In this document: positions 1-64,000 of the stretch, in pieces
Position numbering within the stretch: the stretch's first letter is position 1
Layout of the letters: each line of letters begins with the position of its first letter
NCBI RefSeq assembly: GCF_000374165.1
Contig: NZ_KB893794.1
Span: forward strand, 62,001 to 126,000
Source of the DNA: Parafrankia elaeagni
GTDB lineage: Bacteria > Actinomycetota > Actinomycetes > Frankiales > Frankiaceae
Direction: 5' to 3'
DNA: 64,000 nt
Notes under the pieces: model-generated
Databases searched by the model: none
What the model saw: only the letters and a program-made list of their open reading frames with translations
Told to the model about the DNA's origin: nothing
Position numbers and translations under genes: made by a program

Positions 1-395
1 GTTTCGGCACCAACAGCCAGGCCTCGCTGATCACCCGCGGGCTGGCCGAGACCACCCGGCTCGGCGCCGCGCTGGGCGCCGAGCCGATGACGTTCGCCGG
101 GTTGGCCGGGCTCGGTGACCTGGTGGCCACCTGTGGCTCCCCACTGTCGCGGAACCGGACGTTCGGCGAGAAGCTGGGCCGTGGCATGACCCTGGACCAG
201 GTGCTCGCGCAGCAGCGCCAGGTCGCCGAGGGGGTCAGCTCCTGCCGGCCGCTGCTCGCCCTGGCCGAGCGCCTCGGCGTGTCGATGCCCATCACCCGGC
301 AGGTCGAGCGGGTGCTTTACGAGGGCCTGCCGCCGCTGGAGGCGGTCAAGGACCTGATGAGCCGCGAGCCCGGCCCGGAGTACCGCACCCCCTGA
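1..395 (+). CDS. gpsA: Glycerol-3-phosphate dehydrogenase [NAD(P)+], C-terminal part
   Basis: This is the 3' end of a gene that begins before the window; the reading frame is open from base 3. The visible 130 residues carry the C-terminal GpsA signatures: a GTNSQA segment followed by ITRGLAE, then [12 protein letters not shown] and SRNRTFG. The enzyme reduces dihydroxyacetone phosphate to sn-glycerol-3-phosphate for phospholipid synthesis in the cytosol. The gene converges on murA, with only 25 bp between the two stop codons. The family assignment is secure; the N-terminal Rossmann half cannot be seen. Confidence 0.95.
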
Positions 396-420
396 CCGCG
401 GGAGAGTCGGCCGGCGGCGC

Positions 421-1848
421 TCAGCCGGCCGCGGCGCCCGGGGCCGTCGCCGGGGCCGTCGCCGCCGCCGGGGCCGCGGCGGCATCCGACGCGGGGGCGC
501 CCGCCGGTCGGGTCTCGATCAGCGCACCGATCGACCGGAGCTTGCCGACCGGGTCCTCGTAGCCGCGTTCCAGGAAACGAGTGCCGCGGATCAGGCTGGA
601 CCCCTCCGCGATGAGCGCGGCCATCACATAGGCGAAGCCGGCCCGCAGGTCGGGAATCTCCAGGTCCGTGCCGCGCAACGGGGTGGGCCCGCTGACGACG
701 GCCGAGTGCTCGAAGTCGCGGGAGGCGAACCGGCATCCCTTGCTGCCGAGGCAGATCGTCGACAGCGCGATGCCCGCGCCCATCTCGTTGAGCTGGCGGG
801 TGTAGCCGAACCGGTCCTCGTAGATCGTCTCGTGGATCACCGACACGCCCTTGGCCTGGGTGAGCAGGACCGTCAGCGGCTGCTGCCAGTCGGTCATGTA
901 ACCCGGGTGGACATCGGTCTGGACGTGGGTCGCGGTGAGCTCGCGCGCCCGCCGGAACGTCAGGCCGTGCGGGCTGACCTCGAACTCGCCGCCGAGCCGG
1001 CGCAGGTGGTTGAGGAAGGTGGCGACATGCTCCTGGCGGGCACCGACGACGTCCACCCGGCCGTTCGTCGCGACCGCCGCCGCGGCGAACGAGGCGACCT
1101 CGATCCGGTCGGGGATCGGCGCGTGCGTCGCTCCGTGCAGGGCCTCGACGCCCTGTACGACGATCGTGCGGTCGACCTCGACGTCGACCAGCGCGCCCAT
1201 CTGCTGCAGGAACAGGATGAGGTCGATGATCTCGGGCTCCACTGCGGCGTTGGAGATCACCGTGGTGCCCTTGGCGCGGACGGCCGCGAGCAACAGGTTC
1301 TCGGTCGCCCCGACGCTCGGGAACGGCAGCGTCACGTGCGCCCCGTGCAGACCCAGCGTCTTGACCTCGACCGAGCGCAGCTGCTCAGTGATCTCGGCGC
1401 CCATCGCGCGCAGCCCGCGCAGGTGGAAGTCGACCGGGCGCTTGCCGATCCGGCACCCTCCGGGCAGGGGGACGACCGCCTCGCCGACCCGGTGCAGCAG
1501 CGGGCCCATCATCAGGATGGGGATCCGGTTGACCCCGGAGTAGGCCTCCGCGAGCGACGCGTCGACGATTCGCGGCGTCGCGACCCGCACCGTGTGCGCG
1601 TCCAGCCATTCGACCTGGGTGCCCAGCTCGGCGAGCATGCCGAGCACGACGTCCACCTCGACGATGCGCGGCACCTTGGTCAGGGTGCACGGCTCGGGAG
1701 TGAGCAGGGTGGCGACGAGCAGCTTCGTGACCGAGTTCTTCGCCCCGGAGACCTCGACGGACCCGGTCAGTGGCGCGCCACCGACGATCGTGTACCAGTG
1801 CTGGTCAGCGCCCGGGGGAGTGATCATGCCGGTACTGGTTTCCCTCAC
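421..1848 (-). CDS. murA: UDP-N-acetylglucosamine 1-carboxyvinyltransferase (MurA family)
   Basis: A 475-residue protein matching MurA, which transfers enolpyruvate from PEP to UDP-GlcNAc in the first committed step of peptidoglycan synthesis. The active-site lysine lies in SGAKNS (about K37). The catalytic Cys lies in GGCRIGKRPVDFH (C132), so it is the fosfomycin-sensitive Cys form rather than the Asp form. The start is GTG at 1848, chosen because GGAGG sits 7 bases upstream. The last 30 or so residues are an Ala/Pro tail outside the fold. Actinobacteria often carry two MurA-like genes, so this may not be the only copy. A LexA-like palindrome lies 168 bp upstream. Confidence 0.93.
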   Translation of the reverse strand: MRETSTGMITPPGADQHWYTIVGGAPLTGSVEVSGAKNSVTKLLVATLLTPEPCTLTKVPRIVEVDVVLGMLAELGTQVEWLDAHTVRVATPRIVDASLAEAYSGVNRIPILMMGPLLHRVGEAVVPLPGGCRIGKRPVDFHLRGLRAMGAEITEQLRSVEVKTLGLHGAHVTLPFPSVGATENLLLAAVRAKGTTVISNAAVEPEIIDLILFLQQMGALVDVEVDRTIVVQGVEALHGATHAPIPDRIEVASFAAAAVATNGRVDVVGARQEHVATFLNHLRRLGGEFEVSPHGLTFRRARELTATHVQTDVHPGYMTDWQQPLTVLLTQAKGVSVIHETIYEDRFGYTRQLNEMGAGIALSTICLGSKGCRFASRDFEHSAVVSGPTPLRGTDLEIPDLRAGFAYVMAALIAEGSSLIRGTRFLERGYEDPVGKLRSIGALIETRPAGAPASDAAAAPAAATAPATAPGAAAG

Positions 1849-2012
1849 GGGCTGCCTCCACGACGGTGGGTCGATTGCGCCAGGGTTTGAGATGCGTCAC
1901 ATCGCATGGTGCGTCCGGGCCCGCTGTGCGAGCGCTCCAGCTGTGGCCGGGGAGATTCAATCAGACGCCCGGATCGGCTCCGCGAGGCCCACGGGTGCGC
2001 CTGCTGGACGTC

Positions 2013-2034
2013 GATTCGAAAATATGTTCGAATC
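2013..2034. promoter_or_regulatory. Palindrome resembling a LexA (SOS) box upstream of murA
   Basis: The arms GATTCGAA and TTCGAATC flank a 6-bp centre. The core TCGAAA-ATAT-GTTCGA (2016-2031) differs at one base from the actinobacterial LexA consensus TCGAAC-N4-GTTCGA. It lies in the only sizeable gap upstream of murA, between the thiD stop and the murA start. The palindrome is seen directly; LexA as the binder is inferred. Confidence 0.45.
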
Positions 2035-2124
2035 TCGCGGTGTGGGAACATCAGCTGCCGTCAACGGCAGGCCGGCGGGTCCGTCGAGTGTCGGGTCAGT
2101 CGAGCGTCGGGCCAGATGTGCGGG

Positions 2125-2940
2125 TCAGGCGTGCCGGGTCAGGTGTGCATGGTCCACCGGGCCTATGCCGGCGCCCAGGGGAAACCCCGCGGCGATCGCA
2201 CCGGTCACGTATCTCTTGGCGGCCCGCACCGCCGTCGGGACATCGGCCCCGTGCGCCAGGTGGGCGGCGATGGCGGAGGCGAGGGTGCAACCCGTGCCAT
2301 GGGTGTGAAGGCACTGCAACCGAGTCGAGCGTAGCCAGACGTCGCACGAGCCGTCGGTGAGCAGGTCCACGGCGTCGCCGGCCAGGTGACCGCCCTTGAC
2401 CAGGGCCCAGGTGGGGCCGAAGGCGAGCAGAGCCTCGGCGGCTCGGCGCATCGTGGCCTCGCTGTGAACATCCACGCCGGTCAGCAGGCGCACCTCGTCC
2501 AGGTTCGGTGTGACGACGGTGGCGTGGGGAAGGAGTTCGGAGCGAACCACCTCCACCGCGTCGGCAGCCAGCAGCGGGTCACCGTGCTTGGAGACGCCGA
2601 CCGGGTCGACGACGCTGGGCACCCCGAGTGTGGCCAGCTCGCGTGCCACGGTCTCGACGAGCGCCGCGGACGAGAGCATGCCCGTCTTGACGGCGTCCAG
2701 GCCGATGTCGTCGGCGACGGCGCGGATCTGGGCGCGTACCGCCTCGGGTGGCAGGTCCCAGACGCCATGCACGCCCACGGAGTTCTGTGCGGTGACCGAC
2801 ACAACTGCGCTCATCCCGTGCACGCCGAGTGCGAGCATCGTCTTCAGGTCCGCCTGGATGCCGGCGCCGCCACCGGAATCAGAGCCGGCGACGGTCAGCA
2901 CCCGCGGCGGGGCGGGCACCCGCCGTACTGATGGGGTCAT
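2125..2940 (-). CDS. thiD: Hydroxymethylpyrimidine/phosphomethylpyrimidine kinase
   Basis: A 271-residue ribokinase-fold enzyme that phosphorylates HMP and HMP-P to the pyrophosphate used for thiamine synthesis. It shows the N-terminal substrate loop [16 protein letters not shown] (about residues 19-34), the DPV segment, and the anion-hole motif [11 protein letters not shown] near residue 227. ATG start at 2940. No other thiamine gene is adjacent, and I see no convincing TPP riboswitch in the roughly 200 bp upstream. It is co-oriented with murA but separated from it by 276 bp, so murA probably has its own promoter. Confidence 0.94.
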
Positions 2941-3150
2941 GCGTGGGGATCCTCACAGTGCGGGTGGGAGCGGGGGTGAGAGGCCGCCAAAGGCCGAGTT
3001 CATCGCCGGTGGGGCGCGGTTCCTCCGCGTCAGTCGGGCGATCAGAGCAAATTCCTCGCCTCAGACCCTCTCATCCGGCCCGTTTGCCTGTTACCTTCTG
3101 TCAGCCCGTGTCTGCTCGACGGGCTGTCGACGTCCGACGAGGGAGCGTCT

Positions 3151-3384
3151 GTGGTACACGCGTATATCCTTATCCAGACCGAGGTCGGCAAGTCGGCATC
3201 GGTGGCCAAGGAGATCGAGCAGATCCCGGGGGTCACCCAGGCCGAAGATGTGACCGGCCCGTACGACGTCATTGTGCGTGCACAGGCGTCAAGCGTCGAT
3301 GACCTGGGCAAGCTCGTGATGTCCCGGGTCCAGGCCGTGGACGGCATCACCCGCACCCTGACCTGTCCGGTGGTCCACTTCTGA
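3151..3384 (+). CDS. Stand-alone Lrp/AsnC ligand-binding (RAM) domain protein
   Basis: A 77-residue protein consisting only of the C-terminal effector-binding half of Lrp/AsnC regulators ([12 protein letters not shown] ... [16 protein letters not shown] ... [13 protein letters not shown]), with no DNA-binding HTH. Such solo RAM proteins form oligomeric rings and bind amino acids; their role in actinobacteria is unclear. GTG start at 3151, preceded by GGGAG. It is transcribed divergently from thiD and is followed by a DUF3515 lipoprotein, an arrangement common near ddl in actinobacteria. Confidence 0.85.
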
Positions 3385-3424
3385 GGGCGGGCTACTGAGC
3401 GTAACCACGGGAGGCGACGGCGTC

Positions 3425-3961
3425 GTGCGCCGGTGTGGGTCGCTGGGGCAGCGCGGGGTGCGAGGCGAAGGAGCCGGCGCGCGGCGGAGGGGACGGTCGT
3501 TGTCGTCCCGCCTTGCCGGTTTCGCCTGTCTCGCGGCGGCGTCGCTCACCGCCTGTGGTGGGCCTGGCCCGGTGTCGATCACCGGAGTGCCCATCCCGGC
3601 GGCTGAGGACCAGGCTGCCTGTTCGGCGCTGGCGGGCGCCCTGCCCGGCTCGCTGGGCAAGGGTCTCGAACGCCGAGAGGTGGAGCCTCCCGTTGCCACG
3701 GCGGCCGCGTTCGGCCCGGATCCGGTCGTTCTCACCTGCGGTGCCTCGGGTGTCGCGGCCGGGTACCAGCCGACCTCGCTGCTCTCCGAGGTCGACGGGG
3801 TCGGCTGGTTCTCGGAGGACCTCGGTGACCGGATCCGGTACTCGACCCCGACCAGAGCGCCCCAGGTCGTCGTCACCCTGCCGGCGGACCGGCAGGCCTT
3901 CGAGGTCCTGGTGGCGCTGGCTGCCCCCGTCAGCGCGCACACCCGCGCCACCACCGCCTGA
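3425..3961 (+). CDS. DUF3515-type lipoprotein
   Basis: A 178-residue protein with an Arg-rich N terminus, a hydrophobic segment (FACLAAASL) and a lipobox SLTAC-GG near residue 43, so it is probably secreted and lipid-anchored. The mature part (CSALAGALPGSL ... VVLTCGASG ... VDGVGWF) matches DUF3515, an actinobacterial family of unknown function. The true start may be internal, because about 30 residues precede the signal peptide core. It lies 40 bp after the RAM-domain gene and converges on ddl. Confidence 0.75.
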   Translation: MRRCGSLGQRGVRGEGAGARRRGRSLSSRLAGFACLAAASLTACGGPGPVSITGVPIPAAEDQAACSALAGALPGSLGKGLERREVEPPVATAAAFGPDPVVLTCGASGVAAGYQPTSLLSEVDGVGWFSEDLGDRIRYSTPTRAPQVVVTLPADRQAFEVLVALAAPVSAHTRATTA

Positions 3962-4044
3962 CCAGCTGGGCTGCCCCTGCCTGCCCGTGCCCCTGCCCGG
4001 GCTGGCCATGGTCTCTGCTCCTGCCACGCCGGCGGCACGCGTGG

Positions 4045-5148
4045 TCAGCGCAGACCAGCGCCGTCACGCAGGGCCAGCTGGATGAGACGGTCCACCAGTG
4101 GCCCGTAGTCGAGGCCACTGGCCGCCCACATCCGCGGGAACATCGACATCGGGGTGAACCCCGGCATCGTGTTCACCTCGTTGAGGACGATCTGCCCGGC
4201 AGCGGTGACGAACATGTCCACCCGGGCCAGCCCCGCGCAGTCGAGCGCCTCGAACGCGGCGACAGCCGTCGCACGCACCCGTTCGGTCAGCGCGGCCGGC
4301 AGGGTGGCAGGCACGTCGAAGCGGGCCCCGTCGGAGACGTACTTCGCCTCGAAGTCGTAGAAGCCGGCGGACGACGTCACCATGATCTCGGCCGGTGCGC
4401 TGGCCTCCGGGCCCGAACCGTCCAGGCGGTCCAGCACACCGCACTCGATCTCCCGGCCCACGACCGCCGCCTCGACGAGCACCTTGGGATCGCTGGCGCG
4501 GGCCGCTTTCAGCGCGGTGTCCAGGTCGGCCCAGGCGTCGACCCGGCTGATCCCGATGCTGGAGCCCCCGCGCGCGGGCTTGACGAAGACCGGCAGCCCG
4601 AGCCGGTCTCGGTCCTCCTCGGTGAGGCGCTGTTCCGGCCGCAGCACGCTGTAGGGCCCGACCGGAAGCCCGGCGCCGGCCAGGATGCGCTTCATGTGGT
4701 GCTTGTCCATGGCCGCGGCGCTCGCGAACACGCCGGAGCCGACATAGGGCAGCCCGCTCATCTCCAGCAGGCCCTGAATGGTGCCGTCCTCGCCGAACGG
4801 TCCGTGCAGGAGCGGGAAGACAACGTCGACGGGACCCAGGTCCCGCAGGGTGGCGACCGGATCACGAACCAGCAGGCGGGCGGTGGTCGGGTCGGGCGGA
4901 AGAGTCACGCCCAGACCGGCCGCCGCGTCGACGGCGGGGAGGTCGGCACCCGCCGCGGTGAGGGTGGGGCTGTCGTCGGGCACGACGACCCAGCGGCCCT
5001 CGGTGTCGATACCGACCGGGATCACGTCATAACGGGACCGGTCCAGAGCCCGCAGGACTCCGCCGGCCGACACGCACGAGATCGCGTGCTCCGTACTGCG
5101 CCCGCCGAACAGAAGAACGAGCCGAGTCCTGCGCGTGGAGGCTCCCAT
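4045..5148 (-). CDS. ddl: D-alanine--D-alanine ligase (chromosomal copy)
   Basis: A 367-residue ATP-grasp enzyme that joins two D-Ala for the peptidoglycan pentapeptide. It keeps the diagnostic residues: Glu in GGRSTEH (binds the first D-Ala), HGPFGEDGTIQG, GGSSIG (equivalent of E. coli DdlB Ser150), Glu in GREIEC (equivalent of Glu187), Tyr in FEAKYVSDG (equivalent of Tyr216), and the Mg-binding ENEVNTMPG region (VLNEVNTMPGF). ATG start at 5148. This intact triad is a useful reference for the divergent Ddl-like protein in the integrated element at 41827-42774. Confidence 0.96.
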   Translation of the reverse strand: MGASTRRTRLVLLFGGRSTEHAISCVSAGGVLRALDRSRYDVIPVGIDTEGRWVVVPDDSPTLTAAGADLPAVDAAAGLGVTLPPDPTTARLLVRDPVATLRDLGPVDVVFPLLHGPFGEDGTIQGLLEMSGLPYVGSGVFASAAAMDKHHMKRILAGAGLPVGPYSVLRPEQRLTEEDRDRLGLPVFVKPARGGSSIGISRVDAWADLDTALKAARASDPKVLVEAAVVGREIECGVLDRLDGSGPEASAPAEIMVTSSAGFYDFEAKYVSDGARFDVPATLPAALTERVRATAVAAFEALDCAGLARVDMFVTAAGQIVLNEVNTMPGFTPMSMFPRMWAASGLDYGPLVDRLIQLALRDGAGLR

Positions 5149-5287
5149 GCCGGGACAGTAGCCGATGACTGCCTGCCCGGCGCTACGGGGCCCCGTGCGA
5201 CTGGCCGGGGTTTCACCAGCCCGGGAGGACGCCCTCAGAGGGCTCCTGGGCCCCGGCTGGCCAGCCGATCAGGCTGACCGGTGCGGG

Positions 5288-5476
5288 TCAGCCGCGGCTG
5301 ACCTTGCCCGCCTTCAGGCAGGACGTGCACACGTTGAGACGCTTGGGCGTCCGGCCGACCATGGCACGGACGGTCTGGATGTTGGGGTTCCAGCGACGGC
5401 GGGTGCGCCGGTGGGAGTGGGAGACCGACATGCCGAAGCCCGGCCCCTTGCCGCAGACGTCACACACCGAAGACAC
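5288..5476 (-). CDS. rpmB: 50S ribosomal protein L28
   Basis: A 62-residue L28 with both CxxC pairs (CDVCG near the N terminus, CTSCLK near the C terminus), that is, the zinc-binding form. The NPNIQ and RLNVCTSC segments are typical. GTG start at 5476 with GGAG 8 bases upstream. It is a single gene divergent from recG, the usual actinobacterial position. A zinc-binding L28 is often the Zn-replete paralogue, with a Zn-free copy elsewhere; that second copy is not in this window. Confidence 0.96.
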
Positions 5477-5693
5477 GAGAACACTCCGTCAATAGCGATT
5501 GGGTCAATAGCGATGGCCGGGAACCGCCGGCCGCTCTAGCCTGTAGTCGACTGCGAGGCTACCCTAGCAACGCCCAATCACGACGGGCCGGCCCGCGCGG
5601 GCCGATGCCCTGTGCCGCTCCGAGCCCGGCGGATCACGCTCCGGTGCCGTGAAGGTGGCCGGGCGGCGGGAACTGTCGGTGGCCAGGTGCACT

Positions 5694-8018
5694 ATGCATG
5701 GTGTGCTCGATCTCGACTCGCCGCTGAAGGGGCCTCTCGGTGCCCGCTCCGCCGCGCTTCTCGCCAGCGAGCTGGATCTGCTGACGATCGGTGATCTCCT
5801 CGACCATCTTCCCCGGCGCTATCACGAGCGCGGTGAGCTCACCGACCTGAACGAGCTCGTGGTGGGTGAGATCGCCACGGTCCAGGCACGGGTCACGAAG
5901 GTCGTCGCGCACAGGCCCCGGCGTGACCCGTCCGAGCGGGCGCGCCGGCGGGAGAACGGCCGGCTGGAGATCACCGTCACCGACGGCGACGGCCATCTCT
6001 CCCTGGTCTTCTTCAACCAGCAGTGGCGGGCCAGGGCGCTCGTCCCCGGAACGACCGCGATGTTCGCGGGCAAGGTCGCCGAGTTCCGGGGCCGCCGCCA
6101 GCTCATCCATCCCGAGGTGCACCTGCTCGACGGCCCCGCCGACCCGGACGAACCCGGCGGTGAGCGGGGCGGCGATGGCGGAGCCGAAGCCAGCGAGACC
6201 AGTGCGGCCGGCGAGCGGCCGGTCGACTTCGCCGGCTCGCTGGTCCCGATCTATCCGGCCACGGCCAAGGTCGCGAGCTGGACCATCGTCCACTGCCTGC
6301 GGCTGGTCTTCGACTCGCTCGGCGAGATCGACGATCCGCTGCCGGGCCCGGTGCGTGCCCGGCACCGGCTGGTAGGGCTTCGGCGGGCCTACGAGCTCGT
6401 CCACCGGCCCGCCTCGCGGGCTGAGGTGGCCGCCGCCCGCGTCCGGCTCAAGTGGGACGAGGCCATGGTGGTCCAGGTGGCCCTGGCCCGCCGCCGTCGC
6501 CAGGCGGAGCTGGTCGCGACCGAGGCCCGGCCGGGCCGGGCCGGCGGGCTGCGTGACGCCTTCGACGCCGGGCTGCCCTACGACCTCACCGAAGGCCAGC
6601 GCTCGGTCGGCGAGACCATCGACGCGGAGATGGCCAAGGCCTACCCGATGCACCGGCTGCTGCAGGGTGAGGTCGGCTCGGGCAAGACCGTCGTCGCTGT
6701 GCGGGCGATGCTGACAGCAGTCGACTCGGGCGGCCAGGCGGCGTTGCTGGCACCCACCGAGACGCTCGCGTCCCAGCATCACCGCAGCCTGCTCGCCCTG
6801 CTCGGGGACCGGGCCCGCGCCGGCGAACTCGGCGTCGACGGCCCGGCGACCCGGATCGCGCTGCTGACCGGATCGATGCCCGCGCGGGCCCGGCGCGAGA
6901 CGCTCGCCGCGCTCGCCGACGGCAGCGTGGGCCTCGTCGTCGGCACCCACGCGCTGCTCGGCGCGGATGTCACCTTTCGCGACCTCGCGCTGGTCGTGGT
7001 CGACGAGCAGCACCGGTTCGGGGTGGAACAGCGCGACGAGCTGCGCTCCCGCGGCCGCCGGCCTCCCCATCTGCTGGTCATGACCGCCACGCCCATTCCG
7101 CGCACGGTCGCGATGACGGTCTTCGGCGACCTCGAGGTCTCCGTGCTGGACCAGCTCCCGGCCGGCCGGTCCCCGATCTCGACGTTCGTCGTCCCCGAGG
7201 TGAACACGGTGCTGATGACACGGATGTGGGGGCGCGTGCGGGAGGAGGTCGCCGCAGGGCACCAGGCGTACGTGGTGTGCCCGCGGGTCGGCGAGGGAAC
7301 GGAGGACGCCGCCGAGCCCGGTGCCGCCGAGCCCGGTGCCGCCGGCAGGCAGGACGGCGACCGCGCGTGGGGCGGCGCCGGTGAACAGGGCGGCCCCGGC
7401 GAGCGGGTCGGCGCGACAGTCACCGAGACACTGCCCCGGCTGGCAGCGGGGGAGCTCGCCGGCCTGCGGGTCGAGGGCCTGCACGGGCGGATGCCGGCAG
7501 CGGTCCGGGAGGACGTGATGACCCGCTTCGGGGCGGGCCAGGTCGACGTGCTGGTGGCGACCACCGTCATCGAGGTCGGCGTCGACGTCCCGAACGCCAC
7601 CGTGATGATCGTGCTGGACGCTGACTGGTTTGGTGTGTCCCAGCTCCACCAGCTCCGCGGGCGGGTCGGGCGTGGCCGGGCTCCCGGCGTCTGTCTGCTG
7701 CAGACCTGCGTCGAGGCGGCGGCGCCGGCCGCTGAGCGGCTGCGCGCTGTCGCCTCGACCACGGATGGCGCTGCGCTGGCGCTGCTCGACCTGGCACAAC
7801 GCCGGGAGGGCGATGTCCTGGGCGCCGCCCAGTCGGGCGGCCGCCGGTCCCTGCGCCTGCTGGAGCTGCTGCGGGACGAGGACCTCATTCTCGCCGCGCG
7901 TGAGGAGGCCGCCACGATCGTGGCCGAGGATCCCGAGCTCCGGTCGCTCCCGGTGCTGCGCCGCCAGCTCGCCGAGGCGCTGGACGAGACGAGTGTGGCC
8001 TTCCTGGAGAAGGGGTGA
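5694..8018 (+). CDS. recG: ATP-dependent DNA helicase RecG
   Basis: A superfamily-2 helicase of about 774 residues that remodels stalled forks and Holliday junctions. An N-terminal wedge/OB region is followed by Walker A (GEVGSGKT), a DEQH box (VVDEQHRFG), motif III (TATPIPRT) and motif VI (QLRGRVGRG). I prefer the ATG at 5694, which begins MHGVLDLDSPL; a GTG at 5649 is in the same frame. Two low-complexity insertions distinguish it: one of about 25 residues after the OB fold, and a Gly/Ala/Glu-rich one between motifs III and V. rsmD follows after only 7 bp. Confidence 0.95.
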   Translation: MHGVLDLDSPLKGPLGARSAALLASELDLLTIGDLLDHLPRRYHERGELTDLNELVVGEIATVQARVTKVVAHRPRRDPSERARRRENGRLEITVTDGDGHLSLVFFNQQWRARALVPGTTAMFAGKVAEFRGRRQLIHPEVHLLDGPADPDEPGGERGGDGGAEASETSAAGERPVDFAGSLVPIYPATAKVASWTIVHCLRLVFDSLGEIDDPLPGPVRARHRLVGLRRAYELVHRPASRAEVAAARVRLKWDEAMVVQVALARRRRQAELVATEARPGRAGGLRDAFDAGLPYDLTEGQRSVGETIDAEMAKAYPMHRLLQGEVGSGKTVVAVRAMLTAVDSGGQAALLAPTETLASQHHRSLLALLGDRARAGELGVDGPATRIALLTGSMPARARRETLAALADGSVGLVVGTHALLGADVTFRDLALVVVDEQHRFGVEQRDELRSRGRRPPHLLVMTATPIPRTVAMTVFGDLEVSVLDQLPAGRSPISTFVVPEVNTVLMTRMWGRVREEVAAGHQAYVVCPRVGEGTEDAAEPGAAEPGAAGRQDGDRAWGGAGEQGGPGERVGATVTETLPRLAAGELAGLRVEGLHGRMPAAVREDVMTRFGAGQVDVLVATTVIEVGVDVPNATVMIVLDADWFGVSQLHQLRGRVGRGRAPGVCLLQTCVEAAAPAAERLRAVASTTDGAALALLDLAQRREGDVLGAAQSGGRRSLRLLELLRDEDLILAAREEAATIVAEDPELRSLPVLRRQLAEALDETSVAFLEKG

Positions 8019-8025
8019 CCCGGCG

Positions 8026-8583
8026 GTGACGCGCATCGTGGGCGGGCGGGCCGGCGGACGGCGCCTGGTCGTGCCACCGGGCGGCACGACCAGACCGACG
8101 TCCGACCGGACGAGGGAGGGTCTGTTCAACACCCTCGCGACCCTGATCGACCTGACTGGCACCCGGGTGGCTGATCTCTACGCGGGCTCCGGTGCGGTCG
8201 GCCTCGAGGCGTTGTCCCGCGGAGCGGCCCACGTCCTGCTGGTCGACAGGGACCCGGGCGTCGTACGGGTCCTGCGCCGCAACGTCGAGGCACTCGGGCT
8301 GCCCGGCGCCGAGGTGGTCCGCTCGCCCGTCACGCGGGTGGTGGAGGTCGATCCGGCCGAGCCGTACGACGTCGTCTTCCTCGACCCGCCGTACGCCCTG
8401 CCCGACGCCGAGGTCGACGTCGTGCTGGGGCGGCTGGCCAGCGGCGGGTGGCTGGCGGGAGGCGGTGTCTGCGTGGTCGAGCGGGCAGCCCGGGGGGCAC
8501 CCGTGACCTGGCCCGACGGGATTGTCGCACTCCGTGAGCGCAGGTACGGAGAGGGTGTCCTCTGGTACGGTAATCGATCATGA
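8026..8583 (+). CDS. rsmD: 16S rRNA (guanine(966)-N(2))-methyltransferase
   Basis: A 185-residue SAM-dependent methyltransferase. It has the SAM-binding loop DLYAGSGAVGLEALSRGA and the N6/N2-methylase motif DPPY (VFLDPPYAL), together with the RsmD N-terminal IVGGRAGGRRL and the TSDRTREGLFN segment. GTG start at 8026. Its stop overlaps the coaD start by 4 bases (ATGA), so rsmD and coaD are translationally coupled, as in most actinobacteria. Confidence 0.94.
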   Translation: MTRIVGGRAGGRRLVVPPGGTTRPTSDRTREGLFNTLATLIDLTGTRVADLYAGSGAVGLEALSRGAAHVLLVDRDPGVVRVLRRNVEALGLPGAEVVRSPVTRVVEVDPAEPYDVVFLDPPYALPDAEVDVVLGRLASGGWLAGGGVCVVERAARGAPVTWPDGIVALRERRYGEGVLWYGNRS

Positions 8584-9068
8584 GGAGGGCAGTCTGTCCT
8601 GGATCGTTCGACCCCATCACCAATGGTCACCTCGACATCATCGTCAGGGCCAGCAGGCTCTTTGACGAGGTCGTCGTCGCCGTTGGGATCAACAAGACGA
8701 AGGCCACCCTGTTCACGATCGACGAGCGGATGGATTTCATCCGGCAGGCGGTGCGAAGTCATCCAGACTCGCCCACCAACGTCATCGTGGACACGTCGCA
8801 CGGTCTGCTGGTCGACTTCTGCCGTGTGCGGGGGGTCCAGTCCATCGTCAAGGGCCTGCGTGCGGTGAGCGACTTCGACTACGAGCTTCAGATGGCGCAG
8901 ATGAACAACTCGCTGGCGGGAGTGGAGACGCTGTTCATGAGCACCAACCCGCAGTACGCGTTCCTCTCGTCAAGCCTGGTGAAGGAGGTCGCGCGCTACG
9001 GCGGCGACGTCTCGGGCCTGGTGCCGGACATCGTGCTCAAGGGGCTGCGCGACCGCTCGGCATCGTGA
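8580..9068 (+). CDS. coaD: Phosphopantetheine adenylyltransferase
   Basis: A 162-residue nucleotidyltransferase that makes dephospho-CoA from 4'-phosphopantetheine and ATP. It has the TxGH-type motif TNGHLDII in CPGSFDPITNGH, the GLRAVSDFDYE segment, and the C-terminal FLSSSLVKEVARYGGDVSGLVP loop in place of the more usual ISSTxVR. ATG start at 8580, overlapping rsmD. A very strong hairpin follows the stop. Confidence 0.97.
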   Translation: MRRAVCPGSFDPITNGHLDIIVRASRLFDEVVVAVGINKTKATLFTIDERMDFIRQAVRSHPDSPTNVIVDTSHGLLVDFCRVRGVQSIVKGLRAVSDFDYELQMAQMNNSLAGVETLFMSTNPQYAFLSSSLVKEVARYGGDVSGLVPDIVLKGLRDRSAS

Positions 9069-9087
9069 CCACCCGCCCTCGGAGGTC

Positions 9088-9135
9088 GGTCGCCCGCCTG
9101 GCCCGCGGCGAGCGCCGCGGGCCAGGCGGGCGACC
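9088..9135 (+). terminator. Strong hairpin terminator after coaD
   Basis: Two perfectly complementary 23-base arms (9088-9110 and 9113-9135) are separated by 2 bases, 19 bp after the coaD stop. No U-run follows, as is usual in high-GC actinobacteria. It closes the recG-rsmD-coaD unit. Confidence 0.8.
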
Positions 9136-9290
9136 CTTCGGGGGGTGCCGCATCCGTGGAATACGCGTGAATTGTGGTCAGAGCATCACGTTGCGCCAAT
9201 TCCGGGCTTCTGTATCTCCGTGGTCGGTCCACGTGTGTTAGCGGAGTGTCGCTACCGGGTGCCCTGACGACCGGTCGTAACCTACCGGTC

Positions 9291-10154
9291 ATGGACGATC
9301 TCGCTGAGCGCCTCGATCTGATCATCGCCCTGGTCGAGGGTGCGCGGGCGATGCCACTGTCGGCGTCCTGCGTGCTCAACCGGGCCGAGATGCTGGAGGC
9401 TCTGGAGGATCTGCGGGCCCGGCTGCCCGAGCGCCTCGCCGACGCCGACCGGATCCTTGCGGACAGCGAGGCGATCATCGATGACGCGCACCGCCAGGCC
9501 TCGGCCATCGTCGCCGACGGCCGTCGGGAGGGCGCCCGCCTTGCCTCGGGCAGCGCCGTCGTGGTCCAGGCCCAGTCGGACGCGGCGTCGATCATGGCTG
9601 CCGCCCGTCGGGAGTCCGAGGACATGCGCAGCCAGATCGACTCCTACGTCGACGGGAAGCTCGCCGGCTTCGAGGAGCTGCTCGACCGCACGCTCACCTC
9701 GGTGACCCGGGGACGGGAGCGCCTCGCCTCGCGGGCGGCGATGGCCAGTGCGGCCTGTTCTCCCGGCATGGTCGGCTCGGCCGACCCGTCCGGAGTCGAG
9801 ATGGGCATGGGTGGGGCGCGTCCGGGTGCGGGCGGGGCCGGACCGGCCGGCGGCTGGGCCGGTGGCGATCAGCATGTGATGGTGCCCCGGCAGGGGGAGC
9901 CCGGGGGCTACGAGTCCGTCGGCCACGGACCAGCCGGCGAGCTGGAGGAGTCGACCCGCGCCGACGCGGCCGGTATCGACACCGGCAGGTCCAGGGACGC
10001 CGGCGGCATGGCCGGCACCGTCGGGAGGACACGCAGGGCGCCGGAGGCCGCGTTCTCCCAGAGCGGGGAGCAGTGGAGCGGGATGCCGGCGGCACGCAGC
10101 GGCATGACGGGTCATGTCCGGCTGACGTCGGGTGCCGGAGCACCGATCGGATAG
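9291..10154 (+). CDS. DivIVA/coiled-coil cell-envelope protein
   Basis: A 287-residue protein beginning at the ATG at 9291 (MDDLAERLDLIIALVEGAR). The first 150 residues form a long amphipathic helix (RLPERLADADRILADSEAIIDDAHRQASAIVADGRREG) like the coiled-coil DivIVA-related proteins found beside coaD in actinobacteria. The rest is a Gly/Ala-rich, low-complexity tail rich in Met and Ser. No membrane segment is visible. By family and position it probably has a role in polar growth or septation, but that is an inference. Confidence 0.65.
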   Translation: MDDLAERLDLIIALVEGARAMPLSASCVLNRAEMLEALEDLRARLPERLADADRILADSEAIIDDAHRQASAIVADGRREGARLASGSAVVVQAQSDAASIMAAARRESEDMRSQIDSYVDGKLAGFEELLDRTLTSVTRGRERLASRAAMASAACSPGMVGSADPSGVEMGMGGARPGAGGAGPAGGWAGGDQHVMVPRQGEPGGYESVGHGPAGELEESTRADAAGIDTGRSRDAGGMAGTVGRTRRAPEAAFSQSGEQWSGMPAARSGMTGHVRLTSGAGAPIG

Positions 10155-10376
10155 GCTGGTCGTCCGTGCCCGGTGACGTGGGTGCGCACTCCCGTCCGGA
10201 TCCGGCCTGTTCCAGGCCGGCCCGGGCTGGCTGGCGGGTTCGCCGGCCGCTCGTCGCTGGCCTCCGCCGGCTGCCGGGAGGGGTGGGGCGGGCGATCTCC
10301 GGTCGGTACGATCGGTTCCCTGCTCTCTGGTCAGTCCCGCAACGACCGCGACGTGAGAACATCTGCTGTGACAGCC

Positions 10377-10961
10377 ATGACCACACAACGAGTACGTCGA
10401 CGCGCCCCTCGGGGTCCCTACGTGCTTGACACCCGGGAACTCGGCCGCCGGCCGGGTTCGCTTCGTCGTGTCGAGATCACGATCGTCCAGCCGTCCGACT
10501 TCGGCACCGAGATGCTGCGGTTGCCCGCGGGCGCCACGGTGGCGCTCGACCTGAGGCTCGAGTCGGTCATGGAGGGAGTCCTGGTGAGCGGCGTCGTCAC
10601 GGCGCCGCTGTCAGGGGAGTGCGGTCGCTGCCTGGACGAGGTCAGCGACACGGCCTCCGTCGAGATCAGGGAACTGTTCTACTACCCCGACCGGGTGGTC
10701 GAGACCGGGGACGAGGACGACGTCGGAGTCCTTGTCGACGACCATGCCGACATCGGGCCGGTGGTGCGTGACGCGATGGTGCTCAGCCTGCCGCTGTCAC
10801 CGGTCTGCCGTCCGGACTGCGCCGGCCTGTGTGTCGACTGCGGCGCCCGCCTCGACGAGGTCGGCCCGGACCATTCCCACAACCGGCAGGATCCGAGATG
10901 GGCGGCGCTGTCCGGCCTCGCCGCGGATCCCGCCACCACTGAGAACAAGGAGAAGGACTAG
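10377..10961 (+). CDS. DUF177 (YceD) family protein
   Basis: A 194-residue protein of the YceD/DUF177 family, which is nearly always encoded directly before rpmF. Conserved cysteines are seen in CGRCLDEV and in the C-terminal [13 protein letters not shown] cluster. Start taken at the ATG at 10377 ([14 protein letters not shown]), since the upstream reading frame is low-complexity and lacks family similarity. The stop codon shares one base with the rpmF start. YceD has been linked to 23S rRNA maturation in other bacteria. Confidence 0.88.
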
Positions 10962-11131
10962 TGGCCGTCCCGAAGCGGCGCACCTCGCGCAGCAACACCC
11001 GGTCTCGTCGCGCGCAGTGGAAGGCCAAGGTGCCGACGCTGGCGAAGTGCGCCCGTGGCCATGTGATCCGCCCGCACAACGCGTGCCCGACCTGCGGTCG
11101 CTACAACGATCGTCAGGTGCTCGACGTCTGA
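10961..11131 (+). CDS. rpmF: 50S ribosomal protein L32
   Basis: A 56-residue L32 starting at GTG 10961 with [20 protein letters not shown], and with the paired cysteines in AKCARGH and [13 protein letters not shown], so it is the zinc-binding form. The start codon overlaps the stop of the DUF177 gene (TAGTG). It stands between DUF177 and the plsX-like gene, the standard yceD-rpmF-plsX arrangement. Confidence 0.97.
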
Positions 11132-11138
11132 CGACAGT

Positions 11139-12149
11139 GTGGCGCGCATCGCAGTCGACCTGATCGGCCAGGGCCTTCCGCTGGAAGGCGCCCTCGACCA
11201 GCTGATCACAGCGTTGGACAGCGATCCGCAGCTGACGCTGACCGTGGTGGCGCCCACGGGCGACGTCGAACCGGTGGCCGCCGAGCGGGGGCTTCTCGCC
11301 GGCGGGCGTGTCCGGTTGGTCGACGCCCGGCGCGGCGTGGCACCGGGCCCGGACGCGCTGCGTGAGGTCCGTGCCCGCCGCGACAGCGGCGTGCGGATCG
11401 CTGCCCGGCTCGTGCGGGACGGGCAGGCCGACGCGATGGTGTCGTTGGCGCCCCTGGAGGCCGTCCTGGCCGCTGCCAGATTCACCTTTGGCCTCGTCCC
11501 GGGGGCTACCAGGGCCGCCGCGGCCGTCACCCTCCGCCTCGGTCCTGGTGGTCTCGGCCCCACCGGCAGGCCGGTGATCCTGTGTGACGCCGGGGGCTCG
11601 GTTGACGTCACCGCCGATGAGCTCGCTCAGTTCGCCCTGGTCGGGGCCCGTCTCTCCCGGGCTCGGCACGGCGTCGACAGTCCGCGGGTCGGTCTGTTGT
11701 CGGCGCGTCCGGCGCTGCTCGACCCGCTGCGCCGCTCCGCCGGCGATCTGCTGGCCTCGCTCGGCGTCGACTTCGTCGGGCCGGTGACCGCCGACAGGCT
11801 CCTCGCCGGGGCGGGAGCGGGAGCCGATGTCGTCGTCACCGACGGGTTCACCGGGGACGTCCTGCTCGCCGCGCTGGGGCCGTCCATCGGCGGGGCGCCG
11901 GACGAGCCGGGCCGGACTCCGGGGCAGGCGGACACTTCGCAACCTCAGGGGGGAATGATCGTGCTGGGAGTGGACGGGACAGCCGTCCGGGTGGGTGACC
12001 TGCCCGTGGTCGGCCCGGTGCCGCCGGGAGCGCTTCCCGTGGCCGTCGGTGCGGCGGTCGGCGCGGTGCGTGCAGGGCTCGCCGGATCGGTCCGTGACGC
12101 CATGGCGACGCTCGTCGAGCGCCGCCGGGAGCTGGCGGGGCTGTCCTGA
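11139..12149 (+). CDS. plsX: PlsX-like phosphate acyltransferase, divergent
   Basis: A 336-residue protein in the plsX position between rpmF and rnc. It resembles PlsX, which makes acyl-phosphate from acyl-ACP for phospholipid synthesis, most clearly in [13 protein letters not shown] and in the N-terminal RIAVD start. However, the canonical N-terminal DAMGGD motif is replaced by DLIGQG, and the usual GLLNIGEE motif reads GLLSARPA. It may have reduced or altered activity, or be a structural relic kept by its operon position. GTG start at 11139. The stop overlaps the rnc start (TGATG). Confidence 0.72.
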
Positions 12150-12997
12150 TGAGCCGGGCTCAGTCGGTTCCCCCGCCGCGGGAAGGGCTCGTCGAAGCGC
12201 TGCAGGTCAACGTCGATCCGGAGCTGCTCGACCGGGCGCTGACCCATCGGTCCTATGCCTACGAGAACGGCGGCCTGCCGACCAACGAGCGGCTGGAGTT
12301 CCTGGGCGACGCGGTCCTCGGGCTCATCGTGACCGCAGCGCTGTTCCGCCGCCACCCTGATCTGCCGGAGGGCCAGCTGGCGAAGCAGCGTGCCTCGGTG
12401 GTCAACATGCGCGCGCTCGCCGAGGTGGCACGGCGCCTCGGCCCGGCCGGAATCGGGCCGTACCTGCTGCTCGGCCGCGGCGAGGAGGCGACCGGCGGGC
12501 GGGACAAGCCCAGCATCCTCGCGGACACGCTGGAAGCCGTGATCGGCGCGGTCTACCTCTCGAACAGCCTCGACGTCGCCTCCGACTTCGTCCACCGGCT
12601 GTTCGACCCGCTGCTCGACGAGGCGGCCGGCCGCGGCGCGGGCCTGGACTGGAAGACCTCGCTGCAGGAACAGACGGCGCTGCTCGGGCTCGGTCCGCCG
12701 GACTACGTGGTCACCGAGGCCGGCCCGGATCACGCGAAACGGTTCACCGCCTTCGCGCGGGTCGCCGGTGAGGTTCTCGGTGAGGGCGAGGGCGGTAGTA
12801 AGAAGGAGGCCGAGCAGCGGGCCGCGGCGACGGCCTTCGCCGTGCTGGAGAAGCGGTCGGCCGAGAGCGCTGGAGCCGAACTGCGCCAGGACGCAGAGCG
12901 TCCGATGGACGCGGCCGGCGCCAGCGCTGGCAGTGCTGGCAGCGCTGCCAGCACTCCGGCCGGAGACCCCGGGGCCAGGGCGGGCGAGCCCCGATGA
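12149..12997 (+). CDS. rnc: Ribonuclease III
   Basis: A 282-residue dsRNA endonuclease for rRNA and mRNA processing. The RNase III signature [13 protein letters not shown] lies near residue 47, the second acidic cluster is [11 protein letters not shown], and a C-terminal dsRNA-binding domain ends with [20 protein letters not shown]. The last 45 residues are an Ala/Ser/Gly tail. ATG start overlapping the plsX-like stop. mutM follows after 27 bp. Confidence 0.97.
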
Positions 12998-13024
12998 CCC
13001 CTCCCGCGGCGCGCGCCACCGGTG

Positions 13025-13930
13025 ATGCCTGAACTTCCGGAAGTCGAGGTCGTCCGGCGCGGGCTGGAACGAGGGGTGGTCGGCCGGACGATCGCGCAGG
13101 TGGAGGTGCGCCACCCCCGGGCCGTCCGTCGTCACGCCGCCGGTGCCGATCACTTCGAGGCCACGCTGGTGGGGCGGACGATGCTCTCCGCGTCTCGCCG
13201 CGGCAAGTACCTGTGGCTGGGCCTCAGCCCGGCCGCCGCGGCCGGCAGGAGTGGCGTGACCAGCATGAACGAGGTGGACAACGCCGGCGAGGCGCTGCTG
13301 GGTCACCTCGGGATGAGCGGACAACTCCTCGTGGTCCCCGCGGACAGCCCGGATCAGGTTCATCTGCGCGTTCGTCTTCGCTTCACCGACGGCGGGCGTG
13401 AGCTGCGCTTCGTCGATCAGCGGACGTTCGGTGGCCTCTGCGTCGTCCCGGGCTCGGAGCTACCGGTGACCATTTCCCACATAGCGCCAGATCCCCTCTC
13501 GGCCGAGTTCGACCCCGATCGCTTCGTTGCCGCGCTGCGCCGGCGCCGGACCGGCCTCAAACGTGCGCTGCTCGACCAGACGCTGATCAGCGGTGTCGGC
13601 AACATCTACGCTGACGAGGCACTCTGGGCGGCCGGCCTGCACTATGCCCGCCCGACCGAATCGGTGACCCGGGCGGAGGCCACCCGTCTGCTTGAGGCCG
13701 TCCGCACGGTGATGACGGCAGCGCTTGCCGCGGGTGGGACGTCCTTCGACCGGCTGTACGTCTCGACCGAGGGTGTCAGCGGTCTGTTCGAGCGGTCCCT
13801 GACGGTCTATGGGCGCGGTGGCCAGGAGTGCTCGCGGTGCGGGGCGCTCATCCAGCGGGACGCGTTCATGAACCGTTCCAGCTTCAGCTGCCCGGTGTGC
13901 CAACCGCGGCCACGCCGTGCGCGATGGTAG
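13025..13930 (+). CDS. mutM: Formamidopyrimidine-DNA glycosylase
   Basis: A 301-residue base-excision enzyme that removes oxidised purines. The start must be the ATG at 13025, because mature MutM begins PELPEVE and uses the N-terminal proline as the catalytic amine; the in-frame GTG 3 bases earlier would block this. Also present are the Lys in SRRGKYLW and the C-terminal zinc finger (CSRCG ... CPVCQ) with the Arg in MNRSS. An insertion of about 18 residues ([18 protein letters not shown]) lies between the N-terminal strands. Confidence 0.97.
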
Positions 13931-13932
13931 AG

Positions 13933-13948
13933 TCGAACACACATTCGA
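13933..13948. promoter_or_regulatory. LexA-like (SOS) box
   Basis: TCGAAC-ACAC-ATTCGA differs at one position from the actinobacterial LexA consensus TCGAAC-N4-GTTCGA. It starts 2 bp after the mutM stop and about 170 bp before the DUF2786 gene, which is the next gene on this strand. Binding by LexA is inferred from the match only. Confidence 0.5.
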
Positions 13949-14114
13949 TTCAGCCTCGTTCATGGCCGTGACCGGGAGCTGACGGTGGAAGCCGGCTGAA
14001 GGTGTTCCGTGCGGGAGCCCCGCCGGCAGGCTGTCGTCCCCGGTTCGGCGAGGCCGTACAGACGGTGTCCTCTTCTGGTATCCACTCCGGAGGAGGACCG
14101 TGGACGGAGGCGCC

Positions 14115-14876
14115 ATGAATCCCGACGCTCTGCTTGGCCGCGTCCGCAAGCTGTTGGCGATGGCGGAGGCCGAGGGCCTGCCCGACGCGGCTCGGGAGAA
14201 CTACAACGCCAAGGCCGCGGAGCTCATCGCCCAGTACGGGATCGACCGGGCGCTGCTGGATGACGCCGCTCCAGCGGGTGCTGTCGCCGGCGACGTCGTG
14301 ATGGGCATCGACGCGCCCTATGCGCGGGACAAGATCTCGCTGCTCGCCAGTGTGGCGGACCCGCTGGGCTGCCGGCTGGTCCACCGCACGCAGCCCGCGG
14401 GCTCGGGCACGGCCCACGCCGCTCACCTGTTCGGCATGGCAGGTGACATCGAACGTGTGCAGATGCTGTTCACGTCGCTGCTCGTCCAGCAGGCGCACGG
14501 CCTCGCCGCGGTGCACCCACCCCACTGGGAGGACCCGCGGGCCTTCCGGCGATCCTGGATGGCGGGATTCTCCGTGGCGGTGCGGGACAGACTCGCCCAG
14601 GCCGAGGAGGCAGCGCGCCGTCGTGCGGAGAAAGCCGAGAAGCCGCCGGCGGCGGACGGAGCACCCGAGCGGCGTTCTGTCGCCGTGGTACTGGCGAGCA
14701 GAGAGGGTGTCGTCGACGCTCACCTGGCGCGGGTCTACCCGCGCCTGCGCACGACCCGGGCGCGTCAGCTCTCGGGATCGGGCGGCCGTGACGGCTACCG
14801 GGCCGGCCAACGGGCAGATCTGGGGGAGGGGCGGCGCGTGCCGGCGCGGCGCGGCGCGAGACCAGAGCTCGGTTGA
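14115..14876 (+). CDS. DUF2786 domain protein
   Basis: A 253-residue protein with an N-terminal DUF2786-type helical segment (LLGRVRKLLAMAEAEGLPDAARENYNAKAAELIAQYGID). A second conserved part (KISLLASVADPLGCRLVH ... DIERVQMLFTSLLVQQ) is typical of actinobacterial and phage members. Function unknown. ATG 14115 is preceded by GGAGG at 4-base spacing; a GTG at 14100 is also possible. The Arg/Gly-rich C terminus may be a weakly conserved tail. The upstream LexA-like box suggests DNA-damage control. Confidence 0.75.
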   Translation: MNPDALLGRVRKLLAMAEAEGLPDAARENYNAKAAELIAQYGIDRALLDDAAPAGAVAGDVVMGIDAPYARDKISLLASVADPLGCRLVHRTQPAGSGTAHAAHLFGMAGDIERVQMLFTSLLVQQAHGLAAVHPPHWEDPRAFRRSWMAGFSVAVRDRLAQAEEAARRRAEKAEKPPAADGAPERRSVAVVLASREGVVDAHLARVYPRLRTTRARQLSGSGGRDGYRAGQRADLGEGRRVPARRGARPELG

Positions 14877-14973
14877 CGCGCAGGGGTGGGTGACCCGCGC
14901 GGAACGGCTCGACTCCGCCTCCGCCCTGGAAGACGACACCAGCTGCGGAAGCTGTGAGCGGAGATCCGATCGA

Positions 14974-15001
14974 ATCGGCGTGGCTGTGAAGCCACGCCGA
15001 T
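14974..15001. terminator. Bidirectional terminator hairpin
   Basis: A perfect 12-bp stem (ATCGGCGTGGCT with its complement) closes a GTGA loop between the convergent DUF2786 gene and the lipoprotein gene at 15015. Confidence 0.7.
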
Positions 15002-15014
15002 CAGCCTGACTGAC

Positions 15015-15389
15015 CTACAGCTTGCCACCAGGCAGGTTGGGGACGGCGGTCTGTGTCGGGCGCTCACCGCGGGGCGGTGCGTAGCCCGGGCCGATCACCG
15101 GTTCGGACGGTACGGCTGCCGGCGTCACAGTGGAGCCCTCGGTGCTGGCATGCGGCACCGGGATCACTCCGCCGTCCTGCTCGAAGTTCTGACCACAGCC
15201 GGAAAGGAGGAGTGCGACCCCCATCGAACACACGGCGGTCATGCACGCCAGCGACCGTCGCCGCCCTGATCGCCCAGGGATGCGCACATGATCACCGGCG
15301 GTGCTGCCGTTCGACGGCATCCCCGGATCGCGCCCCGCCGGAAGGGTGGCCTCGGTGCCCCTGTTGAGCTGCGCGCTCTCGATGTACAT
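15015..15389 (-). CDS. Small hypothetical lipoprotein
   Basis: A 124-residue protein with start taken at the ATG at 15389 (MYIESAQ), because the longer upstream frame lies antisense to acyP. It has an Arg-rich n-region (GRSGRRRSLACM), a hydrophobic stretch and a lipobox LLLSGC, then a short Pro/Thr-rich mature part. I do not recognise the mature domain. It is divergent from acyP with only 33 bp between the starts, so both must have very short leaders. Confidence 0.6.
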   Translation of the reverse strand: MYIESAQLNRGTEATLPAGRDPGMPSNGSTAGDHVRIPGRSGRRRSLACMTAVCSMGVALLLSGCGQNFEQDGGVIPVPHASTEGSTVTPAAVPSEPVIGPGYAPPRGERPTQTAVPNLPGGKL

Positions 15390-15422
15390 GGTGTCCACAA
15401 TGGCTAGTACCCTACCGCTCCG

Positions 15423-15734
15423 ATGAACGAGATTCGCGAGACGAAGGACGCCTCCGGCAGGGACGTGGTCCGCCTCACCGCGAGGGTCGAAGGTCTGGTT
15501 CAGGGCGTCGGGTTCCGTGACTACGTGCGTACCAAGGGGCGCCGTATGGGTCTTGTCGGGTCTGCGACGAATTTGCCGGATGGTGCGGTCGCAGTGATCG
15601 CCGAGGGCGAGCGGGCAGCCTGCGAGGCACTGCTGGAGCTGCTCGTCACCGGGCACACCCCGGGACGCACGGATCGCGTCGATCATGCATGGAGTGACCC
15701 GCGGGGCGGATTGGCCGGGTTCCTTCGGCGCTGA
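15423..15734 (+). CDS. acyP: Acylphosphatase
   Basis: A 103-residue acylphosphatase-fold protein hydrolysing carboxyl-phosphate bonds. The catalytic Arg lies in LVQGVGFRDYVR, and the second catalytic residue, Asn, in ATNLPDGAVAVIAEG. The usual aromatic before the Asn loop is replaced (GSATN for GWVRN). ATG start at 15423. It sits upstream of smc, as in other actinobacteria. Confidence 0.9.
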   Translation: MNEIRETKDASGRDVVRLTARVEGLVQGVGFRDYVRTKGRRMGLVGSATNLPDGAVAVIAEGERAACEALLELLVTGHTPGRTDRVDHAWSDPRGGLAGFLRR

Positions 15735-16239
15735 ACGTGCTTCCGGGCTCGACTGAACGAGTGGGTAATCCGCGGCGACGCCCGCGCGAACGGAGTCGAA
15801 CTTCACAGAGAAGGCCGCGTTGGCGCAAGTCTGCTTTTGCTCAACGAGACCATGCGATCACAGTGGCGACGGCGCGATCATTGCTGCGCCTGGATGTGGG
15901 GTCGCTGCCTGCTTTCCCTGCGCCTGCAGATGATCGCTGCTGGTGGAAGGCCCGATCGGGGGCGGCAGCGGGCGCGGAACAAGCCGGGTGCCGACGCCGT
16001 CACATGGGCGAAGCGCGGACGAACCTGCTGCGTCTGGTCCCGCGCCATGTGTCCCGTGAGGTGTACGGCAGCGGCGATTTTCTGATGTTCGGCGGACCGT
16101 GCGTGGGGCTTGTGGCATGCTCTTGACTTTCGGTCGCCTGGCGTGGGATTCTTAGGTCATTCTCTGGGGCGCGCTCTGATCCTTCTGATCTCGTCGCCCC
16201 AACATCCCGCTAGGTCACTCATCGTGGAGGACCATCACC
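15735..16239. other. Intergenic region, acyP to small coiled-coil gene
   Basis: No reading frame here has convincing codon bias or a family match. The only signal I can support is a promoter-like pair close to the 3' end (16123-16152). Confidence 0.5.
16123..16152 (+). promoter_or_regulatory. Possible promoter for the small coiled-coil gene
   Basis: TTGACT at 16123-16128 is followed after 18 bp by GATTCT, about 90 bp upstream of the gene at 16240. The -10 match is weak. Confidence 0.3.
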
Positions 16240-16437
16240 ATGGCGAAGGCCCTTTTCGGCCACGTCGGTTCTGGCAGCGACATGCGTCTCTCGTACGAGG
16301 TACGCCGTCTTCGTGTCCGGGTGGCGGAGCTTGAGGCTGAGCTCGCGCGCGTCCGGGCAGTGAACGAGGCACTCGTCGACGGGGTCGACGTCCCCGCTGA
16401 CGTGCGTTCGCTCGAGGTCGAGCCCGCGCTCACCTGA
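16240..16437 (+). CDS. Small conserved coiled-coil protein
   Basis: A 65-residue protein starting MAKALFGHVGSGSDMRL, followed by a strongly amphipathic helix (LRVRVAELEAELARVRAVNEALV). Similar short proteins beginning MAKALxGHV and ending in a coiled coil are encoded between acyP and smc in many actinobacteria; no function is established. A good ribosome site (GGAGG) lies upstream of ATG 16240. It is probably dimeric or trimeric through the helix. Confidence 0.75.
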   Translation: MAKALFGHVGSGSDMRLSYEVRRLRVRVAELEAELARVRAVNEALVDGVDVPADVRSLEVEPALT

Positions 16438-17039
16438 TCCGGCTCCGCAGGTAACTCACATCCCGGGCACTTAGGGTGCCCCATATGCAATGTCGTGCAC
16501 GGTGAGGGCCCCTTGTCTCTTGCCGGGCAGGGATCCTTCATGTCCAGTGCTGCCTCCTTGTGGGGTTGTTTCCGGCCGGGGGGTCGTGCTCGGTGCGACG
16601 AGGTCTCGCTGTGCCGTTTTTCGACGACTAAAAGTGGTCGAACTGTCACCCGGAGTGATTGATCTTTGTTTCGGGTGAGTCATCCGGGGTGCCGGTCTTC
16701 TGTTGATCCGGCGGATCCGCGGAGGGCCCGGTGTCGAGCGTCCGGCGGCGTGTGTCCGAGTTGTCGCACACGTTGGTGGTCTGCGCCTGTGTGCGCTGTG
16801 AGTTCCTGACGTCGGGCGTGGCTGCGCCGAGCTGACGGCCGTTCGTACGGCCCGTTGTCGCGGCGGGGAGCTGCGGCGGGCGGAATGTCGCAGGTCACCG
16901 GCCCTGTGTTCGGGGTGCCTGGGTGGGGTGCAGGGCCTCGCTCGGTACCATGAGCGGGTCGAATGTCGACTGATCTTCGTCTGGGCCGGCGGTCGCCGGC
17001 CCAGACGCGGTTTTTCGTCCCTCCGCCGCCCGGAGCCCG
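16438..17039. other. Intergenic region and leader upstream of smc
   Basis: About 600 bp without a supported gene. It ends with a terminator-like hairpin (16978-17007) close to the smc start. Promoters are expected here, but I cannot place them with confidence. Confidence 0.5.
16978..17012 (+). terminator. Intrinsic-terminator-like hairpin in the smc leader
   Basis: A perfect 14-bp stem (CGTCTGGGCCGGCG and its complement) with a 2-base turn is followed within 3 bases by TTTTT. It ends 28 bp before the smc start codon. A stem plus U-run is unusual in this genome and suggests either the end of an upstream transcript or attenuation of smc. Confidence 0.6.
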
Positions 17040-20000
17040 GTGCATCTCAAAAGTCTCACCCTGCGGGGTTTCAAGTCCTTCGCGAGCTCGACCACCTTGC
17101 ATCTCGAGCCCGGCATCACCTGTGTCGTGGGCCCCAACGGGTCGGGCAAGAGCAATGTCGTCGACGCGATCGCCTGGGTGCTGGGCGAGCAGGGGGCGAA
17201 GGCTCTGCGTGGCGGCACGATGTCGGACGTCATCTTCGCCGGCACGCCGTCCCGTCCCGCGCTGGGCCGTGCCGAGGTGCTCCTGACGATCGACAACACT
17301 GACGGCGCGCTGCCGATCGAGTATTCCGAGGTGACTGTCGGGCGACTGATGTTCCGCAGCGGCGAGAGCGAATACACCATCAACGGCACAACCTGCCGCC
17401 TCCTGGACATCCAGGAGCTGATGAGCGACTCCGGTATCGGGCGCGAGCTCCACGTGGTCGTGGGGCAGGGCCAGCTCGATGCCGTGCTGCACGCCCGCCC
17501 CGAGGACCGCCGAGCGTTCATCGAGGAGGCGGCGGGCGTCCTCAAGCACCGCAAGCGCAAGGAGAAGGCGCTGCGCAAGCTTGAGGCGATGGCGGCGAAC
17601 CTGACTCGCCTCACCGATCTGTCCGCCGAGCTGCGACGGCAGCTTGGGCCGCTGGGCCGCCAGGCTGAGATCGCCCGCAAGGCCGGAGTGATCCAGGCTG
17701 CGCTGCGCGACGCCCGACTGCGGCTGCTGGCTGACGACCTCGCCGCCTCCCGGGCCGCGATCGTCTCCGATGCGGCGGACGAGGAGGCGCTGCGGACCCG
17801 CGTCACGCGGACCGAGCGGGTGCTGGCCGACGGCCAGCGGCGGGAGGCGGAACTCGAGGCCCAGCTCGCGGCGGCAGTTCCGCGGGCGTCGCGAGCGGCG
17901 GAGACCTGGTACGGCCTCGCTTCCGTCCGGGAGCGGCTACGGGGCAGCAGATCGCTGGCGGCCGAGCGGTCGCGGCTGCTGGGGGCGGCCGAGGAGCACC
18001 GGGGCGGCCGCGATCCGGAGGAGCTCGAGCAGGAGGCCACGGCGGTCCGGGAACAGGAACTCGCGCTGACCGAGCGACTGGAGCTGGACCGTGAGACGCT
18101 CGACGAGGTGATGGCCCGCCGGGGCTCGCTCGAAGAGCTGCTGGCACATGAGGAGAAGGCCCTGCTCGCCGCCGCGAAGGCGGCGTCGGATCACCGCGAG
18201 ACCCTGGCCCGGCTCGCGGGGCGGGTGGAGGCGGCCCGGTCGCGCGCTGCGGCCGCCGAGGCCGACATCATCCGGATGACCGAGGCGTTGCAGGCAGCGC
18301 ACGCGCGGGACGAGGAGACTGCGGGTTCCCGCTCGGCGCTCGACGCGGAGCTTGCGCGGATCGAGACCGCGCGGGACGAACTGGCCGAACGGCACAGCGA
18401 GGCTGTTGTCGTGCACGGCGCGGCCAGCGAACGCCTGGAGGCGCTTCGCGACGCCGAGCGCGCGGCGGAGCGTGACCGGGCCTCCTGGCAGGCGCGCAGA
18501 GAAGCCCTCGAACTGTCTCTCGCTCCCGCTGACGGCGCCAGCGCACTGTTGACCGCGGCCGTGACCGCCAGCGAACGCGCGGCGGCGGGGATTCGGCCGG
18601 ACGATCAGGAGACGGCGTCCGCCGCCGACCCGGCGACCGCCGCCGCGACGGTGGCAGCCGCCGCGACGGTGGCAGCCACGGCAGCGCGCGCCGGAACATC
18701 CACTGCCACCGAGGCCGGCCGCCAGGGGCGGGGAGGGAAGAAGCGGCACGGGCGCGGTGCCCGCCGCGACGAGCCGGACACCATCATCGAGCTCCCGCCG
18801 CTCGATCCGTCGGTCGAGATCATCGGACGGCTGGCCAGCTTTGTCACCGTCGCACCGGGCGCACAGGCGGCGATCGCGGCGGCGCTGGGTCCGGTCGCGG
18901 ACGCGTTGCTGGTGGGCGCCCCGCAGGATGCTCTCGCGGCGCTGCGCTGGCTGCGCGGATCGGACGCCGGCCGGGCGGCGCTCGTGGCGGCAGACCCTCC
19001 GCGCACCGACCGCGGGGAGCCAGCCGGGGGAGCATCGTCCGGCGGCGCGCTGCCCATCGCGCTGCCTGCCGGGTCCGTGCCGGCGTTCGACCTGGTCACG
19101 GTGGTCGATGCGCGCTATGAGGCCGCGGTCCAGGATCTTCTCGCAGACACCGTCGTCGCCGACGATCTGGAGGTGGCCGGGCAGGTCCTCGCCTGCCACC
19201 CCCACACGACAGTCGTCACCAGAGACGGCGATGTGCTGGGCCCGCGGGCGGCGCTGGGCGGCAGTGCCACGCCGCCGTCAGTCCTGGAGGTCCAGGCCGC
19301 CGCGGACGAGGCGGACCGCGGGGCGATCGAGGCCCTGGCCCGCCGGGAGGCGTCCCGCGAGGACCTGGGCCCGGCCCGTGAGGCCGTGGAGCGGGCCCGC
19401 GCCGCCATTGACGCCGCACTCGCCGAGCGGCACGGGGCAGACGCCCGGCATCGGGCGCTGTCCGAGCATCTGGCGCAGATCGACCGGACCCGTGGTACCG
19501 CCGCCGGTGAGATCACCCGCCTGGAGCGGTCCAGACTCGCGGCGGAGACCGCACGCGACCAGGCCTACGGGGCGCTCACCGAGCTGGAGGGCGAGCTCGC
19601 GGCCAGCTCTGCCGAGCCGGATGTCGGTGAGCCTTCGCAGGCGGAGCGGGATCGCCTGGTGGCGGCGACCTCGGCGGTCCGCGCGGCGGAGGTCGAGGCG
19701 CGGCTGGCGGTGCGCACCAGCGAGGAGCGGGTGCGGGGGCTGCACGGCCGCGCCGAGGCGCTGATGCGGACCGCCGCGGGCGAGCGGACGGCGCGGGCCG
19801 CCGCCGCCGCGCGCCGCGAGGTGCGGGAACGCCAGTCCGCCATCGCGGCCGCACTCGCCGCCGCGGCGGACACCGCGCTGGTGGCGCTCGAGGGCTCGCT
19901 CGGCGCTGCGGCGGCCGAGCGCGAGACGGCGGAGGCGGCTCGCCGGGAGACCGAGGTCGAGCTCGGCACCGTCCGCGAACAGGTACGCGGGTGGGCGAAC

Positions 20001-20852
20001 GATCTGGCGGCCCTGCGCGACGCCGCGCACCGTGACGATCTGGCGCGCGCCGAGAAGCGGCTGCGAGTCGAGACACTTGAGGCCAAGACCCTCGAGGAAC
20101 ACGGGGTCGCCGCGGACGACCTGATCGCCGAGTTCGGCCCGGATGTTCTGGTGCCACCCGACGAACCGGACGGCCAGCCCGTCCCGTTCGACCGCGCCGA
20201 GCAGGTGACCCGGGCGGGCCGGGCCGAGAAGCAGCTGGCCCGGCTCGGGAAGATCAACCCGCTGGCGCTGGAGGAGTTCGCCGCCCTGCAGGAACGTGCG
20301 GCGTTCCTCTCCACCCAGCTGGACGATCTGAAGAGCACCCGGCGGGACCTTCTACTCGTGGTGGACGAGGTGGACGCGCGGGTCCGCGAGGTGTTCGCGA
20401 CGGCGTTCGCCGACACCGCCCGCGAGTTCGAGATCGTCTTCGCCACGCTGTTCCCGGGTGGCGACGGCCGGCTCGTCCTGACCGATCCGGAGAACATGCT
20501 GACCACCGGTATCGAGGTGGAGGCACGCCCGCCGGGCAAGAAGGTCAAGCGGCTGTCGCTGCTCTCGGGCGGCGAACGGTCACTGACGGCACTCGCCCTG
20601 CTGCTCGCGATCTTTCGTGCCCGGCCGTCGCCGTTCTACGTCCTGGACGAGGTGGAGGCGGCGCTTGACGACCGTAACCTCGGCCGGCTGCTGAACGCCG
20701 TCGAGGGACTGCGGGAGAAGTCGCAGCTGATCATCATCACCCACCAGAAGCGCACGATGGAGATCGCCGACGCGCTCTACGGCGTGGCGATGCGCGGCGA
20801 CGGCATCACGACGGTGATCAGTCAGCGCCTGCGGGCACGCGCCTCGGCCTGA
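17040..20852 (+). CDS. smc: Chromosome segregation protein SMC
   Basis: A 1,270-residue condensin ATPase. Walker A is GPNGSGKSN at residue 32, with long coiled-coil arms on each side of a hinge near residues 590-720 (IIGRLASFVTVAPG ... VLACHPHTTVVTRDGDVLGP). The ABC signature LSLLSGGERSLTALAL and Walker B PFYVLDEVEAALDD are at the C terminus. An Ala/Thr-rich insertion lies before the hinge (about residues 520-575), encoded partly by the DNA repeat GCCGCCGCGACGGTG. GTG start at 17040 behind GGAG. Partners ScpA and ScpB are not in the window. Confidence 0.97.
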   Translation: MHLKSLTLRGFKSFASSTTLHLEPGITCVVGPNGSGKSNVVDAIAWVLGEQGAKALRGGTMSDVIFAGTPSRPALGRAEVLLTIDNTDGALPIEYSEVTVGRLMFRSGESEYTINGTTCRLLDIQELMSDSGIGRELHVVVGQGQLDAVLHARPEDRRAFIEEAAGVLKHRKRKEKALRKLEAMAANLTRLTDLSAELRRQLGPLGRQAEIARKAGVIQAALRDARLRLLADDLAASRAAIVSDAADEEALRTRVTRTERVLADGQRREAELEAQLAAAVPRASRAAETWYGLASVRERLRGSRSLAAERSRLLGAAEEHRGGRDPEELEQEATAVREQELALTERLELDRETLDEVMARRGSLEELLAHEEKALLAAAKAASDHRETLARLAGRVEAARSRAAAAEADIIRMTEALQAAHARDEETAGSRSALDAELARIETARDELAERHSEAVVVHGAASERLEALRDAERAAERDRASWQARREALELSLAPADGASALLTAAVTASERAAAGIRPDDQETASAADPATAAATVAAAATVAATAARAGTSTATEAGRQGRGGKKRHGRGARRDEPDTIIELPPLDPSVEIIGRLASFVTVAPGAQAAIAAALGPVADALLVGAPQDALAALRWLRGSDAGRAALVAADPPRTDRGEPAGGASSGGALPIALPAGSVPAFDLVTVVDARYEAAVQDLLADTVVADDLEVAGQVLACHPHTTVVTRDGDVLGPRAALGGSATPPSVLEVQAAADEADRGAIEALARREASREDLGPAREAVERARAAIDAALAERHGADARHRALSEHLAQIDRTRGTAAGEITRLERSRLAAETARDQAYGALTELEGELAASSAEPDVGEPSQAERDRLVAATSAVRAAEVEARLAVRTSEERVRGLHGRAEALMRTAAGERTARAAAAARREVRERQSAIAAALAAAADTALVALEGSLGAAAAERETAEAARRETEVELGTVREQVRGWANDLAALRDAAHRDDLARAEKRLRVETLEAKTLEEHGVAADDLIAEFGPDVLVPPDEPDGQPVPFDRAEQVTRAGRAEKQLARLGKINPLALEEFAALQERAAFLSTQLDDLKSTRRDLLLVVDEVDARVREVFATAFADTAREFEIVFATLFPGGDGRLVLTDPENMLTTGIEVEARPPGKKVKRLSLLSGGERSLTALALLLAIFRARPSPFYVLDEVEAALDDRNLGRLLNAVEGLREKSQLIIITHQKRTMEIADALYGVAMRGDGITTVISQRLRARASA

Positions 20853-20947
20853 CCAGGTGCTGGAACCACCCCGTCCGGGTACCTCGTTCGCGGTGGCGCG
20901 GGGGGTGGACGAGCGATCGTTGCGCCGCGATCTGTAAGGATCGTGTC

Positions 20948-22234
20948 GTGGAGCTGGTCATCCTCATCGTTCTCATCGCCGTCGCCCTGGTGGGTGTGGT
21001 CGGCCTCGTCGCCGGCAGCGCCCTGCGGGGGCGCACCCGCCGGGGCCCGCGTGGTCTGGGCCACGCCGGCAGGCACGGGGGCACCGAACCACCGGGTTCC
21101 GTTGCCGGTACCCCCGGCGATGCCCCGTCGGTCCTGCCCACGGGCGAGACCCGGGTGGATCTGTCCGGTCCGCCGGCGGTCGGGACGCCCGCGCCCGTCG
21201 AGGAGACGGAGCCGGCACCCGCCGTCCCCGCCCCCGCCGGCGAACTCTCCGGCGAGCTCTCCGCCGAGCCGGAGATCGTCTCTCCGCGTACCCCGCTGGA
21301 CGTCCCCGCCCCGGCGCTTGGTCGGATGGTGCGCCTGCGGGCGCGGCTTGCCCGTTCCCAGAACGCGCTGGGCCGTGGCCTGCTCGCGTTGCTGTCCGGG
21401 GACAACCTGGACGAGGAGACCTGGGAGGACGTGGAGGCCACGCTCCTGGTCGCCGACGTCGGCGTCGCGGCGACCACGGAGATGGTGGAGGCCCTGCGCG
21501 AGCGCACCAGGGTCCTGGGCGCCCGCACCGCGGCCGACGCCCGCGCCATGCTGAGGGACGAGCTGCTCGCCCAGGTCGGCACCGCGATGGACCGGTCGTT
21601 GTGCACCTCGGTGCCTGGCCGACCCGCCATCGTGCTGGTCGTGGGAGTCAACGGAACCGGTAAGACGACCACCTGCGGGAAGATCGCCCGGCTGCTGGTC
21701 GCGGACGGACGGTCGGTCGTGCTCGGCGCCGCGGACACCTTCCGAGCCGCCGCGGCGGACCAGCTGGAGACCTGGGGCGGCCGGGTCGGTGCGACGACCG
21801 TCCGCGGCGCGGAGGGCGCCGACCCGGCGTCGGTCGCGTTCGAGGCCGTGAAACGCGGGATCGAGGACAGCGCGGACACAGTGCTCGTCGACACCGCCGG
21901 CCGGCTGCACACGAAGGTTGGCCTGATGGATGAGCTGTCCAAGATCAAGAGAGTGGTCGGCAAGCAGAGTCCGGTGGACGAGGTGCTGCTGGTGCTGGAT
22001 TCGACCACCGGCCAGAACGCGCTTGTCCAGGCGCGGGTGTTCACCGAGGCCGTCGACATCACCGGCATCGTGCTGACCAAGCTCGACGGCACGGCCAAGG
22101 GCGGGATCGTCATCGCGGTGCAGCGCGAGCTGGGCGTGCCGGTCAAGCTGATCGGTCTCGGCGAGGGCCCGGACGATCTGGCGCCGTTCGAGCCCGAGGC
22201 CTTCGTCGACGCACTCGTGGGTGACTCCGCCTGA
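20948..22234 (+). CDS. ftsY: Signal recognition particle receptor FtsY
   Basis: A 428-residue SRP GTPase. It starts with a hydrophobic segment (LVILIVLIAVALVGVVGLVAG) that should anchor it in the membrane, as in other actinobacterial FtsY proteins. An acidic Pro/Ala-rich linker and then the NG domain follow, with GVNGTGKTTTCGKIA, DTAGRLH, and TKLDGTAKGG. GTG start at 20948. It docks the ribosome-SRP complex to the translocon; the partner Ffh is encoded next. Confidence 0.96.
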   Translation: MELVILIVLIAVALVGVVGLVAGSALRGRTRRGPRGLGHAGRHGGTEPPGSVAGTPGDAPSVLPTGETRVDLSGPPAVGTPAPVEETEPAPAVPAPAGELSGELSAEPEIVSPRTPLDVPAPALGRMVRLRARLARSQNALGRGLLALLSGDNLDEETWEDVEATLLVADVGVAATTEMVEALRERTRVLGARTAADARAMLRDELLAQVGTAMDRSLCTSVPGRPAIVLVVGVNGTGKTTTCGKIARLLVADGRSVVLGAADTFRAAAADQLETWGGRVGATTVRGAEGADPASVAFEAVKRGIEDSADTVLVDTAGRLHTKVGLMDELSKIKRVVGKQSPVDEVLLVLDSTTGQNALVQARVFTEAVDITGIVLTKLDGTAKGGIVIAVQRELGVPVKLIGLGEGPDDLAPFEPEAFVDALVGDSA

Positions 22235-22268
22235 CCGCCTGACCGCCTGACCGCCCGATCGCCCGATC
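22229..22268 (+). repeat. Five tandem 8-bp repeats at the ftsY stop
   Basis: Three copies of GCCTGACC followed by two of GCCCGATC, in perfect 8-bp phase, starting inside the last codons of ftsY. The repeats place TGA at 8-bp steps and so supply stop codons in successive frames. Confidence 0.8.
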
Positions 22269-22771
22269 CGTCTCGCCTGGCCCGTCTGGTCCGCTTCTCC
22301 TGACCTCTGCGGACGCAGGGACCACACTCCGGGGCGTCAGTGCTCTTCCCCTGTGGGCGGGTGCGGATCTACGCTTTCCGCGTACGCGGATCCGCCGGGC
22401 TCGGCGCTCTCTCGGCGTCAGCGCGGCACGGGTTTCCAGGCCGTCCTGGTCTCCCATGCCGTCTGGCGCCCGGAACTGCGCCGGGTTCGCCCGAGATCCG
22501 CGGCCAGCCGCGCCCAGGCCTTGTCCCTGGTCCATCCAGTCGGGCCAGTCGGGCTTGTGAGCCTCCGGCGAGGTGTCTCGCCCTCCTCAGCGCAGAGGGC
22601 GGAGCCGTCCGGCGTCATGCCGGGTTCCGTGCGGGCACGCCTCGCCGGGCTGGGCGGCGGCGCCGTGCGGTCCGTGGGGAGCGCCGCCGCCGCGCGGCCC
22701 CCGGTTCCGGATCAGCGGGTGATGCGTACGCTGGTGGCTGCGGTCCGTCTGCGATCTCGGAGTGTGTGCGC
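22235..22771. other. Intergenic region ftsY-ffh
   Basis: About 540 bp with no supported gene. The ffh frame is open through it, but the residues before VFDTLSSRL show no Ffh similarity. The ffh promoter should lie here. Confidence 0.5.
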
Positions 22772-24370
22772 GTGTTCGACACCCTTTCCAGCCGCCTCGA
22801 CAAGGTCTTCACGTCGCTGCGCGGCCGGGGGCGGTTGACCGACGCCGACATCGACGCCACCGCCCGTGAGATCCGGGTGGCGCTGCTGGAGGCCGACGTC
22901 GCCCTGCCGGTCGTCCGCAGCTTTGTCGCGGCGATCCGCGAGCGTGCCCGTGGCGCCGAGGTCAGTACATCGCTGAATCCCGCGCAGCAGGTCATCAAGA
23001 TTGTCAACGAGGAGCTCGTCGCCGTTCTCGGCGGTGGGACGACCACGTTGCGTTTTGCCAAGACGCCGCCCACGGTCATCCTGCTGGCGGGCCTGCAGGG
23101 AACGGGTAAGACCACGCTCGCCGGCAAGCTCGGCCGGTGGCTGAAGACCCAGGGGCACACCCCGCTGCTCGTGGCCGCCGACCTGCAGCGCCCGAACGCG
23201 GTGAACCAGCTCCAGGTCGTCGGCGCGCGGGCCGGCGTCGAGGTGTTCGCGCCCGAACCCGGCAACGGCGTCGGAGACCCGGTACGGGTCGCTCGGGACG
23301 CACTCGCGCACGCCCGCCGGCAGGTCTTCGACGTGATCCTCGTCGACACCGCCGGCCGCCTGGGCGTCGACGAGGAGATGATGCGCCAGGCCGCCGACAT
23401 CCGGGACGCGGTCTCGCCGGACGAGATCCTTTTCGTCCTCGACGCGATGATCGGTCAGGACGCGGTCTCCACGGCCCAGGCGTTCGCCGACGGGGTGGGC
23501 TTCTCCGGCGTCGTGCTGACCAAGCTCGACGGTGACGCCCGCGGTGGCGCCGCGCTGTCGGTGGCCCGGGTCACCGGGGCCCCGATCATGTTCGCCTCCA
23601 CGGGTGAGGCGCTCGAGGACTTCGACGTCTTCCACCCCGAGCGGATGGCGTCGCGCATCCTCGGCATGGGCGACGTCCTGACGCTCATCGAGCATGCGGA
23701 GAAGGCCTTCGAGGTCGAGCAGGCCGAGGCGATGGCCGCCAAGATGGCCGCCTCGGAGTTCACCCTCGAGGACTTCCTCGAGCAGATGCTCACCGTGCGC
23801 AAGATGGGCCCGATCGGCAACCTGCTGGGGATGCTGCCGGGGATGGGCCAGATCAAGGACCAGCTGGCCCAGGTCGACGACCGCGATCTCGACCGGGTCG
23901 TCGCCATCATCCGGTCCATGACCCCGGCCGAGCGGCAGGACCCGAAGATCCTGCAGGCCTCCCGCAAGGCCCGGGTGGCCCGCGGTTCCGGTGTCACGGT
24001 GACCGAGGTCAACCAGCTGCTGGACCGCTTCGGCGAGGCCCGCAAGATGATGAAGCAGATGGCGGGCGGCGCCGGCCTCCTCCCCGGGATGGGGCGAGGG
24101 AAGGCCGCACAGGCGCGCAAGGCGGTCAAGAAGGGCAAGGGCGCGCGGCGCAGCGGGAACCCGGCGGCTCGGGCGGCCCAGGCGCAGGAACGCCGCACCG
24201 GCCAGGACGGCGCGCCGGCCCTCGGCCCGGGCGTCGGCGGGGCCGACCTGGAGGGGATGCCCGACCTCGCGGCCCTCATGCAGCAGCACGGGATCGGCGG
24301 GGGCAACGCCGGCGGGAGTGGCCCCGGCGCCGGCGGGAACCCGGGGCGTGGGCCCCGGAAGGGCCGCTGA
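22772..24370 (+). CDS. ffh: Signal recognition particle protein Ffh
   Basis: A 532-residue SRP54 homologue. I place the start at GTG 22772 (VFDTLSSRLDKVF), where GGAG lies 9 bases upstream; the open frame extends much further 5' without similarity. The N and G domains show GLQGTGKTTLAGKL, DTAGRLGVDEEMM and TKLDGDARGGAAL. The M domain contains the Met-rich segment FLEQMLTVRKMGPIGNLLGMLPGMGQ, which binds signal peptides and SRP RNA. The Gly-rich tail is long. No 4.5S RNA gene was identified nearby. Confidence 0.96.
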   Translation: MFDTLSSRLDKVFTSLRGRGRLTDADIDATAREIRVALLEADVALPVVRSFVAAIRERARGAEVSTSLNPAQQVIKIVNEELVAVLGGGTTTLRFAKTPPTVILLAGLQGTGKTTLAGKLGRWLKTQGHTPLLVAADLQRPNAVNQLQVVGARAGVEVFAPEPGNGVGDPVRVARDALAHARRQVFDVILVDTAGRLGVDEEMMRQAADIRDAVSPDEILFVLDAMIGQDAVSTAQAFADGVGFSGVVLTKLDGDARGGAALSVARVTGAPIMFASTGEALEDFDVFHPERMASRILGMGDVLTLIEHAEKAFEVEQAEAMAAKMAASEFTLEDFLEQMLTVRKMGPIGNLLGMLPGMGQIKDQLAQVDDRDLDRVVAIIRSMTPAERQDPKILQASRKARVARGSGVTVTEVNQLLDRFGEARKMMKQMAGGAGLLPGMGRGKAAQARKAVKKGKGARRSGNPAARAAQAQERRTGQDGAPALGPGVGGADLEGMPDLAALMQQHGIGGGNAGGSGPGAGGNPGRGPRKGR

Positions 24371-24635
24371 TTTCCACCGCAGGGTGGTGTTCGCGCGGTG
24401 TTCTCCGGGGTCCCTTCGAGCGTGGCGAGCCCCAGGGCGTTGTCCCGGCGGGTGATCTGGCAGACTGTAAGGTCATACAGGCCTTGCCTGCCGGCGTCGG
24501 TGTGGCCGCTCGGGTCGGCTCCCTGAGGGAGTTCCGTTGCGGTCGGCCGCCGGCGGTGCTCTCCCGCCATCGGGACGCCACGGTCCTCCCGTGTGTTCCG
24601 GTGGTCACCGATATGTCTGGAGTCGTTCGACCACC

Positions 24636-25076
24636 GTGGCAACAAAGATCAAACTTCAGCGCCTCGGCAAGATGCGCGAGCCGCATTACCGCATTGTCAT
24701 CGCCGACTCCCGCACCAAGCGGGACGGCCGTGTCATCGAGGCCATCGGGCAGTACCACCCGAAGTCCGACCCGAGCATCATCAAGGTCGACGCGGACCGT
24801 GTCGGGCACTGGCTGTCCGTCGGCGCCCAGCCGACCGAGCCGGTCCTGGCGATCCTCAAGGTCACCGGTGACTGGCAGAAGTTCAAGGGCCTGCCGGCTC
24901 CTCCGCCGATGAGGCTCCCGGCTCCGAAGCCCGACAAGCGTGAGGTCTTCGCCGAGGCGGCGCGGGCGGCGGCCGCAGCCGACGACAAGCCGGCGACCAC
25001 CCCGAAGAAGGCCAAGAAGGCGGCCGCTGCCGACGGCGCCGAGGCGGCGCCGGCAGAGCCGGCCGCGGGGCAGTAA
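24636..25076 (+). CDS. rpsP: 30S ribosomal protein S16
   Basis: A 146-residue S16 beginning at GTG 24636 ([32 protein letters not shown]). The globular part is about 80 residues. The rest is a long Lys/Ala-rich extension ([11 protein letters not shown]), longer than in most bacteria but common in Frankiaceae-like genomes. It starts the cluster rpsP, KH protein, rimM, trmD. The KH gene begins on the base after the stop codon. Confidence 0.96.
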
Positions 25077-25310
25077 GTGCTCGAGGCGGCCCTCGAACAT
25101 CTCGTCCGCGGCATCGTCGACTATCCCGACGATGTCCGGGTCGATCTGTCGAGCAACCGGCGCGGCCGGACGCTGGAGGTACGGGTCCATCCCGACGACC
25201 TCGGCAAGGTCATCGGCCGCCGCGGCCGGACCGCCCGGGCGTTGCGCACCGTGATGGGCGGTGTGGGCGGTCGCGGTCTGCGCATCGACGTCGTCGACGT
25301 GGACCGTTGA
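25077..25310 (+). CDS. khpA: KH-domain RNA-binding protein (KhpA family)
   Basis: A 77-residue single KH domain with the GxxG loop VIGRRGRTARAL and the N-terminal LVRGIVDYPDDVRV typical of KhpA, the small KH protein always found between rpsP and rimM. It binds RNA, usually with KhpB, and influences cell length and sRNA stability in Gram-positive bacteria. The GTG start abuts the rpsP stop with no spacer. Confidence 0.9.
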   Translation: MLEAALEHLVRGIVDYPDDVRVDLSSNRRGRTLEVRVHPDDLGKVIGRRGRTARALRTVMGGVGGRGLRIDVVDVDR

Positions 25311-25349
25311 TGCCCGCTGTCGGCGCCCGTGGGCACGCTGCCGCGTCCC

Positions 25350-25979
25350 ATGGGTGAACCCGTCGTCGTCGGGCGGGTCGGGCGTCCCCACGGCATCCGT
25401 GGGGATGTGACGATCGACGTCCGTACCGACCTTCCGGAGCGGCGCTTCGCGCCCGGGTCCGCCCTGGTCCGCCAGGCCGCGGAGAACCGGGTGACGGCGG
25501 TGGGCACGCCCCCCGCCGGGGGCGGTCCCAGCACGGAAGAGGGGCCCGCGCCGCCGAACGCTGCCGCCGTGCCGCCCTTCGGGTCGGTCCTGCGGGTGGA
25601 GACCTCCCGGTGGCATTCCGGGCGTCTGCTGGTGCGGTTCGCCGGGGTCGCCGACCGCCGTGCCGCCGAGGCGCTGCGGGGCAGCCTGCTGACCATCGAC
25701 TCCGACGAGTCCGGTCCGCCGACGGTGGCCGGCGAGGACGACGGTGAGACCTGGTGGGATCGTGACCTGGTCGGCCTGCAGGCACGGACCCCCGACGGTG
25801 TGGTGCTGGGGGACGTCACCGACGTCGTTCACTCCCCGGCAGGCGAGATCCTCGCGATCAGTCGTGCGGCCGGTGGGGAGTACCTGGTCCCGTTCGTCCG
25901 TGAGATCGTGCCGACCGTCGACCCGAAGGCCGGCCACATCGTGGTCGACCCACCGCCGGGCCTGCTGGACCTCGACTGA
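25350..25979 (+). CDS. rimM: Ribosome maturation factor RimM
   Basis: A 209-residue 30S assembly factor. The N-terminal RimM domain (VVVGRVGRPHGIRGDVTI) and the C-terminal PRC barrel (WWDRDLVGLQARTPDGVVLGDVTDVVHSPAGEILAI ... YLVPFVREIVPTVD) are both present. They are separated by an unusual Gly/Pro-rich insertion (GTPPAGGGPSTEEGPAPPN). The ATG at 25350 is preferred over a GTG at 25329. Confidence 0.94.
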   Translation: MGEPVVVGRVGRPHGIRGDVTIDVRTDLPERRFAPGSALVRQAAENRVTAVGTPPAGGGPSTEEGPAPPNAAAVPPFGSVLRVETSRWHSGRLLVRFAGVADRRAAEALRGSLLTIDSDESGPPTVAGEDDGETWWDRDLVGLQARTPDGVVLGDVTDVVHSPAGEILAISRAAGGEYLVPFVREIVPTVDPKAGHIVVDPPPGLLDLD

Positions 25980-26091
25980 CCTCGCGGCACGGCCGTCTGC
26001 CGGGCACGACGGATTGCCCGGCGCGGCGCCGCGGCAGGGCTCGGCAGGTGTCCCTCCGGGCCGCGGCACACCTCAGGCACGAAGGCAGCGG

Positions 26092-26865
26092 ATGCGCATA
26101 GACGTCGTGACGATCTTTCCGGACTACCTGCGCCCGCTGGAACTGGCCCTGGTCGGGCGGGCGGCGGCGCGGGACCTGGTCGACATCCACACGCACGACC
26201 TGCGGCAGTGGACGCACGACATCCACCGCACGGTCGACGACTCACCCTACGGCGGCGGGCCCGGCATGGTGATGCGGCCCGAGCCGTGGGACGGCGCGCT
26301 CCGCGAGATCTGCGCGCGTGATCCGTCCCGCCGGCCCCGGGTGGTCGTCCCCACGCCGGCCGGGAGGCCGTTCACCCAGAGCTACGCTGCTGAGCTTGCC
26401 GCGCAGGACTGGCTTCTCTTCTGCTGCGGTCGCTACGAGGGCATCGACGGCCGCGTGGTCGACGTCTGGGCGGACGACGAGATCTCGATCGGGGACTACG
26501 TGCTGGCCGGGGGAGAGGCCGCCACGCTGGTCATCGTCGAGGCGGTCACGCGGTTGCTGCCGGGAGTGGTCGGTAACGCGGAGTCGCTTACGGACGACTC
26601 CTTCGCGCATGGCCTCCTCGAGGGGCCGGTCTACACCCGTCCGCCGGTCTGGGAGGGGCGTGCGGTGCCGGAGGTCCTGCGCTCCGGCGATCACGCGGCC
26701 ATCGCCCGGTGGCGGCGGGACGAGGCGCTGCTGCGTACCGGCCGTCGGCGCCCCGAGCTGCTGGAACGCGTCGATCTGTCGGAACGGGATCGCTCGGTGC
26801 TGGCACGCCCCGCTCCGGTGAACTCCGCTCCGGTGAGCCTCGGTCCGACGGGCAGCCCAGGCTGA
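26092..26865 (+). CDS. trmD: tRNA (guanine(37)-N1)-methyltransferase
   Basis: A 257-residue SPOUT methyltransferase that makes m1G37 and so prevents +1 frameshifts. It has the start MRIDVVTIFPDYL, the substrate loop DDSPYGGGPGMVM, the knot motif CGRYEGIDGR, and DEISIGDYVLAGGEAA. ATG start at 26092. It follows rimM after 112 bp. Confidence 0.97.
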   Translation: MRIDVVTIFPDYLRPLELALVGRAAARDLVDIHTHDLRQWTHDIHRTVDDSPYGGGPGMVMRPEPWDGALREICARDPSRRPRVVVPTPAGRPFTQSYAAELAAQDWLLFCCGRYEGIDGRVVDVWADDEISIGDYVLAGGEAATLVIVEAVTRLLPGVVGNAESLTDDSFAHGLLEGPVYTRPPVWEGRAVPEVLRSGDHAAIARWRRDEALLRTGRRRPELLERVDLSERDRSVLARPAPVNSAPVSLGPTGSPG

Positions 26866-27270
26866 CCGGAGCGGGGCTACCGGCCGGACACCGCATTCGT
26901 GTGGCACAGTAGGATGCAGTGTCCGCCGGTTCATGACCGACATCGTTCCATGACCGACACCGTTCACTGGACCGACACTGCTCACTGACCTTGTCCGCTG
27001 GCACTCACCATCGATGGCATCGTCCACTGATGGTGGCTGTCTGCTCACACTGTCGGTTGGCGTTGTCGGTCCGACGAGCCGGCGCACCCCACTGGACCGC
27101 TTGCCTGGTCCCCGCTGTCCTGGCTTTCCGCCGTTCTGGCGTCTGCCCGCCCGGCTCCGTGCCGGGGCGGCGGCGCGCGCCATGCGGCCGGAGGGCCCGG
27201 GCGGCTGACCAGGCACGGCCCTGGGCCGTTCGATGTATTTGCCTGTGACAACCCTGAGGAAGCGACTGCC
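26866..27270. other. Intergenic region trmD-rplS with degenerate repeats
   Basis: No gene seen. Bases about 26930-27005 hold three to four imperfect copies of an 18-20-bp unit built on GACCGACA-N-CGTTC/GCTCAC. The remainder is the probable rplS promoter and leader. Confidence 0.5.
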
Positions 27271-27627
27271 ATGCACACCCTGGACAGCCTCGACGCCGAG
27301 TCGCGCAGGACGGACGTGCCGGAGTTCTGGCCGGGCGACACCCTGAAGGTCCACGTGCGCGTGGTCGAGGGCAACCGCCAGCGCATCCAGGTCTTCCAGG
27401 GCGTGGTGATTCGCCGCCAGGGAGGCGGCGTTCGGGAGACCTTCACCGTCCGCAAGGTCAGCTTCGGCGTCGGTGTGGAGCGGACCTTCCCTCTCCACAG
27501 CCCGATCGTGTCGCGGATCGAGGTCGTGACCCGCGGTGACGTCCGTCGGGCGAAGCTCTACTACCTGCGCCAGCTCCGTGGCAAGGCTGCCAAGATCAAG
27601 GAGAAGCGCGAGCCGGTCGGCCGCTGA
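27271..27627 (+). CDS. rplS: 50S ribosomal protein L19
   Basis: A 118-residue L19 with the signatures [37 protein letters not shown] and [22 protein letters not shown] 27271 is preceded by a GAGGAAG ribosome site. It has its own 400-bp leader rather than being co-transcribed tightly with trmD. Confidence 0.98.
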
Positions 27628-27823
27628 ATTTTCCCGAGCGGGGTCGTCCACCGGTGTCCCCCTCGGAGCGGACACCGGGCGACTTGCCGGGTGCGAAACC
27701 ACTCCACCGCGCGCGCGGTGCATCAGGATGGTCAGGCTGCGGGCTGATCTCGTCAGGTCGCAGCCCTGGCGGGTCTCTGCCCGTCCTCATGACGAACGAC
27801 GGCCGACCTGACGAGGTGGCGCA

Positions 27824-29035
27824 GTGAGTGGATCGGACCGCGGCTTGCCCGAGCCGTTCGACGGCCCTGCCGGGAGCGTTCCGGCGCCGGCCGGCGCCGG
27901 CCGCGGTGATCTCCCCGGTGCCGAGGGCCCTGCCGTGGACCAGACGGACGTACTCAGCGTTTCCGGCGCCGCCGACGACCGTCCAGGCGATTCGTCCTCG
28001 GCCGGATCGCATGCCGGCGGGGAGAGCGGCGGCACGTCCGCTGCCACGGGCCGGCGGGTCTCCCGGCCGGCAGGCGGAAGGGATCACGGGCGTGGCTCCT
28101 TCCTCCGTGAGCTTCCGATCCTCGTGTTGGTGGCCTTCCTGCTCGCGCTGCTGATCAAGACCGTCTTCGTGCAGGCGTTCTGGATTCCGTCCGAGTCGAT
28201 GGAGCGGACGCTGCTCATCGACGACCGCGTCCTGGTGAACAAGGTCGTCTACCACTTCCGCGACGTGCACCGTGGCGAGATCGTCGTGTTCAACGGTCAG
28301 GGCACCGGGTTCGAGCGGGAGTCCGTCGTCGTCTCGCCGCCGAGCAACGGGTTCAGCCGTCTCGTCCGCAACGTGCAGGAGCTCCTGGGGCTCGGCGCGC
28401 CGAGCGAGAAGGACTTCATCAAACGGGTGATCGGAGTGGGCGGCGACGTCGTCGCCTGCTGCGACGACGCCGGGCGTGTGACGGTGAACGGCAAGGGTCT
28501 CGACGAGCCGTACGTCTATGAGAACGACTTCCGCGACTTCGGGCCGATCACTGTTCCGGACGGCGACCTGTGGCTGATGGGTGACCACCGTTCCCGTTCC
28601 TCGGACTCCCGCCAGAACGGCCCCGTTCCGCAGGACAAGGTGATCGGTCGGGCCTTCGTCCGAGTCTGGCCACTCGGCCGGTTCGGGATGCTGTCAGTGC
28701 CGGGAACCTTCTCAGGTGTGCCGTCCGCAGCGGGTGCTCCCACATTGCCCGGCGCTGGCACCGGGCCGCCCACGCCGGCTGCCTCGGGGCCGCTCGGGTC
28801 CTCGGACGCGCTGTCGGCCCCCCTCGCCGCGCTTGCCCTCGTGGTTCCGCTCCGCCGCCGCACCGGCCGGCGGCGACCGGACGCGGGCCGGTCAGGCGCG
28901 GGACACCCGAGCACAGGGCGTCCGGACAGCACAGGGCGTCCGGACATCGGTCAGCGGAGCATCGGTCAGCGGGACCGGAACGGGACGCGCGGGCGGGACA
29001 GGTGGCCGTGGCGTGACGCGGGTGGTTCACCCTGA
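27824..29035 (+). CDS. lepB: Signal peptidase I
   Basis: A 403-residue type I signal peptidase. The N-terminal 90 residues are disordered, Gly/Ser/Ala-rich and cytosolic; one membrane span ([23 protein letters not shown]) leads to the catalytic Ser in [10 protein letters not shown]. The general-base Lys is in [11 protein letters not shown], and box E is [12 protein letters not shown] second hydrophobic stretch ([15 protein letters not shown]) and a basic tail follow. A 30-residue insertion ([22 protein letters not shown]) precedes the Lys. GTG start at 27824. Confidence 0.95.
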
Positions 29036-29046
29036 TCTCGACGCAG

Positions 29047-29763
29047 GTGCGCAGAGCGGCGATTCGCAGCGATGCCGGCCTCTTCGGCTACGAACGGGCG
29101 CTGGTCCGCGGCGGCCTCGGGCCGGTGGCCGGTGTGGATGAGGCTGGTCGGGGCGCCTGCGCGGGGCCGCTGGTCGTGGCCGCGGTGGTTCTCGACCTGC
29201 GCCGGACGCGACTGCTCGGCCGGCTCACCGACTCGAAGCTGCTCACCGAGCGCATCCGCGAGGAGGTCTACGCCGACGTCCTGGCGAGTGCCGCCGCGGT
29301 GGCGACCGTCGTGGTCTCCGCGGCGGACATCGACCGGATCGGTGTGCATGTGGCCAACATCATGGGTATGCGCCGAGCGGTGGCGGCACTCGACGTCTGG
29401 CCGGGCTACGTGCTGACGGACGGGTTCGCAGTCGCGGGCTTCGGGGTGGAGTCGCTGGCGGTGATCAAAGGAGACCGTGTTGTCGGGTGCATCGCCGCGG
29501 CGTCGGTCGTGGCCAAGGTGACCAGAGACCGGATCATGCGTAGTTTGCACGAGCGGTATGCCGAGTACGATTTCGCGCAGCACAAGGGGTACGTCACCGC
29601 GGCGCACAACGCCGCGTTGGCGCGGTACGGGCCGTGCGAGGAGCACCGCCTGTCCTACGTCAACGTCGCCGCTCAGGCGGTGCCGGCAGGAAAGACACGA
29701 TCGTTGCGGCTGGAGGACAGAGTTGGTATGACCAGCCTGCATGGCGCCACGGAGAGCGCATGA
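29047..29763 (+). CDS. rnhB: Ribonuclease HII
   Basis: A 238-residue RNase HII removing ribonucleotides from DNA. The acidic triad is in [19 protein letters not shown], and the YVLTDGF and [20 protein letters not shown] segments. GTG start at 29047, 11 bp after lepB. The stop overlaps the next gene (ATGA). The C-terminal 25 residues extend beyond the usual family end. Confidence 0.95.
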
Positions 29764-30056
29764 GCGCGGAGGATCTCGAGAAGTACGAGACCGAGATGGA
29801 GCTCCAGCTCTACCGCGAGTACCGCGACGTGGTCGGGTTGTTCTCGTACGTGATCGAGACCGAGCGGCGGTTCTATCTGGCGAACGACTATCAGATCGAG
29901 GTCCGCAACAGTTCGGACGGCGAGGTCTTCTTCGAGCTCACCCTGCGCGACGCCTGGGTCTGGGACATGTTCCGTCCTGCACGTTTCGTGAAGAACGTTC
30001 GGGTTGTCACGTTCAAGGACATCAACGTCGAGGAACTGACCAAAGCCGAGCTCTGA
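29760..30056 (+). CDS. DUF2469 family protein
   Basis: A 98-residue acidic protein ([42 protein letters not shown]) that is nearly invariant across actinobacteria and always lies after rnhB. Its function is unknown. It is translationally coupled to rnhB by the ATGA overlap. No membrane segment or known catalytic motif is visible. Confidence 0.9.
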
Positions 30057-30363
30057 ACCCCGAGGTCTGCCGCTGAGGTCGGGGACCCGGCTGCCGGGGC
30101 TCCGTTCCGCTCCGCTGCGTCGTGCCCGTTGCGGCCTCGTCCGTCCCGCGTGTGTCGGCGGTTCGGCCCACGGGCCGCTGCGTGCTGCCCCTGCGCGATT
30201 CGCACGCGTGCGCCCCGCGGTCACGCGGGGACGAGGGCCACCGGGGGGCTGTGGACGGAAACGGGTTGTCCACAGTGAGCAGTCCGAGCTGCCTCTGCGG
30301 CCTGAGCACACGCAACCTGATCTCACCGACGGGCGATCGACCCGCGGTGGGACGGAGACTCGG
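30057..30363. promoter_or_regulatory. Upstream region of yraN-comM-dprA with paired DnaA-box-like sites
   Basis: The 307-bp gap contains TTGTCCACA (30266-30274), an exact match to the actinobacterial DnaA-box consensus. Facing it is TGTGGAC (30250-30256), so the two form the inverted pair CTGTGGAC/GTCCACAG. No gene is supported. Confidence 0.45.
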
Positions 30364-30720
30364 ATGCGGGTCAGTCAGCGGTTCGGCAGGTTCGGTGAGG
30401 ACGTCGCGGCCCGTCATCTCAGCGCGGAGGGCGCGGAGATCCTCGTCCGGAACTGGCGCTGCCGTGAGGGCGAGATCGACATCGTCGCCCGCCAGGGCGA
30501 CCTTCTGCTTTTCTGCGAAGTGAAGGCGCGTGCCGGCACCGGATACGGCAGCGGCGCCGAGGCGGTCACCGGCCGCAAGGCGGCCCGGATCCGGCGGCTC
30601 GCCGTGCGTTGGCTGGCGGAGCATCCCCAGCCGCCCGCGATCGTGCGCTTCGACGTGCTCTCAGTCTGTCGGGAGCAGCAGGGCGCGGTGCGTGTGGATC
30701 ACCTGCGGGGAGCCTTCTGA
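30364..30720 (+). CDS. YraN/UPF0102 nuclease-fold protein
   Basis: A 118-residue UPF0102 protein with the PD-(D/E)XK-like core: GEDVAARHLSAEGAEILVRNWRCREGEIDIVARQGDLLLFCEVKAR. It has the E-x-D and ExK residues of the Holliday-junction-resolvase-like fold. ATG start at 30364. It is the first gene of the yraN-comM-dprA unit; its stop overlaps the comM start (ATGA). Confidence 0.92.
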   Translation: MRVSQRFGRFGEDVAARHLSAEGAEILVRNWRCREGEIDIVARQGDLLLFCEVKARAGTGYGSGAEAVTGRKAARIRRLAVRWLAEHPQPPAIVRFDVLSVCREQQGAVRVDHLRGAF

Positions 30721-31682
30721 TGGCGCTCGCCCGTTCACTGGCCGTCGCCGTGGTCGGTATCGAAGGGCACCTCGTCGAGGTGGAGGCCGATCTGGCGAAC
30801 GGCCTACCCGGACTGACACTGATCGGCCTGCCCGACGCGGCTCTGCACGAGGCGCGCGACCGGGTGCGCGCCGCGGTGGTGAACTCGCGCGAGCGCTGGC
30901 CGGATCGCAGGATCACCGTCGGCCTCTTCCCCGCGACATTGCCCAAGTCGGGCAGCGCGTTCGATCTCGCCATGGCCGCAGCGATCCTGGGCGCGGCCGG
31001 TGCCGTGCCGCGCGCGGCCCTCGTCGGCCGGATCCTGATCGGTGAACTCGCCCTCGACGGCAGGCTCCGCCCGGTGCGCGGTGTCCTGCCGGCCGTGCTC
31101 GCGGCGGTCGGCGCCGGGTTGGAGCGCATCGTCGTCCCGGCGTCGAACGCCCGGGAGGCCGCGCTGGTGCCAGGCGCGGTGATCGAGCCCATGCATGACC
31201 TCGCGGGCGTGCTCGACCTGCTACGCGGCCGCCCCCGGCTCGACCAGGTCCTGCCGGAGGCGGTGACCGCAGTCCGTCCTGATCCGCCCGAGCTGGATCT
31301 CTCGGACGTCGCGGGTCAGGCTCGGGGGCGCCTCGCGGCCGAGGTGGCCGCGGCCGGCGGCCATCACCTGTATCTGCAGGGCCCTCCCGGCACCGGCAAG
31401 ACGATGATCGCCGAACGACTGCCCGGCCTGCTGCCGGCTCTCGACACGGCGGCGGCGCTCGAGGTCACGGCCGTGCACTCGGTCGCAGGCGTCCTCCCAT
31501 TGGGCGAGCCGCTGGTGACCAGGCCTCCGTTCCGGAGCCCGCATCATTCCGCCACCCCGGCCGCGCTCGTCGGCTCGGGCTCCTCGGTCATCCGTCCAGG
31601 GCTTGCCAGCCAGGCACATCACGGTGTGCTTTTTCTTGACGAGTCGTGCAAACTAAAGTACACCCTATGGAACGCGAACTAA
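30720..31682 (+). pseudogene. comM: comM (yifB), 5' part, interrupted by the integrated element
   Basis: This is the N-terminal 308 codons of the Mg-chelatase-like AAA+ protein ComM, a branch-migration helicase that helps integrate transforming DNA. The N-terminal domain (VGIEGHLVEVEADLANGLPG) and Walker A (GPPGTGKT, from residue 221) are intact. At residues 307-308, the Asp-Glu of Walker B (VLFLDE), the element begins; 12 foreign codons (SCKLKYTLWNAN) follow before a stop. The rest of the gene is at 48138-48752. Joining the two at the repeated GACGAG restores one 512-codon frame. As it stands the ATPase should be inactive. Confidence 0.93.
31623..31664. other. attL: left junction with the integrase-proximal half of attP
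   Basis: The core GACGAG lies at 31638-31643. The comM side carries GGTGTGCT (31623-31630). The element side carries the inverted arm AGTACACC (31657-31664). Measured from a central GA dinucleotide (core positions 4-5), the arm is 14 bases away, matching the arm in attR. Confidence 0.75.
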
Positions 31683-33355
31683 GTGACGGAACGGTCGAAG
31701 GCATCGCCATCGACCCCGAAACAGGTGAAGAGCGCCCGTTCTTGCGTCGCCCAGGCAGGCGTACACGGGCCGTGGTGTATCCGCCCTTTAAGTCCTACGG
31801 CGTCGAGGTTCGGCCAGGAACGAAGCCGATCTGGCTTTATCTGCGGTTGTCGAAGTACCACCGGGATGGTGCGGATGCGATCGAGCGTCACCGCATCGAC
31901 CTCACGCGGCTACTGGCCATCCAGGGTGGATGGACGATCATGGGTGAGTACGTCGACAACGACTCGGCGAGCGCAGCCGCCGTGCGGACCCGGAAGGGGT
32001 GGCACGCGCTCAACGCGGATGTGGAAGCCGGGACGGTCACCGCCGTGGCGTTCTGGAAGCTGGACCGAACCAACCGGATCGCCACTCGCTGTATGGAGTG
32101 GATCGCACGCTGTCAGATCAAGGGTGTGATGTTGGTCTCACATCAGGATTCGGCTGATGAGTTGAACACCGCCACGGCCGGAGCCAAGCTTGTCGTTGGG
32201 ATCAAGGCGATCTTGGCCGAGGTTGAGACTGACGTGATGTCCGAGCGGCAGCTGAACGCCAAGCGCCATGCTGCGGAAGCTGGGTTCCATCACGGTGGTA
32301 CGCGCCCGTTTGGGTGGATGGCCGGTGCCCGTGAGACCGACGAGCTTGGACGGAGCGGGGTGCGCTTGGTGCCGCATCCGGTCGAGTTCGAGGCCCTGAA
32401 GGCCGCCGTACCGCTGGTGATCTCCGGCAAGAGTCTGCGGAGCGTGGCCCGGTACTGGAAAGATCAGTTCGGCATCACGACCGCGGACGGGTCGTTGATG
32501 GCCGAAGCCAACATCCGCCGCATGCTGACCTCCCCGCGCATGGTGGGCTACCGCATGCGCCAGGTCCCGGAACATCAGCGGGGCGTCAAGATCAATCTAT
32601 TCGATTATGTGGCCCGCGACGCCGAAGGAAACCCGGTCATCGCGCAGCAGCCGGTGTGCGATCTTGCGGTCTGGCGGCAGGTGGTCAGCAAGCTGGAGGC
32701 AGCCCGGAACTCTCAGACCCGCAGCCCGTGGGGGTCGTTCGAGTGGCTCCTGACCGGGCTGACCTACTGTGAGTGTGGTCATAGGCTCTATGGGCTCCAG
32801 AAGGCGTACAAGGGCGAGGGAGGCGTGATCCGCCGCCGCTACGCCTACCGCTGCACCGCCAACCGGCGGAAGGGCGCCGGGACATGTACCTATCGATCGG
32901 TGCTGCACGCCGAGCCAGGGGAGGCGCACGTGCAGGGGTGGCTGTTTGCCTACCTCACCGATGACCGTCTCGCCCAGGCACGCGCGAAGGAAGACGCCGC
33001 CCGACAGCTTGCGAGCCCGACGGGCAGCCTGATGCGCGATCTAGAAGCCGCCCGAGCCGAGCGTGAGATCCTGGTTGCGCAGCAGGGGAGCCCTGCCTAC
33101 CGTGGACCCAAGGTAGGGATCTTGCTCGGCATGATCGACAATGTGCAGGAGCGGATAGACAAGCTGGAGGCGCAGGCGAACGCTGCAACAGTGGACACGC
33201 TGCCCGTGACCTCCCACGCGGACCTCATCGCCCAGTGGCCCGACATGGACCTGAGCCAACGGCGCCAGCTACTCGCCCGCGTGATCGAGCGGATCGATGT
33301 CACTGCGGGTAAGGAGCCGCTCGCCGAAAGAGTGAAGATCGCTCCCCGTTTGTGA
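31667..33355 (+). CDS. Large serine recombinase (integrase of the element)
   Basis: A 562-residue serine integrase. After an unusual N-terminal extension of about 50 residues comes the resolvase domain, with the nucleophile Ser62 in LYLRLSK and the arginines in KLDRTNR (R134, R137), ending with SERQLNAKRHAAEAG. The recombinase domain follows (GTRPFGW ... SVARYWKDQFGI ... RRMLTSPRMVGYR). The zinc ribbon uses C368, C370, C396 and C407, and a coiled-coil segment comes next (LEAARAEREILVAQQ ... IDNVQERIDKLEAQ). ATG 31667 is preferred; an in-frame GTG at 31646 lies in attL. It presumably catalyses attP x attB integration into comM. Confidence 0.93.
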   Translation: MERELSDGTVEGIAIDPETGEERPFLRRPGRRTRAVVYPPFKSYGVEVRPGTKPIWLYLRLSKYHRDGADAIERHRIDLTRLLAIQGGWTIMGEYVDNDSASAAAVRTRKGWHALNADVEAGTVTAVAFWKLDRTNRIATRCMEWIARCQIKGVMLVSHQDSADELNTATAGAKLVVGIKAILAEVETDVMSERQLNAKRHAAEAGFHHGGTRPFGWMAGARETDELGRSGVRLVPHPVEFEALKAAVPLVISGKSLRSVARYWKDQFGITTADGSLMAEANIRRMLTSPRMVGYRMRQVPEHQRGVKINLFDYVARDAEGNPVIAQQPVCDLAVWRQVVSKLEAARNSQTRSPWGSFEWLLTGLTYCECGHRLYGLQKAYKGEGGVIRRRYAYRCTANRRKGAGTCTYRSVLHAEPGEAHVQGWLFAYLTDDRLAQARAKEDAARQLASPTGSLMRDLEAARAEREILVAQQGSPAYRGPKVGILLGMIDNVQERIDKLEAQANAATVDTLPVTSHADLIAQWPDMDLSQRRQLLARVIERIDVTAGKEPLAERVKIAPRL

Positions 33356-33643
33356 CGGTCTGGCCGAGGCGCGCCCGAAGCCATCAATGATGTGAATCAC
33401 ATCACGTGCTAGTTCGTCGGGTAGGGGACCCAGCGCCGCAGCCTGACGGCCCGCCCGCCAACCTGCCACGTAGTCAGCACGCTCACCGTCACCGATGAAA
33501 GCCGGCACCACCGGATGATCATCGTTGGCGGTCGGCGTGTCTGCCCACCCGCCCACCCACACCGTGGCCGCCTTCTGATCACCGCTGCCGGCCGGCATCG
33601 TGGCAGGGTCCTGCGAACCGGCATCGGAACCTTCGGTGCTCAT
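33269..33643 (-). CDS. Hypothetical protein, last gene of the rep-tra operon
   Basis: A 124-residue acidic protein not recognised. The middle section (FIGDGERADYVAGWRAGRQAAALGPLPDELARDVIHIIDGFGRA) looks like a small helical domain. The ATG at 33643 overlaps the stop of the rep gene by 4 bases, supporting it as a real, coupled gene. Its 3' end overlaps the integrase 3' end on the other strand by 87 bp. Confidence 0.6.
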   Translation of the reverse strand: MSTEGSDAGSQDPATMPAGSGDQKAATVWVGGWADTPTANDDHPVVPAFIGDGERADYVAGWRAGRQAAALGPLPDELARDVIHIIDGFGRASARPSQTGSDLHSFGERLLTRSDIDPLDHAGE

Positions 33644-35067
33644 AGATCAGCCCGCCAGGTGCCCCCACGGCTATCAGCCGGCCGTGACGCTGGCAGGCCG
33701 GGAGGGTCGGCGCCGTGTCCGTGGCTGAGATGTAGCCCGCGGCCCGCGTAGGTCCACGCACCGAGGATGATCGTCTCCGGGTCTCCGTCGAGCCTGCCGA
33801 AGGCGTCCACCGGGATTCGGCCCGCCATCGCGGCCCCGATCGTGCGGGACCACACCCGCCGCACCGTCCGCAACGCGGTGAACGTCGTCGAGTAGGCCCG
33901 CGATTTCGTGAGCCAGTGGCCACCGAACCCCATCTGGTGGGCCCAGCGCAGCAGCCGCGGGACATCACCGGAATCCCGGCCGAGTACCGCGTCCAACGCC
34001 GCGGTGAACGTCGCATCCTGGCCGAGCCGCCAGCAGGTCTCCACCAACCGCCGCACATGCGGAGCCAGGACCAGCCGGCCGAGTGCGGCCAACGACCGGA
34101 CCGGATGATCCAACGCCCCGCCGGCCGCCGCGGACTTGGTGATGTACTTCGCCAGGTAGTTGGACACTCGCCCGACGTCGGTGGGCCCGTCGAGCGCGAT
34201 GCGCCGGATGTCGACCTGGACACCCCAGCGCACCGCCCACCCGTCATCGGAAACGGTGCCCGTGTCGAGAGTGAGCGCGTCCGGATCGGGAGCAGGGACC
34301 GCCACCGACCCGACAACGTCCCGCAGAGCGTCCGCGACCAGATCACTATCCGCCCACGCGGGGGGAGCGGAACCGGGGCCGTCCGGCCCGTCGACCCGGA
34401 CCACCACATGCAGGTGCACCACGCCGCGTGCCTGCATCTCCGCGACCTTGACGAAGCTCAACCGCGCTGCACGGCGAAGCCTCGCCACGGTCAGCCCGGC
34501 CGCCGCCGCCACCGCGGATTCCGTCGCGTCGCGGGTGGCCTTCCACAGCCGGGGGACGAGCGCGTTCCACACCACGGTCCGGCCGTAGGCGTAGCAGTCC
34601 GGGCAGATCGGGGAACCCAGCCGGGAATCATCCTCGCGGTGCCGCTCATGACAGCCCGCCGGACGGCCGTGCGGACACAGCCCCCGCCGGGGGTGACACG
34701 CCCGCACCGGACCGGTTTTCCCGCCCTGTTGGCGCCGGGAGTGCACCGGGCCGAAGGACGGTGCGGTCAGCGTGACGAACCACGCCGGATGCCCGGTGAC
34801 CGTCTCCGGCACGCCCTTGCCGCCCGCCAAGCCCGCCAGGACGAGGCGCCGCGCGTCGCGCTTGTACACCGCGCTGCACGCCGGACAGGCGCTCTCCCGC
34901 CGGTTGTTGCACCGCACATGCAGCACCCCGCCGGGTAGATCCGCCCCCGACACGGCGCGTCGCACCTCACCCGTGTGCACATCAACGTGATCGACATGGC
35001 CGGACAGGCGGATCGGACGCGAGCAGCCCCCCGCGACCGGCCGATCGTCCGTAGACGCCTCACTCAT
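33640..35067 (-). CDS. Rolling-circle replication initiator, RepSA-like
   Basis: A 475-residue initiator like RepSA of the AICE pSAM2. It has motif 1 (WFVTLTAPSFG), the HUH motif (VVHLHVVV, H218 and H220), and catalytic tyrosines in SNYLAKYITKS (Y304, Y308). Several Cys/His pairs near the N terminus (CPAC, CHPRRGLCPHG, CPDC) suggest zinc binding. Start chosen at ATG 35067, with AGGGA upstream; an upstream in-frame ATG at 35133 is less likely. It would nick a double-strand origin after excision, so the circular form can replicate before transfer. Confidence 0.88.
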   Translation of the reverse strand: MSEASTDDRPVAGGCSRPIRLSGHVDHVDVHTGEVRRAVSGADLPGGVLHVRCNNRRESACPACSAVYKRDARRLVLAGLAGGKGVPETVTGHPAWFVTLTAPSFGPVHSRRQQGGKTGPVRACHPRRGLCPHGRPAGCHERHREDDSRLGSPICPDCYAYGRTVVWNALVPRLWKATRDATESAVAAAAGLTVARLRRAARLSFVKVAEMQARGVVHLHVVVRVDGPDGPGSAPPAWADSDLVADALRDVVGSVAVPAPDPDALTLDTGTVSDDGWAVRWGVQVDIRRIALDGPTDVGRVSNYLAKYITKSAAAGGALDHPVRSLAALGRLVLAPHVRRLVETCWRLGQDATFTAALDAVLGRDSGDVPRLLRWAHQMGFGGHWLTKSRAYSTTFTALRTVRRVWSRTIGAAMAGRIPVDAFGRLDGDPETIILGAWTYAGRGLHLSHGHGADPPGLPASRPADSRGGTWRADL

Positions 35068-35160
35068 GATCGTGTCCCTGTGTAAGGGCGCGCCGAGGAC
35101 CGGCCCGGGGTATACCGGGCCGGTTACGGCCACGCGAGAAGGAGGGAGAAGGAGAGCGGG

Positions 35161-36843
35161 CTAGTCCTGGTCGGTGTACCGGCGCACGAAGTCCTCCCAC
35201 GACTCAGCCGCAGGACTTCCGTCGTCGAAACCCGGAGGGGCAACCGGCGGCAGCTCCCGCGGAGGCGGAGGAGTCCACGCCCGCAGCGGCACCGTCGGGT
35301 CGTCGTCCTGGTAGGCGCTCACATCCGGCACCCAGCCGCCCGCCGGCGCCGGGGGTGGTGGTGCAGGGTCGACCGGGCGCCGCGCCGGCAGCGGCTGGAC
35401 CACCGGAGGGACCGGCCCGCCGAGCGAGGGCAGGCCCCGCGCAGGGGCAGCGCCGGGCAGGCTCTCCCAGGCTGCCGGAGCCCACGCCGGTGCCTGCCCG
35501 TACTGGGCCGCCATGGTGTGAATGTCCGGATCGTCCACGAACGCCGCGCGGACCCGGACCGGCGTCGGGTCGCCGTCCTCCAACACATAGCCGACGCCGG
35601 GCAGCGACATCGGGATGCGATCCGTCCACGCACCCCGGGTGTACGCATCGTCACCCAGCACCAGGGCGACTTCCGCCGCCCGCATGCGCAATGCCACTCT
35701 GACCTGGAACAGGTCCCGGAACGGAAGCACGTCCTTACGGGGGTCCTGCACCGCGCCGATGACGACGACGCCGACCGCGCGGCCCTGGGACAGCAGCAGC
35801 GACAGCGCCGCCGAGATCCGGGTCTTGGACTCCCGGTCCGTCGCGTACGCGGTCAACGCGGCGATCTCATCGACCATCACCACGATCAGCGGATGGCGCG
35901 GAGTCGGCTTGTGCAGCCGGGACCGGCCCCGCAGCCAGCCCGTACGGCGGTTCATCGCCGACACCGCGTCCTCCAACACGTCCGCGATCGCGCTGATGTC
36001 AGTGGCGAACCGGGTGAACAGCGGTTCCCCGAACCCCAGCTCCATCCCGCCCTTGGGATCACAGGCCCAGATCTCGACCAGCCCCGAGCGGATCGACGGT
36101 CCGAGCGCGCGGACGATCGACCACAGCACCGACCCCTTACCGGCCCCGCTGGCGCCCGCGACCAGGACATGGGAGCCACGCAGCCGCAGCAGCCACGGCC
36201 CGCCGTCCTCACGCCGGCCCACCACCACCGCATCCAGCCCGGACACATCCCCGGAACCGGGGTCGAGATGCTCGACCGTCACCATGTCCCCGAGCGCCTC
36301 ACGACTGACCAACGCAATATCCGCACGCCCCGCATGCGTCAGGTCCGGGATGATCCGCAGCCCCCGGCCCCCCAACGCCGCCGCCAGGCGCAGCGCGTTG
36401 CGCTGAAGATCCGTCACGTCCTGACCGGGCCGCAGCTGCACACGGAACCGCCGGCCCGATTCGGTGCGCCGTACCCGCCACACCCGCGGCGTCCGCATCC
36501 CCACTTCCAGACCGCAGGCCCGACAGGCAGCGGCCCACCGACGGCGCAGGCGACCCACCCCCAGCCACCCGAGCACCGCCCGGCGCCACCGGCCGACCAG
36601 CAGCACCAGCACCGCCGCCAGACCCAGCAGCACCATCGCCCCGTCACCGCCGACCAACCCGACGAGCTGTGCCCGCAGCCACACCAGCCCGACCAGCACC
36701 CCCAGCTCACGGCGCCACCCCAGCAGTAGCCGCCCGCCGTACTTCACCGCCAGTTCGAACACCGACGGCCGCAACCGCAACCGGAACGAGTCCGCGCGCA
36801 GCCGCCCCTGACGCACCTGCAACACCGGCATCACACCCACCAC
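35161..36843 (-). CDS. FtsK/SpoIIIE-family conjugal translocase (TraB/TraSA-like)
   Basis: A 560-residue DNA pump. Two hydrophobic segments near residues 46-86 (LGVLVGLVWL ... MVLLGLAAVLVLLVG) precede the motor domain. Walker A is GASGAGKGS (230-238) and Walker B is LIVVMVDEIAAL (D325, E326). The C-terminal 90 residues are Pro-rich and then acidic. This single-protein hexameric translocase moves double-stranded DNA between mycelial cells, using short repeats at a clt site. GTG start at 36843; an in-frame ATG at 36831 is an alternative. It lies upstream of the rep gene in the same operon. Confidence 0.88.
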   Translation of the reverse strand: MVGVMPVLQVRQGRLRADSFRLRLRPSVFELAVKYGGRLLLGWRRELGVLVGLVWLRAQLVGLVGGDGAMVLLGLAAVLVLLVGRWRRAVLGWLGVGRLRRRWAAACRACGLEVGMRTPRVWRVRRTESGRRFRVQLRPGQDVTDLQRNALRLAAALGGRGLRIIPDLTHAGRADIALVSREALGDMVTVEHLDPGSGDVSGLDAVVVGRREDGGPWLLRLRGSHVLVAGASGAGKGSVLWSIVRALGPSIRSGLVEIWACDPKGGMELGFGEPLFTRFATDISAIADVLEDAVSAMNRRTGWLRGRSRLHKPTPRHPLIVVMVDEIAALTAYATDRESKTRISAALSLLLSQGRAVGVVVIGAVQDPRKDVLPFRDLFQVRVALRMRAAEVALVLGDDAYTRGAWTDRIPMSLPGVGYVLEDGDPTPVRVRAAFVDDPDIHTMAAQYGQAPAWAPAAWESLPGAAPARGLPSLGGPVPPVVQPLPARRPVDPAPPPPAPAGGWVPDVSAYQDDDPTVPLRAWTPPPPRELPPVAPPGFDDGSPAAESWEDFVRRYTDQD

Positions 36844-36915
36844 CCCTCACGCAGACCGGACAGGACGAGGAAGCGGGGGGCGGCCCCGCAGACGAGAACC
36901 GCCCCCCGCGTGTGA

Positions 36916-37269
36916 TCAGCTCTTGGAACCCGCCGGAACCGAACCCGGGCCGGACGCCGGGCGTATCGACGTCGCGGAGAACGCGATGCCGTGCCGGCCG
37001 CCCATCTCCCACGCCCGCCCGACCAGGCCCGTAATCACCACCGGCGCACCGACCTGCACCACCGGGGCCGCACCCGCAACCTTGACCGTGATCACGCTGG
37101 CCGGGCCGTCCACCAGCCCGACCACCACCGGGACCTGGAACATCAGCTCACCGTCCGCGTTCGCCTTCTGGATCTGCTTTCCACGGGCGTCCGGCTCCAT
37201 CACCGGAGCCGCCGGCCCCATCGCCAAAACGACCGTGAACGCAGCCATGTCAATCGGGATCACACGCAT
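36916..37269 (-). CDS. Small AICE protein, possible replication/excision activator family
   Basis: A 117-residue, largely beta-predicted protein (MRVIPIDMAAFTVVLAMGPAAPVMEP ... GELMFQVPVVVGLVDGPASVITVKVAG ... GRHGIAFSATSIRPA). Its size, position just before the translocase gene, and pattern resemble AICE proteins annotated as plasmid replication, integration and excision activators. That name is by resemblance only. ATG 37269 follows a perfect GGAGGT ribosome site. It may encode a single-strand-binding or accessory conjugation protein. Confidence 0.55.
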   Translation of the reverse strand: MRVIPIDMAAFTVVLAMGPAAPVMEPDARGKQIQKANADGELMFQVPVVVGLVDGPASVITVKVAGAAPVVQVGAPVVITGLVGRAWEMGGRHGIAFSATSIRPASGPGSVPAGSKS

Positions 37270-37414
37270 GACAAAACCTCCGAAGATGAGAAAGAGACCT
37301 GAAAGAAGTGCGGATTTTCGCCGCTGCCACGACTGTGCCGCGGAACGCACGGAAAAGGTCCACCGTTGATACGGACATTCGTCGGACCGAACAGGGAGAG
37401 GAAACGGAACCGTC

Positions 37415-37448
37415 GCCGGTGCTCCGGGCCGCAGCCGGGAGCACCGGC
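37415..37448 (-). terminator. Hairpin after the first membrane/HAP module
   Basis: A perfect 11-bp stem (GCCGGTGCTCC and its complement) with a 12-base loop begins 6 bp after the stop of the gene at 37454. It separates that module from the tra-rep operon. Confidence 0.6.
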
Positions 37449-37453
37449 CGTTT

Positions 37454-37870
37454 CTACGCCGGGCGCGAGCCGTTGGCCGTGGCCACCAGGTGGCGGACTT
37501 CGTCGGCCAGGGCCAGGACCAGCGCGTCACGGCGCGGAGGCTTCGCCAACGCCCAGTGGGACCGGTGCAGCAGCCGCGCCGCGTGACGCCGCCGCACGCC
37601 CAGCGGCTGACCGCGCATCCCGTCCGTCAGCCCGAACAGGACCGCCGCCGCCGGACCGTCCGGACGGTGCAGACGCTCCGAAGCCATACGCAGCAGCCCT
37701 TCCGCCGCGACCGCCCGCACCAGCGGTGCCAGCCCGCCGGCCGGGACCAGCAGCCGCACCACCTCCGGCGCATGGCCCATCAGGCCGTCCGCGTGGGCAC
37801 CGCGCCGTAGGGCCCCGTCCAACGCCACCCACAGGTCCGCCACCTCTGGCACCGACCCCGGGGCGGTCAT
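37454..37870 (-). CDS. Small helical protein, element paralogue family member 1
   Basis: A 138-residue protein of unknown function. Shared features with the proteins at 38899, 39482 and 40497 are an N-terminal GHAPEVVRLL helix, VAAEGLLRMA, a middle LFGLTDG, and a C-terminal LGVRRRHAARLLHRSHWALAKPPRRDALVLALADEV. The last looks like the RRxxAAxxLGVS-type HTH seen at the end of many actinobacterial proteins. ATG 37870 overlaps the upstream membrane-protein gene (ATGA). Confidence 0.65.
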   Translation of the reverse strand: MTAPGSVPEVADLWVALDGALRRGAHADGLMGHAPEVVRLLVPAGGLAPLVRAVAAEGLLRMASERLHRPDGPAAAVLFGLTDGMRGQPLGVRRRHAARLLHRSHWALAKPPRRDALVLALADEVRHLVATANGSRPA

Positions 37871-38049
37871 CGGCTACCCCGCGCGACCATCGCCGCCGCC
37901 GCCACCGTCACGCCACCGATAACCGCGTACGGCGCCGCCTCAAACACCCACTCGATTGCCGCCAGCACCAGGTACAGCGCGGACACCGCGGCGCAGATCT
38001 TCGCGAAGACCCACCACAACGGCGACCGCCGATACACATACCGGCCCAT
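37867..38049 (-). CDS. Small membrane protein (Spd-like), copy 1
   Basis: A 60-residue protein with two predicted membrane segments (WWVFAKICAAVSALYLVLAAIEWVF and APYAVIGGVTVAAAAMVA). It is clearly paralogous to the 52-residue protein at 40065. Small membrane proteins of this size next to tra are typical spread (Spd) proteins of mycelial conjugation. The start may be ATG 38049 or the GTG one codon earlier. It overlaps the gene at 37454 by 4 bases. Confidence 0.65.
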   Translation of the reverse strand: MGRYVYRRSPLWWVFAKICAAVSALYLVLAAIEWVFEAAPYAVIGGVTVAAAAMVARGSR

Positions 38050-38191
38050 CACATACCGCCTTCCGGGAAGGATTCACGCAGCCCGGATCGGGCTACCGGC
38101 GGGCTGTCCCGCCGTGCACAAAGCATTGCCCGAAACGCCGGCAGAAAGCTGCACACGAGACCGGCCACTTTCCGGAATCTTTTCGGAACCA

Positions 38192-38223
38192 AAACGGCAC
38201 CGGAAACGGCACGGGAAACGGCA
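38192..38223 (+). repeat. Three direct repeats with 12-bp period
   Basis: AAACGGCA occurs at 38192, 38204 and 38216, each separated by 4 bp. The size and spacing (8-bp motif plus 4-bp gap) resemble TraB recognition sequences in clt loci of streptomycete plasmids. The function here is inferred. Confidence 0.6.
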
Positions 38224-38504
38224 GCCCAGTGCCACCAGCCCGGCAGCCACCCGGCACGACCCAGGGCACCATCCCGGCATCACCCCAGCTCCCACACCCC
38301 GCCGCAGCACCCCGCCGAGCGACCTCACCCCGCACCCCCCAGGGGGCCCCACTCGTCCCGGAGACCACGGCCCATCCCCGCGGCACGCACCCGAGGCAGC
38401 CAGCCGGGGACAGCCCCCGCACGGCCACCCACCGTCCCGAGGCCGGAGCTACCCCCACTTAAGTGCCAGTCCGAGGAAGAAAATCCGACGCGGGCAGCCG
38501 GACG

Positions 38505-38524
38505 CCGGTGGACACCGGTGGACG
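38505..38524 (+). repeat. Tandem CCGGTGGAC repeat
   Basis: Two copies of a 10-bp unit, CCGGTGGACA and CCGGTGGACG. GGTGGAC recurs on the other strand at 37358-37364 upstream of the gene at 36916, and the related TGGACGC occurs twice at 10-bp spacing at 38747 and 38757. It may be an operator for an element-encoded regulator. Confidence 0.5.
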
Positions 38525-38803
38525 TCGGCAGACAACCACGGACAGACCGTCACACAGCCGAAACACGACGACAGCCGCCACTAGCCTTCACCTGCCGCCG
38601 ATAGCCCGCATCCTGGCCTTATGACGCTGATCAACCACCGACACCCGCAGACGTACCCCGCCGGGACAGGCCGCCCGCGCACCCACCGACGCCACCCCGA
38701 GCGGACCAGCACGCAGCCACCGGCAGGCGATCACACAGGGCGTTGTTGGACGCTAGTGGACGCAAACTCCGCAAACGGTGACGGAATGTGTCAGGATGCT
38801 CGC

Positions 38804-38835
38804 TGTTGCTCTGAGGCCCCGCGTACAGAGCAACA
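38804..38835. other. Hairpin upstream of the 38899 gene
   Basis: Perfect 10-bp arms (TGTTGCTCTG and complement) enclose a 12-base loop, about 65 bp before the start of the next gene. It could be a terminator of leftward or rightward transcription, or a leader element. Confidence 0.5.
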
Positions 38836-38898
38836 CACCAGAAGGGAGGCACGGCGGGGGAAAGCGGGGGCCGACAGACGGCCCCAGCCGGACCGCAC

Positions 38899-39297
38899 AT
38901 GACCAGTACACCCAAGATCGACGTCCCGACCCTGACCAGGCAACTCCGCACGGCGATGCGACACGGCACCCGCGCCGCCAGCCTCGCCAAGCACGCACCA
39001 CACCTGGTCGATCTGCTCACCCACCGCACCACCGGCAGCCCCGACGAACGGGCCATCGCCGCCGAGCAGATCATCCGGGACGCGACCACGCCCCTGGGCG
39101 ACCCCATCGGCCCGGCCATGCGGATCATGCTCGGTCTCGAACCCGGAACCTGGCACGTCCGGATCGAAACCCGCCGCGACCGCGCCGCCGCCCTTCTCGG
39201 CATCACCCCGGGAGCCTTCCGCCGACCCCACCACGAAGCCACCTATTTGCGCGACATCGCTTGGGAGATCTGGCAGCACCAGCGCAACGCCGCATGA
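38899..39297 (+). CDS. Small helical protein, element paralogue family member 3
   Basis: A 132-residue protein aligning with the 37454 and 39482 products along its length: KHAPHLVDLL, AIAAEQIIRDA, LGLEPGTW, then TRRDRAAALLGITPGAFRRPHHEATYLRDIAWEI. The C-terminal pattern is a candidate HTH. It is on the opposite strand from members 1 and 2. No good ribosome site is visible before ATG 38899; the nearest GGAGG is about 50 bases upstream. Confidence 0.6.
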   Translation: MTSTPKIDVPTLTRQLRTAMRHGTRAASLAKHAPHLVDLLTHRTTGSPDERAIAAEQIIRDATTPLGDPIGPAMRIMLGLEPGTWHVRIETRRDRAAALLGITPGAFRRPHHEATYLRDIAWEIWQHQRNAA

Positions 39298-39481
39298 CCC
39301 TGCAACACCGGCCCCGACCACCACCGGAAAACCACGGCCCCGGAGCACCCGCACCAGCGGACACGCCCCGGGGCCTTTTCCATTCCCGAACCCCACCACA
39401 GCCCCCAACCCCCGCAGGAAAGGAAAACCGGGTACGGGAATTACCCCGTACCCGGCCAGCTCCCAGGATTCCCCGCCGGAA

Positions 39482-39868
39482 CTAACGCGCCGTATACGCG
39501 GCCACCCGGCATACCTCCACCGCCAGCGCCAGCAACAGCCCCTCACGGCGAGCCGGTTTCTCCAACGCCCAATGCGTCACCCCCAGCGCAGCAGCCGCCC
39601 GCCGACGTCGCACCCCCATTGGCGCGTTCCCCAACCCGTCCGCCAGGTCCAGCAGCGCCGCGACCGCAGCGCCCTCCCGAGGCTCCATCCCCTCCACCGC
39701 CAGCCGCAGCAACCCTTCCGCGGCGACGGCACGCACGACCAGGTCACAGACCCCGTCCGGCGGAAACAGCACATCCACCAGCCCCGGAGCATGCACCGTC
39801 AGCGCCGACGCCCGAGCCCCCCACCGGACCGCGCCATCCAGCTCCACCCACACATCCGCCGCATCCAT
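39482..39868 (-). CDS. Small helical protein, element paralogue family member 2
   Basis: A 128-residue protein and the closest relative of the 37454 product: VHAPGLVDVLF, VVRAVAAEGLLRLAVEGM, LLDLADGLGNAPMGVRRRRAAAALGVTHWALEKPARREGLLLALAVEV. The start at ATG 39868 overlaps the stop of the preceding membrane-protein gene (TGATG). Function unknown. A C-terminal HTH-like motif is inferred from the RRRAAAALGVTHWALEK pattern. Confidence 0.65.
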   Translation of the reverse strand: MDAADVWVELDGAVRWGARASALTVHAPGLVDVLFPPDGVCDLVVRAVAAEGLLRLAVEGMEPREGAAVAALLDLADGLGNAPMGVRRRRAAAALGVTHWALEKPARREGLLLALAVEVCRVAAYTAR

Positions 39869-40068
39869 CACCACGACACCCCCACCCGACCAGCCGGACC
39901 CGACGCCGGCACCGTCACCGACACCGAACCCCCCGACCCCGAACCCGGATCCAGCACCGTGTACAGAAACACCACCGAAAACGTGGCCACCCCGACACCC
40001 ACATTCAACGCCAGCAGCGCCACCCAAAACAGCACCTTCTGACGACGAGATATCACCTCCCGATTCAC
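39868..40068 (-). CDS. Small single-span membrane protein
   Basis: A 66-residue protein with one hydrophobic segment (VLFWVALLALNVGVGVATFSVVFLYTVL) after a basic N terminus, and a Gly/Ser/Val-rich exterior tail. The GTG start overlaps the preceding gene by 4 bases (GTGA) and the stop overlaps the next (TGATG), so it is the middle of a coupled three-gene set. It has no counterpart in the 37.4-38.0 kb module. Confidence 0.6.
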   Translation of the reverse strand: MNREVISRRQKVLFWVALLALNVGVGVATFSVVFLYTVLDPGSGSGGSVSVTVPASGPAGRVGVSW

Positions 40069-40223
40069 TGGGCCACCAGCCCAGCCACCGCCAGCACCGC
40101 CACGCCAGCCACCAGATACGGCGCAGTCTCAAACGCCCACTCCACCCCCACCAGCACCAGGGACAACCCGCAGACCGCCGCGCAGATCCGCCAGAACACC
40201 CACCACCACGACCGCCGAGACAT
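40065..40223 (-). CDS. Small membrane protein (Spd-like), copy 2
   Basis: A 52-residue protein too short for standard gene calling. It reads MSRRSWWWVFWRICAAVCGL, then a second hydrophobic segment TAPYLVAGVAVLAVAGLVAQ. It matches the 60-residue protein at 37867 nearly position by position (WWVF, ICAAV, LVL, EW, FE-APY, V-G-LVA). The ATG at 40223 follows AAAGGGG. It leads the coupled set 40223 to 39482. Confidence 0.65.
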   Translation of the reverse strand: MSRRSWWWVFWRICAAVCGLSLVLVGVEWAFETAPYLVAGVAVLAVAGLVAQ

Positions 40224-40415
40224 CCGAACCAGCCCCTTTCAGGAAACGACGCGGAGCCGATCAGCCCCACACCGCACATCCTGAAAGAGGACAGCGCGAC
40301 AAAAACAGTACCGCCAGCACGTACTTTCCTCGCCGAAAGCCCGACCACACCCCGACGCCCACACCAGGTGTAACCCGGACCACACGCCCGATACCGACCA
40401 GACCCGGACCAACCC

Positions 40416-40444
40416 TTGACACGATCAGTAGCCGGACGATTCCA
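40416..40444 (+). promoter_or_regulatory. Possible promoter for the 40497 gene
   Basis: A perfect -35 TTGACA (40416-40421) lies 17 bp before ATTCCA, a weak -10, about 55 bp upstream of the GTG start. Confidence 0.3.
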
Positions 40445-40496
40445 TGCCGAAACAAGGACAAAGAGACGACGGAACCCGGACAGGACCCCGACACCC

Positions 40497-41069
40497 GTGA
40501 CCACCACCGAGGAACCCCCCACCGCCAGCCAGCCCGGCACCATCGAGGAGCTAGCCGATCTCCTCCGCCGCCTCTACCGCAGCGGCATCCGCCACCCCGC
40601 CACCCTGCTTCACAGCCCTTACGCGGCGGACACCATCCGCCTGATCACCGGCCACACCCCACCAGCCGACGACCACGCACGCCTGCACCGCCTCACCCAG
40701 GCCCACACCCGCATCCGCGCCGCCGTCGACGCCATCGGCGAGCCGGAAACCGGCATGCTCCGGCACCTGCTCGACCTCCACGACGACCGGACCCGCGTCC
40801 GCGGCGGCATCGAGAAACGCCGCGAGCAAGCAGCCCGCATCTACAGCACCGACCCCACCAAACCCATCAGCGGCGCCAGCTTCCAACGCCGACCCGAACG
40901 ACGCATCACCGTCCTGCTAGCCGCAGAGATCATCAGTCAGACCGGGCCACAGCCACACCCGGCCATGCCCACCGCAACCTTCGACCCGCAAGGCACCCAC
41001 CAAGCCGCCGCACCCGCACCCAGGACCCCACCCCCACCGGCCACAGCGTTCCGCCCGCGTCGTCCCTAG
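40497..41069 (+). CDS. Small helical protein, element paralogue family member 4 (extended)
   Basis: A 190-residue protein with the same layout as members 1-3 but more divergent: LHSPYAADTIRLI, IGEPETGMLRHLLDLHDDRTRVRGGIEKRREQAARIY ... GASFQRRPERRITVLLAAEI. A Pro-rich tail follows. Start placed at GTG 40497 (MTTTEEPPTASQ). The C-terminal RREQAA ... FQRRPE pattern fits the actinobacterial small HTH signature. It is on the + strand like member 3. Confidence 0.6.
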   Translation: MTTTEEPPTASQPGTIEELADLLRRLYRSGIRHPATLLHSPYAADTIRLITGHTPPADDHARLHRLTQAHTRIRAAVDAIGEPETGMLRHLLDLHDDRTRVRGGIEKRREQAARIYSTDPTKPISGASFQRRPERRITVLLAAEIISQTGPQPHPAMPTATFDPQGTHQAAAPAPRTPPPPATAFRPRRP

Positions 41070-41156
41070 CAACGACGACGGCCCCGGACCACATCCGCCA
41101 ACGAGGGAAGGGCGGGAAAGATCAACGGGGCCGTCAGCTTGAGTCGAGCGCCAGAT

Positions 41157-41777
41157 CTAAGGGTGGATTACGATGCCACGTTGCGCATATGTGTTCTCCA
41201 ATTGGGTTTGGGTTAGATGGACGTATTGCTGGGAGCTACCTGGTAGTCCGGACGGATTGTGGATCACGAGCGTGTCGGTCGTCACGCCCACGACGAGCAC
41301 CAGATGACCGCCGCGGTGCGGGGGGCGCCGGTCCGGCCATCGGACCCAAGGGTGGACGGAGATCATCGCGAGGCAGCCCGCGCCGATCGCGTCCACCACT
41401 TGGTCGATGGGAAGAGTCGGCAGCACTTCCGCCTTGACGGCGAAGCGGTCCCCTACCCACGTCGCGAACGGTGCATAGATCAGGCCGTCGAGCCCGCCGT
41501 CCGCCCTGCGTACGTACCCCCCGTGAGTCGTGCATTCCTCAGCGAGCGCCACCAGCCCCGGAGCAACGATGTTGCGTGCGCCAAGCGCCATGCTCAGGCA
41601 CGCCATGCCGCAGAGCCGCCGAGCCCACCAAGCGTATTCCTCGGGGCATGCTGCCCCCGTTACAGCCCAGCGAGGATCAGCGGCCAACGGCAGCGGGTCA
41701 TCCTCCCGCACGAACTCAGCCGCCAGTTCCGGCGAGGCGAACTGACTGACATACGGCACCTGATGGACGATAGACAC
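41157..41777 (-). CDS. C39-like papain-fold cysteine peptidase
   Basis: A 206-residue protein with the Peptidase_C39_2 layout: an N-terminal VPYVSQF with the oxyanion Gln (Q12), nucleophile C56 in RRLCGMACLSM, His158 in RGGHLVLVVGV, and Asn174 in VIHNPSG. The residues between Q12 and C56 are a longer loop than usual. No signal peptide or transporter domain is seen, so it acts in the cytosol or on a partner. It follows the Ddl-like gene by 49 bp on the same strand, which suggests a shared pathway. Confidence 0.75.
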   Translation of the reverse strand: MSIVHQVPYVSQFASPELAAEFVREDDPLPLAADPRWAVTGAACPEEYAWWARRLCGMACLSMALGARNIVAPGLVALAEECTTHGGYVRRADGGLDGLIYAPFATWVGDRFAVKAEVLPTLPIDQVVDAIGAGCLAMISVHPWVRWPDRRPPHRGGHLVLVVGVTTDTLVIHNPSGLPGSSQQYVHLTQTQLENTYAQRGIVIHP

Positions 41778-41826
41778 GGATCAGGAGTATGCCTGCCCCG
41801 CCGAGACCCGGCCGGGTGACACCCTG

Positions 41827-42774
41827 CTAGGGGACGTAGGACGGCTTATTGAACGCGGTTCCCATGAGCGCGATGATGAGATCGTCGTAGTTGAGACCAG
41901 CAGCGTTCGCCATCGTAGCCAGATTCCCGGACGGCGACAGGCCCGGCCCCGTATTGATCTCCAGCACGGAAATACGGCCACCCGGGGTGATCCGGAAGTC
42001 GACACGGCTCACACCCCACGCACCCACAGCCTTATGCACCCGAAGAGCGATATCCCGCACCTCGGCAGCCTGCTCCGTGGAGACACGGGCCGGGCAGAAG
42101 TACCGCCGCTGGTCCGGATCGTGCTTCGCGACATAGTCGAAAAAGTCGCGGTCCGTCTCCATCTCCAGAAGCGGAAAGCAGCGAGCTACACTGTCCGACT
42201 CCAGGATACCGGCCGTGACATCGATACCGGGCGTAAACTCCTCAACGATGAAAGTCTGATACTCAACCGACCCCGCCTGTAACACCGTAACCAGTTCCTC
42301 GACAGTGTGAGCAACCGTCGTCCCCAGACTTCCACCACCCGAAGCGGGTTTCAAAACCACCGGAAGTCGGAAGCGATCGGCAGCCTCTTCGGCGATCGCC
42401 ATCGGGTCACCCTGCGGAGACAACTGCATGAAGCGCGGGGTGTCAATCCCAACGCCACTCAGAATGTGCTTGAACGCAGGCTTGAACATGCCGACAGCAC
42501 TCGCGAGCACACCCGACCCGGTGTAGGGAACACCCGCCATCTCCAGCGCTCCCTGAACCTTCCCGTCCTCACCAGGCGGACCGTGCAGCGCCATCAGTGC
42601 CACGTCGATCCTCAGATCGTCCGGCATCTCCACCAAGTCGATCAGGTCGGCCCGTATCCCCTGCCTCCGCAGCGCCCCCGCCGCCGCCTGTCCCGACACG
42701 AGCGAACCCGCACGCTCAGGACTCTTGCCGCCGCATAGGACACCAACGGTAATCCTGTCCGACAGGACACTCAT
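41827..42774 (-). CDS. Ddl-type ATP-grasp ligase with altered substrate residues
   Basis: A 315-residue relative of D-Ala-D-Ala ligase. Catalytic and Mg residues are kept: E20 in GGKSPERAGS, HGPPGEDGKVQG, K142, R257 in SRVDF, E272 and N274 in LEINTGPG. The triad that positions the second D-Ala in Ddl (Ser150/Glu187/Tyr216, E. coli DdlB) reads Gly148, Asp185 and His218 instead (GGGSLG, GIDVTA, VAKHDPD). It is therefore probably a dipeptide or depsipeptide ligase with a different second substrate. The chromosomal ddl at 4045 is the housekeeping enzyme. ATG start at 42774. Confidence 0.85.
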   Translation of the reverse strand: MSVLSDRITVGVLCGGKSPERAGSLVSGQAAAGALRRQGIRADLIDLVEMPDDLRIDVALMALHGPPGEDGKVQGALEMAGVPYTGSGVLASAVGMFKPAFKHILSGVGIDTPRFMQLSPQGDPMAIAEEAADRFRLPVVLKPASGGGSLGTTVAHTVEELVTVLQAGSVEYQTFIVEEFTPGIDVTAGILESDSVARCFPLLEMETDRDFFDYVAKHDPDQRRYFCPARVSTEQAAEVRDIALRVHKAVGAWGVSRVDFRITPGGRISVLEINTGPGLSPSGNLATMANAAGLNYDDLIIALMGTAFNKPSYVP

Positions 42775-42865
42775 CCGCCACCACCAATCAGCCCGATACT
42801 CGTAATCACGTTTGCTCTCATTCTTTAGAGGAGCGCAACGATAACCACGCGCTAATGGAATTTCT

Positions 42866-42888
42866 AAGAACGTCGTGGAATCGTTCTT
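42866..42888 (-). terminator. Hairpin between the 42904 gene and the Ddl-like gene
   Basis: Arms AAGAACG and CGTTCTT enclose a 9-base loop, 16 bp past the stop of the gene at 42904, in an A/T-richer spacer of 129 bp. It could end that transcript or act as a leader element of the ligase-peptidase pair. Confidence 0.4.
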
Positions 42889-42903
42889 CGAGGAACGGTC
42901 ATG

Positions 42904-43443
42904 TTACAGGTGCGTGCAAATATCTCCCGCACCAGTGACTAGCGGAGGGAAATGAACCTCCCACACTGCCATCGGCGAGATGACGCCACCGTCCCGCACC
43001 CGTACCGGGTGACAGGTAAACGTCACACCGTCCGGAACCATGTCCGCACTCGGCAGCGACCCGGCCATCACAATCCGAGGCGACTCGCCAGCCATAAGCT
43101 TCCGTCGCCGCAACCGAGTCCCCACCGCCCACGCCACCCGCGACGACATCAAGGTCGTGAATCGGCGGTGTAGCACCACCAGCCCCACCGGACCCAGCTG
43201 GGCAATCCCGAGGCTCGCTCCGACCATGATGTCTTCATCCACCTGCAAGTCATCCGACAGGAGCATCTCCTGACTATCGCTTCCCGCCTGCAATAGGTCA
43301 GGCAAGAAACCGATGATCAATCCGTCAAAAGCGTGCGGGATGAACTCCGGTAGTTGCTCGGCGTCGAATTCCCAGCCCGCCGCCGTTGCTGTCCCCTTCA
43401 CCACGCCTCCAGCGTCGAGCCCGCACCGGTCAAAGAGTCGCAA
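42904..43443 (-). CDS. Unknown cargo protein
   Basis: A 179-residue protein I do not recognise. It has a hydrophobic centre (IIGFLPDLL, GIAQLGPVGLVVLHRRF), a basic patch (GTRLRRRKLM), and a C-terminal half with WEVHFPP. No catalytic motif stands out. ATG 43443 overlaps the end of the 70-residue gene upstream by 14 bases, so the two are probably co-translated. It is part of the leftward cargo set DUF397, 70-aa, 179-aa, ligase, peptidase. Confidence 0.55.
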   Translation of the reverse strand: MRLFDRCGLDAGGVVKGTATAAGWEFDAEQLPEFIPHAFDGLIIGFLPDLLQAGSDSQEMLLSDDLQVDEDIMVGASLGIAQLGPVGLVVLHRRFTTLMSSRVAWAVGTRLRRRKLMAGESPRIVMAGSLPSADMVPDGVTFTCHPVRVRDGGVISPMAVWEVHFPPLVTGAGDICTHL

Positions 43444-43642
43444 TCACTCCCAGCCCCAGAAACGGCAGCGCCCGATACCCCGCCGCCGGAATCCCCTGCT
43501 CCCGGGCGTACTCGGTCAGCGCCGCAAGGTCCCTGAATGGGGCCACCACCTGCACCCCCGGCACCACCAGCGCCCATACCCCCAACGGAGTAACCACGCT
43601 CTGCACGGTCACCGCCGTTCCGAGGACCGTACTCGTACTCAT
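43430..43642 (-). CDS. Unknown 70-residue cargo protein
   Basis: A 70-residue protein (MSTSTVLGTAVTVQSVVTPLG ... AALTEYAREQGIPAAGYRALPFLGLGVIATL) with very strong third-position G/C bias, which supports it as coding. A GGAGGAGGAG run lies about 13 bases before ATG 43642. No family recognised. A peptide substrate of the ligase or peptidase is possible but unsupported. Confidence 0.5.
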   Translation of the reverse strand: MSTSTVLGTAVTVQSVVTPLGVWALVVPGVQVVAPFRDLAALTEYAREQGIPAAGYRALPFLGLGVIATL

Positions 43643-43696
43643 CGTCACGATCCCACTCCTCCTCCTCATCATCCGGGTCGTATCTGTCCTGGTCCT

Positions 43697-43993
43697 TCAC
43701 CCCTTACCTCCCAAATCCGTCAGATCGTCGAACTCCCCTCCGCGGACACCAGCGAGGAACGCCCGCCACTCGACCGCCGAGAACAGCAAGGACGGGCCAT
43801 CCGGCCAGCCGGCCTGACGCAGCGCCACCCCCACGCCGACAGCCGCAGTGGCGAAGCCCAACGGCGCGATCTCCACCGCCGCGTCACCCGAGCCCGATGC
43901 CCGCCGCCACGCCATCCGCTCCCGACCGAACGCCGGCAGCTCGAAATCCAGACTCGCCGCCCACCGGCGCATCCATGCATCCCGCACCCACAC
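43697..43993 (-). CDS. DUF397 domain protein
   Basis: A 98-residue protein (shorter if a later Met is used). The DUF397 pattern is clear: WRRASGSGDAAVEIAPLGFATAAVGVGVALRQAGWPDGPSLLFSAVEWRAFLAGVRGGEFD. DUF397 proteins are commonly encoded next to HTH regulators in actinobacteria and often act with them. Here the TPR regulator is divergent at 44396. The N-terminal start is uncertain: GTG 43993, ATG 43972 or ATG 43915. Confidence 0.75.
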   Translation of the reverse strand: MWVRDAWMRRWAASLDFELPAFGRERMAWRRASGSGDAAVEIAPLGFATAAVGVGVALRQAGWPDGPSLLFSAVEWRAFLAGVRGGEFDDLTDLGGKG

Positions 43994-44395
43994 ACCCCCC
44001 GATCAGCCGGACGGAACGAAGAAACGGCGGCCCCAGGCAGGACAGGACAAATGTGTGTGGTCCGACGCCACACCCAGGGCCGCCAAAGGATGACCGCAAA
44101 CACCAGCCATCGGAGCTGGGTGCGCAGTCCTCCCCAAACGGTTCCAACCGGGGGGAGGGCCCAAGCCCGGCCAGAACCGACACCAGTCACTATGCGTGCA
44201 GGACCGTGCCACCACAGTGACGTGCTGTAGACGTCGTGGTGCCATCGCGGTGACATCGCCATGTCCCATCCGGTGCCTTCTTGCTGCCACGTCGTGACAT
44301 TGCTGGCCACGAACCCGACGATGAGACGTGGGAGACGCGGCACTCGCAAGCCGGTGCCTCCTCAGATGCTGTGTAGCCATCCGCTAAGGAGCACC
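43994..44395. other. Divergent control region of the cargo block
   Basis: About 400 bp between the leftward DUF397 gene and the rightward regulator. It should hold both promoters. I see no clear repeat or operator beyond short CATCG-rich stretches. Confidence 0.4.
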
Positions 44396-45781
44396 ATGAC
44401 AACAGCCGCAGCGAGTGGCCATCCCCGGACCTTGCTCGCCCAGCTGCTCCGCGACCGTCGATGGAGCATCGACGACTTTCGGCGACGCTACGAGGTAGCC
44501 TCCCGCGCCGTGCCCGACGGCCGTCACCTAGCCGTTAGCGACCGCCAGGCGAAAAGATGGATCACGGGAGCGGTGGCCGGGAAACCGTATCCCGCCGCTT
44601 GTCTCGTCCTTGAGCGTCTTTTCGGGTACCCGGTCGAAGACCTGCTAAGACCCCCACCCATACCTGAAGTGTCACACGTACCTAACCGGGATATCGCATC
44701 CACCGGGCCATACGCGCATACACCCCTCGTACCCGCGGCCGTAACGAAGTCACGCACTGCTGGGCCGGAAATACCGGCCACACTTGATACCGAAGCTGAA
44801 GACGCCTTTCGGTTCCTCGTTCGCACTGAGAACACCCCGGCACCGGAAATTCTCGCCTTGCTATGGAATCAAGTTGAACGACTCGCGAACGCATACGGCG
44901 ATCACCTGACCCTGCTAGTTAGCGATCTGATCATCGCGCGAAAGGCCATCTTTCGACTCCTCGACGGACCGACCGATCCGGCTGATGCTCGGGATCTCTA
45001 CCTTCTCGGCGGTTTGGTCTGCGCCATGCTGGTCCACGCCTCGCGCGATCTAGGCAATACCGAACGTGTCCTTATGTACGAGCGCGCCGCGCTAGTCTGC
45101 GCTGAACGCGCCGGACACCCCGGTCTCCATGTAATCATTGGAACCGAACAAGCTGCCACTGCATATTGGATGAACGAATACGCTGATTCCATCCGCCATA
45201 CCGAACGCGCCCAACGACATGCCGACCACGTCCGAGGCTCCATCGCCGTACTTCCCTCGGTTCAACAGGCCCGCGCCTATGCCGCGATCGGCGATGTCGA
45301 GCAAGCGCGCGGTGCACTGGCGACAAGCCGCCGGATGCGCGATCAGGTCTGTCCTGATGACCTCGACGCAATCGGCGGCATCATGCGTCTGAGTCTCCCC
45401 GAGCAGCTCGGCATCATCGCCGGCACCGCTGCATGGTTGCCCGAGGCCGCCGCTGCCGAGCAAGCCGCGCTGGACGCCATATCCGCCTATGGCGACGCCG
45501 CCTACGCCGACCGCTCTCACAACTCTCAAGCCATCGCCCATGCCGATCTGGCGCTCGCTCGGATCCGGAGGCATGATCTTGACGGAGCTCAGCAAGCCCT
45601 AGAAGCGATCCTTAGTATTCCTGCCCAGCACAGGGTTCTCCCGATCCGTATGAGAGCGCACCGCATCATCTCCGTGATCGACGCGGACCCGGCTTGCCGG
45701 CGCTCTCCCCAAGCCCGCGATATCACGGCCACCATCCAGACATACGTCTCCGAGGGTGCCCTACTGGCCTTGCCCGACTGA
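44396..45781 (+). CDS. HTH/TPR transcriptional regulator
   Basis: A 461-residue protein. The N-terminal 90 residues (LLAQLLRDRRWSIDDFRRRYEVAS ... VSDRQAKRWITGAVAGKPYPAACLVLERLFGYPVEDLL) are an atypical Cro/XRE-like domain seen in streptomycete regulators. The remainder is helical TPR-like repeats (LGNTERVLMYERAALVCAERAGH ... RAYAAIGDVEQARGALATSR). ATG 44396 follows AAGGAG at ideal spacing. Codon use is clearly less G/C-biased than in the chromosome. It probably controls the adjacent cargo genes, perhaps with the DUF397 protein. Confidence 0.8.
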   Translation: MTTAAASGHPRTLLAQLLRDRRWSIDDFRRRYEVASRAVPDGRHLAVSDRQAKRWITGAVAGKPYPAACLVLERLFGYPVEDLLRPPPIPEVSHVPNRDIASTGPYAHTPLVPAAVTKSRTAGPEIPATLDTEAEDAFRFLVRTENTPAPEILALLWNQVERLANAYGDHLTLLVSDLIIARKAIFRLLDGPTDPADARDLYLLGGLVCAMLVHASRDLGNTERVLMYERAALVCAERAGHPGLHVIIGTEQAATAYWMNEYADSIRHTERAQRHADHVRGSIAVLPSVQQARAYAAIGDVEQARGALATSRRMRDQVCPDDLDAIGGIMRLSLPEQLGIIAGTAAWLPEAAAAEQAALDAISAYGDAAYADRSHNSQAIAHADLALARIRRHDLDGAQQALEAILSIPAQHRVLPIRMRAHRIISVIDADPACRRSPQARDITATIQTYVSEGALLALPD

Positions 45782-45818
45782 TAGCCAAGGTGTCGCTAAT
45801 CTTCTGTACGGTTTCAAG

Positions 45819-45835
45819 GCGCCCCTTCGGGGCGC
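45819..45835 (+). terminator. Terminator of the HTH/TPR regulator
   Basis: A 7-bp G/C stem with a UUCG-type loop (GCGCCCC-TTC-GGGGCGC), 37 bp after the stop. Confidence 0.6.
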
Positions 45836-46132
45836 GCGTGTGATCCGCCGCACACGCCGGGCGCGCCGCACGTCGCCGCGCCCGGCATGCTCGCCGCACG
45901 CGACGGGGCCCCGCCTCCCTTCGGTCGGCACCCCGCCGGAGCGTCGGCCTACCGGGTGCGTCGGTGCGTCTGCCCGTCGGAGCGTCAGATCACCCGCTGT
46001 GCACCGGCAAGTTGGCGCCTACGGCTATTCAAGCTTCTTTTGGGGCTCTGCCCCAAACCCCGGCCAGCTCCAGAGGAGGGGGAGGGACGCGAACGTCCGC
46101 TGATCGCCTCCGGCGGCCGGACACCCGAGGGG

Positions 46133-46227
46133 TTACCCCGGAACCCCCGACCGTGCAAGAGCGCACAGCACCCAGCAGGCACGGCCGGAGCGTTGGCGCT
46201 CTTGCACGGCCGGAGAACCCGGGGTAA
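46133..46227. repeat. Long inverted repeat, candidate origin or transfer hairpin
   Basis: The left arm 46133-46164 and right arm 46196-46227 are each 32 bases. They are identical at both ends (TTACCCCGG outside, CCGTGCAAGAGCGC inside) and mismatched in the middle, with a 31-base loop. A long imperfect hairpin of this kind is typical of single-strand origins or nick sites of rolling-circle elements. Confidence 0.6.
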
Positions 46228-46287
46228 GGCGCAGCCTGCCCAGCCGCCGGAGGAGATCAGCTCAGCACGGAGCCTTTGAAGATCAGA

Positions 46288-46323
46288 ATCGGGTCCGGTG
46301 ATCTGTTGAGCACCGGACCCGAT
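46288..46323. terminator. Perfect stem-loop before the 46332 gene's 3' end
   Basis: A perfect 13-bp stem (ATCGGGTCCGGTG) with a 10-base loop, 9 bp past the stop of the leftward gene at 46332. It would terminate that gene and may also block rightward transcription. Confidence 0.65.
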
Positions 46324-46331
46324 CCCAACGG

Positions 46332-46709
46332 TCATTGCATGATCAGCGGACGTGGCCCCGGCATCGTGATCAGATCGTCGACCAGTCTGCACCCGTCCGG
46401 TGTTGCTGTGTCGATGTCGTCACGAACGACCACCAGGCGCACGTCCTCACGGCGTAGCAGCGCCAGGACCGCGACCCGCCCGACATCCGTCGAGGCCATC
46501 CGATCGATGCTGTCGACGACCACCAGGCCGCAGCGTTCGTCCCGAAGCCGCCGGAGCACGACCGACCAGGCCCACAGCCCCTCTCGCTCCTGATGGACCG
46601 TCGGACCGATCTCCCAGCCGCGCCACCTGCACACGGTCACGAACACGGTTCGCTGCACCGCCCGCTCTATCACGCAGACGTCATCCCGGACGAAGCTCAG
46701 CGCCCGCAT
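46332..46709 (-). CDS. Degenerate serine-recombinase-like protein
   Basis: A 125-residue protein with the shape of a lone resolvase catalytic domain: RWRGWEIG, LRDERCGLVVVDSIDRMAST, LLRREDVRLVVVRDDIDTATPDGCRLVDDLI. The nucleophile position of YxRxS is Asp (FVRDD, D10), and the second Arg of DRxxR is Ser (S73), so it should not recombine DNA. ATG 46709 overlaps the upstream stop (TGATG). It could modulate the integrase or act as a DNA-binding regulator. Confidence 0.65.
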   Translation of the reverse strand: MRALSFVRDDVCVIERAVQRTVFVTVCRWRGWEIGPTVHQEREGLWAWSVVLRRLRDERCGLVVVDSIDRMASTDVGRVAVLALLRREDVRLVVVRDDIDTATPDGCRLVDDLITMPGPRPLIMQ

Positions 46710-47086
46710 CAGCGCCACCACCGCCGCCGCCGCGCCGCACGACGACGCAGAACCATGACGTTCGTCGACAGCAGCGCCATCATCGCCGAGGTCACCGCCG
46801 CCCGCAGTTCCGCCGCCCGCGCCTCACACACCGCGTCGTCCACATCCGGGCCCGCGTCAGCCCAGGACGGCCACAGCTCTTCCGCCGCCGCATCCAGGCA
46901 GGCCACGCCCAGGGACAGCCATCCCCAGACCGGATCGGCCGCATCCATCCGCAGCCGCACCCCGGGGCCCACCACCACGACTTCTGTCGACCACGGGCAG
47001 GTCCGCGACGGCACCTCCACCACAGCGGATGTTCCGTTCCCGACGATCACTTCCGTGTCGTTCACGTTCTCACGTACCCTGTTCAC
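46709..47086 (-). CDS. Hypothetical element protein
   Basis: A 125-residue protein not recognised. The N-terminal half is beta-rich (TEVIVGNGTSAVVEVPSRTCPWSTEVVVVGPGVRLRM); the C-terminal half is helical, with a strongly basic end (RRRAARRRRWW). GTG 47086 follows GGAG at 8-base spacing. The stop overlaps the start of the recombinase-like gene, so the two are coupled and may work together. Confidence 0.6.
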   Translation of the reverse strand: MNRVRENVNDTEVIVGNGTSAVVEVPSRTCPWSTEVVVVGPGVRLRMDAADPVWGWLSLGVACLDAAAEELWPSWADAGPDVDDAVCEARAAELRAAVTSAMMALLSTNVMVLRRRAARRRRWWR

Positions 47087-47219
47087 AGGTTCCGCTCCTG
47101 CTCTCTCAGGTGTGGGACCAGGCCCGGAGCCGGTGTTTGCCGCACCGTCCGGGCCGTTTTGTTCTGTAGATCAATTATCGCAACTTTGCTGTACGACGTG
47201 AACGCAGCCGATCAACGGC

Positions 47220-47254
47220 AACGGCCGACATCCGAAGATCGGATGCCGGCCGTT
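47220..47254. terminator. Stem-loop after the 47272 gene
   Basis: A 16-bp stem with one mismatch (AACGGCCG-N-CATCCGA) and a 3-base turn, 17 bp past the stop of the leftward gene at 47272. Confidence 0.6.
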
Positions 47255-47271
47255 GAGCTGGACCGTCGAAG

Positions 47272-47730
47272 CTACGTGCGCACCGGGCGATGGTCGCGGA
47301 CCATGTCCGCCAGTGCCACGACGGACCGAGGGTCAAGCCCGAGGATCTCCGAGGACAGCCGCTCACCGGTTGGACCGCCCGGAATCCTCGTCAGCAGCAC
47401 ATGAAGAGCTTCCTGAAAGGAATTCCACGCGGGCATTGTCCACGTACCGTCAGGAGGCACCCACCCGTCACCGCCACCAGACGCCGGTAGCCGGTCACCC
47501 AGCGTCCGGAAGGTCAACAACACATCCGTGTGACCCGGAGCAACCGGGCGATGGTCGGTGTAGATGGCCCGCGGCAGGGTCGCCGTGGCGTCGACGAGAT
47601 CCCGCAGGAGCGCGCCGGCCGCGACCGTCACCTCATAGACCCCGTGGGCGCGAGACGTCACGGCAACGAACCGGTGCCCGTCGAACGGGTTGCGCCACCT
47701 ACCCGGACCGGACGGCGGAATACTAGACAT
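47272..47730 (-). CDS. Hypothetical element protein
   Basis: A 152-residue protein not recognised. The first half suggests beta strands (GHRFVAVTSRAHGVYEVTVAAGALLRDLV ... TDVLLTFRTLGDRL) and the second half helices (SFQEALHVLLTRI ... VVALADMVRDHR). ATG 47730. It is divergent from the excisionase candidate, with a 127-bp shared promoter region containing a palindrome. Confidence 0.55.
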   Translation of the reverse strand: MSSIPPSGPGRWRNPFDGHRFVAVTSRAHGVYEVTVAAGALLRDLVDATATLPRAIYTDHRPVAPGHTDVLLTFRTLGDRLPASGGGDGWVPPDGTWTMPAWNSFQEALHVLLTRIPGGPTGERLSSEILGLDPRSVVALADMVRDHRPVRT

Positions 47731-47812
47731 GGGTCACCCCTGTTCGCGCAGGTCGTGATCAAGGTTCCGGGGTTGGAGGTGCAAGCTCCGCCCTGGAACC
47801 GCTACGACTCTC

Positions 47813-47837
47813 ACTATAGGACGGTGCGTCCCATAGT
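47813..47837. promoter_or_regulatory. Operator-like palindrome upstream of the excisionase candidate
   Basis: Arms ACTATAGGACG and CGTCCCATAGT (one mismatch) flank a 3-base centre. The left arm includes TATAGG, which could serve as the -10 of the rightward gene starting at 47858. A repressor bound here would block it. Confidence 0.5.
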
Positions 47838-47857
47838 TCCGGTGGACGGGGAGATGT

Positions 47858-48082
47858 GTGGCGGACGAAGACCCGTTGATCGGCTATCGGGAGATGGCGG
47901 AACGGGCCGGCATCAAGCCGGGCACGCTACGTAGCTACCGCAATAAAGGTTTGCTCCCCGAGCCGGATGACCTGTCGGTGCCCGACCGGCCTAGGTGGAA
48001 GGCGTCGACGGTCGACGCATGGCTAGCTGACCGTCCTGGTAGGGGGAGCAGGACCGATCTGCACCGTGAGCCGCCGACGTAG
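47858..48082 (+). CDS. Small HTH protein, excisionase (Xis/RDF) candidate
   Basis: A 74-residue MerR/Xis-type winged HTH: IGYREMAERAGIKPGTLRSYRNKGLLPEPDD ... RPRWKASTVDAWLADRPGRG. Proteins of this size and fold directly beside an att site are commonly excisionases or recombination directionality factors. It ends 50 bp from the attR core. GTG 47858. It could equally be a repressor of the element; the sequence cannot decide. Confidence 0.75.
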   Translation: MADEDPLIGYREMAERAGIKPGTLRSYRNKGLLPEPDDLSVPDRPRWKASTVDAWLADRPGRGSRTDLHREPPT

Positions 48083-48112
48083 TTGTTCGAACTAAGATGT
48101 GACCCACGTCAC

Positions 48113-48137
48113 GGTGTACTAGGGTTCTGGCGACGAG
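48113..48137. other. attR: right junction with the other half of attP
   Basis: The core GACGAG lies at 48132-48137, followed by comM sequence. The element arm GGTGTACT (48113-48120) mirrors AGTACACC in attL. Both arms lie 14 bases from the predicted central GA dinucleotide. Confidence 0.75.
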
Positions 48138-48752
48138 GCCCCGGAGTTCGGACGCAGTGCACTGGATGCGCTGCGCCAGCCGCTGGAGAGCGGCCAGGTC
48201 GAGATCGCCCGGGCCCGGGCGACGACCCGTTTCCCGGCCCGGTTCCTGCTGGTCCTTGCCGCGAACCCGTGCCCGTGCTCTCGGGCGCGTGGTCCTCGCG
48301 ATCTCCGCTGCGACTGCCCGAGCACCGTGCGTCGTCGTTATCTCGCCCGGTTGTCAGGGCCGCTCCTGGACCGGATCGACATCCAGATCGCGCTGACCTC
48401 ACCCAGCCGCGCCGAGCTCAGGGCCGACCGGGATTTGGCGGGCTCCTCGGCCGCCGCCGCCCAACGGGTCCGCCAGGCGCGGTGTGTGATGGAACGTCGC
48501 TTCGCCGGAACTCCATGGCGTCGCAACGCGGAGGTCCCCGGCCCCTCGCTACGGCGTCGCTGGCCGCTGCGTTCGGAGGCCACCCGCCTGGCAGACCGGG
48601 CCTTCGAGCGGGGCCTGCTCACCACCCGGGGGCTGGACCGGGTGTTCCGTGTCGCCTGGACCATCGCGGATCTCAACGGCCAGGAGCGTCCTGGCCCCGA
48701 AGAGGTGGGGCTGGCGCTCGACCTCCGTCTGCCCGGAGGCCGGCATGAGTGA
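48138..48752 (+). pseudogene. comM: comM (yifB), 3' part, cut off from its start
   Basis: The C-terminal 204 residues of ComM: APEFGRSALDALRQPLESGQVEIARARATTRFPARFLLVLAANPCPC, then sensor and lid parts (RRRYLARLSGPLLDRIDIQI). Walker B Asp-Glu codons are duplicated just upstream in attR, but an in-frame TAG at 48120-48122 and the lack of a start codon leave the fragment untranslated, or started internally (for example GTG 48327). It overlaps dprA by 8 bases, so loss of comM translation may lower dprA expression. Confidence 0.93.
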
Positions 48753-49974
48753 CCTGACAGACCTGACGGATCAACAACCCACGCCGCGGGTGTCTCCGGC
48801 GCGGGGAGACGCTGTTCCACGGGCGCTGGCACGGATCGGGCTCAGCCGCATCACCGGGCAGGCCCGTTCCGACCTGAACGCCCAGCTACGCACCTTCGGC
48901 GATGTCGTGCTGTGGGAGCGGCTGCGCTCGCAGCATCCGGGCATCGACCCGGAGCAGGACATCGAGGCCGCCGCACGGGTCGGGGCACGCCCGATCTGCC
49001 CGGGCGACGCGGACTGGCCGGCCGGTCTCGACGCCCTGGACCGGATCAGCGGTGTCGGGAACTCTGACGTCGGTACGCCGCTCGTTCTGTGGGCCAGGGG
49101 AGAGGCCGCCCTCGGCGACATCGCCCCGCGGGCAGTGGCGGTCGTCGGCTGCCGGGCGGCCACCGACTACGGCATCCGCCAGGCCGAGGAGATCGGCCTG
49201 GGGCTGGCCGAGCGGGGCTGGACGATCGTCTCGGGTGCGGCGTTCGGCATCGACGCGGCGGCCCACCGCGGCGCGCTGGCCGGCACGGGCCCGACGATCG
49301 CGGTGCTCGCCGGCGGTGTCGACGTGCCCTATCCGGCGGCCCATGCCGACCTGCTAGACGAGATCGCCGCGAACGGTCTCGTCCTCAGCGAGACACCGCC
49401 GGGGAGCCCACCGTATCGACGGCGCTTTCTGACCCGGAACAGGATCATCGCCGCGCTGGGCTCCGGCACGGTGCTGGTCGAGGCCGGGCTCCGCAGCGGA
49501 GCACTGAACACCGTCCGTCACGCCCGTCGTCTCGGTCGCACCGTCATGGCAGTGCCCGGGCCGGTCACCAGTGCGATGAGCGCCGGCTGCCACCGGCTGC
49601 TGCGGGACCACCGGGAGGAGACGGTGCTGGTCACGAGCGCAGGTGATGTCTGTGAGGAGATCGGCGGTATCGGCGAGCTCGAGGACCGTTCGACCGGCCC
49701 CACCCTCGCCCGCGACGGATTGTCGGATCTTGTCCTGGAGCTGCTGGACGCGATGCCGGCCCGCTCCGCCGTGGGCGTCGCGGAACTGGCCGGCCGTGTC
49801 GGTTGCCCACCGGGCACGGCGCTGGCCCTGCTTGGCCCGCTGACGGTGGAGGGCCTGGTCGAGGTGACCCGAGGCGGTTACCGGTTGACGGCGCTTGGCC
49901 GCTCCTCGTCCTCGCAGGGTCGTCGAAGGCAGTCCGCCGCGATCCCCACCCAGGGGAAGCTGACCGGGCTCTGA
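48745..49974 (+). CDS. dprA: DNA-processing protein DprA
   Basis: A 409-residue DprA/Smf protein that loads RecA on incoming single-stranded DNA. The Rossmann domain shows AVAVVGCRAATDYG, IVSGAAFGIDAAAHRGAL, VLAGGVDVPYPAAHADL, FLTRNRIIAALGSGTVLVEAGLRSGALNT, and VPGPVTSAMSAGCHRLL. A C-terminal winged helix follows (LLDAMPARSAVGVAELAGRVG). ATG 48745, overlapping the comM remnant by 8 bases. Confidence 0.96.
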   Translation: MSDLTDLTDQQPTPRVSPARGDAVPRALARIGLSRITGQARSDLNAQLRTFGDVVLWERLRSQHPGIDPEQDIEAAARVGARPICPGDADWPAGLDALDRISGVGNSDVGTPLVLWARGEAALGDIAPRAVAVVGCRAATDYGIRQAEEIGLGLAERGWTIVSGAAFGIDAAAHRGALAGTGPTIAVLAGGVDVPYPAAHADLLDEIAANGLVLSETPPGSPPYRRRFLTRNRIIAALGSGTVLVEAGLRSGALNTVRHARRLGRTVMAVPGPVTSAMSAGCHRLLRDHREETVLVTSAGDVCEEIGGIGELEDRSTGPTLARDGLSDLVLELLDAMPARSAVGVAELAGRVGCPPGTALALLGPLTVEGLVEVTRGGYRLTALGRSSSSQGRRRQSAAIPTQGKLTGL

Positions 49975-50004
49975 CAGGCCCGTGTCGTCCGGCGCCACGG
50001 AAGC

Positions 50005-50050
50005 GTGCCGCCCGGGCCGGTCAGGAGCTCCTGACCGGCCCGGGCGGCAC
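50005..50050. terminator. 46-base perfect palindrome between dprA and the M23 gene
   Basis: Two 23-base arms meet with no spacer (GTGCCGCCCGGGCCGGTCAG and onward). It lies between convergent genes and should act as a bidirectional terminator. Confidence 0.75.
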
Positions 50051-50076
50051 TTGTTCTCCGCGGGACCGGAATCTCC

Positions 50077-50688
50077 TCAGAGGAAGGGAAGCAGCCGGGG
50101 TGGGGCCCGGCGGAAGAAACCGAGGGGATTGAGGTACTCCTCAGCCCGCAGCACTCCCCAGTGCAGGCAGGCGACTTCGGCGCAGCCCGGGTGACCGGAG
50201 TCGAGCAGCCCGATCACAGCGCCGGCGGCGACCAGGTCGCCTTCACGTACCAGCGGCCGCACGGGTTCGTAGGTGGTCCGCAGAGAATCGTGGACCACGG
50301 TCACCACCCGGCGATCGCCGACCCACCCGGCGAACCCGACCACGCCGGACCGGGCCGCAACGACCTGGCCCCCCACAGCCGAGCGCAGGTCGACCCCACG
50401 ATGCCCGGGGCCGTAGGGATGCTCCGGTGACTGGAAGCCCCGGGCCACCGAAACCGGCGGCAGAAGCGGCAACCTCCAGTCGTCGCTGCCGGCGGCGCCG
50501 GGCGGGTTCGGGGCAGGCGGTGTCGGCGGGGCAGGCGGTGTCGGCAGGGCAGGCGGAGCGGACGGAGCACGCGGGCCGGCTTCTGGCAGGGCCCGGACGG
50601 GCACTCGCCCCGGGCCGATGGTCGCGATCAGCACCGCGAGGACGGGGATGACCAGCCAGGTCAGGTGGCAGCGGGATCGGCGTGGCAT
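50077..50688 (-). CDS. M23-family metallopeptidase, secreted
   Basis: A 203-residue protein with an N-terminal signal or anchor segment (LTWLVIPVLAVLIATIG), a Pro/Ala linker, and an M23/LytM domain: GHRGVDL gives the zinc-binding H and D, and CLHWGVL the last H. It should cleave peptidoglycan cross-bridges outside the cell, or be an inactive activator if another zinc residue is missing. It is divergent from rpsB, its usual actinobacterial position. Confidence 0.88.
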   Translation of the reverse strand: MPRRSRCHLTWLVIPVLAVLIATIGPGRVPVRALPEAGPRAPSAPPALPTPPAPPTPPAPNPPGAAGSDDWRLPLLPPVSVARGFQSPEHPYGPGHRGVDLRSAVGGQVVAARSGVVGFAGWVGDRRVVTVVHDSLRTTYEPVRPLVREGDLVAAGAVIGLLDSGHPGCAEVACLHWGVLRAEEYLNPLGFFRRAPPRLLPFL

Positions 50689-51530
50689 GACGCGTCGCCT
50701 CCAGATCGGCGGTGGGGGCTGCCGCCGTCCGGTCGAGGATGGGCCAGGTCGGCGTCAGCGGGCGGGCCCGGACGTGGGCCGGTGACGCGGCCACCGTCAC
50801 TGGACGGCCGCGATAACGGCACGGCGGTCGGACCCTGTCGGGGTTGGATCCGACCGCCGCCCGGCTGGCCGGCGGGGGCCTGAAGTGCCAGCCATACCAG
50901 AATGACCCTTATCGGAGCCAAAAACAGATCCGTGAATGCAAATGTGGATAACTGGAATTGAAAGAGCGTTGTTCGTGTCTGTGTGTGGTCTTCGAGGGGC
51001 GGTTCTCCGGCTGGGGGCCGAGGCGGGCCGGGCTGCTCGGGCCCGCCGGACCTCCGGCTCCCCACCGCGGCCCGGGCGCCGGGGCGGGCCGCCGGCGTCC
51101 TGCCCCGGATCGGGGCGCGAGCTGGGTCGATCGGATCCCGCGGGGGTCCTGACCGGCGTGGGGCGATCGGAGCGGCGGACGGGCGGTGCCGGCTGCCGCC
51201 AGGGAGTCGTCAGCAGGGCCGGGTATCATCGACACGGAGTCCATTGGCTGGGGTCACCCCGGCGTCGCCAATCTCCTGGGCCTCTCAGGCCAGGGGGTTC
51301 TCGCCGCGTGGTCCCCGGCGTTGGTCGGTGTCGGTCGCGACCGATCTCGTCCACCAAAGGGCTCAGTTCGCACGCCTGCTCCCGGTGTTGACCGGGAGGG
51401 CCTCCTCGGTCCGCCGTGACTTCCACGGCGGCCACGGCCGCTCAGGCGTCAGGGGCTCCGGCTGTCGCCGGAGCCGTCACAACCGAGGCGTCCCGGTTGA
51501 CATGCCGGGCGGGAAGGGAGCGACGGGATC
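50689..51530. other. Long intergenic region and rpsB leader
   Basis: About 840 bp between the divergent M23 and rpsB genes. No gene is supported. A less GC-rich patch (50885-50965) may hold promoters. Bases 51240-51300 fold into adjacent hairpins (GCTGGGGTCACCCCGGC and CCTGGGCCTCTCAGGCCAGG). A regulated rpsB leader is possible. Confidence 0.45.
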
Positions 51531-52490
51531 ATGGCCGTCGTCACCATGAAGCAGCTCCTCGAGAGCGGCGTTCACTTCGGGCACCAGACGAAGCGCTGGA
51601 ACCCGAAGATGAAGCGCTACATCTTCACGGAGCGCAACGGGATCTACATCATCGACCTGCAGCAGACGCTGTCCTACATCGACCGGGCCTACGACTTCGT
51701 CAAGGAGACGGTCGCCCACGGGGGGACGGTCCTGTTCATCGGGACGAAGAAGCAGGCCCAGGAAGCGATCGAGGAGCAGGCCCAGCGGGTCGGCATGCCC
51801 TTCGTCAAGGAGCGCTGGCTGGGCGGGATGCTCACCAACTTCTCCACGGTCTACAAGCGACTCCAGCGGCTCAAGGAGCTGGAGGAGATCGAGCTGACCG
51901 GTGGCACCGAGGTGCGCACGAAGAAGGAGCAGCTCGTCCTCACCCGGGAGAAGACGAAGCTCGAGCGCACGCTTGGCGGCATCCGGGACATGAGCCGTGT
52001 GCCGAGCGCGGTCTGGGTCGTCGACACCAAGAAGGAGCACATCGCCGTCGGTGAGGCCCGCAAGCTGGGCATCCCGGTCGTGGCGATCCTCGACACCAAC
52101 TGCGACCCGGACGAGGTCGACTACCCGATTCCGGGTAACGACGACGCCATCCGCAGCGCGGCCCTGCTGACCCGGGTCGTGGCGGACGCGGTCGCCGAGG
52201 GCCTGATGTCCCGTGCCGGCGCGTCCAGCAACGCCGAGGCGAAGCCCGAGCAGTCCACGGGCGACGAGCCGCTGGCGGAGTGGGAGCAGGCGCTGCTGCG
52301 TGGGGATGCCGCGCCGGCGGCGGACGCGTCCGCCGCCGTGGCGGAGGCTGCGGCGCCGGCGGCCGAGGCTGCGGCGCCGGAGGCCGCTGCGTCAGCGGCT
52401 GAGCCGGCCGTCCCCGCGGCGGACGAGGCCCCGGCCCCCCAGGAGCAGCAGGAGCAGACGCAGCCCGACACTGTCGGCACCGCGGTCTGA
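51531..52490 (+). CDS. rpsB: 30S ribosomal protein S2
   Basis: A 319-residue S2. The conserved part is [27 protein letters not shown] ... [12 protein letters not shown] ... [10 protein letters not shown] ... [32 protein letters not shown]. About 90 extra C-terminal residues form an Ala/Glu/Pro-rich acidic tail ([19 protein letters not shown]), longer than in most bacteria. ATG 51531 behind GGGAG. It heads the rpsB-tsf-pyrH-frr cluster. Confidence 0.97.
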
Positions 52491-52501
52491 CCTTGACCTC
52501 A

Positions 52502-52536
52502 GGTTCTCCGGGACGCTCACGGCGTCCCGGAGAACC
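52502..52536 (+). terminator. Hairpin between rpsB and tsf
   Basis: A perfect 14-bp stem (GGTTCTCCGGGACG) with a 7-base loop, 11 bp after the rpsB stop. It may reduce read-through to tsf. Confidence 0.65.
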
Positions 52537-52723
52537 CGTGTCGGCCCCGCCATGCGGCCTGCGCTCGCGGCAGGGCCAGGCGACCGTCCGGTAGGAGACG
52601 TCGACCGCTCACCGGCGGCCGAGGTCAGTACCGGAGGCGCCGCGCGGCGGCGTCGCGTATGTCCCGACGCCGAGACTTCAACGCCCACCATCGCCAGCAT
52701 TCGGAACTGACGAGAAGAGCACC

Positions 52724-53338
52724 ATGGCAGACATCACAGCCGCCGACATCCGCAAGCTCCGGGAACTGACCGGCGCGGGGATGAGCGACGTCAAGAAGGC
52801 GCTCGTCGAGCACGACGGCGACTTCGAGAAGGCCAAGTCCTGGCTGCGGGAGAAGGGGCTGGCACAGGTCGCCAAGCGCGCCGGACGCAGCACGGCGAAC
52901 GGCCTGGTCGAGTCCTACCTGCACCGTACCGACCCGCAGCTTCCGCCCACGCTGGGCGTGCTCGTGGAGCTGCGCTGCGAGACGGACTTCGTCGCGAAGA
53001 CGGAGGACTTCAAGCAGCTCGCTCGTGACCTCGCCCAGCACATCGCTGCGGCCGATCCGCTGTACGTGACCGCGGACCAGGTCCCGAACGAGGTTCTGGA
53101 ATCCGAGCGGAAGATCTACGAGGCCGCCGCCCACGAAGAGGGCAAGAACGAGAAGGCGATTCCGAAGATCGTCGAGGGTCGGATCAACGGCTACCTCAAG
53201 AGCGTCGTCCTGTTGGACCAGCCCTGGGTCAAGGATGGGAAGCTCACCATCCGCGCGTTGCTGGAGCAGGCCGGATCCGCACTGGGCGAGAAGATCGAGG
53301 TGGGCCGTTTCGCCCGCTTCAACGTCCGGCAGGCCTGA
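52724..53338 (+). CDS. tsf: Elongation factor Ts (short form)
   Basis: A 204-residue EF-Ts, the nucleotide exchange factor for EF-Tu. The N-terminal UBA-like part is ITAADIRKLRELTGAGMSDVKKALVEHDGDFEKAKSWLREKG, and the TDFVAKTEDFKQLA motif is present. It is about 70 residues shorter than the roughly 275-residue form of many actinobacteria; only one core subdomain follows, ending QPWVKDGKLTIRALLEQAGSALGEKIEVGRFARFNV. ATG 52724. Confidence 0.96.
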   Translation: MADITAADIRKLRELTGAGMSDVKKALVEHDGDFEKAKSWLREKGLAQVAKRAGRSTANGLVESYLHRTDPQLPPTLGVLVELRCETDFVAKTEDFKQLARDLAQHIAAADPLYVTADQVPNEVLESERKIYEAAAHEEGKNEKAIPKIVEGRINGYLKSVVLLDQPWVKDGKLTIRALLEQAGSALGEKIEVGRFARFNVRQA

Positions 53339-55047
<1,709 letters not shown>

Positions 55048-55145
55048 ACTGCGAGCAGCGTCCGGCCACGTGCGACACCGTGCGAAGCGACCGATCCGGC
55101 GTGTGCGGATCGACCGATCCGCGTCGGCCGGTGCGGAGGTCGCCT

Positions 55146-56363
55146 GTGGACGACGTGATGGGCGGGTCCGTGAGTATCCCAGCGCTGGGCGTGTCGTCCG
55201 AGGGTGCTCCCGTGGTTGACCGTGCGGCGACAGCCGGCGGGCCGGGACGCGCCGACTTCTCCGCGAGCGACGTCCCTCCAACGCCCGACGTCCCTCCAAC
55301 GGCCGACGGCACTCCGGCGCCCGACGGCACTTCGGTGGACGGCACTCCGGCGGCGGACGAGCGCCGGTCGGGGAAGGAAAAGGAAGACGAAGCAGCGCAG
55401 GTCGACGCTCCGGGAGAGCAGGGCGACCTGCCGGCCGCCGTGCCGCCCGGCGCGGACGCGGCCGGGGGCCGGCCGAACGGCGGGCGGCGGGTGATCCGGG
55501 CCGGACGGGATCTGCCGGCTGCGATCGCGGTCGGGATCGCTCTGGGCGCGGTGATCCTCGTTCCGCTGTTCACCCTGTACCCGATCTGGGTCGCCGTGGT
55601 CAGCACGGCAGTGGCCGTCGGCACCTACGAGGTGGTTCGCGCGCTCCACGTCGCGGGGATGTCCGTGCCGCTGGTGCCGCTGGCTGCCGGAGCGGTCGCG
55701 ATGCCCATAGCGGCCTACGCCGCGGGCACCAACGGGCTCGTGCTGGCGCTCGCCGCCACCACCATCGTGTCCATCGGTGTCCGCGCCATCCGTGACCCTG
55801 CCGGCCGCCCGGCCGATCCGCCCGGCCCAGCCGGCATCGGTGGCCCAGCCGACATCGGTGGTGACGCGCGGCTGCGGGACATCGTGGCCTGTGCCTTCAC
55901 GTCCGCGTACGTGGGCTTCCCGGCGGGCTTCGCCACCCTGCTGACGTCCGCGCCGGACGGGCACTGGCGCACCATCGCCTTCCTCGGCACGGTCGTGGCC
56001 AGTGACATCGGCGGCTACACGGCCGGTGTGCTCTCCGGCGGGCGCCACAAGCTCGCGCCGACGGTCTCACCGGGCAAGTCCTGGGAGGGTTTCGCCGGAT
56101 CGGTCCTGGCCTGTGTGATCGTCGGCGCTGTGCTGATGGCCTGGCCGCTGGGCGCGCAGATCTGGCAGGGAGCGCTGCTCGGTGCCGCCGTCGCGGCGAC
56201 GGCGACCGTCGGCGACCTGGGGGAGTCCCTCCTCAAGCGTGATATCGGGATCAAGGACATGGGCAGCCTGCTGCCCGGCCACGGCGGGATCATGGACCGG
56301 CTCGACTCGCTGCTGTGCACCGCGCCCGTCGCCTGGCTGCTGATCACAGCTTTCCTCGGCTGA
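55146..56363 (+). CDS. cdsA: Phosphatidate cytidylyltransferase
   Basis: A 405-residue CDP-diacylglycerol synthase. The first 115 residues are hydrophilic, with a repeated Pro/Asp/Gly segment ([27 protein letters not shown]) coded by tandem DNA repeats. Several membrane spans follow, and the signature [12 protein letters not shown] ... [27 protein letters not shown] ends the protein. GTG 55146 with GGAGG at 6-base spacing is preferred over GTG 55080. Confidence 0.94.
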
Positions 56364-56491
56364 AGCCCGCCGGGCGGTGCGTCAGGGCGGCCCTGCCGCG
56401 CCGCCCGGGCCGCCGCCTGCCCCCACCGCATTCCGATCACTCGATCACCCGGTCAACACCAGGCCGGACTGCCTGGCAGACTGGGCGGGCG

Positions 56492-57634
56492 ATGACTGCC
56501 ACGACCGCCGAATCCGGAGACCTCCTGCCGTTGGTGACAGGACGGTCCCGTCCGCCACGCCACCTCGCGGACCTCTCCCGCGACGAGCGCCGCGCGGTGG
56601 CCTCCTCGCTGGGCCTGCCGGCCTTTCGTGCCGACCAGCTGGCCCGGCACTACTTCGCGCGCCACCTGCGGGCCGACGACGCCGCGGAGATGACGGATCT
56701 GCCCGCGCCGCTCCGCTCGACACTGGTCGACGCGATGCTGCCGCGGCTGCTCACCGCCGCCACCACTCTTGACTGCGACAGCGGGCAGACCCGCAAGACC
56801 GTGTGGCGCACCGTTGACGGCGCGAAGATCGAATCGGTACTGATGCGCTACCCGCAGCGCGTGACGGTCTGCGTGTCCAGCCAGGCGGGCTGCGGGATGG
56901 CCTGCCCGTTCTGCGCCACCGGCCAGGGCGGACTCACCCGCAACCTCTCCACCGCCGAGATCGTCGAACAGGTGGTGGACGCTGCTCGCACGATGGCGCG
57001 TGGCGGCCTGCCCGGCGGTGCCGGCAGGCTGTCGAACGTTGTGTTCATGGGCATGGGTGAGCCGCTGGCGAACTACAGCGCCCTGCTCGCCGCGGTCCGC
57101 CGGATCGTCGATCCGGCGCCGGACGGCCTCGGCCTGTCGGCCCGGAGCGTGACGGTGAGCACGGTGGGCCTCGTGCCGGGAATCCGGCGGCTGGCCGACG
57201 AAGGGCTTCCGGTGACCCTCGCGTTGTCCCTCCACGCGCCGGACGACGAGCTGCGTAACGAGCTCGTCCCGATCAACAACCGCTGGCCGGTGGCCGAGGT
57301 GCTCGCCGCCGCCTGGGATTACGCACGGATCACCGGCCGACGGGTGAGCATCGAGTACGCCCTCATCGACGGCGTCAACGACTCGCCCGAGCGGGCGGAC
57401 GCCCTGGCCGCGCTGCTGGCCGGCCAGCTCGCGCATGTGAACCTCATCCCGCTGAACCCGACCGACGGCTCGTCCTGGCAGGCGAGCGCTCCCCGCGGGC
57501 AGCGGGTGTTCGTCGACCGGCTGCGCGCCCGCGGTGTCGCGGCGACGGTCCGTGACACCCGTGGCCGGGAGATCGCAGCCGCCTGCGGCCAGCTGGCCGC
57601 GGAGCCGCCTGCCCGCGGGCAGGCGGGGCGGTAG
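56492..57634 (+). CDS. rlmN: Dual-specificity rRNA/tRNA methyltransferase RlmN
   Basis: A 380-residue radical-SAM enzyme methylating C2 of A2503 in 23S rRNA and A37 in some tRNAs. The cluster cysteines are in [11 protein letters not shown]. The catalytic Cys pair includes the Cys in [23 protein letters not shown] and [15 protein letters not shown] are also typical. ATG 56492, since the upstream open frame lacks similarity. The next gene starts 3 bp later. Confidence 0.96.
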
Positions 57635-57636
57635 CC

Positions 57637-59109
57637 GTGGCCATCGGTACCCCCGCCGGTCGGCGCCGGAGCCACGGCCGGGCCGGAGCCGGCGCCGGCC
57701 GGTCAGCCAGCGCCGGCCGGTCAGCAGCCGCCTCCGGGCGGCTGGCGGGTCTCAGCGCCCTGCGGCACGGCGCCCGGCCCGCGAACACGCTCTGGCTGCC
57801 GATCACCGCGGCGGTGGGCGTCCTCCTGCTGCTGCTCTGGTACGCGATGTCGCAGTCGCCGGCCGGGGATGCCGAGTCCGCCGCTCCCGTGGCGTCGGCG
57901 CTCGGCGAGGCCGGCGGCCCGGGCGCCGCGGCGCCGTCCGCGATGCCGACCGTGCCCCCGCCGCCGAGCAACGGGTGCGACACCGGCCGGAGCCTGCCGG
58001 CAGGTGTCACGACCGAGACCGTTCCGGTGTCCGGGGCTGACCGGCAGTACGTGCTGGCGGTACCGCAGGGCGGCGGCGCCGGCTCGCCGTTGCCGCTGGT
58101 CCTGAACCTGCACGACCAGGCCCAGTCAGCGCCGGAACTGGAGCAGTACACCCAGATGACGGACAGCGGGACCCGTGCGGGCTACGCCGTCGTCTCGCCC
58201 GTGGGCGCCGCCAGCCGGTGGAACTTCACCCGTTCGGCCGAGGTGGGTCCGGACGACGTCCTGTTCGTCGGCACGATGCTCAACGATCTGACCGTCCGGA
58301 TGTGCCTGGACCCCCAGCGGGTCTTCCTCAGCGGCTTCTCCGACGGCGCCGACATGGCTCTTGGACTCGCGTGCGCGCTGCCGGACCGGTTCGCGGCGGT
58401 CGTCACCGTCGCGTCGAGCCGACTGCCGGACGACTGCCCCGCGCCCCGGGCGAGTCTGCTGGAGCTACACGGCACCGAGGACCCGGTCGCCCCCTGGGAC
58501 GGCGGCGGCCCCCCCCGCGCCGCGCCGTACGCGGGGCTGGTCGCCCAGCCGGTGGTGAGCCGGGCCGACCGCTATGCCCGGAGCCTGGGCTGCGGCGGTG
58601 AGCACCAGGAGTCCCGGGACTTCACCAACGTGATCCGCACGGCCTGGACGTCCTGCCCGCAGGGCCGGGACGTGGGCGTGCTGGCGATGCAGGGCGGCGG
58701 GCACACCTGGCCTGGTGCCGCGGATCGCCCGGAGTTGGGGCGCACCGTGCCGAACCTGAGCGCGACCGTGGTGGCCATGGCGTTCTTCGCCGGTCACCCG
58801 GCCGACGGGCGGACGGTGACGGGCGGAAGCGGTACGGGCGGCGGGAACGGCTCAGGCGGCGGCGGATCGACAGGCGGGGCCTCCGGTGGATCCGGTGCCG
58901 CGCCGCAGCCCACCGGCGCCGGGCCGGCGCAGCCCCCGGCGGCGCCCGGAACGCCCGGCGCACCGCCGGCCCCCTCGGCACCACCGGGTGGCACCTCCGA
59001 GCCCACGCCCGGTACGAGCGCATCCCCCACTCCGGTGGTGCCGGCCACCACGCCCGCTCCGCCCGCGGGCACGACAACGCCAGGCCAGGGGGCCGACGGC
59101 GATACGTGA
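57637..59109 (+). CDS. Secreted polyhydroxybutyrate-depolymerase-like esterase (LpqC type)
   Basis: A 490-residue alpha/beta hydrolase. It has one N-terminal membrane anchor (LWLPITAAVGVLLLLLWYAM), the nucleophile elbow GFSDG in VFLSGFSDGADMALGLAC, an acid region (LELHGTEDPVAPWDG), and the His in QGGGHTWPGA. The family includes feruloyl esterase/PHB depolymerase-like proteins. The last 115 residues are a Gly/Ser/Pro-rich linker that may span the wall. GTG 57637. The gene lies between rlmN and dxr and may be co-transcribed with rlmN. Confidence 0.82.
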   Translation: MAIGTPAGRRRSHGRAGAGAGRSASAGRSAAASGRLAGLSALRHGARPANTLWLPITAAVGVLLLLLWYAMSQSPAGDAESAAPVASALGEAGGPGAAAPSAMPTVPPPPSNGCDTGRSLPAGVTTETVPVSGADRQYVLAVPQGGGAGSPLPLVLNLHDQAQSAPELEQYTQMTDSGTRAGYAVVSPVGAASRWNFTRSAEVGPDDVLFVGTMLNDLTVRMCLDPQRVFLSGFSDGADMALGLACALPDRFAAVVTVASSRLPDDCPAPRASLLELHGTEDPVAPWDGGGPPRAAPYAGLVAQPVVSRADRYARSLGCGGEHQESRDFTNVIRTAWTSCPQGRDVGVLAMQGGGHTWPGAADRPELGRTVPNLSATVVAMAFFAGHPADGRTVTGGSGTGGGNGSGGGGSTGGASGGSGAAPQPTGAGPAQPPAAPGTPGAPPAPSAPPGGTSEPTPGTSASPTPVVPATTPAPPAGTTTPGQGADGDT

Positions 59110-59247
59110 CGGCCGGCCAGCAGCCAGGTCGGGTGGCGTATCCGGCGTTGACCCCCGGTAGGCGCGGCTACACCCAACGCGCACCTTCGGGCGGCACGTG
59201 TCAGGAACCGAACAGGCCTCGGTCCAAGCGTCGAAGGGCCTGCGAGA

Positions 59248-60498
59248 ATGGGCGGTGTGGCGGAGGCTTCGGTCCAGCGTGAGGTGGTTCTGCTCGGGTC
59301 TACCGGCTCGATCGGAACCCAGGCGATAGATGTCGTACGCCGCAACCCGGACAGATTCCGGGTGGTGGCGCTGATGGGCGGCGGGTCGCGGGTCGACCTG
59401 CTGGCCGAGCAGGCGCTCGATCTCGGGGTCGAGGCGGTCGGTGTGGCTGCGGCCTCGTCGGCGCAGGATCTTCAGCTCGCGTTCTTCGCGGAGGCGTCCC
59501 GGCGTGGGTACCGCCGCGGCGAGTTCGCGGTGCCGAAGATCCTCGCGGGGCCGGACGCGGCCAGTGAGATCGCGTCCTGGTCGGCGGACATAGTTCTCAA
59601 CGGGGTGTCGGGCTCGGTAGGGCTCGCACCCACCCTGGCGGCGCTCAAGGCCGGCGCGACAGTGGCGCTGGCGAACAAGGAATCGCTGGTCGCGGGTGGT
59701 CCGCTGGTGCTCGACGCGCTGGGCGGCAACCCGGACCGGCTGGTGCCGGTGGACTCCGAGCACTCGGCGCTCGCGCAGTGCCTGCGTGGTGGCCGGCGCG
59801 AGGAGGTCCACAAGCTGGTCCTGACCGCCAGCGGTGGTCCGTTCCGCGGGCGGAGCAGGGACGAGCTGACAGAGGTCACCCGGGAGCAGGCCCTCGCGCA
59901 CCCGACGTGGGCGATGGGGCCGCTGGTCACGATCAACTCGGCCACCCTGATGAACAAGGGCCTGGAGCTGATCGAGGCGCACCTGTTCTTCGGAGTGCCC
60001 TACGACGACATCGAGGTCGTGGTCCACCCGCAGTCGCTGGTGCACTCGATGGTGGAGTTCACGGACGGGTCGACCATCGCGCAGGTCTCCCCGCCGGACA
60101 TGCGGCTGCCCATCGCCCTGGCGCTGGGCTGGCCGGACAGGGTGCCGTTGGCACAGCCGCCGATGGACTGGTCGCGGTCGCAGAGCCTCACCTTCGAGCC
60201 GCTGGACACCGTGGCGTTCCCGGCGGTCGACCTGGCCCGCACCGCTGGTCGGCTCGGTGGCACGGCCCCGGCGGTGTTCAACGCCGCGAACGAGGAGGCC
60301 GTCGCCGCCTTCCTCGCGGGCGGGCTGCCGTTCGTCCGTATCGTCGACCTGGTGGCCGAGGTGGTGGGAGCGCACGAGGTGATCGCCCGTCCGACGCTGG
60401 ACGAGGTGTTCGCTGTCGAGCGCGAGGCGCGCGCCGCCGCGAACCGCCTGATCGAGAAGGCCGGCGGGCGTCCTGTGGCGGCCGGAGGACGTGCTTGA
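59248..60498 (+). CDS. dxr: 1-deoxy-D-xylulose 5-phosphate reductoisomerase
   Basis: A 416-residue MEP-pathway enzyme making MEP from DXP with NADPH. It shows the nucleotide motif [37 protein letters not shown], the flexible loop [31 protein letters not shown], and the C-terminal [16 protein letters not shown] 59248. The stop overlaps the protease gene (TGATG). Confidence 0.97.
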
Positions 60499-61679
60499 TG
60501 GCAGCCCTGGGCATCGGCGCGTTCGTCCTCGCCCTGTTCGTCTCGGTCGTCCTGCACGAGGCCGGGCACTTCGTCACGGCCCGGCACTTCGGGATGAAGG
60601 CGTCCCGCTTCTTCGTCGGCTTCGGCCCGACCCTGTGGTCGAAGCAGCGCGGGGAGACCGAGTACGGCGTCAAGGCGATCCCCGCCGGCGGGTTCGTCAA
60701 GATCGAGGGGATGACCTCCCTCGAGGAGATCGACCCGGCCGACGAGCCGCGGGCCTTCTACAAGGCGCGGGCGCGGGCGCGGCTGGTCGTGATGTCCGCG
60801 GGCTCGTTCGTCCACTTCGTCATCGCGATCGTGCTGATCTACGGAGTGCTGGTGTCGTTCGGCACCCAGCAGCCGAGCGAGACGGTCGTCGGGCAGACGA
60901 GCTGTATCGCGACCACGGGCGAATGCACCGGCCCCGGCCCGGCGGGCGCCGCCGGGCTGCTCGAGGGCGACCGGGTGGTGAGTTTCGACGGCACGGCCAT
61001 CACCGCCTGGTCGGACTTCACCCGGCTCGTGCGCGAGCACGGGCCCGGCCCCGCGGAACTCGTCGTCTCCCGGGACGGCGAGCTCCTGACCCTGCGGCCC
61101 GACCTCGTCCAGGTCCTGCGGGACCGCGAGACCGGCGGTGCGGGCACGGATCCGGTCGGCGCCCTGGGCGTCCGCCCGGGCCGGGAGACCCGGCACTACG
61201 GGCCGCTGGAGGCCGTACCGGAGACCTTCGAGGTCATCGGCTCGGGCTTCACCGGGATGTACGAGACGTTCACCGAACGGATCGACGACATCAGCCGCAT
61301 CTTCGGTGACGACCGCGACGAGAGCGGTTTCATCAGTGTGGTGGGAGCGGCCCGGCTCGGCGGCGAGGTCGCCTCCGCGGACGACGACTGGTCCGACCGG
61401 ATCGCCAGCTTCCTGGTCCTCGTCGCCGCGATCAACCTGGCCATCGGGATCTTCAACCTGTTGCCGCTGCTCCCGCTCGACGGTGGGCACATCGCGGTGC
61501 TCGGCTTCGAGCAGGCCCGGCACGGCCTGCGGCGACTGCGCGGCTACCGCGGGCCGGTACAGCCGGTGGACTTCGCGAAGCTGTTACCAGCCACGTACGC
61601 CACGGTCGTCATTCTCGTCGGGTTCAGTCTGATCATCTTGTCCGCCGACATCGTCAACCCCATCCGCATCAACCAGTGA
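60498..61679 (+). CDS. Site-2 intramembrane metalloprotease (RseP/Rip family)
   Basis: A 393-residue membrane protease. HExxH (VVLHEAGHFVTA) lies in the first span. A PDZ-like domain follows (GPAGAAGLLEGDRVVSFDGTAI). LPLLPLDGGHIAV, near residue 325, supplies the third zinc ligand. It cleaves transmembrane anti-sigma factors in stress responses. ATG 60498 overlaps dxr. The usual dxr-rip-ispG order is kept. Confidence 0.94.
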   Translation: MAALGIGAFVLALFVSVVLHEAGHFVTARHFGMKASRFFVGFGPTLWSKQRGETEYGVKAIPAGGFVKIEGMTSLEEIDPADEPRAFYKARARARLVVMSAGSFVHFVIAIVLIYGVLVSFGTQQPSETVVGQTSCIATTGECTGPGPAGAAGLLEGDRVVSFDGTAITAWSDFTRLVREHGPGPAELVVSRDGELLTLRPDLVQVLRDRETGGAGTDPVGALGVRPGRETRHYGPLEAVPETFEVIGSGFTGMYETFTERIDDISRIFGDDRDESGFISVVGAARLGGEVASADDDWSDRIASFLVLVAAINLAIGIFNLLPLLPLDGGHIAVLGFEQARHGLRRLRGYRGPVQPVDFAKLLPATYATVVILVGFSLIILSADIVNPIRINQ

Positions 61680-61901
61680 GTCGCCGTGTACCCGCGGTGG
61701 CGCGCGGTGGTGGTCCGCGGGTGTCCTGGTCGCCGGTAGATCCGGCAGGGGCGTCCCGCCGGCCGTCGTGAGTGCGCCGCCCCGCACGGGGCCGACTGAC
61801 CCGGTCGACCGAACCGACCCGAACGGCATCGCCGTGACGGATCATTCCGGGCCGGGTCGCCAACTGACGATCAAAGCATCCGACACGCCAGTGAGGACAT
61901 T

Positions 61902-63059
61902 GTGACCGTTACTCTGGGCATGCCCGCCGCTCCGCCCCGCCCGGTCGGAACCCGGCGTGTCAGCCGGCAGATCCACGTGGGCAACGTGCCGGTCGGAGGT
62001 GACGCCCCGGTCTCCATCCAGTCGATGTGCACCACGCTGACCTCGGACGTCAACGCCACCCTGCAGCAGATCGCCGAGCTGACCACCGCCGGCTGCCAGA
62101 TCGTCCGGGTGGCCGTCCCCAGCCAGGACGACGCCGACGCGCTCGCGGCGATCGCCCGCAAGTCGCCGATCCCGGTGATCGCCGACATCCACTTCCAGCC
62201 GAAGTACGTGTTCGCCGCGATCGACGCGGGCTGCGCCGCTGTGCGGGTGAACCCGGGCAACATCAAGCAGTTCGACGACAAGGTCGGCGAGATCGCCCGC
62301 GCCGCCAAGGCGGCCGGCATCCCGATCCGGATCGGGGTCAACGCCGGGTCGCTCGACAAGCGCCTGCTGGAGAAGCACGGGAAGGCCACCCCGGAGGCGC
62401 TGGCCGAGTCGGCGCTGTGGGAGGCCTCGCTGTTCGAGGAGCACGACTTCCGGGACATCAAGATCTCGGTGAAGCACAACGACCCCGTGATCATGATCCA
62501 GGCCTACCGGCTGCTGGCCCAGGCCTGCGACTACCCGCTGCACCTCGGTGTCACCGAGGCCGGCCCGGCGTTCCAGGGCACCGTGAAGTCGGCGGTCGCC
62601 TTCGGCGCGCTGCTGGCCGAGGGCATCGGGGACACGATCCGGGTCTCGTTGTCGGCTCCTCCGATCGAGGAGATCAAGGTCGGCGCGGCGATTCTGGAGT
62701 CGCTCGGGCTCAAGGAGCGCCGGCTCGAGATCGTCTCCTGCCCGGCCTGTGGGCGTGCCCAGGTCGACGTCTACACCCTCGCCAACGAGGTCAGCGCCGG
62801 CCTGGAGGGCATGGAGGTCCCGCTGCGGGTGGCCGTCATGGGCTGCGTCGTCAACGGCCCGGGGGAGGCCCGGGAGGCGGACCTCGGTGTCGCCTCCGGC
62901 AACGGCAAGGGGCAGATCTTCGTCAAGGGCAAGGTCATTAAGACGGTGCCGGAGGCGCAGATCGTGGAGACTCTCATCGAGGAGGCCATGCGGCTGGCCG
63001 AGGAGATGGAGGCCAACGGCGCGGCCTCCGGCTCGCCCTCGGTCTCCGTGGCCTCCTAG
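61902..63059 (+). CDS. ispG: 4-hydroxy-3-methylbut-2-en-1-yl diphosphate synthase
   Basis: A 385-residue MEP-pathway enzyme making HMBPP with a [4Fe-4S] cluster. Cluster Cys are in SCPACGRAQ and [11 protein letters not shown]. The TIM-barrel parts [32 protein letters not shown] and [10 protein letters not shown] are present. GTG 61902. The acidic C terminus is short. The protein partner is flavodoxin or ferredoxin. Confidence 0.97.
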
Positions 63060-63076
63060 CAACCTGGAAGGGCTGG

Positions 63077-63928
63077 ATGGGTCTGCCGCTGCGTTCCGCA
63101 CCGACCCGGCTGCTCGACGACAGGGATCTTCCTGCTGTCACCGAGCTGCTGAGTCGTAACCCGATCGCGGATGTCTTCGTCGCGTCCCGGGTGGCTGCGT
63201 GCGGTCTGGATCCCTGGCGCCTCGGCGCCGAGGTGTGGGGACACACGGTGGACGGCAGCCTCGCGGCCCTGTGTTACTCCGGCGCGAACCTCTGGCCCGT
63301 GGCAGCGGGCCCGGACTCGGCGAGGCTGTTCGCCGAGCGGGCCCGCCGCCAGGGCCGCCGCTGCTCGTCCATCGTCGGGGTCGGCTCGGCGGTGTCCGCG
63401 ATGTGGCGTTACCTTGAGCCGACCTGGGGCCCGGCCCGCGAGATCCGCGGTGAGCAGCCCTTACTTGCCATCGACGCTCCGCCGCGCATCGCGCCGGACA
63501 ACTCGGTCCGCCTGGTCCGGCCGGACGAGCTGGACGTGCTTCTTCCCGCCTGCATCGCCATGTTCACCGAGGAGATCGGCGTGTCGCCGGTCGGGCCGGA
63601 CGGCGGCGCGCTCTACCGTTCCCGCGTCGCCGAGTTCGTCGGGCAGCGTCGGTCGTTCGCCCGCATCGAGCACGGCCAGGTGCTGTTCAAGGCGGAGATC
63701 GGCGCGGTCGCCGGCGACGTCTGCCAGATCCAGGGCGTGTGGGTCGCCCCGGCCCTGCGCGGGCGAGGCCTCGGCGCCGCCGGGACCGCCAGTGTCGTCG
63801 CCCTGGCGCGCGCGATGTTCGCGCCGATCGTGAGCCTCTATGTGAACGACTTCAACCACTCCGCGCGCCGCGCGTACGAGCGTGTCGGTTTCGAGCGCGT
63901 GGGCACATTCGCCTCGATTCTCTTCTGA
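63077..63928 (+). CDS. GNAT acetyltransferase with N-terminal DUF4081
   Basis: A 283-residue protein. The N-terminal half matches DUF4081 (LLSRNPIADVFVASRVAACGLDP ... GSLAALCYSGANLWPVA). The C-terminal GNAT domain carries the acetyl-CoA loop VWVAPALRGRGLGAAGTASVV and the final YVNDFNHSARRAYERVGFERVG. The substrate is unknown. ATG 63077, 17 bp after ispG; this pairing is conserved in actinobacteria. Confidence 0.85.
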   Translation: MGLPLRSAPTRLLDDRDLPAVTELLSRNPIADVFVASRVAACGLDPWRLGAEVWGHTVDGSLAALCYSGANLWPVAAGPDSARLFAERARRQGRRCSSIVGVGSAVSAMWRYLEPTWGPAREIRGEQPLLAIDAPPRIAPDNSVRLVRPDELDVLLPACIAMFTEEIGVSPVGPDGGALYRSRVAEFVGQRRSFARIEHGQVLFKAEIGAVAGDVCQIQGVWVAPALRGRGLGAAGTASVVALARAMFAPIVSLYVNDFNHSARRAYERVGFERVGTFASILF

Positions 63929-63954
63929 TCTTTCGATCAGCTCCCGCCGCTGTC

Positions 63955-63981
63955 GAGCCCGCCCGTCACCAGGGCGGGCTC
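63955..63981 (+). terminator. Terminator after the GNAT gene
   Basis: A perfect 10-bp stem (GAGCCCGCCC) with a 7-base loop, 26 bp past the stop. Confidence 0.65.
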
Positions 63982-64000
63982 TGACGCGTCCGCGGTGTGC

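Follow-up and report, generated by a model that had tools for sequence, protein, structure and literature searches.

The interrupted comM gene and its insert

In the window, a 64,000-nucleotide stretch of the Parafrankia elaeagni contig NZ_KB893794.1, comM (yifB) is present as two fragments. The frame that opens with the ATG at 30720 halts after Asp307-Glu308 at a GACGAG hexamer (31638-31643) and picks up again at a second GACGAG (48132-48137), offset by 16,494 bp. The identity of the two junctions is confined to these six bases, with none beyond them on either side. Excising the interval in silico produced a single open comM frame of 512 codons, whose N and C parts matched TIGR00368 over positions 5-308 and 309-486, respectively, alongside Pfam matches. 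The join is real, since the two flanks (95.6% and 94.8% identical) abut with an exact 6-bp overlap in the closest relative (G001) and the other five genus genomes are contiguous. The first-pass annotation had described a 16.5-kb element splitting comM at the Walker B codons, with GACGAG at both junctions and a 512-codon gene upon rejoining, and had proposed a check against close relatives lacking the element. Its description holds, as comM is uninterrupted at this point in all six genus relatives. The insertion point most likely lies inside the codon of Glu308, a predicted catalytic residue in the comM Walker B motif. A second comM-like gene (G000:C54) was considered as a backup for the split copy; its Walker A and B motifs are degenerate, and it was therefore not counted as a working ATPase. 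The features of the locus are the following:

30720..31643, plus strand: comM (yifB) 5' fragment, codons 1-308, ending ...VLFLDE; the frame reads on within the element until the stop codon at 31680-31682
31638..31643, plus strand: GACGAG at attL; putative crossover GA at 31641-31642 (Glu308 codon positions 1-2), from junction comparison and att alignment
31644..31664, plus strand: attP right arm, from sequence; AGTACACC at 31657-31664 is the inverted counterpart of 48113-48120
31667..33355, plus strand: large serine integrase (int) with Resolvase, Recombinase and zinc ribbon domains; its 5' end lies within the last codons of the comM-fusion frame
33269..33643, minus strand: small ORF between int and repSA; RDF candidate by position alone
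33640..35133, minus strand: RepSA-type replication initiator (PF20199, E 1.5e-140)
35161..36843, minus strand: FtsK/SpoIIIE-family transfer ATPase (PF01580 above cut-off, E 1.2e-8)
37454..37870, minus strand: s1, a small member of an unnamed paralogue family
38899..39297, plus strand: small paralogue s2, same unnamed family
39482..39874, minus strand: small paralogue s3, same family; 3' part of a longer mechanical ORF
40416..41069, plus strand: s4, doubtful distant paralogue of s1-s3
41157..41777, minus strand: C39-like peptidase family protein (cargo)
41827..42774, minus strand: D-Ala-D-Ala-ligase-like ATP-grasp protein (cargo)
43697..43993, minus strand: DUF397 protein
44261..45781, plus strand: NsdA-family TPR-like regulator
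48113..48131, plus strand: attP left arm, from att comparison; GGTGTACT at 48113-48120
48132..48137, plus strand: GACGAG at attR; putative crossover GA at 48135-48136, from junction comparison and att alignment
48132..48752, plus strand: comM 3' fragment, codons 307-512 and stop, from domain matches and the rejoined frame

Judged from its sequence, the 16.5-kb insert is an AICE, carrying an initiator of the RepSA/RepAM/Prim-Pol type (here RepSA), an FtsK/SpoIIIE-type transfer protein, and a site-specific integrase (here a large serine integrase) with att sites. No VirB4- or VirD4-like genes, which would mark a T4SS-type ICE, were found among the 17 element ORFs scanned. The integrase domains (PF00239, PF07508 and PF13408) all scored above cut-off, as expected of a large serine integrase. 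The initiator scored 325.7 against the NCBIfam RepSA equivalog cut-off of 700 and is thus a relative of the pSAM2 protein, and the transfer ATPase matched the plasmid TraB equivalog model far under its cut-off. Part of the small ORF at 33269..33643 is weakly conserved beside int in Pseudofrankia (L044). PADLOC returned no match for the 10 element proteins submitted. The element can probably move itself between cells, and we infer that it still excises and transfers. Lying 24 bp behind the comM fragment, int would, after integration, be transcribed as part of the comM operon. No sigma-70-like site was found within 47600-48250.

The closest known systems are the pSAM2-type AICEs, especially Frankia Faln2929, which likewise combines a RepSA-type initiator, a transfer gene and a serine recombinase, has a protein-coding target and lacks an identified RDF; Faln2929 disrupts a putative endonuclease gene, whereas the present element disrupts comM (Ghinet 2011, PMC3218068). 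Most AICEs, in contrast, use tyrosine integrases and lie mostly in tRNA genes, and comM is not named as a target in the text consulted of that survey (PMC3218068).

The crossover point

Serine integrases require attP and attB to be identical at the central 2 bp. We compared the attR of relatives, using 12 sequences out of 13 C-side loci. The first codon of the hexamer differs in 5/12 (GCTGAG in three, GCTGAA and GATGAG) and the final base is A in 2/12, while the GA at positions 4-5 is invariant. The dyad centre coincides with GA in all ten attPs scored, the first codon in every joined attP being borrowed from attL. The attP symmetry and the attL/attR pairs of relatives together place the crossover most likely on the 2-bp GA of the Glu308 codon rather than on the whole GACGAG hexamer, and GA would then be the cleavage point. 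At the level of sequence, the attP thus shows what is typical of large serine integrases, a symmetric site with 2 bp of identity at its centre.

Integrases at the same codons in other genomes

Of 18 genome loci found to carry this integrase, 13 have int immediately behind an N-terminal comM fragment that stops at the same codon, and comM is split in 15 of the 18 genomes that hold them. Across these loci, the insertion site belongs to the integrase clade, and the earlier reading of a site-specific serine-integrase element at the Walker B codons is supported. The exceptions include a Brevibacterium locus (L030), where the left flank of int is a different one that ends in GCCGAG, comM being intact elsewhere; L038, which has a different flank (GCTGAG) in a genome where comM is nevertheless split; and the closest integrase relative (L044, Pseudofrankia, 67%), which lies outside comM, its own comM being intact. 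Three sampled carriers of related integrases (34-47 kb) resemble T4SS-type ICEs, with VirB4-like genes in L042, L039 and L034 and VirD4-like genes in L042 and L034. A search of phages and plasmids with the integrase at E 1e-40 gave no match, and matches in viral contigs reach only 25% identity.

The first-pass annotation had also proposed that the site serves in many hosts and that other elements should be sought at these codons; the same codons are indeed used in many hosts, by this clade and by other integrase lineages. comM is broken at the Walker B codons in at least 12 of the 394 genomes examined from the class, and a serine integrase was found in 10 of these 12; none was found in the 22-kb insert of G052, and for G367 the N-side contig alone, which ends at the break, was examined. 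The count is a lower bound because it leaves aside G319, the seven genomes with one weak comM match (G049, G054, G055, G092, G128, G137 and G166) and some with a strong match and further ones. G176, broken seven codons upstream, was left out of the counts and of the clade test. Many Streptomyces-like genomes gave two comM matches, but in most of them a single frame contains a linker around model positions 165-189, and they were not counted as splits.

Viral contigs were scanned with the C half and short-stretch alignments, matches to the N half being swamped by a common ATPase motif. The C-terminal part of comM begins at these codons behind other DNA in 9 of 27 loci, each with an adjoining integrase; 13 others have uninterrupted comM upstream and five are unassigned (L117, L121, L125, L135 and L136). 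L107 proved to be intact, and in the gut records L194-L197 the comM matches run through residues 300-310. The integrases of other lineages at the same codons, in prophages and islands, are 20-26% identical to that of the present element. A clade test rejected a single clade of site users; it used 38 of 49 rows, omitting 11 closely related rows of this integrase clade, and its remainder group includes L040 and L044, which lie inside the clade, and phages irrespective of their target. The tree fits new gains and old retention with losses alike.

Choice of the site and its meaning

A 40-nt segment within 15 nt of the hexamer is the best conserved of 1,496 in comM, in a biased sample of the 30 best-scoring loci and six genus relatives; the segment with the hexamer exactly at its centre comes 86th, and a site near residues 77-84 only 220th. 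In our proposed mechanism, the integrase would carry out strand exchange at the GA that opens the codon of the catalytic Glu308; these two codon positions are fixed as long as the residue is retained. Because this GA lies in a well-conserved part of a gene that is widespread and that these hosts evidently survive losing, the target would be available in many hosts. We are largely confident that the insert is an AICE whose own large serine integrase placed it at a comM attB, crossing over at GA of the Glu308 codon, and that a conserved target and survivable loss open many hosts to it. Conservation and dispensability would then drive the choice of site, and highly divergent integrases perhaps converge here because this DNA can hardly change.

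A different account, which we regard as unlikely though the strongest of the rivals, is that the site was selected because loss of comM protects the element against homologous DNA that arrives by transformation and could remove it or compete with it. Mobile elements lie in comM of several species (Croucher 2016, PMC4774983), in Acinetobacter baumannii a link has been reported between comM inactivation and low transformability (Mazzamurro 2024) and serine-integrase targets are enriched in competence genes (Durrant 2022, PMC10083194); dprA comes right after comM, and a ComEC-type gene is present in 7/7 genus genomes. However, conservation of the DNA alone already points near the same codons, conservation and dispensability account for the site without this benefit, and the tests in the publications consulted concern other bacteria. 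That the element is an AICE remnant, decayed and no longer mobile, is improbable: at 42.9-43.7 and 46.3-47.7 kb most of the scanned ORFs lack a clear family match and repSA is in pieces in the Pseudofrankia relative, but int, repSA and the FtsK-type gene each keep a complete reading frame, arm symmetry is preserved at both att sites and the element is absent from relatives, one at 95% DNA identity. Least probable is a reversible switch, in which conditional excision restores comM and the insert serves as a gene-intervening element instead of a mere parasite, for although the junctions permit precise restoration and Faln2929 was observed to excise in culture (Ghinet 2011, PMC3218068), no RDF, signal or excised form was identified for this element and elements of different backbones use the same site.

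That serine integrases favour comM is already published, as is the anti-competence idea (Croucher 2016, Mazzamurro 2024). The magnesium chelatase/ATP-dependent protease gene, of the same family as the target here, receives 12.4% of predicted site-specific integrases, with no placement on Walker B and no core defined in the main text consulted (Durrant 2022, PMC10083194). Prophage WO sr1WO, a phage in Wolbachia rather than an AICE in Frankiaceae, also pairs a serine recombinase with magnesium chelatase gene fragments on both flanks (PMC9203015), the comparison being at the level of the gene. Mobile elements likewise disrupt comM in Aggregatibacter, Acinetobacter, Mannheimia, Francisella and Pseudomonas (Croucher 2016, PMC4774983), as do AbaR islands (PMC11472951), and where such elements share a similar integrase, they occupy orthologous positions (PMC4774983, PMC11472951); these are different elements, in part Tn7-like, compared here at the level of the gene. 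Within the texts searched, supplements aside, no placement of the comM site on Walker B was found. Within the reach of our searches, the new points are this AICE, a crossover at GA of the catalytic Glu codon, the use of these codons by several integrase lineages and the sharing of one address by two transfer backbones.

A more tentative proposal, to which we give slightly less than even chances, is that several serine-integrase lineages share the codons of comM catalytic motifs as a general landing site: placing the obligatory 2-bp crossover on protein-locked bases would make attB host-independent, and the integrase module would keep its address between AICE and T4SS-type ICE backbones. The analysis pins a known integration hotspot gene to an exact codon and dinucleotide. 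It thereby allows predictions as to which genomes a given integrase can enter, and it provides a set of predicted integrase/att pairs from across Actinomycetota. Because several lineages insert into comM, and do so at more than one motif, the question of whether conserved DNA or the disabling of competence draws these elements becomes testable.

The comM junctions and the crossover

Starting at 30720, the comM reading frame extends as far as GACGAG at 31638-31643 and continues from GACGAG at 48132-48137, with no identity between the junctions found on either side of these six bases. The first-pass annotation had reported the hexamer at both junctions, 16,494 bp apart, and a clean 512-codon gene upon joining the flanks; both were borne out, removal of the interval in silico yielding a single 512-codon frame. 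In profile matches to TIGR00368, the N-terminal half covers positions 5-308 and the C-terminal half 309-486. The proposed comparison with close strains lacking the element was also carried out: comM is uninterrupted at the site in all six genus relatives, and in the nearest, G001, the flanks abut with the six bases in common, being 95.6% and 94.8% identical to those of the window (whose assembly has a listed contamination of 5.5%).

We joined the element-side portions of attR and attL into an attP, taking the first codon from attL. The joined arms are inverted (GGTGTACT...AGTACACC), and for the window and nine relatives alike (10 of 10 attPs scored) the dyad is best centred on one GA, at hexamer positions 4-5 and codon positions 1-2 of Glu308. 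Among 12 attR sequences, out of 13 loci, the first codon is other than GAC in five (GCTGAG three times, GCTGAA, GATGAG) and the hexamer ends in A in two, while GA is kept in all 12. The attL reads GACGAG in 13 of 14 rows and GATGAG in one; 36 intact comM genes have GAYGAR at this position, bases 1, 2, 4 and 5 being invariant. Since the dyad is centred on GA and attR varies elsewhere, the crossover is likely to comprise the first two, non-degenerate bases of the catalytic Glu codon, so that the hexamer stands as an observation but not as the crossover. In the literature searched, supplements being outside its scope, neither the Walker B codon nor a GA core was found named as the site.

Three genomes of the genus also contain comM-like paralogues with degenerate Walker A and Walker B motifs (LDE is replaced by LTD, LAD or LND, for example), which appear to be pseudo-ATPases that also lack the integration site.

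comM-like paralogues with degenerate Walker motifs
G000:C54:78317-79249 (L026, 7730-9250): the window's own genome
L014 and L015: two genus relatives

The element and the relatives of its integrase

Profile searches found all three expected domains in the large serine integrase, together with an FtsK/SpoIIIE-type ATPase; with a RepSA-type initiator (E 1.5e-140), this is the make-up of an AICE, and AICEs with a serine recombinase have been published (Ghinet 2011, PMC3218068). No VirB4 or VirD4 was found in the 17 element ORFs scanned, and PADLOC gave no match for 10 of the ORFs. Further genes encode an NsdA-like regulator and a DUF397 protein, as well as a C39-like peptidase adjoining a D-Ala-D-Ala-ligase-like ATP-grasp protein (41157-42774), possibly a peptide-modifying pair. 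The small proteins s1, s2 and s3 (37454-41069) are mutually related (34-54% identity), s4 being a doubtful fourth, and have no Pfam or NCBIfam match. The start codon of int (ATG at 31667) is found 24 bp behind the hexamer, within the overlap with the final part of the comM fusion frame, making expression from the comM operon plausible; a search for a sigma-70-like promoter at the element's other end found none.

A scan of 84,980 species genomes, which detects close relatives only, yielded 18 loci with a related integrase. In 13 of them the N part of comM lies immediately before int and ends at that same residue, in agreement with the earlier proposal of a site usable in many hosts, and L040 has a short remnant (GVLFLDE) before int. 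As exceptions, int has other left flanks in L030 (Brevibacterium) and L038, and the closest relative (L044, Pseudofrankia, 67%) lies outside comM; locus L043 is cut by a contig end. The gene is split in 15 of the 18 carrier genomes and full length in three, the N parts ending at model positions 304-309 (two extend to 337 via a stop codon that the search tool reads through) and the C parts beginning at 294-302. They lie 34-74 kb apart where on one contig (eight genomes). In G160, one of the Actinomycetia genomes surveyed below, the two parts are separated by 228 kb, which may or may not represent one element.

Transfer genes were sampled in three carriers (10 proteins, VirB4 matches falling below the models' equivalog cut-offs): L042 has VirD4-like, VirB4-like and SCO6880-family proteins, L034 VirD4-like and VirB4-like ones, and L039 VirB4-like and SCO6880-family ones. 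By make-up, these carriers are predicted to be T4SS-type ICEs, not AICEs. As the window element is AICE-like, the integrase appears on two unlike transfer backbones at the same address. The integration site goes with the integrase clade.

In another Frankiaceae genome, fragment L024 (G009:C1:2302261-2302542) aligns with residues 1-93 of the window integrase at 89% identity, and the surrounding 19 kb gave no comM match; the fragment is apparently the relic of a past element.

Other integrases and other breaks in comM

The proposed database search for other elements at these codons was run as well. TIGR00368 was searched in 394 Actinomycetia genomes, and 60 with weak or multiple matches were re-examined; at least 12 of the 394, the window's included, have a Walker B break.

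Genomes with comM broken at the Walker B codons
Both parts on one contig: G000, G052, G096, G153, G160, G177, G216, G223, G356
Parts on two contigs: G298, G367
N part only: G190

A serine integrase is present in 10 of the 12; none was found in G052, nor on the N-side contig of G367, the sole part examined. Break resolution varies: the ends share a longer stretch around FLDEAPE in G096, GAGGCG in G223, and only GAC or slightly more in G153 and G052, where the crossover would thus be on the Asp codon. Among viral contigs, comM begins at the Walker B codons behind other DNA in 9 of 27 C-side loci, each adjoined by an integrase (in two pieces in L129). Two Evtepia phage records have a comM-like N part that is terminated by a stop inside GVxFL; the 3.5 kb on either side showed no serine integrase.

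In a tree of 49 integrases, the window clade comprises 20 rows (support 100/100); Walker B users also occur in three further groups, one containing phages SV1, Eklok and Maja, one containing Bxb1 and one mixed. Identity between groups is 18-28%, and 20-26% between the window integrase and representatives of the others. A single clade of all Walker B users was rejected (p-AU 6e-58, 38 rows), and the starred branches require at least eight label changes, each of which may be a gain or a loss, with G176 relabelled. L040 and L044, inside the window clade, were placed among the 'rest' rows, as were phages without an assigned target; of the reference phages, Bxb1, for example, has groEL1 as its target.

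Different breaks were also observed. In G052 (L175/L176, G052:C1:6171000-6195900), a 22-kb insert, flanked by a GAC repeat and the inverted ends TTTAGCGACC/GGTCGCTAAA, divides comM after the Asp codon and is perhaps a transposon-like element at the same codons. G176 was rejected as a Walker B break: its break lies about seven codons upstream (L179/L180, G176:C1), with CTCACACTCGGG/CCGAGTGTGAG as symmetric ends and a serine integrase next to the N part, and represents a nearby yet different site. One comM (L182/L183, G177:C24) carries an insert at the Walker A codons and another at the Walker B codons, and the serine integrases in the two inserts differ. Finally, in L189 and L190 (G158, G263) comM is interrupted near residues 77-84 (FDLA motif), beside related serine integrases (49% identical), which makes this a third comM site.

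Choice of the site

In the excerpts of published work used here, comM-type genes are a favoured serine-integrase target (12.4% of predicted site-specific ones), as are competence genes (Durrant 2022, PMC10083194), and the phage WO case in Wolbachia is described (PMC9203015). In the 36 intact comM genes, a biased sample of the 30 best-scoring loci and six genus relatives, the best-conserved 40-nt window (rank 1 of 1,496) lies over AHHGVLFLDEAPE, at most 15 nt from the hexamer, and the second-best over Walker A; ranks are lower for a window with its centre exactly at the hexamer (86) and for the best one near residues 77-84 (220). A conserved gene whose loss the bacterium tolerates would be a good integration address, and with this explanation a benefit from comM loss is not needed. 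It is possible that the site was chosen for the anti-competence effect of that loss: ComEC-type genes occur in all seven genus genomes, and work in other bacteria backs this reading (Mazzamurro 2024; Croucher 2016, PMC4774983, which also covers mobile elements in comM and the curing hypothesis). However, a conserved, dispensable gene would suffice. What is gained over published work is a sharper account of where, and perhaps why, integration happens in comM.
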